Assembly: GCA_030737835.1 (NCBI GenBank)
Contig: CM060852.1
Span: 23,503,185 to 23,567,184, forward strand
Reading direction: 5' to 3'
Length of the DNA stretch: 64,000 nucleotides
Source: Acorus gramineus
Lineage: Eukaryota; Streptophyta; Magnoliopsida; Acorales; Acoraceae
Positions 1 through 64,000 of this stretch are shown piece by piece. Position numbers and translations under genes: made by a program. The notes beneath the pieces were generated by a model. That model made no database searches. It saw only the letters and a list, made by a program, of their open reading frames with translations, and was not told the DNA's origin. How positions within the stretch are numbered: position 1 is the first letter of the stretch; each line of letters starts with the position of its first letter.

Positions 1-2390
1 ATATTTGAAAGTCATTTCCATGTATATAAGACTCAATGAGCCGAACCAGGAAGTTGTTGAGTACCGCACCAAAAAAATCATCTTAATTGATGTTCCCTGC
101 AGTGGAGGAGACAAGCAGTATTATAAATTCATGTATGGTTCTACTCCACTTTTTGCTTTTCCCCATTTGATGTAAGAGGGTGGTCCAAATGAAATAGTAG
201 TATGGTCAAGTTGTGGAGAGTATATAGTTAAGTACTAACTAAAGCTTTCGTATGGGAGATATGACTTGCTTACTTCTCTGAAAACTAGAATTTGGACTAC
301 CCTTTCTTTTTCTTCAATCATGTGTGAGGATGACAACAAACAAACATAGGAAGTTTTAACACATTGGAGGAATGGTTTGATTTGAATAATTCATTGGTAG
401 ACTAATATTTATTGTGAACCCAATTTACCTCATGTGATGTGCCTGCTTGATTTCCATTTAAACATAACTGAAGCACCAATATACCAAGTAACATCTTGAA
501 AAGTGAACTCTCAAATTGCATTGCTTGATGATCCTACAAAATATTTTGTTAAAAAAAAATTCTTCTTATGTATAATGTTAGCATAACATGCAATCTATCA
601 AAAATAGTATACCGAAGTGAATATCTAATGTACCTCAGTAGTAGCAGATGGAGGCACCACCTTAAGAGATCGGGATAGGTATACAATTTTTGCTTCTGAA
701 GGTTTGTCATGATGCCTTTTGACCTATCGGTCAATGCCTTTGTCAACTAGTTGAAGATCTTCCGTGAAAGAAAAATATGATCTATAATTAACTATTAATT
801 CCAAACATTACCATCTACTAGTGTGATTAAATGAATATGTTGCTCTTGACTTATTTGTACATAAAAGTACCAAAACATTTTTTTAAACTCGATAGATGGG
901 ACATTTTTTAAGAATACATTTTCGAATAATTGTTTCCACAAGGTTGTGTGTAGGGGTGTGATTTTTCAGGGATCGGTGCACCACAAAAGAGGAGAGGATC
1001 TGATCAACGTTGTGAGGAGGGACTTGCGTTGGCATGGGCTATCCCCATCTGTTCTGCATTGGAAGGGATGACGGGCATTGTGGCTGGACGTTGATCCGAT
1101 CATTTGGTCCAGGATCTCTTCCTTTCTTTATTCTTGAGATCGTCCAAATGAGATAGAGAAGAGATCAACTAGATATATTATGAGGTTAGAAATAAATATT
1201 ATATATAAGAGGGTGGTCCAATGAAATAGTAGTATGGTCAAGTAAGGAATTGGTGATCACCTTCTTCTATATAATTGCGGTTTATTAATTCACAACATAT
1301 GAATGCAAGGCACTGAAGTCTGCATAATGAAGGTTATGTGGGGAGTATATATTTAGGTACTAACTAAAGCTTTGTATGGGAGATATGACTTTCTTACTTC
1401 TCTGAGAACCAGAATGTGTACTACCCCTTCCTTTTCTTCAATCATGTGAGGCTGACAACGAACAAACATATGAAGTTTTAACACATTGGAGGAAAGATTT
1501 GATTTGAATGATTCATTGATAGACTAATGTGAATTGTGAACTCAATTTACCTCATGTGATGTGCCTGCTTGATTTCCATTTAAACATAATTGAAGCACCA
1601 AAATACCAAGTAACATCTTGAGAATTGAACTCTCAAATTGCATTGCTTGACTATCGTAAAAAATATTTGGTTAACAAAAAATTTAATCTCGTGTATAATG
1701 TTAGCTTAATAGCAATCAGTATATACAAAAGTAAATATCAAATTTACCTCACCAATAGCAGATGGAGGCCCCACCTTAAGAGATCATGGCAAGTTCACAA
1801 TTTTAGCTTCTAAAGATTTGTCAAGATGCCTTTTGACCTGTCGGTCATTGCCTTTGTCAACTAGTTGAATATTTTCTTTGAAACAAAAATGATATGTAAT
1901 TTAACTACGGACTCCAAACATTATCTACTAGTGTGATTATATGAAGATGTTGCTCTTAAATTATATGTACATAAAAGTACCCAAAACTTTTTAAAAAGAC
2001 TTGATAAATAGGAGATTTTTCAAGAATACATTTTTGAATAGTTATTTCCAAAAAATTATATAAGGGTTTGATTTTTCACGGATCGGTGCATCACAAAAGA
2101 GGAGAGGATCTGATCAGCGTTGCAAGGAGGTACCTGGAACGGCATGGGATATCCCCATTAGTTTTGCTCGGGAAGGGCTGATGGACAGCGTGGCTGGGCA
2201 TTGATCCGATCGTTTGGTCCAGGAACTCTTCCTTTCAAGGTGTGGCAAATTTCGTCCGATCTCTTCGTTCATCAGATTGTCCAAATGAGCGACAAAGGAG
2301 ATCAATAAGATATATTATGAGGTTAGCAATAGATATTATATCGACATAAAAAATGGATATTGAATATAATAACGGTCAAATATTAGGTTA
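1..2390. repeat. Direct repeats, probably remains of lost NLR 3' ends
   Basis: No gene is visible. Three modules recur here and again at 9118-10740. One (1-215, again at 9520-9740) begins ATATTTGAAAGTCATTTCC. A second (about 220-700 and 1300-1835, again at 9118-9390, 9755-9905 and 10195-10700) resembles the 3' flank of the NLR gene at 4893-5440, including text like GTGAATTGTGAACTCA followed by a CCTCA...GCAGATGGAGGC exon-like end. A third (about 957-1165, 2070-2310, part at 2500-2600, again 9900-10060) carries TTGATCCGATCNTTTGGTCC. The match to the NLR's own 3' flank is why I read the second module as leftovers of tandem NLR copies whose coding bodies are gone. The third module is an unassigned dispersed repeat. 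Confidence 0.55.
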
Positions 2391-2760
2391 GACATGAGAA
2401 ATATTTCATGTGGATATGCCCCTGATCATTCTCCCAGTACACCGATCCTTAAATCCAATGTTCGAAAGGATGAGAAGGCATTACGTCGTGCTTCCCGCAG
2501 ATGGTGCCATTTGTGGGGGTCCGATTTTTCATGGGTCAGTGCACCACAAATGAAGAGAGAATCCGGTCGGCGTTGCGAGGAGGGACTTGCAAAAAGAGTA
2601 ATTGTAGAAGAACAAAAAATTGTGTTTGTGCACATTTTGTTTTTGTATCTATGTCTCTCTATTGGTTTGGAGGATTGCATTTGAATCCATGCAATCCCCC
2701 AAATCTTGAGATTCATGGACTCAGTCAATGTACATCAACTAAGATTTGAATATGAATTTA
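2391..2760. other. Intergenic with partial repeat module
   Basis: This stretch holds a partial copy of the GATC-rich module seen at 957 and 2070 (CGGTCGGCGTTGCGAGGAGG near 2567) joined to unique sequence. Short open frames on both strands have no family resemblance and are not called as genes. Confidence 0.4.
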
Positions 2761-2984
2761 AATATATGTGTTCTCCCCCCAATTTAATTCTGATGATCGC
2801 TACATATGACAGCATTAAAAGGGAGGTGCAACTTTTGGCCCTACAATGAGCAAGCATGTATTTGAAAAGCAACAAAATACAAAACCATTCACCCAATCAT
2901 GTAAACAGTTAAGACACAACAACCATCAAATATATATAAATATGTCTGAATAAGCATTAGATACTTAAGATAAGGAGAAGCAAA

Positions 2985-3400
2985 GAGCACGCCATTTCCC
3001 AAGCCTAAATTTGCTTATCCTCTGCAATCGTTGTATGACTCCATATCGAATTCATAACAGATCTCCAAATCTTCCTCTACAAAATCAACATCAAAGACAA
3101 CCAATCAAATATCAAAAGTGAGATCACCTGGATAATCGATCTAGTTTTTATTTACCTGCGTCTGACTGTCTTCAAATGGAGCCTACATGACATCTAATGT
3201 GTTGTTGCAATGTATAATTTAATTAAAATGGAGAAGATCTAAAACCCAAAATCCAAAAAAAAAAAATTATTGTACCTGTGCGGATGCAGTGAACCTAGCC
3301 ACCACCCCCTCTCACCCTTCGTTGCTCCGCCGCCGCTGCCGATATTTCTCTCTCCGGTGTCCCTGCGCGGCCACCGCCGCGCCTTCTACTTTTGTTAGCC
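2985..3400 (-). other. Possible small spliced gene or gene remnant
   Basis: On the minus strand there is a GC-rich patch (3290-3400) ending in a good donor (CACAG before GTACAA), a second exon-like block ending GACGCAG before GTAAAT (near 3160), and an acceptor TTTTGTAG near 3078. The last is followed by an open stretch that can read EEDLEICYEFDMESYNDCRG and stop, or in another frame RKIWRSVMNSIW. A similar GC patch with a donor lies at 4225-4310. I see no start codon that links the blocks in one frame and recognise no family, so this may be a noncoding RNA, a remnant, or chance splice signals. Confidence 0.2.
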
Positions 3401-3429
3401 CATTGCACTCACTATAACAAAATATATAC

Positions 3430-4080
3430 CGCGTTACAAAATTTTTATATTTTCTATTAATTCATTCAATTCATTGGAATATATATTTAACCTTTAACAA
3501 AATGCACATCTCATCAGATGTGATATATAATTATTTAAAAAATAAAAGCACAGACGAGTTACTTTTTAAACTGTAAAATGTATAGAGTGTAGAGTGTTGT
3601 TGCATACAGTTTTTTTCCATCCCCAATTCAGTCCCACATGAGTCGACAGAAAACCAATTAAGCATATACTCACATTAACAATGCATATGCTTCGATAGAA
3701 ATTTTTTACATTTTCTATAAATACATTAATATAATTCATTGAAGCATATGATTCATTTTTTATAAAAATATGTACCCCATTAAAGAGATATACTATTTTT
3801 AAAAAAAATTCAAAACATTTGTAGACTGAAATTGGACTGAAAAAAAAAATTGTAGCGTAACACATTTTACTTTTCTAATTTCCACTCTGACCCAAACCCA
3901 AATGCCGGCCCATTATACCCAACGTAACAAAAGTACAAACCCATTAACCCAACCACCTAGGACATTACTGTCTGTTTAGGTGAAGCATAAACCTAGAATG
4001 TGAAGTACAACCTTTTTTGCAATCCCGATTCTAGTCCACACGTGTTTTGTATTTTTACACTCTATACATTTATAAAGTAT
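3430..4080. repeat. AT-rich MITE-like repeat
   Basis: AT-rich sequence of a family seen four times in the window (also about 32960-33240, 41030-41270 and 53820-54060). Shared text includes ATAATTCATTGAAGCATATG, TTTATAAAAAATGAAACATATG and a poly-A run after a CAGTC/GGACTGA end. The pieces have no coding capacity. The ends are too degraded for me to fix terminal inverted repeats. Confidence 0.4.
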
Positions 4081-4890
4081 GAAAAATTTCTATCAAAACA
4101 TAGATGTCGTTAAAACGAGTATATTTTTCACGAATAATCTCTCGGACTCATATAAGACAAAAATCAAGACAAACAACAAAAAAATGTATGACAAATTAAC
4201 AAAACGCTTAAAAAAACACAGAAAGATACCTCTTCACTCTCCATTCCCCTCCATTGAACCTGGCCACCACCCTCTGCTGCTCTGCTGGCGCAGATGGACA
4301 CATTCCCTAAGTCCTTATTTTAGAAACCGTAAAAGAAAGTGCACATGAAGACCCTCCTAACGAATAACGAAATCTTTATTGCAAATGTGCATTCTTAACG
4401 TGAGCATGTAGAGAAATGGCCTTTGGGTTGAGCCGAAGAAGCATATCATCATCGCTGTAGTGCCTCCCATCAATCTATATACAGCATGTTCAATGTATTA
4501 GATCACAATATACAACATACAACATGTTGAGAAACTATCATTCATGCAACTCAGCTATAGCAGGTTTTGGTAGTGGCTATTCAGGAGGATTGGCAACCAG
4601 AAGGATTCAAGAGAGTGAGGTGATTGAATGAATTGAAGCATTTGAAATGTTCTTATGGTTCTGCTATTATGGAAATAGGGGACTTTTTTAAACACAAGCG
4701 ACTTCAATATTGTGATTGAATCTCTCTTTGTGCTCCATTCCCTCTTTTTTGTTTTGTTCCTTTGTAATGTTTTGTGAAATTTGTACAAATTCTCTCACGT
4801 TACAGCAATACTACTTTTGATTAATAATAAAAAAAAATATACAACATGTTGAGGTGGAGACAATTAAGATTTACTAAGTGATCATGGGAA
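4081..4890. other. Intergenic, nothing recognised
   Basis: It contains one GC-rich exon-like patch at 4225-4310, similar to 3290-3400, with GGCCACCACCCTCTGCTGCT. Otherwise it is unique AT-rich sequence. Short open frames are not supported by any motif. Confidence 0.4.
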
Positions 4891-5443
4891 CTAAAGTACA
4901 CATTGAAGACTAAATAATGTGTAATTGTAATGAAGGCAGTGTGGGGAGCATATATTAGTACGGAAACATTAATATTAGGTACCTAAGTTTTTGTTATGGG
5001 AAACAAAATTTGTTAATTCTCTGAGCAAAAAAACTCTTATACTAAATCTTGTGAGGAAGACGTCATACAAACAAATAAAGTTTAGATACATTCGAGGAGG
5101 TGATTTCAATTGAAATATTGATGGACATAGTAATGTGAATTATGAGCTCATTTTACGTCACTGATGTGGGAGGGATTATTCTTTGGAAGGATTATTGTGG
5201 GGAGGGGTGTGGGGGGTGTTGGTGCTGGTACCTGCTTGACTTCTATTTAAGCATAATCTACAGCACTAGTTTACCAATTAGGATCTTGAAAATTAAATTA
5301 TCTCAAATGACAATTCTTGATGATCCTATGAAAGATTTCAATAAAAAAGAACATGTTGTATATAATTTTGGTTAACATGCAATCAATACCAAAATAAAAA
5401 AAATTAAAACTATTTGCAGAAGTGAACATAAGATTTACCTCGA

Positions 5444-8400
5444 CTATGCATCTGTGAGGTTACTGTGGAAGTAGTTGGAGCTCTTGATGTAGGAAAATTC
5501 CTCTAATGATCCATGAGCGAAGCCTTCCACATGGGATATGTGTTTGATGATCTTGGTCCACTCCGGACCATCACGGTGGACACACCGCCTCAAGAGTTCA
5601 GGGCTAATCCTCAGTTCCAGCCTTTGCAGTTGTGTTGTAATGCCTTGCAACCAATCTGGCAAATCTTCCATCTTTTCATCTAACAATGATAGATGTTTGA
5701 GGGAGCTCAGATTGTCCATCTTTTTCAATTTGGGACATTTTTTAAGGTTGAGGTCCGCTAGTTTATGAAGATTTGAGATGGCTTCTAGACGAGGGCAATC
5801 CCATATTTGTGCCTTCTTAATGGATGCAGAGAAGTCCGTCAGTGTGCTGAGGCAATTGGCTTCATAAATATATAGTTCTTCCAAAGATGTTGCATGCCGG
5901 AATAGACACCCTGGAATAGATTCCAGCTTTGGACAACCATCAAGTGTTAGTTCCTTGAAACAAGGCAATAATGGTGTCTCTTCATTAGCCAACCATTCTG
6001 TGAGCTGCCAGCTTTCCCAGTTTGGCATATTTCTAATATGCATCTTTTCCAACTTCGGAAACCCTCCCTTAGTACTACACCAAAAAACTCAGGACCAACA
6101 TTCACGATAGAAGTGGCACCTTTGATTCCTAGGTAATTAAGTTGGGGAAGCTGTCCAAGAGATGGGAGATGTTGGAATGATTTGCAACGGATCAAATCCA
6201 ACCTTCTCAGGTTAGGAAGGTACGTCAACCAACTCGGTGATTCTTGGCCAAAGAAACCATTGATTTCAAGTTTCTCAATGCAGGATGGGGGACAAAGCTC
6301 CTCAAAGACTTGCTCGATTCTCTCTTTGTCTTCCTCCTCTGGATCCACGACTCCATCATCACAATGTAGTTCTGCATGAGTAAGGTGGGGCATATCCCGA
6401 AGAGCTGCCTCTTTTGCTTCATTTCCACTTCGCACTCTCTCTAGGTGATACAAGATGATTCTTGTGAGCTCAGAGAGAGATTTCAACTCTTCCATATTGC
6501 TTTTATTGTCTTCATTTGCCGTCACAACAAATCCTTTCAGCACGCGAAGATCTTTCAAACTTCTTATGCCTAAGGGCATGTTTCTTAGCATAGTATTGAG
6601 GAGATCAAGGGATCTAAGTTTGTGCAACATTACAATACCACTGTGAAGGTTGTGCAAGTGTTCACACTCTTGGATGAGCATGAATTGTAGGTTAACGAGG
6701 AAAGCCACAGATTCTGGTAACTCTTTAATTCTTGTTCTAGAAATATCTAGATATCTCAAGAATGTAAGATTTCCAATGCTGTTTGGGAGGGCCTTAATTT
6801 GTGTATCCGAAAGACATAAGGCCCGCAGTCGCTTAAGTTTGTAGAAAAGATCTTCTGGAATGTTTTCTAATTGTGGAATTTGACATATGATTGTCCTCAA
6901 GATACCATGCACGTTTATTGCTTTTGGGATCATCTTGATTGCATCATCCACAAGAGAGATGCGTCGGGCTTGGTGGAGGTGTTTACAAGTCCTTCAAGGT
7001 TTCCACAATAGCACTCGCCATTTGCCAATGATATGGCCATTTCTCGTACGAGATCGTGCATTGTACATCCATACTCATCATAATAGTAGGGATCTATTTT
7101 GAAAAGACATCTTTTCACTAGTTCTCTAAAATAGTCTTCTGCTATTTCCTCGAGAGAACTATGTCCTCTACCTGATACAAATCCCTCTGATATCCAAAAT
7201 TGTGCTACAAAACGACGTAACAATACCCAATCCTTTGGGAACAAAGAGCAATAAGTGAAGCATTGTTTGAGATGAGATGGGAGGTCCTGATAGCTCAAGT
7301 ACAGGGCAGGAAGTATCCTGTTTGGAATGTCCTTGGAAGACCAAACTTCATTATCAAGAACCTTTTCCCACTCCTTAGCGGTCACATCTTTTGTCCTAAG
7401 AATCCCCGCTATGGTTTTGATTGCTATAGGAAGACCATGGCATTTCTCAACAATTTTCTTCCCGGTATCCTTCACACTCTCTTCAATACTTTCTCTCCCA
7501 AACACAGTTTTGGAAAGTATTATCCAACCATCATCATCGCTAAGTAAATTCACATTATGAAAGTGAATGGTCCCCATTTCCCTGGCTACAAGTTCATTCC
7601 TAGTTGTTACTAAGATTCTGCTACCATGGTGCCCCTTTGAAGAGCTGGTTGTAGGGTATTTACCCAGAACCATGCATCCCACACATCATCCAAGACAAGT
7701 AAGAAATTCTTGTCTTTGACACTTTCTAAAACTAATGGGGCAAGTTCAGCACACTCTTGTGCTTCCCCAGGGCTACGCCGAGCTGATCTGATGAATTGTT
7801 TCATGAGATCAACATCAGAAAAGTTTTGGGATAAGCACAACCATATTTTCTCATCGAATTCACTCTGAATTCTCTCATTGTTATAGATTGCTTGAGCAAG
7901 AGTAGTTTTTCCAATCCCGCCCATACCAGTAATCGCAAACGTAGCATTTTTTGGTTGGTTCTTATCTAATAACATATCTACTAGAATATTCACATTTTTT
8001 TCAATGCCGACGACATCAAACTCTGAATATACAGGAGATGTCTTTGGGATTACTCTGTTTACCCTTGAAACTATGCTGTCCTCATGGCTAATCAATGGAG
8101 TTAGTGATAGATCAGATTTCTCCTTAAAGATGTATTCCAGCCTAGCATTGACACCCTTAATCTTGTTCCCGATTTCATGGTGGAATGCAATTCTTTGGAG
8201 ACAAGAGAGATGTGAAGGATAACAACAACGTACCATAGAATACGCCGAACCAATTTTTTGCTGAAGCTCCATGTGCTTGATGGCTCTGGTCTCACACTCG
8301 TCGATGATGTCGTCGGCATCATACATGATGTCTCTCAGCTTGTTGAGCCAGATAGCAACAGCATTATCGTTGGCCCCCTTCTTTTGTGCATCATTGAGGA

Positions 8401-8539
8401 ACACTTTGATCATATTCAGCTTTTGCTCCAGCCTTTTGAGTTCTTTGTTGATGCCGCGTACCATCGTCACCTCATCTTTTGCCATATTGATGACAATATC
8501 GATGATTCGAGACATGAGAGGGTCCAAAATCATCGCCAT
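5444..8539 (-). CDS. CNL-type NLR disease-resistance gene, frame broken at three homopolymers
   Basis: Intracellular immune receptor of the Rx/RGA coiled-coil class, about 1,032 residues if read through, a normal length. The start MAMILDPL at 8539 is chosen because it opens the Rx-N coiled coil. In order: coiled coil with an EDVID-like ADDIID (residues 75-80), P-loop GMGGIGKTT (205-213), kinase-2 LLVLDDVW (280-287), RNBS-B SRILVTTR, GLPIA, RNBS-D CFTYCSLFP, MHD motif CTMHDLV, then leucine-rich repeats to the stop at 5444. The W ending kinase-2 marks the CNL class. The frame shifts three times, near 7632, 6970 and 6062, each by the loss of one base in a short run (GGGG, CCC, TTT). All three have the same sense, so the last segment returns to the first frame. 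No coding intron is seen. It is either a recent pseudogene or an intact gene with assembly errors. Confidence 0.85.
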
Positions 8540-8645
8540 CTCTCTCTCTCTCTCGATCTCTCTCTCTTACACACACTTATTAGAAAGGGTTGAGAAATGT
8601 ATTGTGGTTTGGAGCTCCTCCATTCTATGCTTTATAAAGAGCAAA
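8540..8645 (-). promoter_or_regulatory. NLR core promoter and pyrimidine-rich leader
   Basis: A TATA-like TTTATAAAG at about 8630-8638 lies roughly 95 bases upstream of the NLR start codon. The leader between them is a CT-rich tract (8541-8575 on the plus strand), common in plant 5' leaders. This is position and composition only. Confidence 0.45.
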
Positions 8646-9117
8646 TTCACCTTTAATTGTGGGTGAATTAAGCTATACCAATAGCTTTGGTGAAGCAAAG
8701 AATGGAGTAGGATTGGGGACCACTTCATTCCATATTTTTTTTTAAGAAAAAAGGGGCACACTCTTTGAAATAACTTTATAGATGCCCAGTATTCCAATGT
8801 ATCAGTTCCACACAAAGCATATTAGATGTGGTGGAAGAAAAAGGAATATCTAATTAAGAAGCAAAGGATATAGCTTTCAAAGGAATAAATTTTTAACAGG
8901 TTATTCCGTAGATTTGATTTGTGCTACAATCCTTACATTCAGAAATGGTTTCTTTCACTTCCGAGATAAGATATAGGTATAGCTTACACAACAAGATATT
9001 GTTAGTTTTGCCCCTGAGTGGACTCACGACTTTAAAACGCATTTTGGTGTGTAAAAGCACAAAGAATCTTCTCCCATCAGGAGATCTAGGACTAAACCCA
9101 TGGTTATATTGAGGGGA
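8646..9117. other. Intergenic upstream of NLR
   Basis: Unique sequence without a supported gene. It is the presumed distal promoter of the minus-strand NLR gene. No recognisable regulatory array is seen. Confidence 0.35.
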
Positions 9118-10740
9118 GTATCAAAGTCCGCATAACGAAGGTTATGAGGGGAGTATATATTGAAGTACCAACTAAAGCTTTTGTATCAAGGATGTGACTT
9201 GCTTACTTCTCTGAAAAGCAGAATGTGGACTACCCCTTCTTTTTTACTTCAATCATGTGAGGATGACAACCCACAAACACAGGAAGTTTTACCACATTTG
9301 AGGAATGATTTGATTTGCATGATTCGTTGATAGACTAATGTGAATTGTGAACTCAATTTACCTTATGTGATGTGCCTACTTGATTTCCATTTGAACCATT
9401 CCAAAACATGGGTTGTCCACCTTTCCTCGGAGATTTCTTCTCACCTTAGGGTGAACTTGCAGCAAAAGTTCTTACCAATCCTTTTTGTGATGTTATTCAA
9501 GTTATCTTTAAAAACCACATATTTGAAAGTCATTTCCATGTATGGAAGACTTAACGAGCCGAACTAGGAGGTTGTTGAGTACCGCACCAGAAAAATCTTC
9601 TTAATTGATGTTTCCTACAGCGAAGGAGTCAAGCCATATTATAAATTCATGTATGGTTCTGCACCACTGTTTGGATATTCCCAATTGATGTAAGAGGGTG
9701 GTCAAAATGAAATAGTAGTATGGTCAAGTTGCGGTTTGTTAGTTCACAACATATGAATGCGAGGCACTAAAGTCTGCATAATGAAGTATACGTGGGGAGT
9801 CTATAGTTAAGTACTAACTAAAGTTTTTGTATGGGAGACATGACTTGCTTACTTCTCTGAAAACTAGAATGTGAACTACCCTTTCTTGTTCTTCAATCAT
9901 GTGTTGCGAGGAGGGACCTGCGTTGGCATGGGCTATCACCATCAATTCCGCTCAAGAAGGGATGATGGACATCATGCCCGGACGTTGATCCGATCGTTTG
10001 GTCTAGGATCTCTTACTTTCTTCGTTCGTCAGGTCATCCAAATGAGCTAGAGAAGAGATCATCAGATATATTATGAGGTTAGCAATAAATATTATATATA
10101 AAAGGGTGGTCCAAATGAAGTAGTGGTATGGTCAAGTGAGGAATTGGTGATCAACTTCTTCTATATAGTTGTAGTTTATTAGTTCACAACATATGAATGC
10201 GAGGCACTAAAGTCATCATAATGAAGGTTATATGGGGAGTATATATTTAGGTACTAACTAAAGCTTTTGTATGGGCGATATGACTTGCTTACTTCTCTAA
10301 GAACCAGAATGTAGACTACCCCTTCTTTTTCTTCAATCATGTGAGGTTGACAACAAACAAACACATGAAGTTTTAACACATTTGGGGAATTATTTGATTT
10401 GAATGATTCATTGATAGAGTAATGTGAATTGTGAACTCAATTTAACTCATGTGATGTGCCTGCTTGATTTCCATTTAAACATAATTGAAGCACCAAATAC
10501 CAAGTAACATCTTGAGAAGTGAACTCTCAAATTGCATTGCTTGACGATCCTACAAAATATTTGGTTCACAAAAAATTTCTTCTCATGTATAATGTTAGCT
10601 TAACATGCGATCAGTATATACAAAAGTGAATATCAAATTTACCTCACCAATAGAAGATAGAGGCGCCACCTTAAGAGATCAGGGCAGCTTCACAGTTTTA
10701 GATTCTAAAAATTTGTCTAAAGATTTTCTGTGAAAAAAAA
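9118..10740. repeat. Second array of NLR 3'-end relics
   Basis: This repeats the modules of 1-2310 in the same orientation. The ATATTTGAAAGTCATTTCC module is at 9520, the GATC-rich module at 9900-10060, and the NLR-3'-flank module at 9118-9390, 9755-9905 and 10195-10700. The last copy ends in an exon-like block matching those at about 640 and 1770. The only full NLR gene lies between the two arrays, as expected for a tandem array that expanded and then lost most coding bodies. Confidence 0.55.
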
Positions 10741-10754
10741 TGATTTGTAAAGAT

Positions 10755-11783
10755 AGGACACGTCTACTTCCACCAACCAATTAACTAATCTCACCAACAA
10801 AAAAAAAATCATAATTTGAACAACATTAATTCCACCAACCATTCCACAGTATCCTTGTCAACATTCATTTAGAACAGTAGGTCTGTCAACCACCAGTTAA
10901 AATATTCGACAAACGCTTTGTCAACCTTCCTAACCTTTGACAGTTGGTCTGTCGATCTGAGACACATTCAACATTCAATGTACATTAAAATATAAACGCA
11001 TTCAGAATCACATTCACATTCACATTTCATTCAGGATTTACAATATATTCACATTAAAAAAAACATGAACATAATTGCAATAATGTGAACTCCAAAGATA
11101 TCACAACAAGACAGTTCAGTTAAATTAAATACTGAACGAATCAAAACTACCATTATTAGAGAAAAAAAATAATGAAGTTGCTCATGCACCTCAAAAATCT
11201 CATATTCGATTCAAGATCAAGAGGTTAGTTATGTACCTTAAAAAATCTAACAAAATCATATTCAATTGATAGCCAATCATTATATCATTATATGAATCTA
11301 TCCAAATTTGTTATTTTTAAACACCAATAACCCTAAATCTAACTACACGCATTATGCAAACAACAAAGGAAATTGAAATACTCAATGCAACAATCCATTC
11401 CTCATATCATACACAGAATTGCACCCAAAATCCATCACAACTCCAAATCCAAACAATACACGTGATTTGTTCAACCCAAAAGTTTTATATACAAAGCCCA
11501 ACCAATTAACCAACATCAAATGCAAACAACAACAAAGCTAAACAAATTTAAATGGTCTTCTCAGGTCGATAAACCAACCGTCGAAAGTTTTAAAAGAAGG
11601 TTGACAAATAGTTTATCGAATGGTTTAAACAGTGATCAACAGGGAAACTGTCGAATGGGTTAAGCAGTGGTTGACAGAAAAACTGTCGAACGGTTGATGA
11701 GATTAGTGTTGTTTGAATTATGATTTTTTTATTTTTTTGATTGGTGATATTAATCAATTGATTGGTGGAAATAGACGTGCCCT
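10755..11783. mobile_element. Non-autonomous DNA transposon with long TIRs
   Basis: The two ends are inverted copies. The left end starts AGGACACGTCTACTTCCACC and the right end, reverse-complemented, starts AGGGCACGTCTATTTCCACC. The inverted similarity continues for about 210 bp (10755-10970 against 11567-11783) and includes repeated TTGTCAACC and TCGACAG-type motifs. The flanks TAAAGAT (10748-10754) and TAAGGAT (11784-11790) look like a 7-bp target duplication with one change. The core has no coding frame. Long TIRs suit Mutator-like elements, while the short target duplication leaves hAT open. Confidence 0.7.
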
Positions 11784-12360
11784 TAAGGATTATCTAATTT
11801 CAAAAGTAGTTTGAAGTGAAAATCTCATTTTGAAATGGATTTTCATACGCTACCTTAGTCAATGAGCGAAGAGCTAATCATGTGTGGGTTTAGATTACTT
11901 AATATGAATGTGTAAAAATCAAATCAGGTCACACCTTTTGATTTGACTGTAGGTTCTTAGTTTCTTATGCATTTTAAGCTCAAACCTGCTCTTGTAAAAT
12001 CACTCACCAATTGACAATTGATTGAATACTATGGCACACACAAGAGAAAAAATTAAGTCAGGCGGGTTGATTGTCCCATCAAACGATACTCGTCGATACC
12101 CCGCCTCGCTTGGTGTTCAAATCAACATTCACCACTGCTCGACGGATCATTCACCAATCTTCGTTTGCTACATATGAGGTAATATTATTCGCTCTCACAA
12201 TGATGTTGATGGATCGTCAATGCCATTACTAATAGAACACCTGACACAAGATGTTGCCCTATTGCTATGATGAGCTACTTTTTCATCACCATTTCGACTA
12301 GCTGCTCTCTTGTCGTTGATCAAACTATTCAAGTCACTATCTCTATTATACCTATGTCAT
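11784..12360. other. Intergenic, nothing recognised
   Basis: Unique sequence with no motif-bearing reading frame. A moderately GC-rich patch at 12055-12190 has no similarity I can name. Confidence 0.35.
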
Positions 12361-12364
12361 TTGG

Positions 12365-12560
12365 AGTCATTACGGTTAAGCCCTGGTCACATCTGGGTCA
12401 TTCAGGGCTTTCTTATTTTTCGATCGGAGTCGCTAAAATTTTGATTTTTAGCCACCTGTGAGATTTTGAGTACTCTGATTGAAAATCTAACTGCATATTA
12501 TGGGTCCTGGTACCGTTTAGTACTACCCATAAAAATTTCATCGAATTCCGGTAACGTGCT
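12365..12560 (+). mobile_element. Fragment of a gypsy-type LTR
   Basis: It matches the first part of the solo LTR at 35114-38334, with shared text such as CTCTGATTGAAAATCTAACT and AAAATTTCATCGAATTCCGG in the same order and spacing. It is a short, old fragment without ends or coding sequence. Confidence 0.6.
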
Positions 12561-12579
12561 AGGATCAAGCTAGGATAAG

Positions 12580-12985
12580 GCCTGATAACTATTCTAAGAA
12601 AATGGTGGAATTGCTTATCAGGGCTTATCTATGCCAATGGATAAAAATACCCTTCTCTTTCATTTTAAAAATTTTATCTAACCTAACACTCTCTGCACAC
12701 ATTCCAAAAACTGTCACATCTATCATATCACACACACATCTCTCATATTTATTCCCAAACACAAATTATTTATGCAGGGGTATAGTTGTCATTTAAAAAG
12801 TCATAAACTCTTATCCATCTCTTATCTACCACTTATCCTTACTTTATCCAAGGTGAACCAAACAACAAAAAGATCAATTTTACGTTTTCCAATGAGAATA
12901 ACAGAAAAGACAACCAAACAAAAATTTACCTATTCAGCATGGATTGTTATCTATCCTAGTATAACTATCAAGGGCGAATAACTTT
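12580..12985. mobile_element. Probable MITE
   Basis: An AT-rich block flanked by related inverted ends (GATAAGGCCTGATAACTATT on the left, ATAGTTATACTAGGATAG when the right end is reverse-complemented). A related block lies in the duplicated BTB upstream regions at about 17160-17410 and 56320-56720. It is noncoding. The superfamily is not decided, because no clean target duplication is visible. Confidence 0.4.
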
Positions 12986-13365
12986 ATGTCACACCCCAAA
13001 CGGGGGTTAAAGATTAAAGCTGATTCAAACTAATAAAGTGGACCCAGCCCCGGCCACGAAATTAGCTTTAAAAAAAAAAAGATAAAGGTTATCACTGAAT
13101 TATTCTGATCATGAAGATTCAGAACTAGGAGGATGGTCCCAAATTTCTTTGTTTCTCTTTCTCTATGTGAAGCTTCCATGGTCAATTTACAATGCAGCAA
13201 CACAAAGTGGATATGTCCTTCTAAGAAAATACAACTTTTATTATAGGATGAACCAGAAAATACTGTACAGAGCAATACATGTCCATATTATCATCATCAG
13301 TACCCTCATTACAAAGTGGGGGAAGGGATCCACGAAAAAAAGAATGAAAGAATGAGATTTACAGG
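12986..13365 (-). promoter_or_regulatory. 3' flank of cc-A, with the shared 3' module
   Basis: Downstream of the cc-A stop lies a module with ATTATAGGATGAACCAGAAA at 13240 and TACCCTCATTACAAAGTGGG at 13302. Versions of it follow cc-B and cc-C, and also lie downstream of the PLATZ genes P1 (20808) and P2 (25046). It is probably 3' UTR and terminator. The segment at 12986-13035 begins TGTCACACCCCAAACGGGG, which looks like the end of another LTR fragment, at low confidence. Confidence 0.5.
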
Positions 13366-16307
13366 TCAATTAAGAGGTTCAAAATAGATTGCCCTAGGAG
13401 TAGCAAAATTCTGCCTTGTGCCCTGAAGTTCCGCCAGGCATGCTGACCACTCGTTGTGAATGGAACTCATACTGTTCATCAATGCAAATACCTTACCCTC
13501 CAGCATACCTACAACACGAGCCATCCGCAATCGCTCATTATTCAAATATTCCTCAGCCTTGACCTTGAGCTCCTCTATCTTTGCATCTTTCGATTGCACA
13601 ACCTGTTTCAGGCCTTCATTAGTGGCCCGTAACTCCTTTGTTATTTGCTGAATCTCATTATTCAAGGCACCCAGTTTACATGTCAGAGCAGAAACCTTCT
13701 CGCACCTCAGCTTGTCTCTCTCTTCCCCCGTCAATTTCATGTCCTGCTTCAGGTCATCCAATTCTTCCTCTGCCTTCTTCAGTTTTTCAGAGATGTCCTT
13801 ATCGACCGGTATTGTAATGGCTAATTTATGAAGTGATCCTTCAGTTTCTTCTATATTTGAAGCTTGATGACTCCGTTTCAGTCCCGAGATCTCTTCTTTC
13901 ATCCGTTGGTTATCAATGCTCAACTGCTCAATCTTCGACGTTGCCTCTACTTTTTCCAACTCCAGTTCTTCCTTCTGTTTTTCTAGGCCCCATAGCCTCT
14001 GATTCAGTTTTTCCTTTTCCTTATTATGTTCCACATTCTCATGCTTCCTTGAGTCCTCCTGATCCCTCTTTAGCTTCATCATGGTTCCCAACTTGTTGGT
14101 TAAATTTCGGATCTGTCTGGTTGCAGAATTAAAGTTTGGTTGCAAAGCTCGAATCTCCTCTTGCAGACCTGATACCACCTTGGCTTCAGCGATCAACTTT
14201 TCTGCTTCCTCTTCCAAACTCCATTTCAGTCTCGAGATATCTTCTTTCATCTGTTGGTTATCAATGCTCAACTGCTCAATCTTCGACTTTGCCTCTACTT
14301 TTTCACATTCCAGTTCTTTCTTTTGTTTTTCTAGGCCCCTCAGCCTCTGATTCAGTTTATCTTTTTCATTCATACATTCCACATTCTCGCAGTTCCTTGA
14401 GTCCTCCTGATCTTCCTTTTTCTTTGTCATGGTTCGCAACCCAATGGTTAGATTTTGGCCCTGTTGGGTTGCAGAATCAGACTCTTGTTGCAATGCCTGA
14501 TTCTTCTCTCGCAGATCTGATATCACCTTGACTTCAGCGATTAACTTTTCGTTTTCCACTTCCAAACTCCGTTCCAGTCTTGAGATCTTTTCTTTCATCT
14601 GTTGGTTATCAATGCTCAACTGCTCAATCTTCAAAGTTGTCTCTACTTGAACACACTCAAGTTCTTTCTTCTGTTTTTCTAGGACCCTCAGTGTCTGATT
14701 CAGTTTATCCTTTTCATTCTTACGTTCCATGTTTTCCCATTTCCTTGCATCTTCCTGATCTTCACTTAGCTTTGTCATGGTTTGCAACTCATTGGTTAGA
14801 TTTTGGATCCGATGGGTTGCAGAAACATTCTCTTGTTGCAAAGCCTGATTCGCCTTTCGGAAATCTGATACCACCTTGGCTTCGTCAATCAACTTTTCTT
14901 TTTCCTCTTCCAAAATCCATAATCTACTCTGCAACTCTGAATTTCGTTTGTCTAGTGATTCCTTAGAATCATGAATGAGCTTCATCGCCTTGGAATCTTG
15001 CTTGTTGATATTTTTTAATCTTCTTATCTCTTTCTTATGATAAAGTAATGTTGCTTCTCCTTCCTGGTTTTTTTTTGATAGAGCACGTGTGAGATCCAGA
15101 ACTTGATTGACTGAGATATGCACGTCATCTGCCGAGTCATCATCAACAACAATGTTCACCTCTCTTATAGGCTCGGTTGCAGTGTATAGTTTTCCCTCCA
15201 GGAGAACTTCAGCTATCTTCAGAAGATTCAAATAGACGAAGCTGTCACCGTTTGGAGAACCTTCAGACTCGGACGAGTCGGGCCTAAATTGTGTGAGAAA
15301 CAAACCATTCTGCTCATCTGGAGAATCATTTTTCTCATTGGATGGTGACTCATCTCCTAATCGACATACGTCTTTTACTTCACCCTCAAAGACGGTACGC
15401 CTAGATTGTCAGACACATGTAAATGCAATGATTTAGGCATGATTAAACTAAAATCAACATAAAGCATAAAACCATGCAGAGCAGATGCAATATGGATCAT
15501 TGGAGAGTTATCGACAGTTTGATTGGTCTTCGATGGAGGAGATATTGGGTTGCTATATCATATTGTATTGTGATCTAATCAGATAGATCCTCTCTATCTA
15601 ATCACAATCTACCTACATAGATGAGGTCAAGTTAACAAACATGCACGATGAGACTGAATGAACATATTCACCTTTTCAAACACCAGAAAAACACACCATG
15701 CCAGTGTCGGGTAATCTCTCTCTGTTCTGTTGTGGTCAACCAATTTGAATGACATACTAAACATCAGAGCATCAAAGTTTTCATTTCAATTGAGTTTTCT
15801 TTAAAAAAGAATACATGGTTGAATTAACACATCTTAACACAGAAACTTATAATGGGTTTGTTTTATTTTCATCTAAATTCAATATTGCAAGAAAGAAAGA
15901 AAGAAAGAAAGCAATAAATATAAACATCAGAGCATTAAAGTTTTCATTTCAATTGAGTTTTCTTTAAAAACGAATACACAGTTGAATTAACACATCATAA
16001 GACAGAAACCTATAATGGGTTTGTTTTCTTTTCACATAAATTTCAATATTGCAAGAAAGAAAGAAAGAAAGAAAGCAATAAACACAGCATCAGAAGGAGA
16101 AACAGAGAAACAAAAGATAAAAAAAAAAAGAGGAAGATCTTATCAGTTCAGTGAATTCATATCTTCTTCAGAGGATCTGAGGAGAACCCACTTGAGGATT
16201 TCAAGTGGGTCTCTTCAGAGAGAGAAAAAGATTGGGTTTTTCTTCTGTGAAATCGTTGCATACCTTGGAGGTTTCTTCCGTCGTGACTTAGGCTTCTTCT
16301 TCCCCAT
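13366..16307 (-). CDS. cc-A: intact two-exon coiled-coil protein with three 116-residue repeats
   Basis: Exon 1 is 16264-16307 (44 nt, MGKKKPKSRRKKPPR) and ends AAG before GTATGC. Exon 2 is 13366-15400, after acceptor AATCTAG. Together they encode 692 residues with no internal stop. After a basic, NLS-like N-terminus and an acidic Ser/Asp/Glu-rich stretch (about 20-70), the rest is charged coiled coil. Three tandem 116-residue repeats each open EKLIAEAKV and end near IEQLSIDNQQMKEEISRL; on DNA they fall at about 14554-14901, 14206-14553 and 13850-14205. The C-terminus is a shorter coil ending TPRAIYFEPLN. I do not recognise a named family; a scaffold or tether role would be a guess. Exon 1 was chosen because the same exon, donor and phase are kept in paralogue cc-B. 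The 863-nt intron holds a tandem duplication. Confidence 0.8.
15761..16086. repeat. 163-bp tandem duplication with AAAG microsatellite in the cc-A intron
   Basis: Two head-to-tail copies, each starting ACATCAGAGCAT and ending in an (AAAG)n run followed by CAATAAA, spaced 163 bp. cc-B and cc-C have single copies with shorter AAAG runs (39738 and 60742), so the doubling is specific to cc-A and later than the split of the three genes. Confidence 0.8.
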
Positions 16308-16620
16308 TTGTGAGTGCTCCTAAGCTTCAATGAGAGACCCAACTTCTCTTCTCCTCCCAAAAATGTTCTCTGGTTCTTGATTTCTTGAATGCCCAAAGAA
16401 ACACCAAATGTGTTTTTAAAAGCTGAATCACTATGGCATCACATATTTTTCTGCCGCGCAAAAGAACAAACAGTTGGTGAGCAGAAACCCAACCATCCGT
16501 ACCGTCTGATCGCTGAATCTTCTCCGACGATCTGTGGATCTCCATTACTTCTACAAAAGGTCCACCGATCAGGCCGTCTCCATATATATACATTGCATAG
16601 CCGTGCATAGTGTTTACCGA
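16308..16620 (-). promoter_or_regulatory. cc-A leader and TATA region
   Basis: A TATA box (ATATATATG on the minus strand, 16581-16592) lies about 275 bases upstream of the start codon. Next to it is GACGGCCTGATCGG, close to GACCGTCAGATCAATGG upstream of the PLATZ genes. The leader contains AGAAATCAAGAACCAGAG and TCTCATTGAAGCTTAGGAG, both similar to the PLATZ leaders. An open frame runs through the leader and is partly kept in cc-B and cc-C; I treat it as leader, possibly a uORF, not as a protein gene. Confidence 0.5.
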
Positions 16621-17070
16621 CTTTACGTTGCGCCCGCTTTGCTCCACCTTCAAAATGCCTCTAATTGAAAGTTTAGGAGCCCAATTTTGAGAAAGTTCAT
16701 GGGTAAGTGTTGAAAACAACTTAAGGTTCACCGTTAACTCTTTGATTAAGAACTTTATAAAATTTAGGATAATACTAGGTAGAACCCTAAATGCAGCTTT
16801 AAATGTAATCAAAATTATCTAGTGAAATATATTTTCACGAAAAGATTCTATTTTGAATTAAAATGAGTTCATTTTTAACAAATGCATGTTAAAAAAATTA
16901 ACAAAACATATATCTCATTTGAGGAATTATATACCTCAATGGATGCTAACGATATATGTGGAACTTCATTTAAGTTGTAAAAATGATTGTGTGTGACTGC
17001 GTCCTAATATTTAAAGCCCTGCTTGAATCTATTTTTAGATTTTAACGTTTTGCTTTTCAAAACCCTATCT
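16621..17070. other. Intergenic, nothing recognised
   Basis: AT-rich sequence upstream of cc-A, with no supported gene or repeat family. Confidence 0.3.
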
Positions 17071-17470
17071 TGTCAGATATATGAGTTTCCGTGAGTGGTG
17101 GGACAAATTCCCATTTCAAGGTTATCCAACTACTAATATTTTTTTAATTAATCGATTTTAGTTGGATATCCGGAACAATGGGAATTTATCCCATTATTCC
17201 GGATATGGCAATGTTAAAATAAATAAAAATAAGATGATCTACATGTCATTTGTCATTTACTCTTTTTATAAATTGTTATCTACGCATCTTATTTATTTTT
17301 TATCCACAGCATATCAATGGTTAACTCAAACAACAAAAACTTATCTTTCTCAATTAAAACAACTAATAATTTATTCCACTAGTATAGTTGTGTACATTGG
17401 ATAAGTTATTTGTCCTAAAATGACTTATATCGCTTCCCAAAAGAGACTAAATTGTATTACACTACAACCG
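17071..17470 (+). repeat. Duplicated BTB-gene upstream region with embedded MITE-like insert
   Basis: It matches 56225-56800, upstream of the intact BTB gene, with shared text such as CAAGGTTATYCAACTACTAA and CATAACATCTCAACTT. An AT-rich insert related to 12580-12985 sits inside. It shows that the relic that follows was copied with its promoter. Confidence 0.6.
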
Positions 17471-17958
17471 CATAACATCTCAACTTCATTGGTGGGAGAG
17501 GGATTGCAGAGGAAACATGATGGTGTTGATGATGTCCCAACATCCTCAGATCGAGTTCTCAAGATTCAAACGCTTGATGGACATTGATTCCAAATTGTTA
17601 GCCTCCCAAAGCCAATTTTTCATGAGCCTCTTCTCAAATGGCATGAAAGAGTCCAACAAGAATCAAATAGTAACTTTACACATACCAACAATAGCTCTGA
17701 AGAAGTCACAATTATAGAGCTCTTGAACTTCATGCATGGCAAAGACCTCTCCCAAGAGACTGTCACCTCATGTCCTCCTCAGCCTATTAACGTTTGCTGA
17801 AATGTACCATGTCACATCTTGTGTAGACTACTGCATCTATACTCTACTGCCCATGACTCTGGAATCTGCCATCCTCATTTTGGAGCTTCCCAATACCTTC
17901 TTATCATCAATCATAACCGAGAAATTTATTGTTGATCAGCTCTATGGAGACATGAACA
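17471..17958 (+). pseudogene. BTB-BACK gene relic, truncated
   Basis: A copy of the first ~490 coding bases of the intact BTB gene at 56805, with the same MxLFSNGMKES region, but without a 22-base segment after CAAACGCTTGATGG and with further small losses, so the frame is broken. It stops abruptly at GACATGAACAAG and runs into a PLATZ relic in opposite orientation. It cannot encode a BTB domain. The intact paralogue has the same upstream sequence, so this is a duplicate. Confidence 0.85.
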
Positions 17959-18670
17959 AGAGAAATCTTCCTCTTTGAGAAGCTTTGAAAGCCATTCTGG
18001 GCAAGGCTCTTCATCATCAGATTCTCTGGTGGTACATATAAAACAGTTTAAATTCTGATATAGATTAGTTATTCAACCATGATTGCATAAAGAACAAGAA
18101 TTTAAATAGTTTCTTGAGACTACAATCTGCCACTTCATGAATCGAAAAACTATCTGAATACAATCTAGTCTACTTCTTGAGACTACAGATATTTGCTTAT
18201 GATGATGCAAGAATGGACATATTATAAGATATTTATGAATGGGTTGTCTGAAAATCAACAAAACATGATTAAAAAAACAGAGTTTAATGTAGAATTTCAA
18301 TTTTCAAGTGTGGGTTTCCTTTAAAAAGATTACAAAGATGAAAGAATGGAAGAACACAAACCTGGAAGAGTTCCCATTCATTTTTTTGCCCTCCCGTGAA
18401 GCTTTAATGAGGTCCCAATGTGGATTTATGATTCTTGATTTCTTCGACTTGTTGTGAATGAATGAGAGAGTCTTTGAAGTTGAATGAAATGAGTATATAT
18501 GTCATAACGTTTAGGACTAATTTGTTGATGGACTCGGGATTCCAACAATCTGTACCATCTAATCAATGCACCTCAACCAACAAAACAAACCACCAGATTT
18601 CACCGTGTATATCTTCCCACCTGTCGGACTAGGCCCATTGATCTGACGGTCTCAATTTGTTTTAATATTG
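17959..18670 (-). pseudogene. PLATZ-like relic P0 (exon 2 start, intron 1, leader)
   Basis: It starts inside PLATZ exon 2 (CCTCTTTGAGAAGCTTTGAA), continues through intron-1 sequence and a decayed exon-1 site (CCTGGAAGAG then a deletion where the other copies have the Met exon), and ends with the leader and the upstream element CATTGATCTGACGGTC. There is no complete exon. Its boundary with the BTB relic is a clean non-homologous junction. Confidence 0.8.
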
Positions 18671-18935
18671 AAAATGGATAAGTCTGTTTATGAGAATCCA
18701 TAAATAGCAAGAATTCAAATATTTCTCTAGAGACTACAATATGTCTGTTTATGAATTGAAAAACTATCAGATTTTATATGGGATGTCTGAATACAATCTG
18801 TCTCTTCTTGAGATTAAAAATTTCTTGAGATAATGCAAAAATTCAAAACCATGAATCTATAAAGCACAAGAATTTGAATATTTTCATGAGACTACATATG
18901 ATTTTTAAATGGGTTGTAACAGAACATGTTAATAA

Positions 18936-20350
18936 TAATAATTCCTTACGTGGAACGGTGTATAAACAGTATTGAACTCACTCCAGATATTCTGGACAGC
19001 TGCTTTTATGCTACCCAAGAAAACTGTTAAAGCAATTGAAAAACTCTTCCACAATTTCCTTTGGGGGGGTCATGAAATGAAGTGGTCTATGCACGACGTT
19101 CAACAGAGAAAAGTCTGAATGCACAGAACGAAGGGGGCTTTGACAGTCGGCGGCTGCATCGCTAGGTGCTAATTTCTGGGCAGTAGCCACCAAAACATCT
19201 CTTTATGAGCTGAATGGGTGCGGAGCAAATATCTTAAGTCTAAATCTATCTGGAGAGCACTAATCGCAGCAAGCGCTTCTGCAAACTGGAAGGCCATTCT
19301 TTCTACCAGGGCCGAATTCAACCAAAGGTAAAATACCTTATTTCTCTGCCTTGGGGACGAACATATGGCTTGATCCATGGATTGGTGGCAAAGGCCTTAT
19401 TGATATACTCGGGGAGACATCTTAAATCTTCAGCCCCCCACGAAATGGCCTTCTTCCCATGCTCAAATCTGAACTGCAATTGAGGAAGCCGAAGTAGGAG
19501 GACTGGGGGCTGACATGCTTATCTGGCCGGATAGCTATTCAGGACGTTTAAACACTTTGGAAGCATGGGAGTTTATCCGTGAGAAGGCTCAGAAGGAAAA
19601 ATGGATGGATTAGATGTGGCATAGCTATCAAACTCCAAAACGCTCTTGTTGTACATGGCTTGCCTGTCTAAACAAAACCCCTACTTTTGATGGGGCACTA
19701 TCTCCGGACAGGGCAGGCTATGGCGCCATTCTCCTCAACTCTCAAGCTCAGTTCATCCGGGGCATAGCAGCTCAGACTACTTTATCGTCCATAAACATTC
19801 TTGAACTGAAATGTATTCGGACTGGGCTTAAACTTGCTGTGCAATTGGGTGCTTCAAAGCTTTGGATGGAGGGAGATTCGCGTACTGTTATCTCTTGGGT
19901 GAAGGGGAAAGGAAAACCTCCATGGACGGCAATTCGAATCCTTAGGGATATACAACAGAAGCTGGGCTGTTTGGCTGATTGGCATGCAACTCATATTTGG
20001 AGAGAAGCTAGCAAACCAGCAGATCTAATTGCAGCATGGAATACTTGTTATGGGGAACGGTGTTTTCTAGCAAATGAGTTATGGCCTGAACTCTCTGAGG
20101 CCATCCAAAACGAAGCCGCGGGCATGACGTATGAAAGATGTAGATGAAATTGTAGTAATCTTGCTTTCCTCTATGTGTACCTCCCTAAAGGAAGAACGGG
20201 GATTTCGGTGGGGATGCAATGCAGCTATGACTGTATTTCCCTCCCACTGTTTTTCTTGAGCCTCCTTGATGGGAGTACTTTTTGTAAAGTCTCTCATGTA
20301 CAATAATTTTATTTTATAGGAATACATATTTATGTACCCTCCAAAAAAAA
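18936..20350 (+). mobile_element. 5'-truncated LINE (L1-type), RT C-terminus and RNase H
   Basis: The plus strand reads FWTAAFMLPKKTVKAIEKLF and NFLWGG near 18980-19075, the usual end of plant LINE reverse transcriptase, with stops soon after. An open frame at 19614-20147 carries an RNase H-like domain: FDGA, LELKCI, MEGDSRTV and PADLIAAW supply the D-E-D-D set. A short poly-A run at 20342-20350 fits a LINE tail. The 5' truncation removes endonuclease and most of the RT, so it cannot move by itself. The RNase H frame is open but has no promoter of its own. Confidence 0.8.
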
Positions 20351-20387
20351 AGACAAGAGAGTTTAAGATCTAATTTCATTTTCAAGT

Positions 20388-20497
20388 GCGTTAGTGAATA
20401 GAGCTTTGGTTAAATCGACAAGCACCTCCCACCTCTCTAAAAAAAGGTTTAGAGATCAAATCCTAGGGAGCACCATTCTTCAAAAAAAAAAAAAAAA
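20388..20497 (+). mobile_element. Candidate tRNA-derived SINE
   Basis: About 110 bp with an A-box-like TGGTTAAATCGAC, a B-box-like GAGATCAAATCCT about 45 bases later, and a 16-base poly-A tail (20481-20496). It interrupts the PLATZ intron relic. The family and target duplication are not determined. Confidence 0.55.
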
Positions 20498-20760
20498 GTT
20501 CAACTGGGTTCTCTCTAAAGAACATATCTTCCTATAGAATGCATAATCGCATACCCATTGTTTTTGCCTCCCATGAATTTTTATTGAGACCCTAATATAG
20601 ATTGTAATCCATGATTTCTTGATGAGAAAGACAGTAAGAGAGACGGAGCAAGAGACGAAGTGCGTGTTCCTTTTTCAAGCTGAATAGAATGTTTTCACAA
20701 GCCTTTTTCCCCTTCATATGTAAATGTAATCCGTGTGTGACATATATGTACTTACCCAAA

Positions 20761-20997
20761 AAAAGTTGCTTGTAAAGGAAAATTGCAGAGGACATTAACT
20801 TTCATTATAGGATGAACAAGGAAGATCTGTACAGAACATTTATTGTCATCATCACCCTCATTACAAAGTGGAGCGCAAACGATTTAAAAAAAATGAAAGA
20901 ATAAATGCCAAGGAAATGAAGAGAATGAGTATCCAAGTACATTCTGCTAGTCTAATGTTTCATGGCCTGAGTAATTCATGTACAGCATGTCCACTAG
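20761..20997 (-). promoter_or_regulatory. P1 3' flank carrying the shared 3' module
   Basis: Downstream of P1's stop codon lies CATTATAGGATGAACAAGGA, followed by text identical in layout to the 3' flank of coiled-coil gene cc-C (59388 onward). It is presumed 3' UTR. Confidence 0.5.
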
Positions 20998-22527
20998 CTA
21001 GTCCTCATCAGGGGAAGGGGTCTTGTTCATATCCAATTTAAGGGTGCCAGAACCAGAAGCCTCGTTGGAGGTCACATTTGGCTTGGGTGCAGTGGTTCCA
21101 CTTCCAGAAACCTCATCAAGGGTCACATTCAAATTGGGTGCATCGGTGTGAGAACCAGAAGCCTCATTGGAGATCGCATTCTGGTTAGCTGCAGAGGTTT
21201 CGACTGTTTCCCCACGATTTCTTCCCCAGTACTTGATGAGGTCCTTGAGGGAGGATTTACAATGTTCCACCTGGAAATGAATCAAAACAATGTATATATA
21301 TTAAGAGTGAATCAAACAAATCAGTCACAGCTAAAATTCTCTGTTTCATTCTTTACCTTGCAACCCAAAGAACAGTATAGGTCACCTCGTAAGTTTCTGC
21401 GACAGTTGAGGTTGCGACACTGATTCATATAGTTGTGGGACACTTCAACATTACAAGCAACCTTAGTGCTTGTTATGTGCACTAGATTGTTATTTCCCTG
21501 CTTATATTCCTAAGAAAACACAAACACAAAAGAAGATGAAATCATGTTTAGGATCGAGAGAACCAAAAGCTTAATGTGATGACAAGTTGTTTTTGTGTCT
21601 TTAGTCACCTTAACACCAACACAATCGAAAAATTCATCAAAGTCTTTGACTATGACCGAGTTCCTTGTACAGTATTGATAGATCTGATTCAATTGCAAGA
21701 ATTCAATAAAATCAGTTACGACATAGTTCACCGTAAAAAGTGAGAGAAAAAAAAGAAGAGGAGAGGTTTGACAGTCAAGAAACTAAACCTTCATGCTTTT
21801 GTGAAGCACGTGATTGCAGGAAAGGCAGAAAGGGATACAACAATCCAGACAGAAGAATTCCATTGTTTTGTAAAAGTGCTGTTGACATTGCTTCTGGGAG
21901 AAATTCTCCTCTTTGAGAAGCTTTGAAAGCCATCCTGGGCAAGGCTCTTCATCATCAGACTCTCTGGTGGTACATATGAAACAGTTTAAATTCTGATATA
22001 GACTAGTTATTCAACCGTAATTGCATAAAGAGCAAGAATTCAAATATTTTCTTGAGACTACAATCTGCTTCTTCATGAATCAAAAAACTAAGGGAAGACA
22101 ATCTAGTTATTCAACCATTTGCTTATGATGAAGCAAGAACGGACATAATATAAGATATTTATAAATGGGTTGTCTGAATACCAACAGAACATGAAAGCCA
22201 TTCTGGGCAAGGCTCTTCTTTTATTACCAGACTTTGGATAACATTAACCATGAATACACACAAAGACCAAGAATTCAAATATTTTCTTGAGACTAAAATT
22301 TCCCTCATGATGTCCAAAAACTACAAATATTTGCTTATGATGATGCAAGAATGGACATATTATAAGATATTTATGAATGGGTTGTCTGAAAATCAACAAA
22401 ACATGATTAAAAAAACAGAGTTCAATGTAGAATTTCAATTTTCAAGTGTGGGTTTCATCTAAAAAGATTACAAAGAATGGAAGAACACATACCTGGAAGA
22501 ATCGGGTAGTTTACGTTTCCTGTTCAT
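20998..22527 (-). CDS. P1: PLATZ-like zinc-finger protein, five exons, open
   Basis: Exons 22493-22527, 21789-21963, 21609-21683, 21357-21509 and 20998-21270 join in frame at GT-AG sites to give 236 residues. PLATZ proteins are plant-specific, zinc-dependent binders of AT-rich DNA and modulators of transcription. Order: basic MNRKRKLPDSS, CPGWLSKLL (the PPWL-LL position), a C-x2-H and two C-x2-C pairs (CQQH, CLDC, CLSC), a short NHVLH, then IYQYC...FFDC and a second Cys cluster CRNLNC...YCSLGCK. The tail repeats ASGSxTDAPxxNVT and ends LKLDMNKTPSPDED, a weakened form of the DLNxxP motif in P2. The His spacing is one or two residues shorter than in P2. Intron 1 contains a partly doubled segment. 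It could be functional. Confidence 0.8.
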
Positions 22528-22770
22528 TTTTTTTTTTGCCTTCCCGTGAAGATTTCTTCTATTTGTTGTTCAGAGAGAGAGAGAGAGAGAGAGAGGGGTT
22601 TAATTTCTTTGAAGTTGAATCAAATGAGTATTATATATGCCATAACGTTTAGGACTCGGGATGCCAACCGTCCAATCAGTGCACCTCAACCAACCAAAAA
22701 ATCACCACATTTCACTTTGTATATCTTCCCGCCTGTTGGTACAGGGCCCATTGATCTAACGGTCACAATG
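22528..22770 (-). promoter_or_regulatory. P1 leader and promoter
   Basis: A (GA)n run at 22571-22594 (CT on the sense strand) lies in the leader, TATA-like ATATATAATAC at 22629-22638, and the shared element GACCGTTAGATCAATGG near 22745-22761. P2 and P3 keep the same order. Confidence 0.55.
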
Positions 22771-22849
22771 TGTTTTAATTTTTGAAAAGGATAAGTTCTG
22801 TTTGTATGGAGCTACCATTTGCAGCCCACACTTTTTATTAAAAAAAAAA

Positions 22850-23190
22850 ATACATTTGTTCATTGAAATACATACATTATACAAAGTAAAATATCATATC
22901 AAATGTCATTCATATAGAAAAGTGCATATACAACCACACATGCCAGCACATGCGGTCACATTTGAATCCATGGTTATGGTCAAATGGAAATAGTAATCAT
23001 ATGATCCAATTCGAACTCACATAAATTCACAATAGTCTCACATTTGCTGGAAAAAAAAAAGAAGAAAATGACTCCTTTATAGAGAACTGGGGCTTTATAT
23101 ATAGTGTGTTGAGTCTTTTTTTTTTTTTTTTTAATGGGTGTGGTGTGTTTTTTTTTTTTTGTTGGGTATGGGTGTGGTGATGGTCACCTT
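22850..23190. repeat. Intergenic segment duplicated at 33230-33440
   Basis: Shared text such as CATATCAAATGTCATTCAT, CCACACATGCCAGCAC and GGAAATAGTAATCATATGAT appears in the same order at both places, directly before PLATZ relics. It shows a block duplication reaching from here to about 24450. T-rich runs at 23118-23134 and 23148-23160 are otherwise unremarkable. Confidence 0.7.
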
Positions 23191-24070
23191 AACGCCATCT
23201 AAATGCTTTCAATAAAATCAATGGGACATAATTTACTAGAAAAGTGAGAAAAATATATAAGGCTCCGTTTGGATACGAGTTTATGTAGATTCTGCTTTTA
23301 AAAGCTAAAATTTTCAAACTCAGATCCAAACACATTTTCAGCGTTTAGTTTTTCAAACCATAATATTTCCTTTTTAGACCAAAAAAGCTTGCCGTTGAAA
23401 ATTTAATAAAACAATGTTTTTCAAAAGATAAGTTTGAAACACAAGATTAATTGAATCTTAACATTTCAACCTAACATCCAAACGCAGCCTTAAGAGTTTG
23501 ACAATCAAGAGACATAACCTATATAATTATCTGAGGCTTGTAAATTTTATTTTTTTTGGGCAATAGTCACTATTGGGATTGTATCTCCATATGGTATATC
23601 ACATCGGATGGCCATGATGAAACCATATTAAGTTGAACACCTTATTGGTATACATTAATTAAAATTTGATCTTAATTAATATTTAAAGTGAGTCTCCTAA
23701 AATCAGGAAACAATATTTGTTTGTTAATTATGAGATTACTTGAGAATGAAGTTGTTTATATCTATAAAAATACTCTACGGTTCTATGGCAAAACTTGACA
23801 TGAGTCAATGTAGAGAACCCCAAGGATAGATTGAGAGGGTTATAAGAGTCTCTTAATGTTTTTTGTGTCTCAACTATTACGATGGATTCTATGTTTTCGT
23901 CACGTGAATGCAGGTCTAAGCCAAACCACGTATATCTTGTGTTCTTTGTAACGATGTTTCACTCTTGTATTTGATCTCAGGTTTTGTTGATGGCTTCCAT
24001 GTATTCTTTTCCCATCAGTAACAAAAAGAGATACAACAATGAAGAAATTCAGTTTGTTGAGTGGTGCTTC
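23190..24070 (-). pseudogene. PLATZ-like relic P6, with a MITE inside
   Basis: On the minus strand the remnants are part of exon 2 (GAGATACAACAATG against the CCTTTCTG-TTGTATC region, near 24030-24060), intron 2 (GAGTTTGACAATCAAG) and exon 3 flank (TTCAATAAAATCAATGGGAC). A 229-bp MITE and a further ~430-bp unassigned stretch (about 23575-24000) interrupt it. No coding capacity remains. Confidence 0.6.
23261..23489. mobile_element. MITE with TIR GGCTCCGTTTGGAT
   Basis: The left end is GGCTCCGTTTGGAT; the right end, reverse-complemented, is GGCTGCGTTTGGAT. Flanks are TAA on the left and TTA on the right, compatible with PIF/Harbinger targeting but not an exact duplication. It is 229 bp and noncoding. 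It lies inside intron 2 of PLATZ relic P6. Confidence 0.75.
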
Positions 24071-24229
24071 TTTTCTTTTTTTTTTTTTTTTTTGTACCGA
24101 GACGCTTCGCCATCAAAGACTATGGGAAACAAACCAGTTTAAATGCAAATACATTCATGGGGTAAGCTTTAATTTGTTGTTGATGTTGTTGTACCATTGC
24201 TTGGAGGACATAAATTCATAATCCTTAAA

Positions 24230-24450
24230 AATATAAAATGTCTCTGCTACGAATATTATATAGGATGAACCAGAAAAAAACTGTACAGAGCAATACATGT
24301 TTACAAGTATGTCCATATTATCATCTCCAGTACCCTCATTACAAAGTGGGGGCAGGGATCAACACAAAAAACAAAGAAGGAAAGAATGAGATTAACAGGT
24401 CAAAAGAGAGGCCCAAAACCGTTCGACATAGGACTATAGGAGTAGCAAAG
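24230..24450 (-). pseudogene. Coiled-coil gene relic (3' end only)
   Basis: It holds the shared 3' module (TATAGGATGAACCAG, TACCCTCATTACAAAGTGGG) followed by text matching the last coding bases of the cc genes (AGGACTATAGGAGTAGCAAAG against the CTACTCC...end in cc-B). The body of the gene is absent. With relic P6 it forms a smaller copy of the PLATZ relic plus cc-B end at 33560-34060. Confidence 0.65.
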
Positions 24451-25000
24451 TAATTGATTTTACAAGTTTTTTCGGAAGATAACACACTGTCATTTAATGT
24501 ACCAAGCTGGTATGACTTTATTGAGAGGTTGCAGATGCCATTCCCTCATGCCTAACTCCATAAAACTATAATGAATTTCTAAATTTTATAAGTGATGATG
24601 TTTGATAACTGTTAAAACAGTGCTTGCATGTTATGGTTCAAATCATAGCACATACGAATTTTAGGTGGTTTATCCACGGAGAATTAAAGAAGAGAATTCA
24701 ATTCACTACAACCAGTAATCGGGATTAAAAGTTTAGTCACTTAATCCAAAGAAGGAATAAAAACTAATTAAATATCCGAAGATGGAAAAATTAGACCCGA
24801 AAAAAGAAAAATGAGATGGGGGTGCTGCTCATGAACCCCCACAGATCAGTTCTTGTTTCAATGCAAGGCATTTAACAACAGTGATTCTCCATATGAAACA
24901 AAACGAGTGGTTGTTTATCAACTATGGAATGTTTTCACAAGCCTTTTCCCCTTTCATATGTATCCTTGTGTGACATAAAAAAAAAATGCATGTAAAGGAA
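24451..25000. other. Intergenic, nothing recognised
   Basis: Unique AT-rich sequence, except a short PLATZ-leader-like piece at 24920-24990 (GGAATGTTTTCACAAGCC). Confidence 0.35.
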
Positions 25001-25229
25001 AATATTGGAGGACAAACTTTCAGTGGTGCCATTTTTTTTTTCTTTATAGGATGAACAAGGAAGATCTGTGTAGAACAATACATGTTTACAAGTGCATCCA
25101 TATTGTCATCATCACCCTCATTACAAAATGGAGCTCAAACAATTTTTTTAAAAAATGAAAGAATAAATGGTAAGGAAAAGTTTCTGTATGTATTGATTGA
25201 AAGGGAAATGAAGAGAGCATGTCCACTAG
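25001..25229 (-). promoter_or_regulatory. P2 3' flank carrying the shared 3' module
   Basis: It contains TTATAGGATGAACAAGGAAG at 25045 and ATTGTCATCATCACCCTCA at 25102, matching the flanks of P1 and cc-C. It is presumed 3' UTR. Confidence 0.5.
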
Positions 25230-26461
25230 CTAATCCTCATCAGGGGAGGGGGTCTTGTTCAAATCCAAGTTAAGGGTGCAAGAACCAGAAGTCCCGTTGG
25301 AGGTCACATTTGTTTCGGGTGCAGTGGTTCCATTTCCAGAAACCTCATCAAGGGTTGCATTTGAAACGGGTGCATCGGTGCGAGAACCAGAAGCCTCATT
25401 GGCGACCGCATTCTGATTAGCTGCAGAGGTTTCGACTGTTTCCACGCGATCGCTTCCCCAGTACTTGATGAGGTCCTTGAGGAATGGCTTACAATGTTCC
25501 AGCTGGAAATGAATCAAAACAATGTACATATATATATTAAGAGTGAATCAAACAAATCAGTCACGGCTAAAATTCTCTGTTTACATTCTTTACCTTGCAA
25601 TCCAAAGAACAGTATATGCCGCTACCTCGTAACTTTATGCCACAGTTGCGACACTGATTTGCATATGACACTTCAATCTTAATGCTTCTTTTCCCAACAC
25701 TTGGTATGTACACTAGATTTATATTTCCCTTCTTATATTTCTAAGAAAACACAAACACCAAAGAATATGAAATCATGTTTAGGATCGAGAGAACCAGAAG
25801 CTTAATGCAATGATGAGTTGTTTTTGTGTCTTTGGTCACCTTAACACCATCACAATCGAAAAATTCATCTAAGTCTTCGGGTCTGACCGAGTTAATCATA
25901 CAGAATTGATAGATCTGATCCAAATGCAAGGATTCAATAAAATAAGTTCTACATAGTTCACCGTAAAAGCAAGAAAAGAAGAAGAAGAAGAAGAAGAAGA
26001 AGAAGAAGAGTGGTTTGACACCTGAATGCTTTTGTGAAGCTTGTGGGTTGGATTGCAATGGAAACAAATTGGGACACAACAATCCAGACAGAAGCAGTTC
26101 ATTTTGGAGGGTGAGTGCTGTTGACATTCCTTGGAGAAATCCTCCTCTTTGAGAAGCTTTGAAAGCCACTCTGGGCAAGCCTCTTCTTCTTCATCACCAG
26201 ACTCGCTATTGGATAACATCAACCATGAATGCATAAAGACCAAGAATTCAAATATTGTTCTTGAGATGATGCAAGAACGGACATATTATAAGATATATAT
26301 AAATGGGTTGACTGAATACCAACAGAACATGATTAAGAAAAACAGAGTTTGATGTAGAATTTCAATTTTCGAGTGTGGGTTTCATTCAAAAAGATTAGAA
26401 AGATGAAAGAATGGAAGAACACATACCTGGAAGAGTCGGGTAGTTTACGTTTCCTGTTCAT
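25230..26461 (-). CDS. P2: PLATZ-like zinc-finger protein with C-terminal DLNxxP motif
   Basis: Exons 26427-26461, 26022-26205, 25840-25914, 25594-25740 and 25230-25502 splice in frame to 237 residues. It has the most complete zinc finger of the cluster, C-x2-H-x8-C-x2-C-x4-C-x2-C-x3-H-x2-H (CQQH, CLDC, CFHC, HKLH), after CPEWLSKLL. Then come IYQFCMINSVRPEDLDEFFD, which aligns with the family's IRRYVYHDVVRLxDLxKLID, and a second cluster CRNCG...YCSLDCK. The Ser/Thr/Ala-rich tail has 15-17-residue repeats and ends LNLDLNKTPSPDED, which fits both the DLNxxP and LxLxL forms of the EAR motif that recruits TOPLESS-type co-repressors. A nuclear repressor is therefore plausible by inference. Exon 1 encodes only MNRKRKLPDSS. 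A (GAA)n run (about 25975-26010) sits in intron 2. Confidence 0.85.
25975..26010. repeat. (GAA)n microsatellite in P2 intron 2
   Basis: About twelve GAA/AAG units, pyrimidine-rich on the sense strand and placed before the exon-3 acceptor. P1 and P3 have shorter purine-rich runs at the same place (about 21748 and 30796). Confidence 0.8.
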
Positions 26462-26720
26462 TTTTTTTGGCCTCCCGTGAAGCTTTAATGAGATCCCAAT
26501 GTGGATTTCTGATTCTTGATTTCTTCGATCTGTTGTTCTGAGTAAGTGAATGAGAGAGAGAGAGAGAGAGGTTTTTAAATTCTTTGAAGTTGAATCAAAT
26601 GAGTATTATATATGCCATAACGTTAGGATTCCACTACCAGCAAAAAAAAAACCACCACATTTCACCGTTTATATTTTCCCGCCTTTTAGAACCAGGCACA
26701 TTGATCTGACGGTCTCAAGT
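26462..26720 (-). promoter_or_regulatory. P2 leader and promoter
   Basis: The leader carries a (GA)n run (26552-26570), AGAAATCAAGAATCAGA and ATCTCATTAAAGCTTCACGG. TATA-like ATATATAATAC is at about 26604-26613, and the GACCGTCAGATCAATG element near 26700. The leader words recur in the coiled-coil genes. Confidence 0.55.
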
Positions 26721-26739
26721 ATTTTCTAAAATATTAAGT

Positions 26740-26940
26740 AAAAACTTTATGCAAATATTTTCTAAAATATTTCATATTTTTTATTTAGTAACAATAATTA
26801 ATAAATTTATTATATTATAATTATGTCATAATTTAATTCCGGTTGACTAAAGAGTTGAACCAATAACCTTTGACCTGTTCATTTTTTCAGTTCATCAAAC
26901 TATTCCATTTTTTAGAATATTGTAATTTTTATCGATCATA
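26740..26940. repeat. Fragment of the GTTTTTAAAACATTGCA repeat family
   Basis: It matches part of the fuller copies at about 31650-32110 and 40441-41030, with AATTTATTATATTATAATTA and the GAACCARTGACYCTTGACC region. It is truncated on the left and noncoding. Confidence 0.5.
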
Positions 26941-26974
26941 ACTTAGACCACACATGTTTTTTATTTTTTAAAAT

Positions 26975-27478
26975 GAAAAAATCCATGTAACCCCTTGTAA
27001 ACTGTCCAAAATCCATAAAACCCCTTACTTTAATTGAAGTTCATAAAACCCATTGAAAACACATATGTAAATCTAAATAGCCCCCCTGAGTTAAATTTTT
27101 ATTAACTGATTAGGATTTTTCTGCAAATATTTTGTCTAGTTAACCCACAATGAAAACATAGTATACCATAAAACTCTTACAATGTATTAAAAATATAGAA
27201 AATCCTCTATGAGTAATGATTTTACCACTTCGGATAGGGTTTTATAATCTATCTAGAGGGGTATAAAATCTTCATTTATATAGGGTTTTTGCATTTAGGT
27301 TTTTCGCATACTGTGTTTTCAATCAAGGTTAACCAAACAGATTAATATTCATTATCTACCAACGAAATTTTAACTCAGGGGGTTATTTGGATTTACATAG
27401 GTGTTTTCAAGGGAAAAGTCAGAGGGTTAAAAATGGATTTCAAGCAGTTTATAGGGGTTATTTGGATTTTTTTTCCTT
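26975..27478. mobile_element. MITE family M, copy 1
   Basis: The ends are inverted: AAAAAATCCATGTAACCCCT on the left, and the right end reverse-complemented gives AAAAATCCAAATAACCCCTA. It is noncoding, about 0.5 kb. Copy 2 is at 32151-32672 and a larger relative at 54612-55771. Copies 1 and 2 also share their left neighbour sequence, so one may have been copied as part of a larger block. Confidence 0.65.
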
Positions 27479-27544
27479 TTTTAAAAAATAGTATAAACAC
27501 TATCTAATGAGATATATGCTTTAATAAAAAAATGTATATATCGA

Positions 27545-27990
27545 GTTGAATCTATCCCATGCATTGTACTTTTGCGCAGGTTGAGGGAGAGGCCCGATAA
27601 TGCGTTGAAGCAGAAGTGGATGAAGCGGAGTCCCTGGACATATCGTGGCTTGGTTTCATTGAGGAGGATGGTGTCATCCGCGTATTGTAGGATAGATACT
27701 TTTTCCCCCGCTTGTGTGCTCGAAAGACCTGCAATTCATCCTCCTTCCGTCGCTTTCTCACACAGCCTGCTTAAAACATTCATGATCAGAACAAAAAGAA
27801 TCGGGGAGAGGGGATCCCCCTGACGCAGCCCTCTATTGAGGGGGAAGAAACCGGCCACCTTGCCGTTGATCAGCAGAGAGGCAGGCACCGTATCGATACA
27901 TTGTTGCACCATATGCAACCATCGGTTAGAAGCCGTGCATTGCCATGATTTGTTATTGGGTGGGTTTTGCAATGGGGTTGGGTGAACAAG
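27545..27990 (-). mobile_element. LINE reverse-transcriptase fragment
   Basis: On the minus strand the frame reads LRQGDPLSPILFVLIMN (27780-27835) and, beyond an in-frame TGA, LQYADDTILL, which are RT domains 4 and 5 with the YADD active site. Both ends are truncated and there is no poly-A tail. It is not the same piece of LINE as 18936-20350, so the two cannot be compared for identity. Confidence 0.85.
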
Positions 27991-28344
27991 TGATGGGGAT
28001 TTAACCCCGGCATCCCCTTTTTAATTTTGAAAAATGATATATTCAGTTTACATGAAGTCATATTCGTAGCCCACACTATTTTTTTTATATATAAAAAAAA
28101 TTACACTCGTCCATATATTGAAATGCATACGTTATAAAAAAATATGTCATATCAACAAACCTTGTTCACAAACTTTCTAATATTAACATTTGGGGGCGGA
28201 TATTCCCACCACCCCATTTATATTAAACACCACCCTTTATTTACAATATTACCATCCGTGCATAACTCTCAAAAATGCATTAAGGGCACCACCCTCCCCT
28301 TCTCACCACCCTAAGTAATTGGCTAGGTCAATCCCACCACCCTA

Positions 28345-28935
28345 AATAATTGGCATAAGTTAGACACATGGGATGTTTACGTAATTATATTTCCTAGACA
28401 ATGGCCTTGTCGATGAAAACAAAAAAAAAGACATGTAGGTTCTGGAATGAGTTAGATACATAGGGTGTCTATATAATTATATTTTTTAGACAATTCCTAT
28501 GTCGATGAACAAAAAAAAAAAATCATGTAGGTTCTGGAATGAGTTAGACACATAGGATGTCTACATAATTATATTTCCTAGACAATAGCCATGTCGATGA
28601 AAACATAAAAAAAAAAAAAAAACCGTAGGTTCTGGAATGAGTTAGAGACATAGGGTGTCTACATAATTATATTTATTAGACAATTCCTATGTCGATAGAC
28701 ATAGAAAAAAAATCCTGTAGGTTCTGAAATGCGTTAGACACATGAGATGTCTACATAATTATATTTCCTAGACAATGACCCCGTCGATGGAAACAGAAAA
28801 AAAACCTGTAGGTTTTCGAATGAGTTAGACACATGGAGTGTCTACATAATTATATTTTCTAGACAATATCCATGTCGATGGAAACAGAAAAAACCCTGTA
28901 GGTTCTGGAATGAGTTATAGTTGTGTGTTTAACTA
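28345..28935. repeat. ~90-bp minisatellite, six copies
   Basis: The word GGAATGAGTTAGACAC recurs at about 28444, 28533, 28632, 28725 (changed), 28814 and 28903. Each unit also has TAATTATATTTCCTAGACAA, a GTCGATG word and an A-run of varying length. Units are 89-97 bp, and the period varies mainly through the A-run. It is not a CRISPR array, because the whole unit is repeated. Confidence 0.85.
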
Positions 28936-29299
28936 CACCAATGTCAATGGTTGTAGTAATTGGAGACTGTTACTGTCAAACACATAAATGTATGAAAGTT
29001 TTAATGTTTTTTTCTAAAGGTTAGATACATCGTGTGTTGAGTATATGTGTATTGTTAGACAGTTTGCTTGTCGATTGCTTCATAAATCAAGTTTTTTCAT
29101 AAAACATAAGAAGAAGAAAAAATCACAAATTCAACAAGAGTTACTTATCCACACTTAGGTCTCTTTAATTAATCCATTGATAAACATTGATAAACACTTA
29201 AAGTCATACTTGCAAAGAAAACCATCTAACGTTTGATCAAAACCAGCATTCAAAGCACCAGCGGATGTCCAATACAAAGCGGAGGTGGACGTCGACGAA

Positions 29300-29480
29300 G
29301 ATCAAGATTTGCTCTTGCACCGACGAATGTTGACGACAAAGCCGAGGAGGCTGTCAACGGAAGTTGGGATCCATTCTTGCACCGATGGATGTTGAGGACA
29401 AAGTGGAAGTGGACGTCGATGGAGGTCGGGATCCAGTACTCTTGCACCGATGGATGTCGACGATGAAGCGGAGGCCGGAC
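29300..29480. repeat. ~63-bp minisatellite, three copies
   Basis: CTTGCACCGAYGGATGTYGA recurs at about 29313, 29375 and 29441, each followed by GACGACAAAGC-like text. It lies near the right end of the transposon-like element. Confidence 0.7.
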
Positions 29481-29697
29481 AGAGAGAGGGAGGGTGGAAT
29501 GAGAAGAGAGAAGGGAAATAAAAAAGAGAGAAGAAAGATTCATGTTTTAGAAAATGTGAAGGTGGTGAACTTTGAGTCTTTGGTAAAAAAAATTTATAAG
29601 GTGGTGAACTTGAAAATAAACCAAATGATAGGTAGTGAGGTAAAAAAGGTGGTGCTCAAAATAAAATGGGTGGTGGGACTATCCGTGCCCAACATTT

Positions 29698-30058
29698 TCC
29701 ATCCTATCCATCCCATTAATGAGTTTTGATTCATGAACTGTAGAAACAAAAAGGAATATCTTTCCAATAGTTGAGATCCATTATAGAGTGACCGCTGCTA
29801 TAAACAACCCCGTTTTGATCTCCGATTTGGGTATATTCATTCATTTGGTCTGTATGAAACATCTTAGAACTGTAGAATTCAGAGACAAAGGTTTTGTATA
29901 TATTGATGGGAGGGAAATGGATAGAATTTGGTATTCATGTAAACCATGCAGAGATGAATTCGTCCTCTAACATTACTTATTCCCCGCCTGAGTAAATTTG
30001 AGTCTCACCGGGAGAGGCCAAAAAATGGCGTGCCGACTAGGCAGAATCAAAATCCTCA
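29698..30058. other. Intergenic between transposon and P3
   Basis: Unique sequence. Near 30005-30045 it loses all similarity to the 3' ends of P1 and P2, which marks where P3's original 3' end was replaced. Confidence 0.35.
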
Positions 30059-31334
30059 TCAGGGGTCGCTTTCGAATTGGGGTGCATCGGTGCAAGAACC
30101 AGTAGCCTCGTTGGAGGTCACATTTGGCTCGGGTGCAGTGGTTCCATTGCCAGAAACCTCATCAAGGGTCGTGTTCGAATTGGGTGCATCAGTGCGAGAA
30201 CCAGAAGCGTCAGTGGAGGTCACATTCAGGTTGGATGCAGAGGTTTGGAAACCAGAAGCCACTGTTTCCACGCGATTGGTTCCCCAGTACTTGATGAGGT
30301 CCTTGAGAGAGGACTTACAATGTTCCACCTGGAAGTGAATCGAACCAGTGTATATATATTAAGAGTGAATCAAACAAATCAGTCACAGATAAAATTCTCT
30401 GTTTCATTTTTACCTTGCAGCCCAAAGAACAGTATTTTTTGCCGCGTCGTAAGTTTTTGCAACAGTTGAGGTTGCGACACTGATTTGTATAGTCTCCTAA
30501 CACTTTACTCTTAGTGCTTGTTATGTACACTAGTTTTTTATTTCCCTCCTTATATTCCTAAGAAAACATAAACATGAAAGAAGATGAAATCATGTTAGGA
30601 TCGAGAGAACCGAAAGCTTAATGTAATGACGAGTTGTTTTTGTGTCTTTGGTCACCTGAACACCATCACAATCAAAAAATTCATCCAAGTCTTCGAGTCT
30701 GACCGATTTCTTCATACAGTATTGATAGATCTGATTCAAATGCAAGAATTCAATAAAATCAGTTCGACATAGTTCACAGTAAAAAGCGAGAAATAAAAAA
30801 AGAAGAAGAGAAGTTTGACACTCAAGAAACTAAACCTTCATGCTTTTGTGATTGCTGGCATTGCAGAAAGGGATACAACAATCCAGACAGAAGAAGTTCA
30901 TTTTAGAGAAATTCTCCTCCTTGAGAAGCTTTGAAAGCCATTCTGGGCAAGGCTCTTCATCATCAGACTCTCTGGTACATGTAAAACAGTTTAAATTCTG
31001 ATGTAGATTAGTTGTTCAACCATGAATGCATAAAGAACAAGAATTCAAATATTTTCTTGACACTACAATCTGCCACTTCATGAATCGAAAAACTATCGGA
31101 ATACAATCTAGTCTACTTCTTGAGACTACAGATATTTGCTTATGATGATGCAAGAATGGACATATTATAAGATATTTATAAATGGGTTGTCTGAATACCA
31201 ACAGAACATGATTAAGAAAAACAGAGTTTGATGTAGAATTTTCGAGTGTGGGTTTCATTTAAAAAGATTAGAAAGATGAAAGAATGGAAGAACACATACC
31301 TGGAAGAGTCGGGTAGTTTACGTTTCCTGTTCAT
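30059..31334 (-). CDS. P3: PLATZ-like protein with depleted zinc ligands and altered C-terminus
   Basis: Exons 31300-31334, 30836-30971, 30656-30730, 30414-30557 and 30059-30328 join in frame to 219 residues, with all four introns at the same places as in P1 and P2. Exon 2 lacks 39-48 nt, a multiple of three, compared with its sisters. The CQQH pair is gone, the second C-x2-C has become CNAS, and one His of the last pair is missing. The second Cys cluster, CRNLNC...YCSLGCK, is kept. The tail keeps the SGSxTDAP repeats but ends TDAPQFESDP, without the DLN-type motif. The first zinc finger should not fold. It is either a decaying gene or a modified derivative kept for other contacts; the open frame across five exons argues against advanced decay. 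Confidence 0.7.
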
Positions 31335-31600
31335 TTTTTTTGGCCTCCCGTGAAGCTTTAATGAGATCCCGATGTGGATTTCTGATTCTTGATTTCTTCG
31401 ATTTCTTGTTCTGAGTGAGTGAATGAGAGAGAGAGAGAGGGGTTTTATTTCTTTGAAGTTGAATCAAAAGACTATTATATATGCCAACCATCTGTACCGT
31501 CTAATCAGTGCATCTCTTCCAGCAAAAAAAAACCCACCACATTTCACCGTTTATATTTTCCCAGCCTTTTAGAACCAGGCCCATTGATCTGACGGTCTCA
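31335..31600 (-). promoter_or_regulatory. P3 leader and promoter
   Basis: Same layout as P1 and P2: leader with GATCTCATTAAAGCTTCACGG, a short GA run (31424-31438), TATA-like ATATATAATAG near 31472-31482, and GACCGTCAGATCAATGG near 31575-31591. Confidence 0.5.
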
Positions 31601-31639
31601 ATTGTTAATTTTGAAATGGAAAATGTGTTGACTTAGTCA

Positions 31640-32110
31640 ATTTTTCATTTTTTTAACTTTTAAAAGCCGACGCAACCCGTATATTAAATCGGTTAAATCT
31701 TCACCGGCTTTGAATTCTGATTCAATTTATTCTTACAACTCGATGATATAAAAAATTAATAAAGCTTAGTTAACCCACTGGTTGAACCGAGAGTTTTTGT
31801 AAACCGGATACATGCTGATTATATTAAATGATTCTTTATTCGTAGAAATTGTGATTAATTACTTGTTAAAATTTGAAATCTAATAAAAAAAATTTTAGAT
31901 TTCATATACTAAAATCATATAATAATGTTAAGTAAAAGCTTTATCCAAAATTTTCTAAGATAATTCATATTTTTTATTTAATAATGATAATTAGTAAATT
32001 TATTATATTATAATTATGTCATGATTCACTCAATAGTTCAACCAGTGACTCTTGACCCGTTCATTTTTCGAGTTCATCAAACGATTCGGTTTTTAAAACA
32101 TTGCAATTTT
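31640..32110. repeat. Copy of the GTTTTTAAAACATTGCA repeat family
   Basis: It matches 40441-41030: CCGGCTTTG-like text, AGTTAACCCACTGGTTGAACC, and the end GGTTTTTAAAACATTGCA. It is noncoding. Confidence 0.55.
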
Positions 32111-32150
32111 TATTAATCAAAACTCCGAATATGTTTTCATTTTTTAAAAT

Positions 32151-32672
32151 GAAAAAATCCATATAACCCCTTGTAAATTGCCCGAAATCTATATAACCCC
32201 TGACTTTTCCTGAAGTCCATAAAACTCACTGAAAACACCTATGTAAATCCAAATAGCTCCCCGAGTTAGATTTTTGTTGACAGATTAAGATTATTCTACA
32301 AATATTTTGTCTAGTTAACCCAGACTGAAAACATAGTATACCAAAAAGCTCTTACAATATGTTTAAAATACAAAAAATCCTCTATGAATTATGATTTTAT
32401 TTCTCCGGATAGGGTTTTATAATCTATCTGGATTGGTAAAATCGTCATTTATAGAGGGTTTTCGCATTTTTAAGTTTTTCGCATACTGTGTTTTCAATCA
32501 AAGTTAACCAAATAGAATATTCGTAGAATATTCATTATCTTTCAACGAAATTTTAACTCAGGTGGTTATTTGGATTTACATAGGTGTTTTCAGGGTTATA
32601 TGGACTTTAGGAAAATTTAGGGGGTTTAGAATGGATTTCAATCAATTTACAGGGGTTATTTGGATTTTTTTA
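32151..32672. mobile_element. MITE family M, copy 2
   Basis: The inverted ends are AAAAAATCCATATAACCCCT and, reverse-complemented from the right, AAAAAATCCAAATAACCCCT. It is about 520 bp and noncoding. It is close in sequence to copy 1 at 26975-27478. Confidence 0.7.
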
Positions 32673-33559
32673 TTTTTTAAAAATAGTAAACAGCATTTAA
32701 TGAGATATATGTTTGAATAAAAAGTGTATATATCGAGTTGAATGAACCCATTTTTAGTAAGTGTAAGAAAATATTTAATGAGGTATATACATCGTTTGAT
32801 GAGGTATATGTTTTATTGAATTTCTAATGAATTATATAAGACTATTTTGGACTGTAAAAAGCTGAGTGTAACAGGGTCTCCAAAAGGATATGCTCAACTT
32901 GTATGGAAACCCATCCACATCCCACACTTTTATTTTTTAAAAAAAAATTACACTAATCTATTAAAAAAAAGATAATGTCATGTACAACCTCTTATCAATT
33001 TTAATTTCAGTCTACAAATGTTTTGAATTTTTAAAAAATAATATATATTATCCAATGAAGTATATCATTTTATAAAAAATGAAACATATGCTCCAATGAA
33101 TTGCATGGATGCATCCATAAAAAATGTGAAAATTTTCTATCGGAGCTTTTACCTTGTTAATGTTAGTATATGCTCCGATGATTTTTTATCGACACATATG
33201 AAACTGAATTGGGACTGAAAAAAAAAACCGTTTAATAGCACACTAAAAAACATGTCATATCAAATGTCATTCATCAAGAAAATGTCATAGCATGTGCGAC
33301 CACACATGCCAGCACGTGCTGTCGCATTTGAATCCGTGGTTATGGTAAAGTGGAAATAGTAATCATATGATTCAATTCAAACCCATAGTTATATATGTTC
33401 ACAATAGTCTCATATTTGTGGAAAAAAGAAGAAAAAAACGTCTTTTATAGAGAACTGAAGCATAATATATCGTGTTTTGAGTCTTTTATAGAAAAAAAAA
33501 CACCATATAAATGCAGAATTCAAAAAAATACAGAAGAGAGTTTGACAATTAATCAAGAG
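32673..33559. repeat. Intergenic with MITE-like and duplicated segments
   Basis: 32960-33240 belongs to the AT-rich repeat family seen at 3430-4080. 33240-33440 is the duplicate of 22870-23060. No gene is visible. Confidence 0.5.
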
Positions 33560-33720
33560 AATGACCTATATGATTTTGTGAGCCTTGTAATGTTTGTTCT
33601 ATTTTCTTTTTGGCAATAGTAGCAAAAGAGATATAACAGTCCAGAGAGAATAACTTCAGTTTGTTGGGTGGGTGCTCTTTCCAATCCTCGAAGAATTGTG
33701 AGAAAATTTGTTGGTTGGTG
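33560..33720 (-). pseudogene. PLATZ-like relic P5 (exon 2 fragment)
   Basis: The minus strand resembles PLATZ exon 2 from the CQQH region to the CLDC region (GGATTGGAAAGAGCACCC then CTCTCTGGACTGTTATATCT), with several small changes and no open frame. It lies directly downstream of cc-B, as relic P6 lies next to the 24.3-kb cc relic. Confidence 0.6.
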
Positions 33721-35739
33721 CTTTTTTTTCTATTTTTTTGGACCGATTAAGACGCGTCGCCATCATAGACTCTGGGAAACAAACCAGTTTAAATGCAAAT
33801 ACATTCATTGGATAAGCTTTAATTTGTTGTTGATGTTGTTGTACCATTGCTTGGAGAACATAAATTCATTATCCTTACAACTATAAAATGTATCTGCTAC
33901 GAATATTATCATCCTCAATACCCTCATTACAAAGTGGGGGAAGGGATCAACAAAAACAAAAAACAAAGAAGGAAAGAATGAGATTTAATAGGTCAAAAGG
34001 GAGGCTCAAAATAGATCGACATAGGAGTAGCGAAGTGCTGCTTTGTGCCCTGAAGTTCTGCCAAGCATCCTGACCAAGCATTGTGAATGGAACTCCTATT
34101 GTTCATCAATACAAATACCTTACCCTCCAGCATTCCTACAGCGTGAGACAGCCTTGACCTTGAGCTCCTCTATCTTAGCATCTTTCGACTGCACAACCTG
34201 TTTCAGGCCTTCATTAGTGACCTGTAGCTCCTTTGTTATTTGCTGAATCTCATTATTCAAGGCAGCAACCTTCTCGCACCTCAGCTTGTCTATCTCTTCA
34301 CCCAATTCTCCCTCTGCCTTCTTCAGTTTTTCAGAGATTTCCTCATCTACCGGTATTGTGACAGCCAGTTTATTCAGTAATCCTTCAGTTTCTTCTATAT
34401 TTGAAGCTTGATGACTCTGTTCCAGTCTCAAGATCTCTTCTTTCATCTGTTGGTTATCAATGCTCAACTGCTCAATCTTTGACATTGCCTCTACTTTTTC
34501 CACTCCAGTTCTTCCTTCTGTTTTTCTAGGCCCCATAGCCTCTGATTCAGTTTTTCTTTTTCATTATTATGTTCCGCATTCTCCCGCTTCCTTGAGTCCT
34601 CCTGATCCCTCTTTAGCTTCATCATGGTTCCCAACTTGTTGGTTAAATTTCGGATCTGTCTGGTTGCAGAATCAAAGTTTGGTTGCAAAGCTTGAATCTC
34701 CTTTTGCAGACCTGATACCACCTTGGCTTCAGCGATCAACTTTTCTTTTTCCTCTTTCAAACTCCATTTCAGTCTCGAGATATCTTCTTTCATCTGTTGG
34801 TTATCAATGCTCAACTGCTCAATCTTCGACTTTACCTCTACTTTTTCACATTCCAGTTCTTTCTTCTGTTTTTCTAGGTCCCTCAGCCTCTGATTCAGTT
34901 TATCTTTTTCATTCATACATTCCACATTCTTGCATTTCCTTGAGTCCTCTTCCTTTAGCTTCATCATGGTTCGCAACCCATTGATTAGATTTTTGCCCGG
35001 TTGGGCTGCAGAATCAGACTCTTTTTGCAAAGCCTGATTCTTCTCTCGCAGATCTGATACCACCTTGGATTCAGCGATCAACTTTTTCGTTTTCCACTTC
35101 CAAACTCCGTTCCTGTTATATGTGTGTCACTTTTAGCCTGCTGGTAACCGTTGGAGCGTTCTGGCAGTTTTTTGGTTTTTAGCGGTTTTTGATCGGAACC
35201 GCTTATTTTTGGACTGTTAGCCATCGTCATAAGCTAGAGGACTCCGATTGGAAATCTAACTGCATATTTGGTGTCCTGGTGCCATTTTAAGCCTCTCAAA
35301 AAAATTTCATCGAATTCCGGCATCGTTTCCAAAAATTTCGCAGTTCCGGGGCGTATCCGGGTTTTTAAGTCGCGTGATATATATAAGTGAGATCTAAAAT
35401 CCCGAGTTACTGTTCATCATCTTCCTCCCCGAGCTCTCTCTCTCCCCTTCTCCGTTTTTCTTCCGTTTGAGCCCCCTACACCCCTCAAAACTAAAAACCC
35501 AAAGCACGAGAAGTGTAGATCGGGTCCCGATCTACACTCCGGTGTTTTCAAAACCCGATTCCGACGACTCTAGCCACCCCGACCTCCCCTCTCTCTCCTC
35601 TGTTTCGGGCCATTTCGAGGGCCGTGATAGATCGGGGCGTAAGAGAACCATTGGGAAAGGTTTCGGCGCGCGGAGAGCAACCGGACTTCGCTCCCTCCCC
35701 TTGGTAAGATCTTTTTCTTCTCTTTTCTTGCATAGATGT

Positions 35740-36530
35740 ATGCTAGGGAGGTGGATCTAGGGTTGGGTGGTGGTCGGAGTCGGTGGGTGGCCGTCGGGGG
35801 CAGTGGGAGGCGGTCGGAGGCCGTTGGAGGCTTTCGGATGGTGGTGGAGGTGCTCGAGCCGTGGCAGGCCTTGTCCTCGGGCGCAGGCAGCAGCGGCAGC
35901 GGCCCAGGCAGCGCGCAGGCTGGGCGCGTGCGGGGATGCGCGCGTGCGCACGCGGGCGCGCGGCGTGCGCGCGGGCGTGCGCGGGTCTGGTGCAAGGGGC
36001 TGGTCGTGCTGGGCGCGCGGGACGGGCTGGCAGTGCTGGCGTGCTCGGGCTGGAGGTCTCAAGCAGCACAGCAGCGCAGCAGGCCGGGCGCGCGCGGGCG
36101 TGCGCGCGTGCGTGCGCATGGGCGTGCGCGCGGGCGTGCGGGGCGTGTGCTGGTCGTGCTGGGCGGGCTGGTGCGCGTGGAGCAGGTCGCGCGGGTGCGA
36201 GGTGGTGGCTGAGCAGCGGTGGTGTGGGCGCGAGGTGGTGGCCGAGTGCAGGGTGCACGCGGAGGGCGCGGAGAGGCCGTGGTGGTGCGCGCGGGGCGCG
36301 GCGAGGCCGTGGTGGTGCGCGTGAGGCGCGGCGAGGTGGCGGAGGTGCGCGCGGGGTGCGCGCGAGGCGAGGCGCTGCGCGCGGGGGCGCGCGGGGTGCT
36401 CGCGGGCCGGCGCGAGGCGCGCGGGGTGCGCGGGCTGAGGGCGGCGGTGCACCCGGGCGGTCGGGTGGCCGTGCGGGTGGTTGCCGGCCGTGCGGGTAGT
36501 TGCCGAAGTGCTCGGGCTAGCGTGCGTGCG
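35740..36530. repeat. Very GC-rich low-complexity block inside the solo LTR
   Basis: Dominated by GCGCG, GTGCG and GGGCG words, while nearly everything around it is AT-rich. Open frames run in most reading frames, with Ala/Arg/Gly or Pro/His bias, which is a composition effect and not coding. Non-B DNA or dense CpG methylation is likely by inference. Confidence 0.8.
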
Positions 36531-36984
36531 GATCGTGTGCACGTTTGCCCGAGTGTTAGGTGTTTGTTGTGGGTTTTGGGGTATTTATTTGTGTATTTAA
36601 TGATAACTGTGGATTTATACTTACCAAGTAATACCCTGTCTTGCAGATCTCGACGGGCGGTCGCGCGACGACCCAGATACTAGTGAGTGGGACAATCCAA
36701 CCCAGTAGAGAGGTGTTATACGCACTTGGGCGTATACCGACCTCTCCTGGGGCACCGTGGATTATATTAACCTGTAATAATATGTATTGCATGTGAGCAT
36801 GATGAAAATGTAGAAATGCATGCTACCCTAGGCTTTTATGTTAGGGACTCACACCCATAGGATAGGTGTAAGAGCCATGCACCATGCCTCCTGTTTCTTG
36901 TTAGGAAACCTCGACCTGTGTATGCGTCCTACTAGTTTATTTATTCAATTAAATGCTAGTGTATGTTAAATCGCATGCCTTAGG

Positions 36985-37805
36985 TAATATTATCGGGAGG
37001 AGCCTTGCGAGGACAGCGGTGAGACCCGTGTTAGGGTACTCCGTGTTCCTTGTTTGGTTGTCGGGATGTCCTGTATCGGGACCTCATGCTGCTCTCCCAA
37101 GGTTTCTAGTCCCAATAATATTATAAGTAATGTTGTATGTTTGGTATGATTATTAGCATGTGTAGTGAATATTATAGGGGAGGGGCCTTGCGAGGACAGC
37201 GGTGAGACCCGTGTTAGGGTACTCCGTGTTCCTTGTTTGGTTGTCGGGGTATCCTGTATCGGGAACTCACGCCGCCCTCCCGAGTTTCTTTCCCCCAATG
37301 ATATTCCAACATTGCTTTTGATTGTACTTATTCCCCGCATCTTGGATATGCGCCCTGGAGGAACTCTAAAGAGTTCATGACATTTGAGTGGTAGAGATGT
37401 ATTGTCGGCGGATCCGAGTGGATCATATGCGTATGGATAGGCTGTTCTGTTCCCTGCGTTGGATCCGGTAGAGGCTACCCCCAGCGTTAGAAAGGCCGTC
37501 CTTCGGAGGACCCACATCAGTAGGCACCTCCTGATTTGGTTTCGGACTGTGCTGAAGTTGTGGGTGGAGACCAAGCGGCCTACGGAGTGGAGGGAGAGAC
37601 TATCGGTGGACCAAGGGTGACCAACAGCCTAGTCAGTCCCAAAATCCTATGTCACCCGTGGTAGGGTGAGGGTGAGGGTGTAGTGGGTTGGCGATGAGCG
37701 ACCTACTGAATTTGTGAATAGATGATTATCAGTCCCAATAGCCTATGTCACCCATTGATGGGTGAGGGTGAGGGTGTGGTGGTTCGGCGAAGTACGAACC
37801 ACTGG
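36985..37805. repeat. Two pairs of direct repeats within the solo LTR
   Basis: The GGAGGRGCCTTGCGAGGACA unit occurs at about 36995 and 37180, some 180 bp apart. The CCTATGTCACCC...GGGTGAGGGTGAGGGTGT unit occurs at about 37646 and 37743, some 98 bp apart. Such tandem growth is common in long plant LTRs. Confidence 0.75.
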
Positions 37806-40015
37806 ATTATGTTGTTATGTCTTGGAGATTGGATAAATAATGGAATTGTGGTAAATATTGTCTGTGATGCATGGGTTGTGCTGTTCACTGAGCGTGTGGC
37901 TCACCCCTCGCACATGTTTTTCCCCAGTGGTCACTGAGCCTGAGCTAGAGCCGGAGCAGCAGTTGGAGCTTTCCGAGGGATTCCTTCAGTAGCGGAGCAG
38001 CGCCACGTTCCGCGAGTGCCAGAGGTTATCAGCATCCCTTCTTGACTGTATGTATTTGATTTCCGTGCTTGGCACGTGTTTGTATATGTTCAGTTGTATT
38101 TGTGTATATTGGCTCTCACAGGACAGATGATTGAGTATCGAGTCTGTAGAATGTTTATTCGCAGATTCAGTCTTTTGCTTCCGCATTTGGTGTATATATC
38201 ATGTCATCCCCTTTTGTTGCATGTGTGTCATTCTAGTTGTCTGTGTATGATATATATTATTGACCTCCTGTGTAGATTCTGATATTATATATACACTTGC
38301 CGCGTCCCTGGGTTGGCCGCCCTGGGGCGTGACAGTTCCAGTCTTGAGATCTCTTCTTTCATCTGTTGGTTATCAATGCTCAACTGCTCAATCTTCAAAT
38401 TTGTCTCTACTTTAACACACTCCAGTTCTTTCTTCTGTTTTTCTAGGCCCCTCAATCTCTGATTCAGTTTATCTTTTTCATTATTACGTTCTATGTTCTC
38501 CCATTTCCTTGTGTCCTCCTGATCTTCCCTTAGCTTTGTCATGGTTTGCAACTCATTGGTTAGATTTTGGATCTGTTGGGTTGCAGAAACAGACTCTTGT
38601 TGCAAAGCCTGATTCTTCTCTCGCAGATCCGATACCACCTTGGCTTCGGCAATCAACTTTTCTTTTTCCTCTTCCAAAATCCATAATCTACTCTGCAACT
38701 CTGAATTTCGTTTGTCTAGTGATTCCTTAGAATCATGAATGAGCTTCAGCGCCTTGGAATCTTGCTTGTTGATATTTTTTTAATCTTCTTATCTCTTTCT
38801 TATGATAAAGTAATGTTGATTCTCCTTCCTGGTTTTTTTTTATAAGAGCACGTGTGAGATCCAGAATGATTGATTGAGATATGCACGTCATCTGTCGAGT
38901 CATCATCGACAACAATGTTCACCTCTCTTATAGGCTTGGTTGCAGTGTACAGTTTCCCTCCAGGAGCACTTCAGCCATCTTCAGAAGATTCTCATAGACG
39001 TAGCTGTCAGTGTTTATAGAATCCATCTCCTGTTCTTCCTCACTATTTCCTTCAGACTCGGACAAGTCGTGCCTAGATTGTGTGAGACACAATCCATTCT
39101 GCTCTTCTAGAGAATCATTTTGCGCATTGGATGGTGACTCATCTCCTGCTCGACATACATTTTTAAATTCACCCTCAAAGATGGTATGCCTAGATGTCAG
39201 AGACATGTAAATGCAACGATTTAGGCATGATCTAAAATGAACATAAAGCATAAAACCATCCAGAGAAGATGCAATATGGAGCATTGGAGAGTTATGGACA
39301 GTTTGATTGGTATTCAACGAAGGACATCTTGGGTTGCTATATTATATAGTATTGTGATCTAATATTCCAATTAGATCACAACTTTTTTTAAAAAAAATAT
39401 TCCAATTAGTTTAAAACAACACCCACCCCATGATCCTCTCTCTCCAATCAGATAGATGAGTCCAAGTTACCAAACAAACGTGCATAACGACACAATATGA
39501 ACATATTCACCTTTTCAAACACCAGAACAAAATAACACACCATGCCGGTGCCGGGTAGTCTCTCTCTGTTCTTTTGTCGTCAACCAATTTGAATGACATA
39601 TTAAACATTAGAGCATCAAAGTTTTCATTTCAATTGAGTTTTCTTTAAAAAAAAGAAACATAGCTGAATTAACACATCATAAAATAGAAACCTATAATTG
39701 GTTTGTTTCATTTTTTTCATCTAAATTCAATATTGCAAGAAAGAAAGAAAGCAATAAACATAGCATCAGAAAGAGGAACAGAGAAACAAAAGATGAAAAA
39801 AGAGAGGGAGATCTTATTAGTTCAGTGAATTCATAGCTTCTTCAGAGGATCTGAGGAGAACCCATTTGAGAATTTCAAGTGGGTCACTTCAGAGAGACAG
39901 AAAGATTGGTTTTTGATGATATCTTTGTATTTTTGTGATTGAGATTTTGGTTTTGTGAAATCATTGCATACCTGGGAGGTTTCTTCCGTCTTGACACAGG
40001 ATTCTTCTTCCCCAT

Positions 40016-40094
40016 TTGTGACTCCTCCTAAGCTTCAATGGGAGACCCAACTTCTCTTCTCCTCCCAAAAATGTTTCTTGATTTCTTGAATGCC

Positions 40095-40137
<43 letters not shown>

Positions 40138-40440
40138 AAAAGCTGAACCACTATGGCTTCACATTTGACTCTGCCGCGCAAATAATCAAATAGTTGATGA
40201 GCAGCAACCGAACTATCCATACCGTCTGATCGCTGAATCTTCTCCAACCAGAAGAGCACATATGATCTGCGGATCTCCATTACATCTACAAAAGGTCCAC
40301 CGATCATGCCGTCTCCATTGATGTCTCCAGAAATTCCACAACAGGCCCTCTATATATACACCCGCTTTGCTCCACCTTAAAATGCCACTAACTGAAAGTC
40401 AGAAGTGAGTAAAAGAGTGCTATAACACAGTCCATTTTTT
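40016..40440 (-). promoter_or_regulatory. cc-B leader and promoter with GA microsatellite
   Basis: The leader matches cc-A (TTGGGTCTCCCATTGAAGCT, GAAATCAAGAAACA), with a pure (GA)n run at 40099-40132 that cc-A lacks. A TATA-like TATATATAGAGG is near 40352. An open frame in the leader (40035-40307) corresponds to that of cc-A. Confidence 0.5.
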
Positions 40441-41030
40441 TCAATGTTTTAAAATCCAACTTGACCTGACCGGTCGAACCGGTTAAACATTCATCCGCTT
40501 TGGATTTTCGGTTCAGTTTACTCTTAAAATCCGATGGTATAAAAAAACCAGTAAAACCCAATCAACCTACTGATTGAACCAATTGTTTTAGAAAACCGCC
40601 TACAGTTTGATTAAACCAACCGGTTCTTTATTCATATAACTTATGATTAATTACTTGTTAAAACATGAATCAAATAAAAAGTTTAGATAGTATATAATAA
40701 AATTATGTTATGATGTTAAATAAAAACTTAAAAAGTAATATAATGAAGACTTGATAATTATACAGAGATTTTCTAAAATATTTCATATTCTTATAAAATT
40801 ATTTATTTAGTAATAACAATTAATCTAATAAATAAGAGTGTAACATAATTTTATAATATAAAATATTATAGATAAAGTATATTATTTTTAAAAAAAATGA
40901 TGTCATGGTTATTATGTCAAGATGATGTCACGGTTCAAATCAGGTTGACCCACATGTTGAACTAGTGACTCTTAACCCATTCATTTTTTCGGTTCAATGA
41001 ACAGTTCGGTTTTTAAAACATTGCATTTTT
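40441..41030. mobile_element. MITE-like element, family GTTTTTAAAACATTGCA
   Basis: The left end is TTTCAATGTTTTAAAATCC and the right end, reverse-complemented, is TGCAATGTTTTAAAAACC. Inside are CCGGTTNNACC words near both ends and an AT-rich core. It is about 590 bp and noncoding. Other copies lie at 31640-32110 and 26740-26940. Confidence 0.6.
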
Positions 41031-41274
41031 TAGCCTCAATTGCAATTATATATGTTTTGTTAGCATCATATATTTATATTAACGATGTATATGTTTCAAT
41101 AAAAAATTATTATTTTCTATAAATGTATCTATGCAATTCATTATAATATATGCTTCATTTTTTTATAAAAGTATATACATCACTAGATCAAATATATTAT
41201 TTAAAAAAAAAATCAAAATACACGTGGATTAGAATTAGAGCTGAAAAAAAGGGTTGTACCTAACATTATCTAAG
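41031..41274. repeat. AT-rich MITE-like repeat
   Basis: A member of the 3430-4080 family: TTCTATAAATGTATCTATGC, CAATTCATTATAATATATGC and an end with TAGAGCTGAAAAAAAGGGTT. It is noncoding. Confidence 0.4.
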
Positions 41275-41400
41275 ACTCAAAATATTAAAGAATATCGACC
41301 TATCAGCTTATGTTGGAAGGTTTAAGAGAGTCTTGCCTGTGGTCATAAGACCGGAGCTGGGTGCGTTCATATTGGACCTTTCATGCATTCTTTGTAGATG
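41275..41400 (+). mobile_element. Short LINE RT fragment
   Basis: The plus strand reads KEYRPISL, the start of the LINE RT domain, then loses the frame. It is about 125 bp and strongly truncated. A 26-base T run follows near 41431. Confidence 0.6.
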
Positions 41401-42104
41401 GGAATAGGAAGGCATGCATAGATTTTTTTTTTTTTTTTTTTTTTTTGATATTGAGGTAGATATTTGCTACTCAATTTTCATTTATGAATGATCAAATTAC
41501 AAACTCTGAAAAGAAGAAGAATAAATAAAACAATGCACAAAATAATAAGAGTTAGTAGCTATTGACCACCTTCCAAGTAGAAAAGACATCGACCCTGTAA
41601 TTTGTTGGTTAATTTTTTAGCATCAATGGAATGGCAACCCATGAGAAGTACCATACCCCCCAACGGTCCTCCCTTTGTATGGAAACACTTATACAAGGGC
41701 CTCTTGGGAAAAGGATTGGGTTAGATCTAACATGAGTTAGACAATTTTATTATCCAACTCGTATGTGACAATTCGATCATAATTTTCTAAAAATGAAAGG
41801 TTTGAATTTTGATTAAATACTAGTTTTAATTTTAAAATATTTAATTACATAATACCTCAATCACAATGGCTTTTAATATGCTCATCTTGAGAGTATAAGA
41901 ACCAACGGTCACGAACGAATTAGACAATTAGATTGTCCAACTGGTGTTGAACCTAACCCTGTCCCATCAAGAAGAGATTATGCATTCTTTACACAAAAAA
42001 AAAGACAGGACCTGAATTTTAAGGACTCAGATCTCAGGATGACTTCGATAAGGTTGGTGGGTGTGGTTGGCCAAATGGCTCACGAGCCTAGACCCGGACC
42101 TAGC
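41401..42104. other. Intergenic, nothing recognised
   Basis: Unique sequence with a T-run at 41431-41456. No supported gene. Confidence 0.3.
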
Positions 42105-42926
42105 CCTGTCAACGGGTCGGGTCCGGGTCGGGTCCGGGTCGGGTCGGGGTGGACCCGGAACCGACCCGTGACAGGACTCGACGGGTCCGGGTCCAACCTA
42201 GGACCCAGCGGGTCCGGGGAAATGTGAACCCGGACCCGGACCCGTCGGACCCGGGTCGGGTCCGGGTCCGACCCGACCCGAATGGTTGGGTAAAAAAAAA
42301 AAAAGAGAGAGAGAAGAGCTCATGTATTTGTTTGCCTTATCATTCTATTTGAAATTTTTTGTAATAAAACATTATTGTTAATGAGACTATGTTTGAATAT
42401 AATTTTATACAATTCAAAAGAAGTAAATGAATTATTAAACAACATCCAAAACAATAATCACTAACATAAAAAACATATTAACCTAAATAATAAACATAAC
42501 TAACCTAAACAACATTCAAAACAATAAACACTAACATATTAACCTAAATAATAAACATAAATCATGCAACAAACTAATTAATCATACAAATTCAAAAGCT
42601 AATAAGTTAATTGTCCAAAACAAACCGATTTATAGGCTTGTTATGATTATGATTTATGAACTTGTGGATACAAAAATAAGTTAAGTAAGAAATAAAATTA
42701 TGTATCAACTAATACTAATGGTCTTATAATATATGAGCATATATTAAAAAAAACAGTCGGGTCCAACGGGTCGGGGCGGGGTGAACCCGGACCCGACCCG
42801 TTTGTTTTTTCGGGTCCGCCGGGTCAGGTTCAACTCGGATCGGGTCCAAATCGGATCGGGTATATTACACGTGTAATCGGGTCTGGGTCGGGTCGGGTCC
42901 GGGTCTGAACCCGACCCGTTGACAGG
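42105..42926. mobile_element. Non-autonomous element with GGGTCC-rich inverted ends
   Basis: The left end is CCTGTCAACGGGTCGGGT; the right end reverse-complemented is identical for these 18 bases. Both ends continue into arrays of GGGTCC/GGGTCGG words (42105-42295 and 42755-42926), the two arrays inverted to each other, around an AT-rich core. The flanks share CCTA(G/C), too short for a firm target duplication. A hAT-like MITE is my best guess. Open frames here are repeat-driven. Confidence 0.65.
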
Positions 42927-43456
42927 CCTACCCGGACCCCTTATAGGGTCGGGCCTAAGCTTTGGAGAAAAACCCTAAGCCTGGCCTATAAACCCAACCC
43001 AAGGCCCAGGCTGGAAAAGCCCAGCCCGAGCCATGGGCCCTACGGGGTTTTTTTGAAACCCAAGTCCTAAAAGGCATTTATTTTTCAATGTATGAAAAAT
43101 TTGGTGGATTGCACCTATTGCTAGAGATATATATTTGTGCAAATGATAAATAAAATGGGTAGATGTCAATTTAGTCGCGATGTACTCATTTTATTGTGAT
43201 GCAATCATCACCCATAAGATAATATTCAACCATTGTAATGTTCCATTCAAATATTTTTCCTATAAAGTTATAATAGTTATTCAATTAATGTTTAAACATT
43301 TCTTATTATAAACTTGTAAATTGTAATGTGTAATTATTGTAAAGTTACATCAATATTTAATTGAAATAGTCTTTTGTTTAAATTTTTTTCGATTCAAGTT
43401 ATTCAACTTTTCCATTCACTTTGTTGTACGTTTTAATTTAGGGATTTTTATTTTTA
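42927..43456. other. Intergenic with GGCCC-rich patch
   Basis: 42930-43060 is rich in GGCCC/GGGCC words (CCCAAGGCCCAGGCTGG), related in style to the patches at 43910-43975 and 44440-44575. The rest is unique AT-rich sequence. No gene. Confidence 0.35.
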
Positions 43457-44508
43457 AGTCCCTGTAAACATGCTTATTTAGTAATCGATCCCTCCATTCT
43501 TCATATTTCTTTTCAAGTCCCCATATTCAACCGCCTATTTGGTTTTAGTCTCTCAGTCAAACGTCCGTCCATACACCGTTAATTTGTGAAATGTGATTTA
43601 TTTTTAATTCCCTGTAAACTATGTTATTTAGTGATTAGTCCCTCCCTTCTTCATATTTTACAGGGACTGATCACTAAATAACACAGTTTACAGGGACTTA
43701 AAAATAAAATCACATTTTATAAATTAACGGTGTATGGACGGACGTTTGACTGAGAGACTAAAAACCAAATAGGCGGTTGAATATGAGGACTTAAAAAAAA
43801 TATGAAGAAGTGAGGGACCGATCCCTAAATAAGCATGCTTATGAAGACTTAAAACTAAAAATCTTTTTAATTTAAACTAAACAAAAAAAAAATGAAAAAA
43901 AAATAATCCAGGCCACAAAGCCCGGCTCAGTCGGACTTGGCCCGTTCCAGCAGGGCCTACCGGCGGGCCTGGGCCTCATTTTAGTCCCTGTAAACATGCT
44001 TATTTAGTAATCAATCCTTCCATTCTTCATATTTCTTTTCAAGTCCCCATATTCAACCGCCTATTTGGTTTTTAGTCCCTCCGTCAAACGTCTGTCCATA
44101 CACCGTTAATTTGTGAAATGTGATTTATTTTTAATTCCCTGTAAACTATGTTATTTAGTGATTAGTCCCTCCCTTCTTCATATTTTACAGGGACTGATCA
44201 CTAAATAACACAGTTTACAGGGACTTAAAAATAAAATCACATTTTATAAATTAACGGTGTATGGACGGACGTTTGACTGAGAGACAAAAAACCAAATAGG
44301 CGGTTGAATATGAGGACTTAAAAAAAATATGAAGAAGTGAGGGACCGATCCCTAAATAAGCATGCTTATGAAGACTTAAAACTAAAAATCTTTTTAATTT
44401 AAACTAAACAAAAAACAAATGAAAAAAAATAATCCAGGCCACAAAGCCCGACTCAGCCGGACTTGGCCCGTTCCAGCAGGGCCTACCGGCGGGCCTGGGC
44501 CTCATTTT
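43457..44508. repeat. 526-bp tandem duplication of a foldback element plus GC patch
   Basis: Copy 1 (43457-43982) and copy 2 (43983-44508) are nearly identical, both running from AGTCCCTGTAAACATGC to GGGCCTGGGCCTCATTTT. Anchor words stay exactly 526 bp apart. Each copy contains a long palindrome: CAAACGTCCGTCCATACACC on one arm faces GGTGTATGGACGGACGTTTG on the other, with the centre near 43660 and 44185. The arms are about 200 bases each. It is noncoding. The foldback is MITE-like, and the tandem copying is recent given the high identity. Confidence 0.85.
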
Positions 44509-44615
44509 GGACTTCAGGCTCGACTTGGCCCGAATCCCATCAGGCCCGGTGGAGGCCAGCCCGGCCGAGCAACTATTCAAAATATATCAGATAAGCCCTG
44601 TATGGTAAAAACTAT

Positions 44616-44905
44616 TGTGAAAATAACAAAAGAGAAAGAGAAAACACAAAAGATTATAGAGAACTATTCTTCAAGAGATTCTTATTTCATTTCCATGCCT
44701 TTCATATTTTACAAGCCCTCTATTTATAGGGGAAATAACTATAATGACTCATTCATGTATTTCCAACATACATGAATTTACAATAAATTTGGTACACTAA
44801 TGTATACATGCACCAAGAGGTCATCCACAATTACATGCATCTAGAATTACATGCACATTCATATTCATGTATTTACAACACATTCATATGCATGTATTTA
44901 CAACA
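44616..44905 (-). repeat. Copia 3' LTR
   Basis: 290 bp, ends TGTTG...ACA on the minus strand. It matches 53376-53664 nearly throughout. A short ATGCATGTATTTACAACAC motif is doubled at its 5' end. Confidence 0.9.
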
Positions 44906-45026
44906 CTCCCCCTTGTATGTATCCACAATATGCCTCATTAAAACCTTGCTAAGAAAAACCTTGTGGGATAAAAACTTAGCGAATGAAAAAGAGTACATAT
45001 TCTTGTGTATATTTGACTACTACCTC

Positions 45027-47569
45027 TGTGACGACCCGTGTCCCAAACCCTCGACACGTGCACGCCACGTGTCTCAAAACTCACCATTCTTTTATATATA
45101 AAAAAAAACATCGAAATAACCACCCTATATAAACTCATCTGGTAACAACCCTGGGATAACATATAATCATCAAGAAATATATAATCACCTATATAAACTC
45201 ACCCAGGAAAGTTTAAGCAGTCAACAGAGCATCTAACACACCTCATATACAGTCATCCATATATACAGAGCATTTTAACATAGGCATGGTTCACTAGACC
45301 AGCCTCTACAAAAAAATAATCATATACAGATCCAAAACATCAACATTATCCATATCTACATATATATACCTATCACCAACTGGACGTGACCCCCAAAAGA
45401 AGACAAAGTCAACGCCCAAGAACCCCCGCCTCTACTCTGCAAAAATAGGAAAAATAGAATAGAATGAGCGAAAGATGCTCAGTAAGCAACCCAGACATTC
45501 CACGCATAAGGAAAACAAGGATGACATCAAAATCAAGCTTCATCAACATCAGGTCAAAGCATAATAATACATGAAAGCACTCTATAGAGAACAAATACAT
45601 CGCTGATATATAAAAATAGGAATGAATAGCTCAAACGAACACATCACAAGTGATAGGACCAATAGATATCATCAAGAAGCAACACCACTGGACTGAAGGC
45701 ACATACTCTGAAATCACCCATCAAGCAAAGAAGGTCAATTAACTCATTGATGGCACTCGAGATGTCACAACTTTACAAGAATGATAAGGGAATCACAACT
45801 CTGGCTCCTGAATGACCGAAGCGCCGGATAGACCATCTACATGACCCCATCTCGGCCCCTATGTCCGAGATGTCCACATCTATACCTCTCGCGTGTGGCC
45901 CTCGGAACGTCCACCGCGGAATCGCTACCTGGCCCTCGGAACGTCCAGGCACGGCAGGGTATTCTCAAGTCCCCCTCACCGGACCGTACGTACTCATGCG
46001 CGCTGGGGAGGTAATCCTCAACCCTCACTGTAAGGTCTATGGTCATCCAACTCCAAGAATACAAATTCAAGAGGTAATATACAAGCAATGAAACACACAC
46101 AGTACAAGGCTTCATGGTCGGACAGCACGACCATGCAGATCATAGATCAATGGCAAGACACTGGGATGGATACATCATGATCAAAGAAAGGCTCACAAAT
46201 CAACTATAGATTTAGTAACTCTCGAAAACTGTCTAGAACAATGATACATGACAACGATTAGATGATGATGATAAATCACGAAGCAAACCTCAATAATGAC
46301 ACTTCAAAGACTAATTTAAACTGGGATAACATAAACCACACTCTCGAATGATAATTGAATTATAGTGGATAAATATGAAGCAAGCCTCAATGAGAAACAA
46401 TTCTAATTAATAAAGGTGACATGAATAATTATGGGTCTCAACAATATAGTATAGTAACCGATCGGGTCTCAACAATATCAGAGATGATAAGAAACAACAA
46501 TGAAGCGCGGAATTGGAAATAACAAACACAAATATTGGGTCACTTATAATAATACCACGTGGAATGGAATGTAGGACAAACAAATATCGATCGGGTTACT
46601 TACCTCGCAATTCACCACCTCAACTGGACTCACCCTATTCCAACTCTTAAAACAGGCAGAGAGGAAATCCACTGATAAAAATATAATCTCAATCAGATAC
46701 TAACATATAATTCTAATAATCAAGAAATTCTCAGTTTCCCCCAAATCAAATCCGATGTCCTAAATACAAATCCTAAATTAACGCAATAAAAATAACTCTC
46801 CAATTCTTATTTACCCAGCCCCAAAAACAAATTCATATTTCAGTCCCAAATCACAATTTTTAATTTAGAACTAAAATAGAACAACCCTAGATGAAGAATA
46901 ACGATGAAAAGAATAAAAATCCTTACCCAGTATGACACGAAAAATATTCCACGAAGCTTTTCCTAATTTTTCCTAATTCTTCACCTTTTTTATTTTCCCT
47001 CGAATGAGTCTCGGACGACTCTCCCACTCTCACGTATATAACCACCACCGACTCACCTAATTAAATGAAGTTTATAAATCCGCTAAAATTACCAAAGTAC
47101 CCCTCCTTAATAACCTGCGCAGCCTCGACTCAAACCGCTATATCTTGTTGTAGGAGAGTCCACTTCAAATGATTCAACTTCTGTTGGAAAGGTAACGAAA
47201 ATATGTATAACTTCTATGTTTAGACCAAGATCAAAAGAACCCTCCAACTATATTATAAATAGCGATGAACAGAAGACTTCACAATTTCTTCTCCTAAGGG
47301 CATAAATGGTAAAATAACCATAACTTTTCTAATATAGCTCCAAATGACACCAAACTAATTTTATATGAGAGATAACTCAAAAATGAAGATTTCATATGTT
47401 TAGCGCAAAACCCAATTATGCCTCAAAGGTGCTTTCTGAAAATGTAATCAAATGCAAGGCTTCAACAATAATATGGACAAAAAGCTTAATAACATAAAAT
47501 TATCCTATTTTGCAATCCAAACACGTAAATATTAGCATAAGTCGGCATAAGAGGGTCCGGGCTATTACA
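45027..47569 (-). mobile_element. Solo LTR, probable Ty3/gypsy type, nested in the copia element
   Basis: A 2,543-bp fossil with TG...CA ends (TGTGACGACCC on the left, GGGCTATTACA on the right) and a perfect 5-bp target duplication ACCTC (45022-45026 and 47570-47574). No polyprotein or second LTR. It lies between the copia pol region and its 3' LTR and is therefore younger than that insertion. The orientation is judged minus from the GCTTACTGAGCATCTTTCGC block, which in long gypsy LTRs lies in the 3' half. It differs in sequence from the solo LTR at 35114. Confidence 0.75.
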
Positions 47570-47658
47570 ACCTCATTAAAACCTTGCCAAAAAAAAAAAA
47601 AAAAAACCCAATGGGAAATAAAAACTGGACGAAGGAAAAAGAGTACAGTAAATAAAAT

Positions 47659-50600
47659 TTAATTGCTCCCCCTCATGTCAGCATGAAGATCCTTGAATTG
47701 ACGCATTCCGATATTTTGCACTAGCTTCTTAAACGTCGTAGTTGGTAACGCTTTAGTGAATAGATCCGCTAAATTATCACTTGAGCGAATTTGTTGGACA
47801 TCGATATCACCACTTTTCTGGAGCTCATGCGTGTAGAAAAATTTAGGCGAGATATGCTTGGTCCTGTCACCTTTGATGTAACCTCCCTTAAGCTGTGTAA
47901 TACATGCAGCATTGTCTTCATATAAAATAGTTGGCCTATCTGTGATCGAAGACAATCCACATGTATTTCGAATGTGTTGAACCATAGATCTTAGCCAAAC
48001 ACATTCTCTGCTTGCTTCATGAATTGCGAGTATCTCAGAATGATTTGAAGAAGTGGCAGTTAAGGTTTGTTTCACAGACCGCCATGATATTGCTGCATTA
48101 TTACAAATAAAAACATATCCAGTTTGCGACCGAGCCTTGTGTGGATCAGAAAGATATCCAGCATCCGCATATCCAACTAGTGGTTTTGATCCTTTTGAAT
48201 AAAATAAGCCCATATCAATTGTTCCACGGAGGTAGCGTAATATGTGTTTTACTCCATTCCAATGTCTTCTAGTTGGTGCAGAACTATATCTTGCCAATAG
48301 ATTAACTGAAAATGCTATATCAGGGCGTGTGCAGTTAGCAAGGTACATCAAAGCACCAATTGCACTAAGATATGGTACTTCTGGACCAAGGACTTCTTCT
48401 TCATCGTCTTTAGGACGAAAAGGATCTTTCTTTACATCGAGTGATCGAACAACCATTGGAGAATTCAGTGGATGTGCTTTATCCATATAAAAGCGCTTTA
48501 AGATTTTTTCTGTATATGCTAACTGATGGATAAAAATTCCATTCGGTAAATGTTCGATTTGTAGCCCAAGGCAAAATTTTGTTTTTCCCAGATCTTTCAT
48601 CTCAAACTCTTTCTTCAGATAGGATGCAGTTTTTATAAGCTCTTCTGAAGTTCCTACCAAATTTAGATCATCGACATAAACTGCAATAATAGCAAATCCA
48701 AATTCTGATTTTTTAATAAAAATACAAGGACATATTGGATTATTCTCATACCCCTCTTTCAATAGATATTCACTGAGACGATTATACCACATGCGCCCAG
48801 ATTGTTTTAATCCATACAGTGATCTTTGTAACTTTATAGAATACATGCTATGGGGTTTTGATTTGCTTACTTCAGGAATTTTAAATCCTTCAGGAATCTT
48901 CATATATATATCACTATCCAATGATCCGTACAAGTATGCTGTAACTACATCCATTAGATGCATATCTAGTCCTTCCATGACTACCAAGCAAATCAAAAAT
49001 CTAAATGTGATTGCATCCATTACAGGAGAATATGTCTCTTCATAGTCAATGCCCGGTCTCTGAGAAAACCTTGTGCTACAAGACGTGCTTTATATCTCAC
49101 AATTTCATTTTTATCATTGCGCTTTCTTACAAATACCCATTTGTATCCTATAGGCTTTACATCTTTAGGTGTTTGGACTACAGGCCCAAATACTTCACGT
49201 TTCGCTAGCGAATTTAATTCAGCCTGTATTGCCTCTTTCCAATTTGGCCAATCTTTTCTACGTCGACATTCGTCAACGCTTTGTGGTTCAGGATCCTCAT
49301 TATCATTCACAATATTAAGAGCAACAGCATATGAAAATACATTGTCAACAATGATTTTGTTTCTATCCCATTCTTTATAATTTAATGAGATTTCATTATT
49401 TACATGTGCCTCTTCAGGGGCTACCTCTTCTGGGGTTATTTCTTTAAAAATATGAGATTGATCAGTTATTTCTGTTGCTGTTTTTGAGGTCTCTTCAGGA
49501 GCACCAATTATTTTATTTTCCTTTTCTTGTGCCTTTCTTTTTCTTGGAATTTTGTCTTTCGCACCAATCGGTCTACCACGCTTCTGGTATGTTTTAGATT
49601 CACTCGCTGCAATATTAGTAGATTGTCCTATAGGGACATCAATCCTTGCTGGAACGTTTGCAGCTGGTATATGTGATTTTACTACCCTTTTTGTATCAAT
49701 GAATGCGTCTGGTAATTGATTTGCAATATTTTGCAATTGGATTATCCTCTGAACTTCTAATTCACATTTACTTGTTCGACAATCAAGATGAGACAAAGTC
49801 GACGTATTCCAAGTGATTTCATGTTGTGCTTTTGTTTGCTGTTTTTCTCCCCCTAATGATGGAAAAAATGATTCATCAAAATGACAATTAGCAAAACATG
49901 CTTTAAAAACATCTCCTGTCAAGGGTTCAAGAAATCTGATGATAGATGGTGAATCAAAACCAACATAAATTCCAAGACGACGTTGTGGGCCCATTTTAGT
50001 ACGCTGAGGTGGTACAATAGGAACATATACAGCACTACCAAAAACTCTTAAATGAGATATATTTGGTTGTATACCAAAGACAAGTTGTAATGGTGCAAAT
50101 TTATGGTAAGTAGAAGGTCGAATACGAACTAAGGCAGCTGCATGTAATATGGCATGACCCCAAGCAGAAATAGGTAGTTTTGTTTTCATGAGTAATGGTC
50201 TAGCAATTAACTGAAGGTGCTTAATAAAAGACTCAGCTAAGCCATTTTGGGTATGAGTATGGGCAACAGGATGCTCAACATCAATTCCTATTGACATGCA
50301 ATAGTCATTAAATGATTGAGATGTAAATTCAGCGGCATTATCTAGACGAATTTTCTTGATTGGATACTCAGGAAATTGTGCTCGCAAACGAATGATTTGT
50401 GCAAGAAGTCTAGAAAATGCAGCATTACGTGTAGAAAGTAGAGAAACATGTGACCATCTTGTTGAGGCATCAATCAAAACCATAAAATAACGGAAAGGAC
50501 CACATGAGGGGTGGATTGGACCACATATATCACCTTGAATTCTTTCCAAGAATGTAGGAGATTCAAAGGTAATCTTTGAAGGAGATGGTTTGACAATCAG

Positions 50601-51212
50601 TTTCCCTTGTGAGCAAGCTGAACATGAATAATCACTTGGCAAAAGAATCTTTTGGTTCTTTAATGGATGTCCATGTGAATTTTCAATAATTCGACGCATC
50701 ATTATTGATCCTGGATGGCCCAGACGATCATGCCAAAGTATAAAAGTTTTTGGATCAGAGAACTTCTGGTTCATCACTGCATGTGATTCAACTAATCTTA
50801 TAGTTGTGTAATATAACCCAGAAGAGAAAGCAGCAAGTTTCTCTAGTACATGCTTCTGGCCTGAAATAGTAGAAGTGATGCAAAGATATTCTATAGTATT
50901 TTCATTTATGGTTTCAATATGATAACCATTGCGACGAATATCTTTGAAGCTTAGCAAATTTCTTCTGGATTTGCTTGAATATAAAGCATCATTGATGTGC
51001 AATTTTGTTCCATTTGATAACAGAATATTAGCTCTGCCTGAGCCTTCAATAAGATTTGCAGTTCCAGATATTGTAGAGACATTAGCCTTAGATAATACTA
51101 AGTGCGAAAAATATTTTTTGTCTCGGAGAATTGTGTGCGTTGTTGCACTGTCTGCTAAACATATATCTTCATCACTCATCTTGGAATCCGACAGTGCATT
51201 AATAGGATCCAT
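47659..51212 (-). mobile_element. Copia pol region
   Basis: Fossil coding region in the order protease (LADSATTH), integrase zinc-binding and core (HDRLGHPG, QGKL, then the catalytic core), reverse transcriptase (YVDDLNLVG) and RNase H (ADAGYLSDP). Integrase before RT defines Ty1/copia. It is not intact as it stands; see the parent element. Confidence 0.85.
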
Positions 51213-51350
51213 GTCACTTCATGTATGAAAAAGAAAAAGAAATTAAAATTTAATTACTTTAATGAAAAAAAAATTGCATCCAACTTATTAATTTATTATA
51301 AAACAGCCAAAGTTATTACATAAAACATATAACAATATGATAAAGCTTTA

Positions 51351-52424
51351 TTAATTGGTGTGGGCATTCCCATCACCAATAACATTGGGATCAACAAAGA
51401 AATCTGAAACATCAAGATGAGTTAGGTCCATTGGATCAGAAACATTAATGAGACCAAAGTCTGTAGAATCATAGTGATCAGCAAAATTCATTTCTACATT
51501 TTTTCCTTTTCCCTTAATTGAGGCTTGGTAGAGATCAACCAAGTGTTTAGGCGTACGACAGGTACGCATCCAATGCCCTTTCATACCACACCTATAGCAA
51601 ATATTTTCAGAGTTCTGTGTTGGTCCTTTCTGTGAACTCTTTCCATTCTCTTGTTTTGCTTCTACATATTTCTGCTTCTGATGATATGGTGCATTTCTCT
51701 TGGAATGATCATAATCACTATGATACCATGAATTGTTTCGACCACGTCCACGACCACGACCACGGCCGCGTCCACGTCCACGTCCACGTGATGATATTAT
51801 GTTCACTTCAGGGAACAATGTTCCATTCGCTTCAGGGAATGGTGTGGAACCAGTTGGACGTAATTGATGGTTTTTCATCAAAAGCTCGTTATTTTGTTCA
51901 GCCACAAGAAGACAAGATATCAACTCAGAATATTTTTTGAATCTGCGCTCTCGATATTGCTGCTGCAGGAGCACATTCGAGGCATGGAATGTAGAGTATG
52001 TCTTTTCTAACATGTCTTCTTCAGTGACATTTTCTCCACATAATTTTAATTGGGAACTAATTTTGAAAAGTGCTGAGTTGTATTCACTAACAGATTTAAA
52101 ATCTTGCAACCTCAGGTGCATCCAATTATAACGAGCTTTTGGAAGGATTACTGTTTTCTGGTGGTCATACCTTTCTTTTAAATCGGTCCAAAGGACAAGT
52201 GAGTCCTTGATCGTAAGGTATTCACTTTTTAGACCTTCATCGAGATGATGGCGAAGAAAAATCATTGCTTTTGCACGATCTTGTGCAGATGCTATATTTT
52301 TTTCTTTAATTGAATCTCCCAAACCCATAGCATCAAGATGAATTTCTGCATCGAGGATCCATGATAGATAGTTCTTGCCCGAGATGTCAAGAGCGACAAA
52401 TTCAAGTTTTGAGAGGTTCGACAT
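51351..52424 (-). mobile_element. Copia gag region
   Basis: Open for 357 residues: retrotransposon gag domain (LEFVALDISGKNYLSW near the start), an Arg/Gly run (GRGRGRGRGRG) and a zinc knuckle CYRCGMKGHWMRTC. Nucleocapsid-type part of the fossil element. Confidence 0.85.
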
Positions 52425-53375
52425 ACTATTTCACAAAATACATAATAATTAGAAAAATAATAATAATAATTTAAACAACACATAGTTTAACCCCAATGCA
52501 TAAGTATAAATATATACAAAGCAATATGATAATGAAATATTGAATATAATACACCAACTTCTTCTTCTTCTTCTCTTTTTTTTTTTTATTACATGCCCAA
52601 AATTAATTCATTTCTTTATATTACTAAAGATTCAAATTATCAATTCTACATGAAGAACAAATACACACTGCAAGGTAATTATAATCTAATTATGTTGAGG
52701 ATCTTGGAAGGGTTATAAGATCACGTAGATGGTGGCTTTCTTTTTGTAAAAAAAATGCATAATAAAAAAATTTGCACATGAGTTTTATTGTTCTGACATA
52801 GTGTTTATATATATATATATATAACCGGAAAAACCACTTGTAAACACTGAACAAAAAAAAAAACATTATTTGGTGATATGGGTAGGATTACAAAAAAAAA
52901 CATGATGACTTTGAAGACCATTATGCAAGAGAACCTTACATTATCATCTTAACACAAGTATATAGCATGCATCTATCAAACTTATGTTTTATCATTATCA
53001 CCCTATGCGTGGATTATGACAAAAAAAATATAACATGCTAATTAGGATGCTATTTCTATTTGAAATCAACAAGCCATGAGAAATAAAGTATTGAATTACA
53101 TAACTTATTTTCCGGTTAGCATGTATTCATGGGGTGATCTCAAATACCATATAAAAAAAATAACATACAGCAAGTCAATTGAAAAAAATATTAATTACAT
53201 AACCAAGTATCTTGAAGACGTTTTTTCAAAAATATGAATTATGTGACTCTCTACCACTTTAGACGTGGATTATGTGCAAAAAAATAAAATAAAATGATTT
53301 GTATAGTATATTATCATAAACCCACAAAAAATACAAACCTATCTTGTTGAGAGCCTTCTCGTGCTGATAACGTAT
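52425..53375 (-). other. Copia leader between 5' LTR and gag
   Basis: AT-rich untranslated leader of about 950 bp. Next to the 5' LTR is the likely primer-binding site, TTATCAGCACGAGAAGG on the minus strand; the tRNA is not named. Confidence 0.6.
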
Positions 53376-53664
53376 TGTAAAAATAACAAAAGAGAAAGAG
53401 AAAACACAAAAGATTATAGAAAACTATTCTTCAAGAGATTTTTATTTCATTTCCATGCCTTTCATATTTTACAAGCCCTCTATTTATAGGGGAAATAACT
53501 ATAATGACTCATTCATGTATTTCCAACATACATGAATTTACAATAAATTTGGTACACTAATGTATACATGCACCAAGAGGTCATCCACAATTACATGCAT
53601 CTAGAATTACATGCACATTCATATGCATGTATTTACAACACTTCATATGCATGTATTTACAACA
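53376..53664 (-). repeat. Copia 5' LTR
   Basis: 289 bp, partner of 44616-44905. It contains a TATA-like TATAAATAG (53480s on the plus strand, reading CTATTTATA), followed by the rest of the LTR on the minus strand. Confidence 0.9.
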
Positions 53665-54611
53665 CAATGATTTTCAAAATGTTCATTATCTGAAAAGAAA
53701 AAAAAAATTCATTCTAAATTTGGAAAGTGATGTGTGTGTGTATGTGTTTTACTTTTGTAAAAATGTATTAGAAAATTTACATATTTATTTATTTGTTCAG
53801 ATTGTGTTCTAAAACATATATTTTATGGGCGTTATTACACTATTTTTTTACAGTCCAAATATAATTCTATACAATTTATTAGAAATCCAGTGAAACATAT
53901 ACTTCGTTAAACGATGAATATACGTCATTAAAAAAATTTTGTTCAACTCGAAATGAAGCGATATACACTTTTTATTAAATTATATATTTATATAATTCAT
54001 TAAATGATGTTTACTATTTATAAAAAAAAATGAAAACATGTGTGGTATATGTTTTATTTGATAAAAATGACTGAGTCTAACATTTTCATATTCTATACAT
54101 GATGTATCGCATGCTTATAAATGTTATATCAACTTATAGAATGCTTTTTAAATATTTTACTTGTAGAGTTGTATATATACAAAAAGTTTTTATTTAGTTG
54201 AAACATATCATTTCATTTTCAATTTTATAACAAATTTTCCAAATAATTTATTTAGTAATATTGATATTTTCATTATATTATTTATATATATATAACATAT
54301 ATAACATGCGATATTATATCGCATATAAATTGATTGAAGAAAAAAATTCAAAGTGCTGGTTCAGAAAAACTATTTTAATCCGTGCACTGATGAAAACTAG
54401 TTTCAATCTAAAATTTATATTCTCTAATAATTTTTTAGCTATTTTAGTTAAGATTTGATATAACAAAACTTAACCACCAAAGCAAATTATATAGCCGAGA
54501 TTTGATTGTATCTATCAAATCTTTATTATCACGAGATTTGCTTGATGGATATGAGTAGAAAAACAGTGCGAATAATTACGTGTTAAGGTTTAAAGTGAAA
54601 TTACTTGTTTC
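53665..54611. repeat. AT-rich intergenic with MITE-like piece
   Basis: 53820-54060 belongs to the 3430-4080 repeat family (ACAATTTATTAGAAATCCAG, AAACATATACTTCGTTAAAC). The rest is AT-rich DNA without a supported gene. Confidence 0.4.
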
Positions 54612-55771
54612 TTTATAGGGAAATATCCAAATAACCCCCCCCCCCCCCCCCCCTAAACAACCACGGTTTTCATTTGCTCCATCAAATGGGCTCAACCAAC
54701 CTGATGTATACCATATTATTGAAAACAAATATTTCTTCTCCTAATCTTATCTTAAGAATTAAAATATATAATTACATTTTATAAATTTATATAACTTAGA
54801 ATAATGTAATTGTGTGGATTATCAATATTAATGTGGCATCAAAAAAATTGCAAATGTTATTATATTAAAATATACCAAGAAATCTTAACTAACTATCATA
54901 GATATTATCCAACAAAATTGTTATTTATAAAATATAAAAAAAAACCTTGTGGGATTATTTGTCAGTTGAAATCAGATTTATTTTTGTTTATATTCTATTT
55001 ATATTAGAACCATTTTTTTTTAACCAAATTGACTTATATATATATTAAAAAAACTAATGTATGCAATATTTAAATTTTCATTTTTTATATGTTATATATT
55101 GTTCATATATATTTTTTTAAAAAAAAACAACATATTTGATAATCATTTGAAGAAAATTATTTTATATATTTATAATATTATTATCTTTTAACATAATAAA
55201 TTGGTACATATACAAATAATTTCATATATATGAGACAAACAACTACTAACAAAAACATACGTGTAAATAATAAAACAACATGAAAACAGCCAAACATGTG
55301 CAAACAGTGTGCAAAATTTTTCATCACATGCAATGTAAAATTTGCATGTGCAGAAAAACACGTACAAATAATCATTGCATCCAAACGTGCAACTTCAGTT
55401 GACAAATTAGAATTATTCTATGAATAATCTATTTGGTTGACCCTGGTTGAAAACATTGTTTACCAAAACTCTCCTACAATGTATTGAAAATGCGAAAAAT
55501 CATCTATAAATGATGATTTTACTCCTCCAGACAGAGTTTTATAATCTATTCAGAAGGGTAAATTTTTTCACATTTTTAACAAATTGTAGGAAGTTTTTAG
55601 TATATTATGTTTTCAGTCAAAGTAAACAAAATGAAATATTCGTAGAATATTTATCATCTATTAACAAAAGTTTAACTCAAGGGTCAGATGAATTTTAGGA
55701 AAAGTCAAGGGGTGATATGAATATCTTGCAGTTTACAGGGGGGCTATTTGGATTTTTCCCTTCTTTATAAA
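54612..55771. mobile_element. Larger relative of MITE family M, with a poly-C tract
   Basis: The left end CTTTATAGGGAAATATCCAA and the right end reverse-complemented (AAAGAAGGGAAAAATCCAAA) are imperfect inverted repeats, and the right half matches copies 1 and 2 (CTATTAACAAAAGTTTAACTC). At about 1.16 kb it is twice their size, so it probably contains an AT-rich insertion. A run of at least 17 C (about 54636-54653) sits where the smaller copies have CCCC. Confidence 0.6.
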
Positions 55772-56804
55772 ATCTTCTGTAACCTAATTTATAAATAAGC
55801 CTTTATAGGTATCTCACACATTACACATTGAGATTCGAATTCATACAATTAAAAAAAAAAAAAAAGCATACCGGAGTCCAGAGGTTCTGCAGGTACGAGA
55901 AGAACTCGATCTATCTCTTTTTTTTTTATTAATATTTTTACATGGAGAACCAACATTATGAATTGATTTCATGGTTTTGCATGAATTTATTAATCGATCT
56001 GTTGGATTTAGAACGAAAACCCAACATTATATTAAAACTCGTATTGGCTTGATGTATTTCTAATTTATTTAGTCTCTACTGTGCTTAACTGTGATTATAA
56101 AAAATATTTATTATATTACATTAATGGGAGAATGCTTTTCTAAATGTGAAAATGATTGATTTATGATTTCCACAAGATTGCACTTCCAACTCTAATAATA
56201 TAAAAAAAAATACATTCTCAGTCAGATATATGAATTTTCTTCTGTCGTGGGACAGATTCCCCATTCAAGGTTATTCAACTACTAATATTTTTTTTAATTA
56301 ATCATTAGCCCATCTTTGGGTAAGCGGAATAAGGGGGGATAGAGGTGCACAGGGTGAAATAAGTGGTAAAATTTCGTTTGTTGAATAGGAATAACTCAGT
56401 ATAATTATATGTTAAAATAAGTGGCAATACGATAGTATTTGTATGTCAAGTCTCTACTGAAATTGTGTTATTCCAACCTGTATAAAATGATCCACCATGT
56501 TATTTGTCATTTACTCTCTTTATAAATCACAAACATGATCTCAATGATCAATCCAATTCACCTTTTAATCCTTTTAATCTCTTATTCACCTTTTAAATCC
56601 ACAAGATATCAATAATCAACCAAACAAAAAAAACTTCGTTATCACATCTCTCAATTAAAATAACTAAAAATAATTTATTCCACTGATGTCATATAAACTT
56701 GATTAGTTATCAATCCCGAAATACCAGCTTCCCAAAGGAGACTAAATTGTATATTCTACAACTGCATAACATCTCAACTTTTTGGTATAGGCATTCATCC
56801 ATTG
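55772..56804 (+). other. Upstream region of the BTB gene
   Basis: 56225-56800 is the sequence duplicated at 17071-17470 and includes an AT-rich MITE-like insert at about 56320-56720. 55772-56224 is unique. No clear TATA box could be fixed. Confidence 0.4.
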
Positions 56805-58094
56805 ATGGGAGAGGAATTGCAGAAGAAACATGATGGTGTTGATGTCCCAACACCCTCAGATCGAGTTCTCAAGATTCAAACGCTTGATGGGACCAAGGAA
56901 ATTTACATGGACATTGATTCCAAATTGTTAGCCACCCAAAGCCAATTTTTCATGAGCCTCTTCTCAAATGGCATGAAAGAGTCCAACAAGAACCAAATAA
57001 TAACCTTACATACAAACAATAGCTCTGAAGAAGCCACAATTGTAGAGCTTTTGAACTTCATGCATGGCAAGGACCTCTCCCAAGAGACTGTCACCTCATA
57101 TCCTCCTCTGCTTAGCCTATTAATGGCTGCTGACATGTACCATGTCGCATCTTGTGTAGACCATTGCATCAATACTCTACTGCCCAAGTTGCCCATGACC
57201 CTGGAATCTGCCAACCTCATTTTAGATCTTCCCAATACATATTTATCATCAATCATAACCAAATTCATTGTTGATCAGCTCTATGGGGACATGAACAAGT
57301 TGAAAGAAGATGTGACTGCTCTGCCTCTCATTGTAGCAGAGTTGGTGTTCTGTGGATATGGCATTCGGGCATCCGAGGACGAGATCTGCGACACCGTTCT
57401 CACATGGGCTCGAGTTAACTATCCGGATGTGAAGCGCAGAAGAGATTTTTTAAAGACGAATCTCAAGCGTTTTGTGCGATTGAGTTACATGACACACCCC
57501 AGGCTCAATGACTTGCTTGTTTGTGAAGATCTTTGTCCACAGTTTGCTTTACAAACTATTCCAATGATGGCATACTTCAAGAAGGAGAAAACATTATCCC
57601 TCATCTGTGAAGATAGTCATGGCTACCCTGTGGAGGTCTTTGAATACCGGAATCCAGACCGAGGATTCGTGGTTTTTCTCACATTGTCGAAGGAGGCGAT
57701 AGTGAAGGGGAGATGTGGCCATTTTCGACGCACTAAGACATTTCATTTTAAAGGCATTCCCTTTTACCTTGAAATGCGTCGATTTTCATGGCCATGTTTT
57801 GGAGTCCAGTTGTGCATGACAGAGGAGAGTGAGACTATGAGTAGAAGCGTTGACGGAACCGTTGTGTTCACCATAACGTGGGAACAAACGGTGGGGAATA
57901 AGTCAAAACAAGTGAAGAAATATGAAGAAGAGAAGTTGGTGAAAGGCTTGCACAGTGTTCGACCTTCAATCTTTAACATGACCAGTCTTGTTACCAGGGA
58001 GTCATCCTTTAAAATCAAAAGCCACTCCTCCAAACATGATCTACTACTACGCCTTAGAGCAAATATAATGATAGAGCAGAATATGCACCTGTAA
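56805..58094 (+). CDS. BTB-BACK protein, POB1/LRB-like, single exon
   Basis: 429 residues from ATG at 56805 (an in-frame TTG three bases upstream is not a likely plant start). BTB domain about 22-125 (IYMDIDSKLLATQSQFFMSL, FSNGMKES, then ELLNFMHGKDLS), BACK domain about 130-245 (LPMTLESANLILDLPNTYL, ASEDEICDTVLTWARVNYP, RFVRLSYMT), and a C-terminal beta-rich region with FHFKGIPFYLEMR and SWPCFGVQL as in POB1. POB1/LRB proteins are substrate adaptors of CUL3 ubiquitin ligases; LRB1 and LRB2 in Arabidopsis act on phytochrome signalling. This protein is shorter at the N-terminus than the ~550-residue classical members, and intronless, which may mean a retrocopy or a divergent lineage. A truncated copy lies at 17471-17958. 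Confidence 0.85.
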   Translation: MGEELQKKHDGVDVPTPSDRVLKIQTLDGTKEIYMDIDSKLLATQSQFFMSLFSNGMKESNKNQIITLHTNNSSEEATIVELLNFMHGKDLSQETVTSYPPLLSLLMAADMYHVASCVDHCINTLLPKLPMTLESANLILDLPNTYLSSIITKFIVDQLYGDMNKLKEDVTALPLIVAELVFCGYGIRASEDEICDTVLTWARVNYPDVKRRRDFLKTNLKRFVRLSYMTHPRLNDLLVCEDLCPQFALQTIPMMAYFKKEKTLSLICEDSHGYPVEVFEYRNPDRGFVVFLTLSKEAIVKGRCGHFRRTKTFHFKGIPFYLEMRRFSWPCFGVQLCMTEESETMSRSVDGTVVFTITWEQTVGNKSKQVKKYEEEKLVKGLHSVRPSIFNMTSLVTRESSFKIKSHSSKHDLLLRLRANIMIEQNMHL

Positions 58095-58449
58095 AAAGGA
58101 GAATTCATCTTTCCCAAGAATTAGTTTGGGAAGATTTTGTGGAATGATATATTTTGTCAAAAACGTTTAGCAATTGGCATAGGGATAGAGATTTTATTCC
58201 ATGCGAAATTTTTTTGGGTGTTCCATTAAAAGGAGAATGAGAACGAATGCCAATCTGCTCCTTAGTTTTACATGAAATGATCTTTCAATATTTTTCTATT
58301 TTACATTGAAGTAGAGAATTTATATTGAATGAAGGGAGTTCTCATTGAGCTTAATGAATGTAACCGAAAAAAAACCTCAATTAAAGCTTATAGTTTTTCT
58401 TTTTATTTGTATCTAATTTTGTAATCTTTTATAGGAGGGTATTAGACCT
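58095..58449 (+). other. BTB gene 3' flank
   Basis: AT-rich, no gene. Likely 3' UTR and terminator; no canonical signal stands out. Confidence 0.35.
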
Positions 58450-58740
58450 AAGAATGTACAAGCACGTACCCAGAAGTGGATAAAGTGAGAAAAGAGAAGA
58501 GAGTTTGACACACGACTTCCTAAAGAATGTATAAGCACATACCCAGAAGAGTCAGATAGTTTATATTCCGCCTTCATTTTTTCTTCCAGTGAAGCTTTAA
58601 TGAGATCCCAATATGGAGTATGATTCATGATTTCTTGATTTGTTGTGTGTGAGAGAGGGAGTGAGAAACAAAGCACTTTTTTTTCCCAAGCTGAATAGTA
58701 TGTTTTGTGCAAGCCTTTTTATCTCTTCATTTGTAATCCG
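58450..58740 (-). pseudogene. PLATZ-like relic P8 (exon 1 and leader)
   Basis: The minus strand keeps the leader (GATCTCATTAAAGCTTCACTGG) and an altered exon 1 (ATGAAGGCGGAATATAAACT then a CTTCTGGGTATGTG donor region), where the other copies have the MNRKRKLPDSS exon. No exons 2-5 follow. It stands between the BTB gene and cc-C. Confidence 0.65.
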
Positions 58741-58984
58741 TATGTGAACATGTGTATATCATCACCACCATTACAATTGTCAAAGTTCACAACATTCACA
58801 GCACTGTTGGTGAACAAGATAGCTTAAATGAATCAAAATAATGAACTAATGGGACTAACAAATCAATGAGACTAACAACATCCTATTGTTGCTCAGTGTT
58901 TTTATTTTTTGTACACAACTGTATATTCCCCACTTCTAAGATCTCAAGCGTTTCCTGAGATGCTTGTTGCACATGCTGGACCTC

Positions 58985-59320
58985 TGATAAACGCACTCAT
59001 ATATATATGAAAGTCCTCTGAACTACACGTTACATTACATTATGTAAACTTGCATGAAGCATACATGTATTTATCCAGAGAACATACAAGTAAAGGAAAA
59101 GTGTCGAGGACATAAACTTTATCTTAGGAAGCCATATATATATTCTATATCACATCAATCATGTTCACATAAACATATATGTATAAAGTTCTCTGAACTA
59201 CGCGTCACATTACATTATGTAAACACATATAAAGTATACACATATTTTAAAAGCTTCATCTTAGCAGGCATTTATCTGTATCACATCAATTATGTCCACA
59301 CACAAATATACATATGAAAG
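58985..59320. repeat. ~175-bp direct repeat, two copies
   Basis: CTCTGAACTACRCGTYACAT recurs at about 59017 and 59192, with TACATTATGTAAACNNNCAT and CTTTATCTTAGG-like text in order in both copies. A third partial start lies near 59300. It is noncoding, in the 3' flank of cc-C. Confidence 0.7.
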
Positions 59321-59515
59321 TACTTCCAATGGAAAACTGCAGAGGACATATAATTTTAGGTGGTGCCATGAATTTTCTTTTTCATTATAGGATGAACAAG
59401 GAAGATCTGTACAAAACAATACATGTTTACAAGTGCGTCCATATTGTCATCATCACCCTCATTGCAAAAGTAGGTGAAGGGATTAAAAAAAAAATGAAAG
59501 AATGAGATTAATAGG
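59321..59515 (-). promoter_or_regulatory. cc-C 3' flank with the shared module
   Basis: Contains CATTATAGGATGAACAAGGA at 59386, matching P1 and P2 flanks and the other cc genes. Presumed 3' UTR. Confidence 0.5.
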
Positions 59516-60294
59516 TCAAAAGGGTGGCTGAAACGAGATCGACAGAGGAGTAGCAAAGTACTGCCTTGTTTGCTGAAGTCTCCCCAGGTATGATGACCAC
59601 TGGATGTGTGTATCCCACTGGATGTGAGACATCCTCATTCGCTCAGAATTCAAATATTCCAGAGCCTTGACCCTCAGCCTCTCTATCTCCTCGTCCTTCA
59701 ATTTCATCTCCGAATTCTCCTCTCTCAGATCTGATACCACCTTGTGTTTGGCAATCAACTTTTCTTTGTCCTCTTCCAAACTCCATAATCTGCTCTGCAA
59801 CTCTGAATTTTGTTTCACTACTGATTCCTTAAAATCACGAATGAGCTTCAGCTCCTCGAAATCTTGTTTGTTGATATTTTTTAATCTTCTTATCTCTTTC
59901 TTATGCTCTGTGACTTTGGCTTTTAGCAGCTTTATAGCTGCCTCTCCTTCGGGTTTTTTTTCTGATAGAGCGTGTGTGAGATCCAGAACTTGGTCAAGTG
60001 GGATACACACATCAACTGTCGATCCAGAACTTATGGGCTCAGGCTCGGTTGTAGTTTGCATTTTTCCCTCCAGGGGCACTTCAGCCATCTCCAGAAGATT
60101 CTCCTAGACATAGCTGTCACTTTCTTATCAGTCTCTTGTTCTTCCTCACTATTTCCTTCAGATTCAGACGAGTCATGCCTAGAATGTGTGAGACACAAAT
60201 CATTCTGCTCTTCTAGAGAATTGTTTTGCGCATTGGATGGTGATTCATCTCCTGAACCAGATACATTATCTATTTCACCCTCAAAGACGGGACA
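59516..60294 (-). pseudogene. cc-C: shortened coiled-coil gene without exon 1
   Basis: Paralogue of cc-A and cc-B. Exon 2 starts after TCTAAG at about 60294 with VFEGEIDNVSGSGDESPSN, keeps the N-terminal region and the first coil (LSEKKPEGEA, KEIRRLKNINKQD), then passes straight to a C-terminal coil (EIERLRVKALEYLNSERMRM), so all three 116-residue repeats are missing. It has a 7-base length change near 60120, and where cc-B has TAT (Tyr) it has TAG near 60104. The segment that should hold exon 1 is deleted: at about 60973 intron text jumps directly to upstream text. The 190-residue frame at 59516-60088 is open but has no known start or promoter. Either a relic or a small independent gene; relic is likelier. 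Confidence 0.75.
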
Positions 60295-61227
60295 CTTAGA
60301 TTGTCAGGAACAGGTAAATGCAATGCTTTAGGCATGATTAAATTAAAAATCAACACAAAGAAGAAAACCAACAAGAGCAGATGCAATCTAATTCAGTCAA
60401 TTCCTGTTCATGCTACTTATATAGAGCATTGGAGAGTTATGGGACATCTTGGGTTGCTATATTATTTTGTGATCTATTCGGATAGACCCAATTTTTTTAA
60501 AAAAAAATCATCCAATTGGCCCATGATCCTCTATATCTAATAACAATGTCCCTAATTAATTAGGCCAAGTTAACAAAACAAACATGCACGATGAGACAAA
60601 TGAACATATTCACCTTTTCAAACACTAGAGCATCAAAGTTTTAATTTCAATTGAGTTTTTATTTTAAAAAAAAAAGAATACAAAGTTGAACTAACACATT
60701 ATAAGATAGAAAACCATGAAGAAAATAAAAAAAGAAAACAAGAAAGAAAGAAAGCAATAAACATAGCACCAGGCGGAGGAACAGAGAAACACAAGATAAA
60801 GAAAAAAGTGAGGGAGATCTTATGAGATCAGTGAATCCATAGCTTCTTCAGAGGATCTTAGGAGAACCCATTTGAGGATTTCAAGTGGGTCACTTCAGAG
60901 AGACAGAAAGATTGGTTTTCGATGATATCTTTGATTTTTCTGTGATTGAGATTTTGATTTTGTGAAATCGTTGCTGAACCACCATGGCATCACATTTTAT
61001 TCTCCCGCGCAAATAATCAAACAGTTGATGGGCAGGAACCTGACTATCCATACCGTCTGATCTCTTGACCTTCGCGGACCAGAAAAGCACATATGACATG
61101 CGGTTCTCCATTACATCTATAAAAGATCCACCGATCAGACCGTTATATATATACATATTACATGGCCTGTGAGACTCTGATAGCCTTCAGGGGTGCATAA
61201 TGTTTACCGACTCAAAAATGCCATCAA
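60295..61227 (-). other. cc-C intron and leader remains
   Basis: It follows the cc-A and cc-B introns (AGAAAGAAAGCAATAAACAT, GATCTTATGAGATCAGTGAA), then, after the exon-1 deletion at 60973, their leader and promoter (ACCGTCTGATCTCTTGACC, CCGATCAGACCGTTATATAT). An open frame (60890-61156) matches the leader frames of cc-A and cc-B. Confidence 0.6.
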
Positions 61228-62151
61228 GGCCCGTTTAGTTCGTGTCATTTTTTTTTATTGAAATTATTTTATTAAAAATTAATTTATCAGAAATTTTTTT
61301 AGCAGAAATCTTCATTCCATCAGATTATTTGGTTCGCTAGTGGATTTCTCCAAAGAATCATTTTCAAGTGTTTGGTTCACACATAGAAAATAATAAAGAA
61401 TTTGATTTAAATGTCTAAAATACCCTTACTATTATATATATACTTGTAAAATTTATTTCTTTATTTATATCACAATAATAAAAAAAATAATAGTTTTTTT
61501 ATAAATATTTAATAAAATGCAAATAAATAAAATAATCAATTATGTAATTAAACATATAATAATAATATTTTTTATAAATCAGTTTAATATTATGAACTCC
61601 CCTAAAAATAAATAAAAAATTTTATTAGTTAGGATTCGGAGGTATTGCTTTAGGCTTAAACCCACATCACACATCACATATTATACCGATTATAATAATA
61701 TCTAAACCCATCTACAAAAATAAAAACTAAATTTAAAAATATAAATTAATATCTAATACACGGTTAAAATTTTTCACATCACATATAAAAATTATAACAT
61801 AATTTTTTAATTAAAAAATCAAAATTACTATATAAACCTATTATATGGGTAGTGGGAAAAAAAAGAAGAGGAGACTATTTATTTTAGAAGAGATATATAT
61901 AATAATTTCATTAATTTGTAAAGTGTATAATAGTATTCTAATTTAGGATTCATGCTGGAATTTGAGATTACCACCACAAAGGTGGGAATCTAATTCCATC
62001 CTATTTTCTCACATGGATGGATTTTAATTTCAATGAGGCCTACAATTACCATCAAGATTACCATCAACCAAATACTGGATTTTATACACTTTCCTCATAA
62101 TCTCACATGGAATCAAATTCCATTCCAGAATGACATGAACCAAATGGGGCA
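61228..62151. mobile_element. AT-rich TIR element, probable PIF/Harbinger-type MITE
   Basis: The left end is GGCCCGTTTAGTTCGTGTCAT; the right end reverse-complemented is TGCCCCATTTGGTTCATGTCAT. Comparison with the uninterrupted cc-A and cc-B upstream sequence suggests a 3-bp duplication (CAA on the left, TAA on the right). It is about 920 bp, noncoding, with internal GTCTAAAATACCC text common in such elements. Confidence 0.6.
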
Positions 62152-62750
62152 TAATGGAAAGTTAGGGGCACCATCTGGAGCGGAGCGTTCAAATTCTTTT
62201 TTTTTTTTAATGATCACCATGATTAAGTCTATCAATTATTTAAAAAAAAATCTAAATTTGTATCTAAAAATAAAAAATATCTGATATTAATCTCGAATGT
62301 TATCAGTTCCGGTACGTAGACCAAATAATACAATGCAAGCAAAAGTTCCTAGATTCATGGAGATATAGAACAGCATATAAGTTATCATGCTCGCATATCC
62401 ATACGTTTCATGCTTATTTGAGTAATAGCAATGAGATTCCTCAATATCATGCTAAGAATAAGAGACTGGATCTAGTCAGGACTGGATTTTTTTCTTGGTT
62501 GAAATTTGGTAAATATCAAATTGAAATCCTCATATGAGGCTTTATATCAAATTGAAATGCTTGTATATGATCCTACTGCATATATAACTCTTAATTTTTT
62601 GTATATGATCGAGCATTTACTTAATTTTTTACAATGTAGTATGACTCCCAAGGAACGTATTCGACCTACAGCTTTCAATCAAAAAAATTGTTCTAATGAT
62701 ATGGCATTGAGTTCTCGAGATGATGAAGTTCAAGCAGATCTATAAGAAGT
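62152..62750. other. Intergenic, nothing recognised
   Basis: After a short piece of cc upstream sequence (GGAAAGTTAGGGGC), unique AT-rich DNA follows. An 79-codon open frame at 62506-62745 (start-like TTG, contains MTPKERIRPTAFN) matches nothing I know and is not called. Confidence 0.3.
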
Positions 62751-62754
62751 AGCT

Positions 62755-63175
62755 TGTGATTATTTGTTGGTATTGACACTATCATTGTCGACCATTGACA
62801 CTATTATTGTCGGCCATTAACACTTTTCTCGACATCTCATGTGTCGACTGATACTTATCTTTTTATTTTTCAATAATCTGCTAGTATCGACACTCCGCTT
62901 GGCGACATATTTAATACATATCAACAATACATGTGTCGATATTATAACAGAAAAAAAATGTTTGTGTAACCCTTCCGTTCGACACTAGAAGTGTCGACAT
63001 ATGTAGCATCGGTCGACACTACGTTTGTCGAACAGTACAGGGGGTGGGTTTGGTTCAAAATGGGGTGTGGTTGGTAGGGGTGGTTTTCCTTTGGTTTCGG
63101 GTGAATTAAAGTTATTTATCACGGGGTGGTTTTCTCATTGTATGGGGTGGGTATATCACTCCCCTTTGTTTAATT
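62755..63175. mobile_element. Array of GTCGAC/TGTCG words and G-rich end, possible transposon end
   Basis: 62760-63035 has repeated pairs such as GACACTATCATTGTCGACC, GTGTCGAC and CGACACT, spaced 15-35 bases and in both orientations. It is followed by GGGGTGG words (63040-63160) resembling the GGTGGTGGG ends of the element at 28192-29690. It looks like the subterminal region of a DNA transposon. I could not find its partner end. Confidence 0.4.
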
Positions 63176-64000
63176 CTATTTTTCACTTAGTTTATTAAAA
63201 TTCTAGAATGTAATATTTAAAAAATATTCTACAGGATTTGAACTATTGTTTATGTTAAGTTGATTTTCTTTTAAATATTTATAAAATTAATTTTATGTAA
63301 AAAATCAATTTATTTTATTAAACATAAATCAATTTTTCACTTCTATAGTTTATGGGTATTTTTGTCAATTGTATACCAAAAAATTATTTTATAACTTATT
63401 AAATAAACATCTACTACTGTTTATTTCGTGCTTTTAAACAATTACAACAAACAAGTCTAGTACTTATCAGGAAAGCTATACATAATCTATAATATGTAAA
63501 TTTAAACTGAAACAAATATGACCTTAGGGGACATTTGGATGTGGATTTGGGATGATTATGGGTTTGCAGGAATCAAATTTCCCTAACCCCGTTTCCAAAT
63601 AGAAAAAATGGTTGTAGCTTAATTAAAAATTGCAAACACATTTTTACAAACAATAATGATTCCCAGACCCCAAACCAGGCCCCATGATGTGGCAATAGGA
63701 CATTGTCTATTATGCCATTTACTTAATAACTACCTCAACATGTATCTCTATGATCATGGAGTATCATTTAATTATAAAAATCATGTATTTGTTCACTATT
63801 AATTGATTCTGAAAATCATGAAGCAATATTAATTAATCGATGTTTGAATTTTGAAAATTTTATTTTGAGGTTTTGAAAGGCAATAAATCGTTTTTTTTTT
63901 TATTTGGATCTCACATTAATGTCTCTTGGATCAGGTTTGACATTATTGAATTCGTAATCAAATTGTATTTTGCCTTTTATTTTAAATGCTTGAATACGAA
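63176..64000. other. AT-rich intergenic, possible MITE at 63530-63685
   Basis: No gene is seen. GGGGACATTTGGATGTGGA at 63529 and the reverse complement of CCCAAACCAGGCCCC near 63668 could be imperfect inverted ends of a ~155-bp MITE. Confidence 0.3.

Follow-up and report, generated by a model that had tools for sequence, protein, structure and literature searches.

Two unrelated protein families in one apparently alternating array

How two gene families that encode unrelated proteins come to have similar DNA at their outer ends is the question raised by this locus, which lies within a 64-kb window (64,000 nucleotides, the whole stretch of DNA that was analysed). A sequence-only reading had placed a cluster of PLATZ-like and 'coil' genes at 13230-31600; the cluster is indeed there, but further copies reach 61.2 kb. 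Within the window the coil genes (cA, cB and cC) and the PLATZ-like genes appear to take turns, in the manner of an alternating array. The term 'coil' is a label taken from that first reading of the sequence and not from a coiled-coil predictor. The coil genes and their fragments are as follows.

13366..16307, minus strand: coil gene cA, 692 aa, an open spliced model with GT/AG sites (exon 1 16264-16307, 44 nt; exon 2 13366-15400)
16264..16585, minus strand: head of cA (promoter block, leader and exon 1; block start 16581), by nhmmer, masked block tests and alignment
13200..13369, minus strand: 3' flank T of cA, a member of the T profile
24200..24443, minus strand: D, remnant of a coil gene that retains its final few codons and its 3' UTR, by profile and alignment
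33900..40015, minus strand: coil gene cB, reading frame broken (frame changes seen)
39972-40320, minus strand: head of cB, by head block tests
59318..61164, minus strand: coil gene cC, consisting of T (59318-59519), a body remnant and a promoter (60974-61164)

cB is split by a 3221-bp insertion (35114-38334), and cC is without leader and exon 1. The 680-aa cA open reading frame matched no Pfam family at E<=0.01. The first 192 residues of the coil protein gave three Pfam matches, all under the families' own cut-offs (best DUF4515, E 0.0062), and no match among solved structures at E<=1. The PLATZ-like genes and fragments are as follows.

17960..18688, minus strand: P0, PLATZ head with intron 1 and a partial exon 2 (self-alignment of 17959-18688 to 30905-31629)
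20528..20750, minus strand: P5, bodiless PLATZ head, exon 1 largely gone (matches the P4 head, 58577-58756)
20998..22527, minus strand: P1, PLATZ-like gene encoding 236 aa in 5 exons (splice model; PF04640 26.8 bits)
25230..26461, minus strand: P2, PLATZ-like gene encoding 237 aa in 5 exons (splice model; PF04640 29.6 bits)
30059..31334, minus strand: P3, PLATZ-like gene encoding 219 aa in 5 exons and lacking T (splice model, 3' end placed at the stop from the list of open reading frames; PF04640 36.8 bits)
31300..31605, minus strand: head of P3 (block start 31599), by profile search, masked tests and alignment
58516..58756, minus strand: P4, bodiless PLATZ head with exon 1 (nhmmer E 4.9e-29 to the PLATZ head profile; self-alignment)

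P1, P2 and P3 all exceed the curated PF04640 cut-off (25 bits). Each has five exons with GT/AG sites, within the range of three to five exons reported for PLATZ genes (PMC12251706), which are also described as having three or four introns (PMC8974209). The first zinc motif of PLATZ proteins is given as C-x2-H-x11-C-x2-C-x(4-5)-C-x2-C-x(3-7)-H-x2-H (PMC12251706, PMC8974209); none of the three proteins (0/3) has it in this strict form, and we therefore name them 'PLATZ-like'. At a looser spacing it is matched by P1 and P2, but not by P3. The second zinc motif, C-x2-C-x(10-11)-C-x3-C, fits P2, whereas P1 and P3 fit at looser spacing only. The middle exons of the two families are unrelated, as had been proposed: comparison of the bodies by tblastn with a low-complexity filter was negative.

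A homologous promoter and leader in both families

The segment common to cA, cB and the PLATZ-like genes extends from about -265/-300 to shortly before the ATG. Two leader motifs had been noticed in it, and both were counted against 20 shuffled windows. AGAAATCAAGAAYCAGA (<=3 mismatches) occurs six times, always on the minus strand at heads (16369 in cA, 18427 in P0, 26508 in P2, 31381 in P3, 40070 in cB and 58619 in P4), with 1.35 occurrences expected per shuffled window; TCTCATTRAAGCTT (<=2 mismatches) occurs nine times with 1.7 expected, six of them at the AGAAATCAAGAAYCAGA heads. The motifs are thus common to cA, cB and four of the six PLATZ heads, but P1 has lost them and P5 holds a weak copy.

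Profile searches with nhmmer, whose E-values refer to the 64-kb window, connect the heads in both directions. The unmasked coil head profile finds P3 (E 2.1e-9), P2 (9.5e-9) and P0 (9.7e-6), and more weakly P5 (9.9e-5), P1 (7.7e-4) and P4 (0.006), and the unmasked PLATZ head profile finds cB (1e-12) and cA (0.0012); CT runs in the leaders raise these unmasked scores. The PLATZ profile also matches non-head sites at 28138-28018 (E 0.0014) and 8529-8575 (E 0.019), and the coil profile one at 16128-16219 on the plus strand (E 2.4e-4). Sixty shuffled windows gave no match at E<=1, although they were searched with default filters, the real window with a more sensitive setting, so that this is not a matched control. 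After masking, the whole-window profiles score lower (coil to P0 E 7e-4, coil to P3 0.045, PLATZ to cA 0.018), and the case for head homology consequently leans on collinear position as well as on score.

CT runs probably account for the high scores that the cB leader reached without masking, and the later tests were therefore masked. Four blocks were aligned with simple repeats masked, each in 12 pairs (2 coil by 6 PLATZ heads), and compared with 500 shuffles and with 1000 background windows of real sequence; the counts given are raw over 48 tests. In the leader block, cB scored above every control against P0, P2, P3 and P4 (0/500 shuffles, 0/1000 background) and nearly so against P5 (1/500, 0/1000). 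The cA leader scored well against P0, P2, P3, P4 and P5 relative to shuffles (1-9/500), and is only moderately above real background (16-28/1000). P1, whose leader is mostly deleted, was significant with neither cA nor cB. In the promoter block (-420..-145), cA and cB resemble P0 and P3 (1-8/500 shuffles, 0-6/1000 background); the remaining 8 of 12 pairs, those with P1, P2, P4 and P5, are not significant, and parts of the upstream block are still visible in the P1 and P2 alignments. The block at +120..+420 in the intron gave no convincing pair among 12 (best cB-P4, 9/500 and 24/1000). An unrooted leader tree, from which P1 was left out for its deletion, separates coil from PLATZ heads with 100% support.

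An alternative traces the head similarity to a promoter repeat of the dispersed kind, together with widespread leader motifs, inserted or converged separately in each family, rather than to descent at the level of genes. The modest masked scores and the non-significant upstream block in P1, P2, P4 and P5 are what it would lead one to expect, but both families have the promoter block and the leader block in collinear arrangement and similarly far from the ATG, and the profiles found no additional head anywhere in the 64 kb, only weak matches elsewhere. We regard this alternative as quite improbable. The comparisons show that the coil and PLATZ heads are homologous, and the profile searches, the masked blocks and the negative body comparison together bear out the earlier proposal of common 5' putative control DNA in front of unrelated bodies. 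That the families stand under the same control sequences may hold in part: the upstream block is significant in P0 and P3, but P1 is without the leader motifs and the likeness is uneven elsewhere.

Exon 1 is alike in design

The alignment against shuffled sequence that had been suggested for leaders, first exons and flanks was thus mostly positive for the leader and partly so for the promoter block, but negative for exon 1. The proposed design of this exon is present: it is tiny (35 nt in P1, P2 and P3; 44 nt in cA and cB) and ends in phase 2 followed by GTATG, while in P0 it has 20 nt followed by GTTTG. Likeness in its sequence, however, is not demonstrable. We rejected homology of exon 1 and the start of intron 1, as 0/12 masked coil-PLATZ pairs were significant, despite low counts in 4/12 pairs when exon 1 plus 300 nt was aligned unmasked (shuffles at or above the score: cA-P3 7/300, cB-P1 9/300, cB-P2 3/300, cB-P3 2/300). 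The masked test outweighs the unmasked one, and a weak likeness may still be present.

The 3' flank is a coil gene tail

The common 3' flank, termed T, occurs behind two of the three PLATZ-like genes. ATAGGATGAACAAGGA (<=2 mismatches) has five occurrences, all in 3' flanks, against 0.1 expected from shuffled windows; it is exact in P1 (20807), P2 (25046) and cC (59387) and carries two mismatches in cA (13243) and D (24260). A coil 3' UTR profile built from cA, cC and D located two segments behind PLATZ-like genes.

20797..20914, minus strand: T (coil-type 3' UTR) after P1, E 2.4e-18 to the coil T profile, grouping with cC
25007..25174, minus strand: T (coil-type 3' UTR) after P2, E 6.6e-28 to the coil T profile

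In both genes T starts about 55-95 nt past the PLATZ stop, and some of their own 3' sequence, partly common to P3, is retained ahead of it. The earlier reading did not hold for P3, where the profile found no match up to E 10. The far flank of P3 compared with P1, cC, cA and D reached scores equalled by 324-388/500 shuffles, and the lower count with P2 (37/500) is owed largely to the near flank; T behind P3 is supported by neither the shuffles nor the profile search.

At E<0.01 the T profile finds cA, cB, cC, D, P1 and P2 only, with three more matches at E 0.87-8.1 in the 64-kb window. In the tree of these segments, (cA,(cC,(P1,P2)96)100,(D,cB)56), the PLATZ copies cluster with the coil gene cC at 100% bootstrap. 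A transposon inserted at each gene had been offered as the alternative for the flank; T does not agree with it, since the coil copies of T continue into coil coding sequence, and within the 64-kb window the flank does not behave as a gene-independent element of the Pack-type or MITE kind. On this continuity, T is the coil genes' own putative 3' UTR.

Unequal relative ages of the two ends

Relative ages were expressed with the cA-cC divergence of the corresponding segment as yardstick. In a first run the promoter was measured on P0 and P3 but T on P1 and P2; a second run took P1 and P2 for both ends. Between families, the promoter ratio is 3.2 (95% bootstrap 2.2-5.1) with P0/P3 and 3.4 (2.1-6.9) with P1/P2, whereas the T ratio of P1/P2 to cC is 0.59 (0.38-0.93), or 0.61 (0.39-0.93) in the second run; these K ratios come from gappy alignments of about 108-196 sites, and poor alignment inflates the promoter distances, that of P2 most. 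The ratio of P1/P2 T to cA is 0.97 (0.70-1.38), such that these segments are as distant from cA as cC is, which is expected if they branched from the cC line. That T is younger follows from how near it stands to cC, a gene whose leader is missing and so offers no comparison.

Since the ends differ in relative age, a single transfer of both outer parts is unlikely. The proposed joining of the outer parts of one gene to another body, taken as a single step, fails on the promoter ratio of 3.2-3.4 against 0.6 for T, together with the absence of T at P3, and we rejected it. Barring later conversion, the two flanks have not been held in common since one event.

Such conversion is invoked in another reading, in which the body was replaced once, in ancient times, with both outer parts left in place, conversion later made the T of P1 and P2 cC-like, and P3 lost T. 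Homology ends near the ATG and returns at the coil stop, closely like the published flounder case (PMC9122973), recombination among copies is likely, and the raw distances of P2 are similar for leader (0.51 to cA, 0.38 to cB) and T (0.43 to cA, 0.46 to cB). This history, however, requires both conversion and an independent loss, and it must accommodate a T in P1 and P2 that is younger than the coil split beside a promoter that is older, as well as the PLATZ genes' own 3' sequence ahead of T; we consider it unlikely.

Unequal ages also count against descent of both families from one long gene (head, PLATZ exons, coil exon and T) from which each lost the other's exons. Exon 2 starts in phase 2 in both families, and T lies behind the PLATZ exons of P1 and P2, as such descent would predict. 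But tblastn with the low-complexity filter detected no PLATZ remnants above chance in coil introns and no coil coding remnants above chance in PLATZ genes, and none of nine comparisons of near PLATZ 3' flanks with coil ends was significant (best 15/300). We judge this descent very improbable.

A probable decaying tandem array of a two-gene unit

The layout of the array suggests how the 3' ends may have become alike. The stretch from P1 to D (20900-24500) is collinear with that from P3 to cB (29900-34100), with one small block out of order, and in these matched units the coil body is present at cB alone; the D region (24075-24443) self-aligns to 33721-34036, where cB continues for longer. Similarly, the P5 head with the T of P1 matches the P4 head with the T of cC, and P0 is joined to a BTB gene fragment (17219-17960) that self-aligns to 56522-57299. 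P1 is a mosaic whose parts have different closest relatives in the array: intron 4 and exon 5 are closest to P2 (one difference in 86 sites of intron 4), exons 2 and 4 are closest to P3, and exon 3 is tied. This hybrid gene lies alongside truncated and orphan parts, namely the heads P0, P4 and P5, the tail D, and cC without its leader.

We therefore favour, as the probable history, a decaying tandem array of a two-gene unit, a coil gene with a PLATZ-like gene downstream on the same strand. Long ago, the promoter and leader of one family would have become the head of the other, with a joining point perhaps near the ATG or within intron 1, and the coil-PLATZ pair would next have been amplified as one unit. 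Later deletions and unequal recombination may then have taken out coil and PLATZ bodies at several sites, leaving PLATZ heads that lack a full body (P0, P4 and P5), a bodiless coil tail (D), and coil tails now directly behind P1 and P2. The common 3' flank is most likely the scar of a deleted coil gene, separate from the head transfer. The coil gene that we infer between P1 and its T is not itself seen. P1 and P2 have a common T, yet exons 2 and 4 of P1 are nearer P3, which calls for extra recombination. Repeated cutting and joining within a tandem array appears to fit better than a single clean exchange of the interior of a gene.

Comparison with known systems

Hybrid genes in tandem arrays are already a known kind. 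In the chicken BG cluster, 5' and 3' ends are likewise swapped by recombination or deletion in a same-strand array and gene parts give separate trees, but the hybrids belong to one family, whereas two unrelated protein families are involved here (PMC4046983). In plants, the maize p1/p2 tandem array has chimeras at its borders, and both end-joining and homologous recombination are described for it, although p1 and p2 are Myb-related and of single origin (PMC2686159). Gene fusion also yields new plant genes in rice; those cases are apparently fusions, whereas here non-coding heads and tails are common to the families (PMC9199173).

The flounder type I antifreeze genes, which derive from Gig2, are also similar: upstream DNA and leader are alike to the start codon, the coding sequences are unrelated, likeness returns near the stop, and the genes form a tandem array (PMC9122973). 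Unlike in that system, the ends here are of unequal relative age, one PLATZ gene is without the 3' part, and each of the two bodies has several copies within the window (PMC9122973). It is conceivable, though we hold it only tentatively, that in this plant lineage the body of a duplicated PLATZ-like gene was replaced near the start codon while promoter and leader stayed, giving a new coil family, and that old and new genes multiplied as a two-gene unit with putative sister promoters. Such a history would parallel, in a plant, the origin of the antifreeze genes from Gig2.

Among the matches listed from the PLATZ and chimeric-gene literature, the coil-PLATZ arrangement is not described. In the compared sources, chimeras join paralogues or fuse genes, whereas here unrelated coding families have common non-coding putative control DNA, with intermediates (bodiless heads, a bodiless tail and a mosaic gene) visible in one 64-kb window. 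The locus is thus a usable case for the takeover of a neighbour's regulatory DNA by a gene, and it carries the warning that a 3' flank common to array members may be the mere scar of a deleted neighbour.

Two unrelated families on one strand

PLATZ, NB-ARC/LRR and copia-type sequences indicate that the window is plant DNA, and the analysis drew on the window itself and on publications. All copies of the coil and PLATZ-like families found within the window lie on its minus strand, 'coil' being the label given by the sequence-only reading. Between coil and PLATZ proteins blastp finds no similarity above chance (best E 0.36), in agreement with the claim of the sequence-only reading that the bodies are unrelated. 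P1, P2 and P3 pass the Pfam PLATZ cut-off; none of the three matches the strict first zinc motif of PLATZ, and only P2 has the second.

Coil and PLATZ-like copies (head, promoter block and leader before the ATG)
22527-20998, minus: P1, PLATZ-like, five exons, GT/AG sites, open frames
26461-25230, minus: P2, PLATZ-like, five exons, GT/AG sites, open frames
31334-30059, minus: P3, PLATZ-like, five exons, GT/AG sites, open frames
minus: P0, P4 and P5, PLATZ heads whose body is largely or wholly missing
16307-13366, minus: cA, coil gene open over two exons
minus: cB, coil gene, frame-broken, split by a 3221-bp insertion
minus: cC, coil gene without leader and exon 1
minus: D, coil tail only

Coil coding DNA at 13870-14960 contains 348-nt (116-aa) tandem repeats, also present in cB. 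The cB insertion (35114-38334, 3221 bp) has TG...CA ends and a 5-bp target duplication, GTTCC, with the corresponding empty site at 14569 in cA, and has the look of a solo LTR or a comparable element. In cC the promoter directly abuts intron 1 (60973-60975), the profile-model positions that cover leader and exon 1 being absent.

Other features in the window
5444-8566: resistance-like gene of NB-ARC/LRR type carrying an Rx_N domain, broken over several frames (domain scan of ORFs 5947-6993 and 7610-8566)
17219-17960: truncated copy of the BTB gene, joined to the P0 PLATZ fragment
28192-29690: 1499-bp element, ~60-bp terminal inverted repeats, AACATTT on either side; inside it, units of 91-98 nt are repeated in tandem (28.3-28.9 kb)
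43408-44508: repeats, direct and inverted, in nested arrangement; two copies (98%) lie 526-527 nt apart
44603-53665: copia-type retrotransposon, ORFs between two ~305 bp stretches 97% identical; integrase and RVT_2 domains in the single ORF scanned (49020-51218)
56703-58094, plus: BTB-domain gene (PF00651)

The PLATZ-like genes (20998-31334) were compared with intron 1 excluded and the last exon of P3 taken 22 nt beyond its stop. Divergence is higher in coding exons than in introns 2-4 for P1-P2 (15.5% versus 8.4%, Fisher p 0.0034), P1-P3 (12.8% versus 7.0%, p 0.0091) and P2-P3 (15.5% versus 10.6%, p 0.049). Their dN/dS is 0.75-0.91 by NG86 and about 1.5 in two of three pairs by YN00, and the three genes may be under relaxed or diversifying selection.

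The shared head is demonstrable up to the start codon

The leader motifs noticed earlier are present at cA, cB, P0, P2, P3 and P4. Coil and PLATZ heads were aligned pairwise over masked positions -140 to +50, counted from the ATG, against 400 shuffles and 400 background windows. In the ten pairs without P1, the counts were 0-2/400 shuffles for nine pairs and 7/400 for cB-P5, with 0-6/400 background windows, whereas the two P1 pairs gave 41-43/400 shuffles and 116-231/400 background windows. The leader likeness noted by the sequence-only reading is confirmed in part, lying above chance except in the P1 pairs. Separate masked block tests agree, with cB showing the clearest likeness and cA a fainter one. 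At P0 and P3 homology extends into the promoter block (GAGAC..GATC..TGG.CCT and GATYAGAYGGTA..GAT.GTT), which starts at -274 in cA, -301 in cB and -265 in P3.

Beyond the ATG homology is not demonstrable: none of 12 masked coil-PLATZ pairs is significant over exon 1 and the beginning of intron 1, and unmasked comparison gives weak hints in 4/12. Likeness of exon 1 between the families is therefore one of size and phase. The common first-exon design proposed earlier survives in these two respects; the Lys/Arg content of exon 1 is uneven (cA 9/15, cB 7/15, P2 4/11, P4 2/11, P0 0/6).

The shared tail is a coil 3' UTR

The coil-type 3' flank, T, is the coil 3' UTR; it starts at most ~15 nt from the coil stop and, in coil copies, runs unbroken into coil coding DNA. 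Behind the PLATZ stop it starts after about 85-95 nt in P1 and 55-65 nt in P2, with a junction that looks the same in the alignment. The PLATZ sequence ahead of T is partly common to P3 (0/500 shuffles each for P1-P3 and P2-P3). T itself is absent from the P3 flank, so the 3' flank attributed to both families is confirmed behind P1 and P2 only. The T tree joins P1 and P2 to cC (100%) and leaves cA, cB and D outside that group.

Relative age was gauged with the distance between cA and cC in the segment concerned as yardstick. Promoter distance between families is 3.2 times the yardstick for P0 and P3 (bootstrap 2.2-5.1) and 3.4 times for P1 and P2 to cC (2.1-6.9), whereas for T the distance of P1 and P2 from cC is 0.59 (0.38-0.93) or 0.61 (0.39-0.93) in two runs, and that from cA 0.97 (0.70-1.38). 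Provided rates are even within each segment, these values argue that promoter sharing is older than the coil split and T sharing younger. Movement of both ends in a single transfer would need conversion and loss afterwards. Against this difference in age, the raw distances that separate P2 from cA and from cB are similar for leader and T, and cC, closest to T of P1 and P2, has no leader to compare. The earlier proposal that the outer parts of one gene were joined to a different body is supported in part: heads and tails are homologous, but their relative ages differ.

Collinear units in the array

The P1-D stretch runs collinear with the P3-cB stretch, save one small block out of order, and the coil body is present in the latter stretch only. 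A second collinear match joins the head of P5 with the T that follows P1 to the head of P4 with the T that belongs to cC. Likewise, T of P2 is followed by spacer remnants as at cC (24951-25047 resembling 59049-59150). These collinear units and remnants fit an array of alternating coil and PLATZ genes that would have lost the coil bodies behind P1 and P2. P1 itself looks like a mosaic. Its intron 1 carries a 27-nt piece (22192-22218) identical to P3 exon 2 (30932-30958), which belongs to an internal duplication. Relics that match weakly lie between coil tails and the PLATZ gene that comes next (23208-24068 and 33537-33680) and are possibly remains of further PLATZ exons (tblastn E 0.72).

Mechanism and known parallels

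The array thus combines homologous heads and tails of unequal relative age, collinear units, orphan parts and the mosaic pattern of P1. We propose that an ancient joining put one head on both families, that the coil-PLATZ pair was then amplified, and that deletions and unequal recombination followed. Three published accounts offer parallels. The flounder antifreeze gene derived from Gig2 has outer DNA in common with Gig2 around an unrelated coding sequence, nearly the same pattern as here (PMC9122973). Chicken BG genes exchanged 5' and 3' ends within a tandem cluster, like the array in the window (PMC4046983), and the maize p1/p2 chimeras provide a plant parallel of end exchange in a tandem cluster (PMC2686159). 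The present case belongs to this known kind, end exchange in tandem arrays; what distinguishes it is the presence of two unrelated families and several intermediates inside one window.
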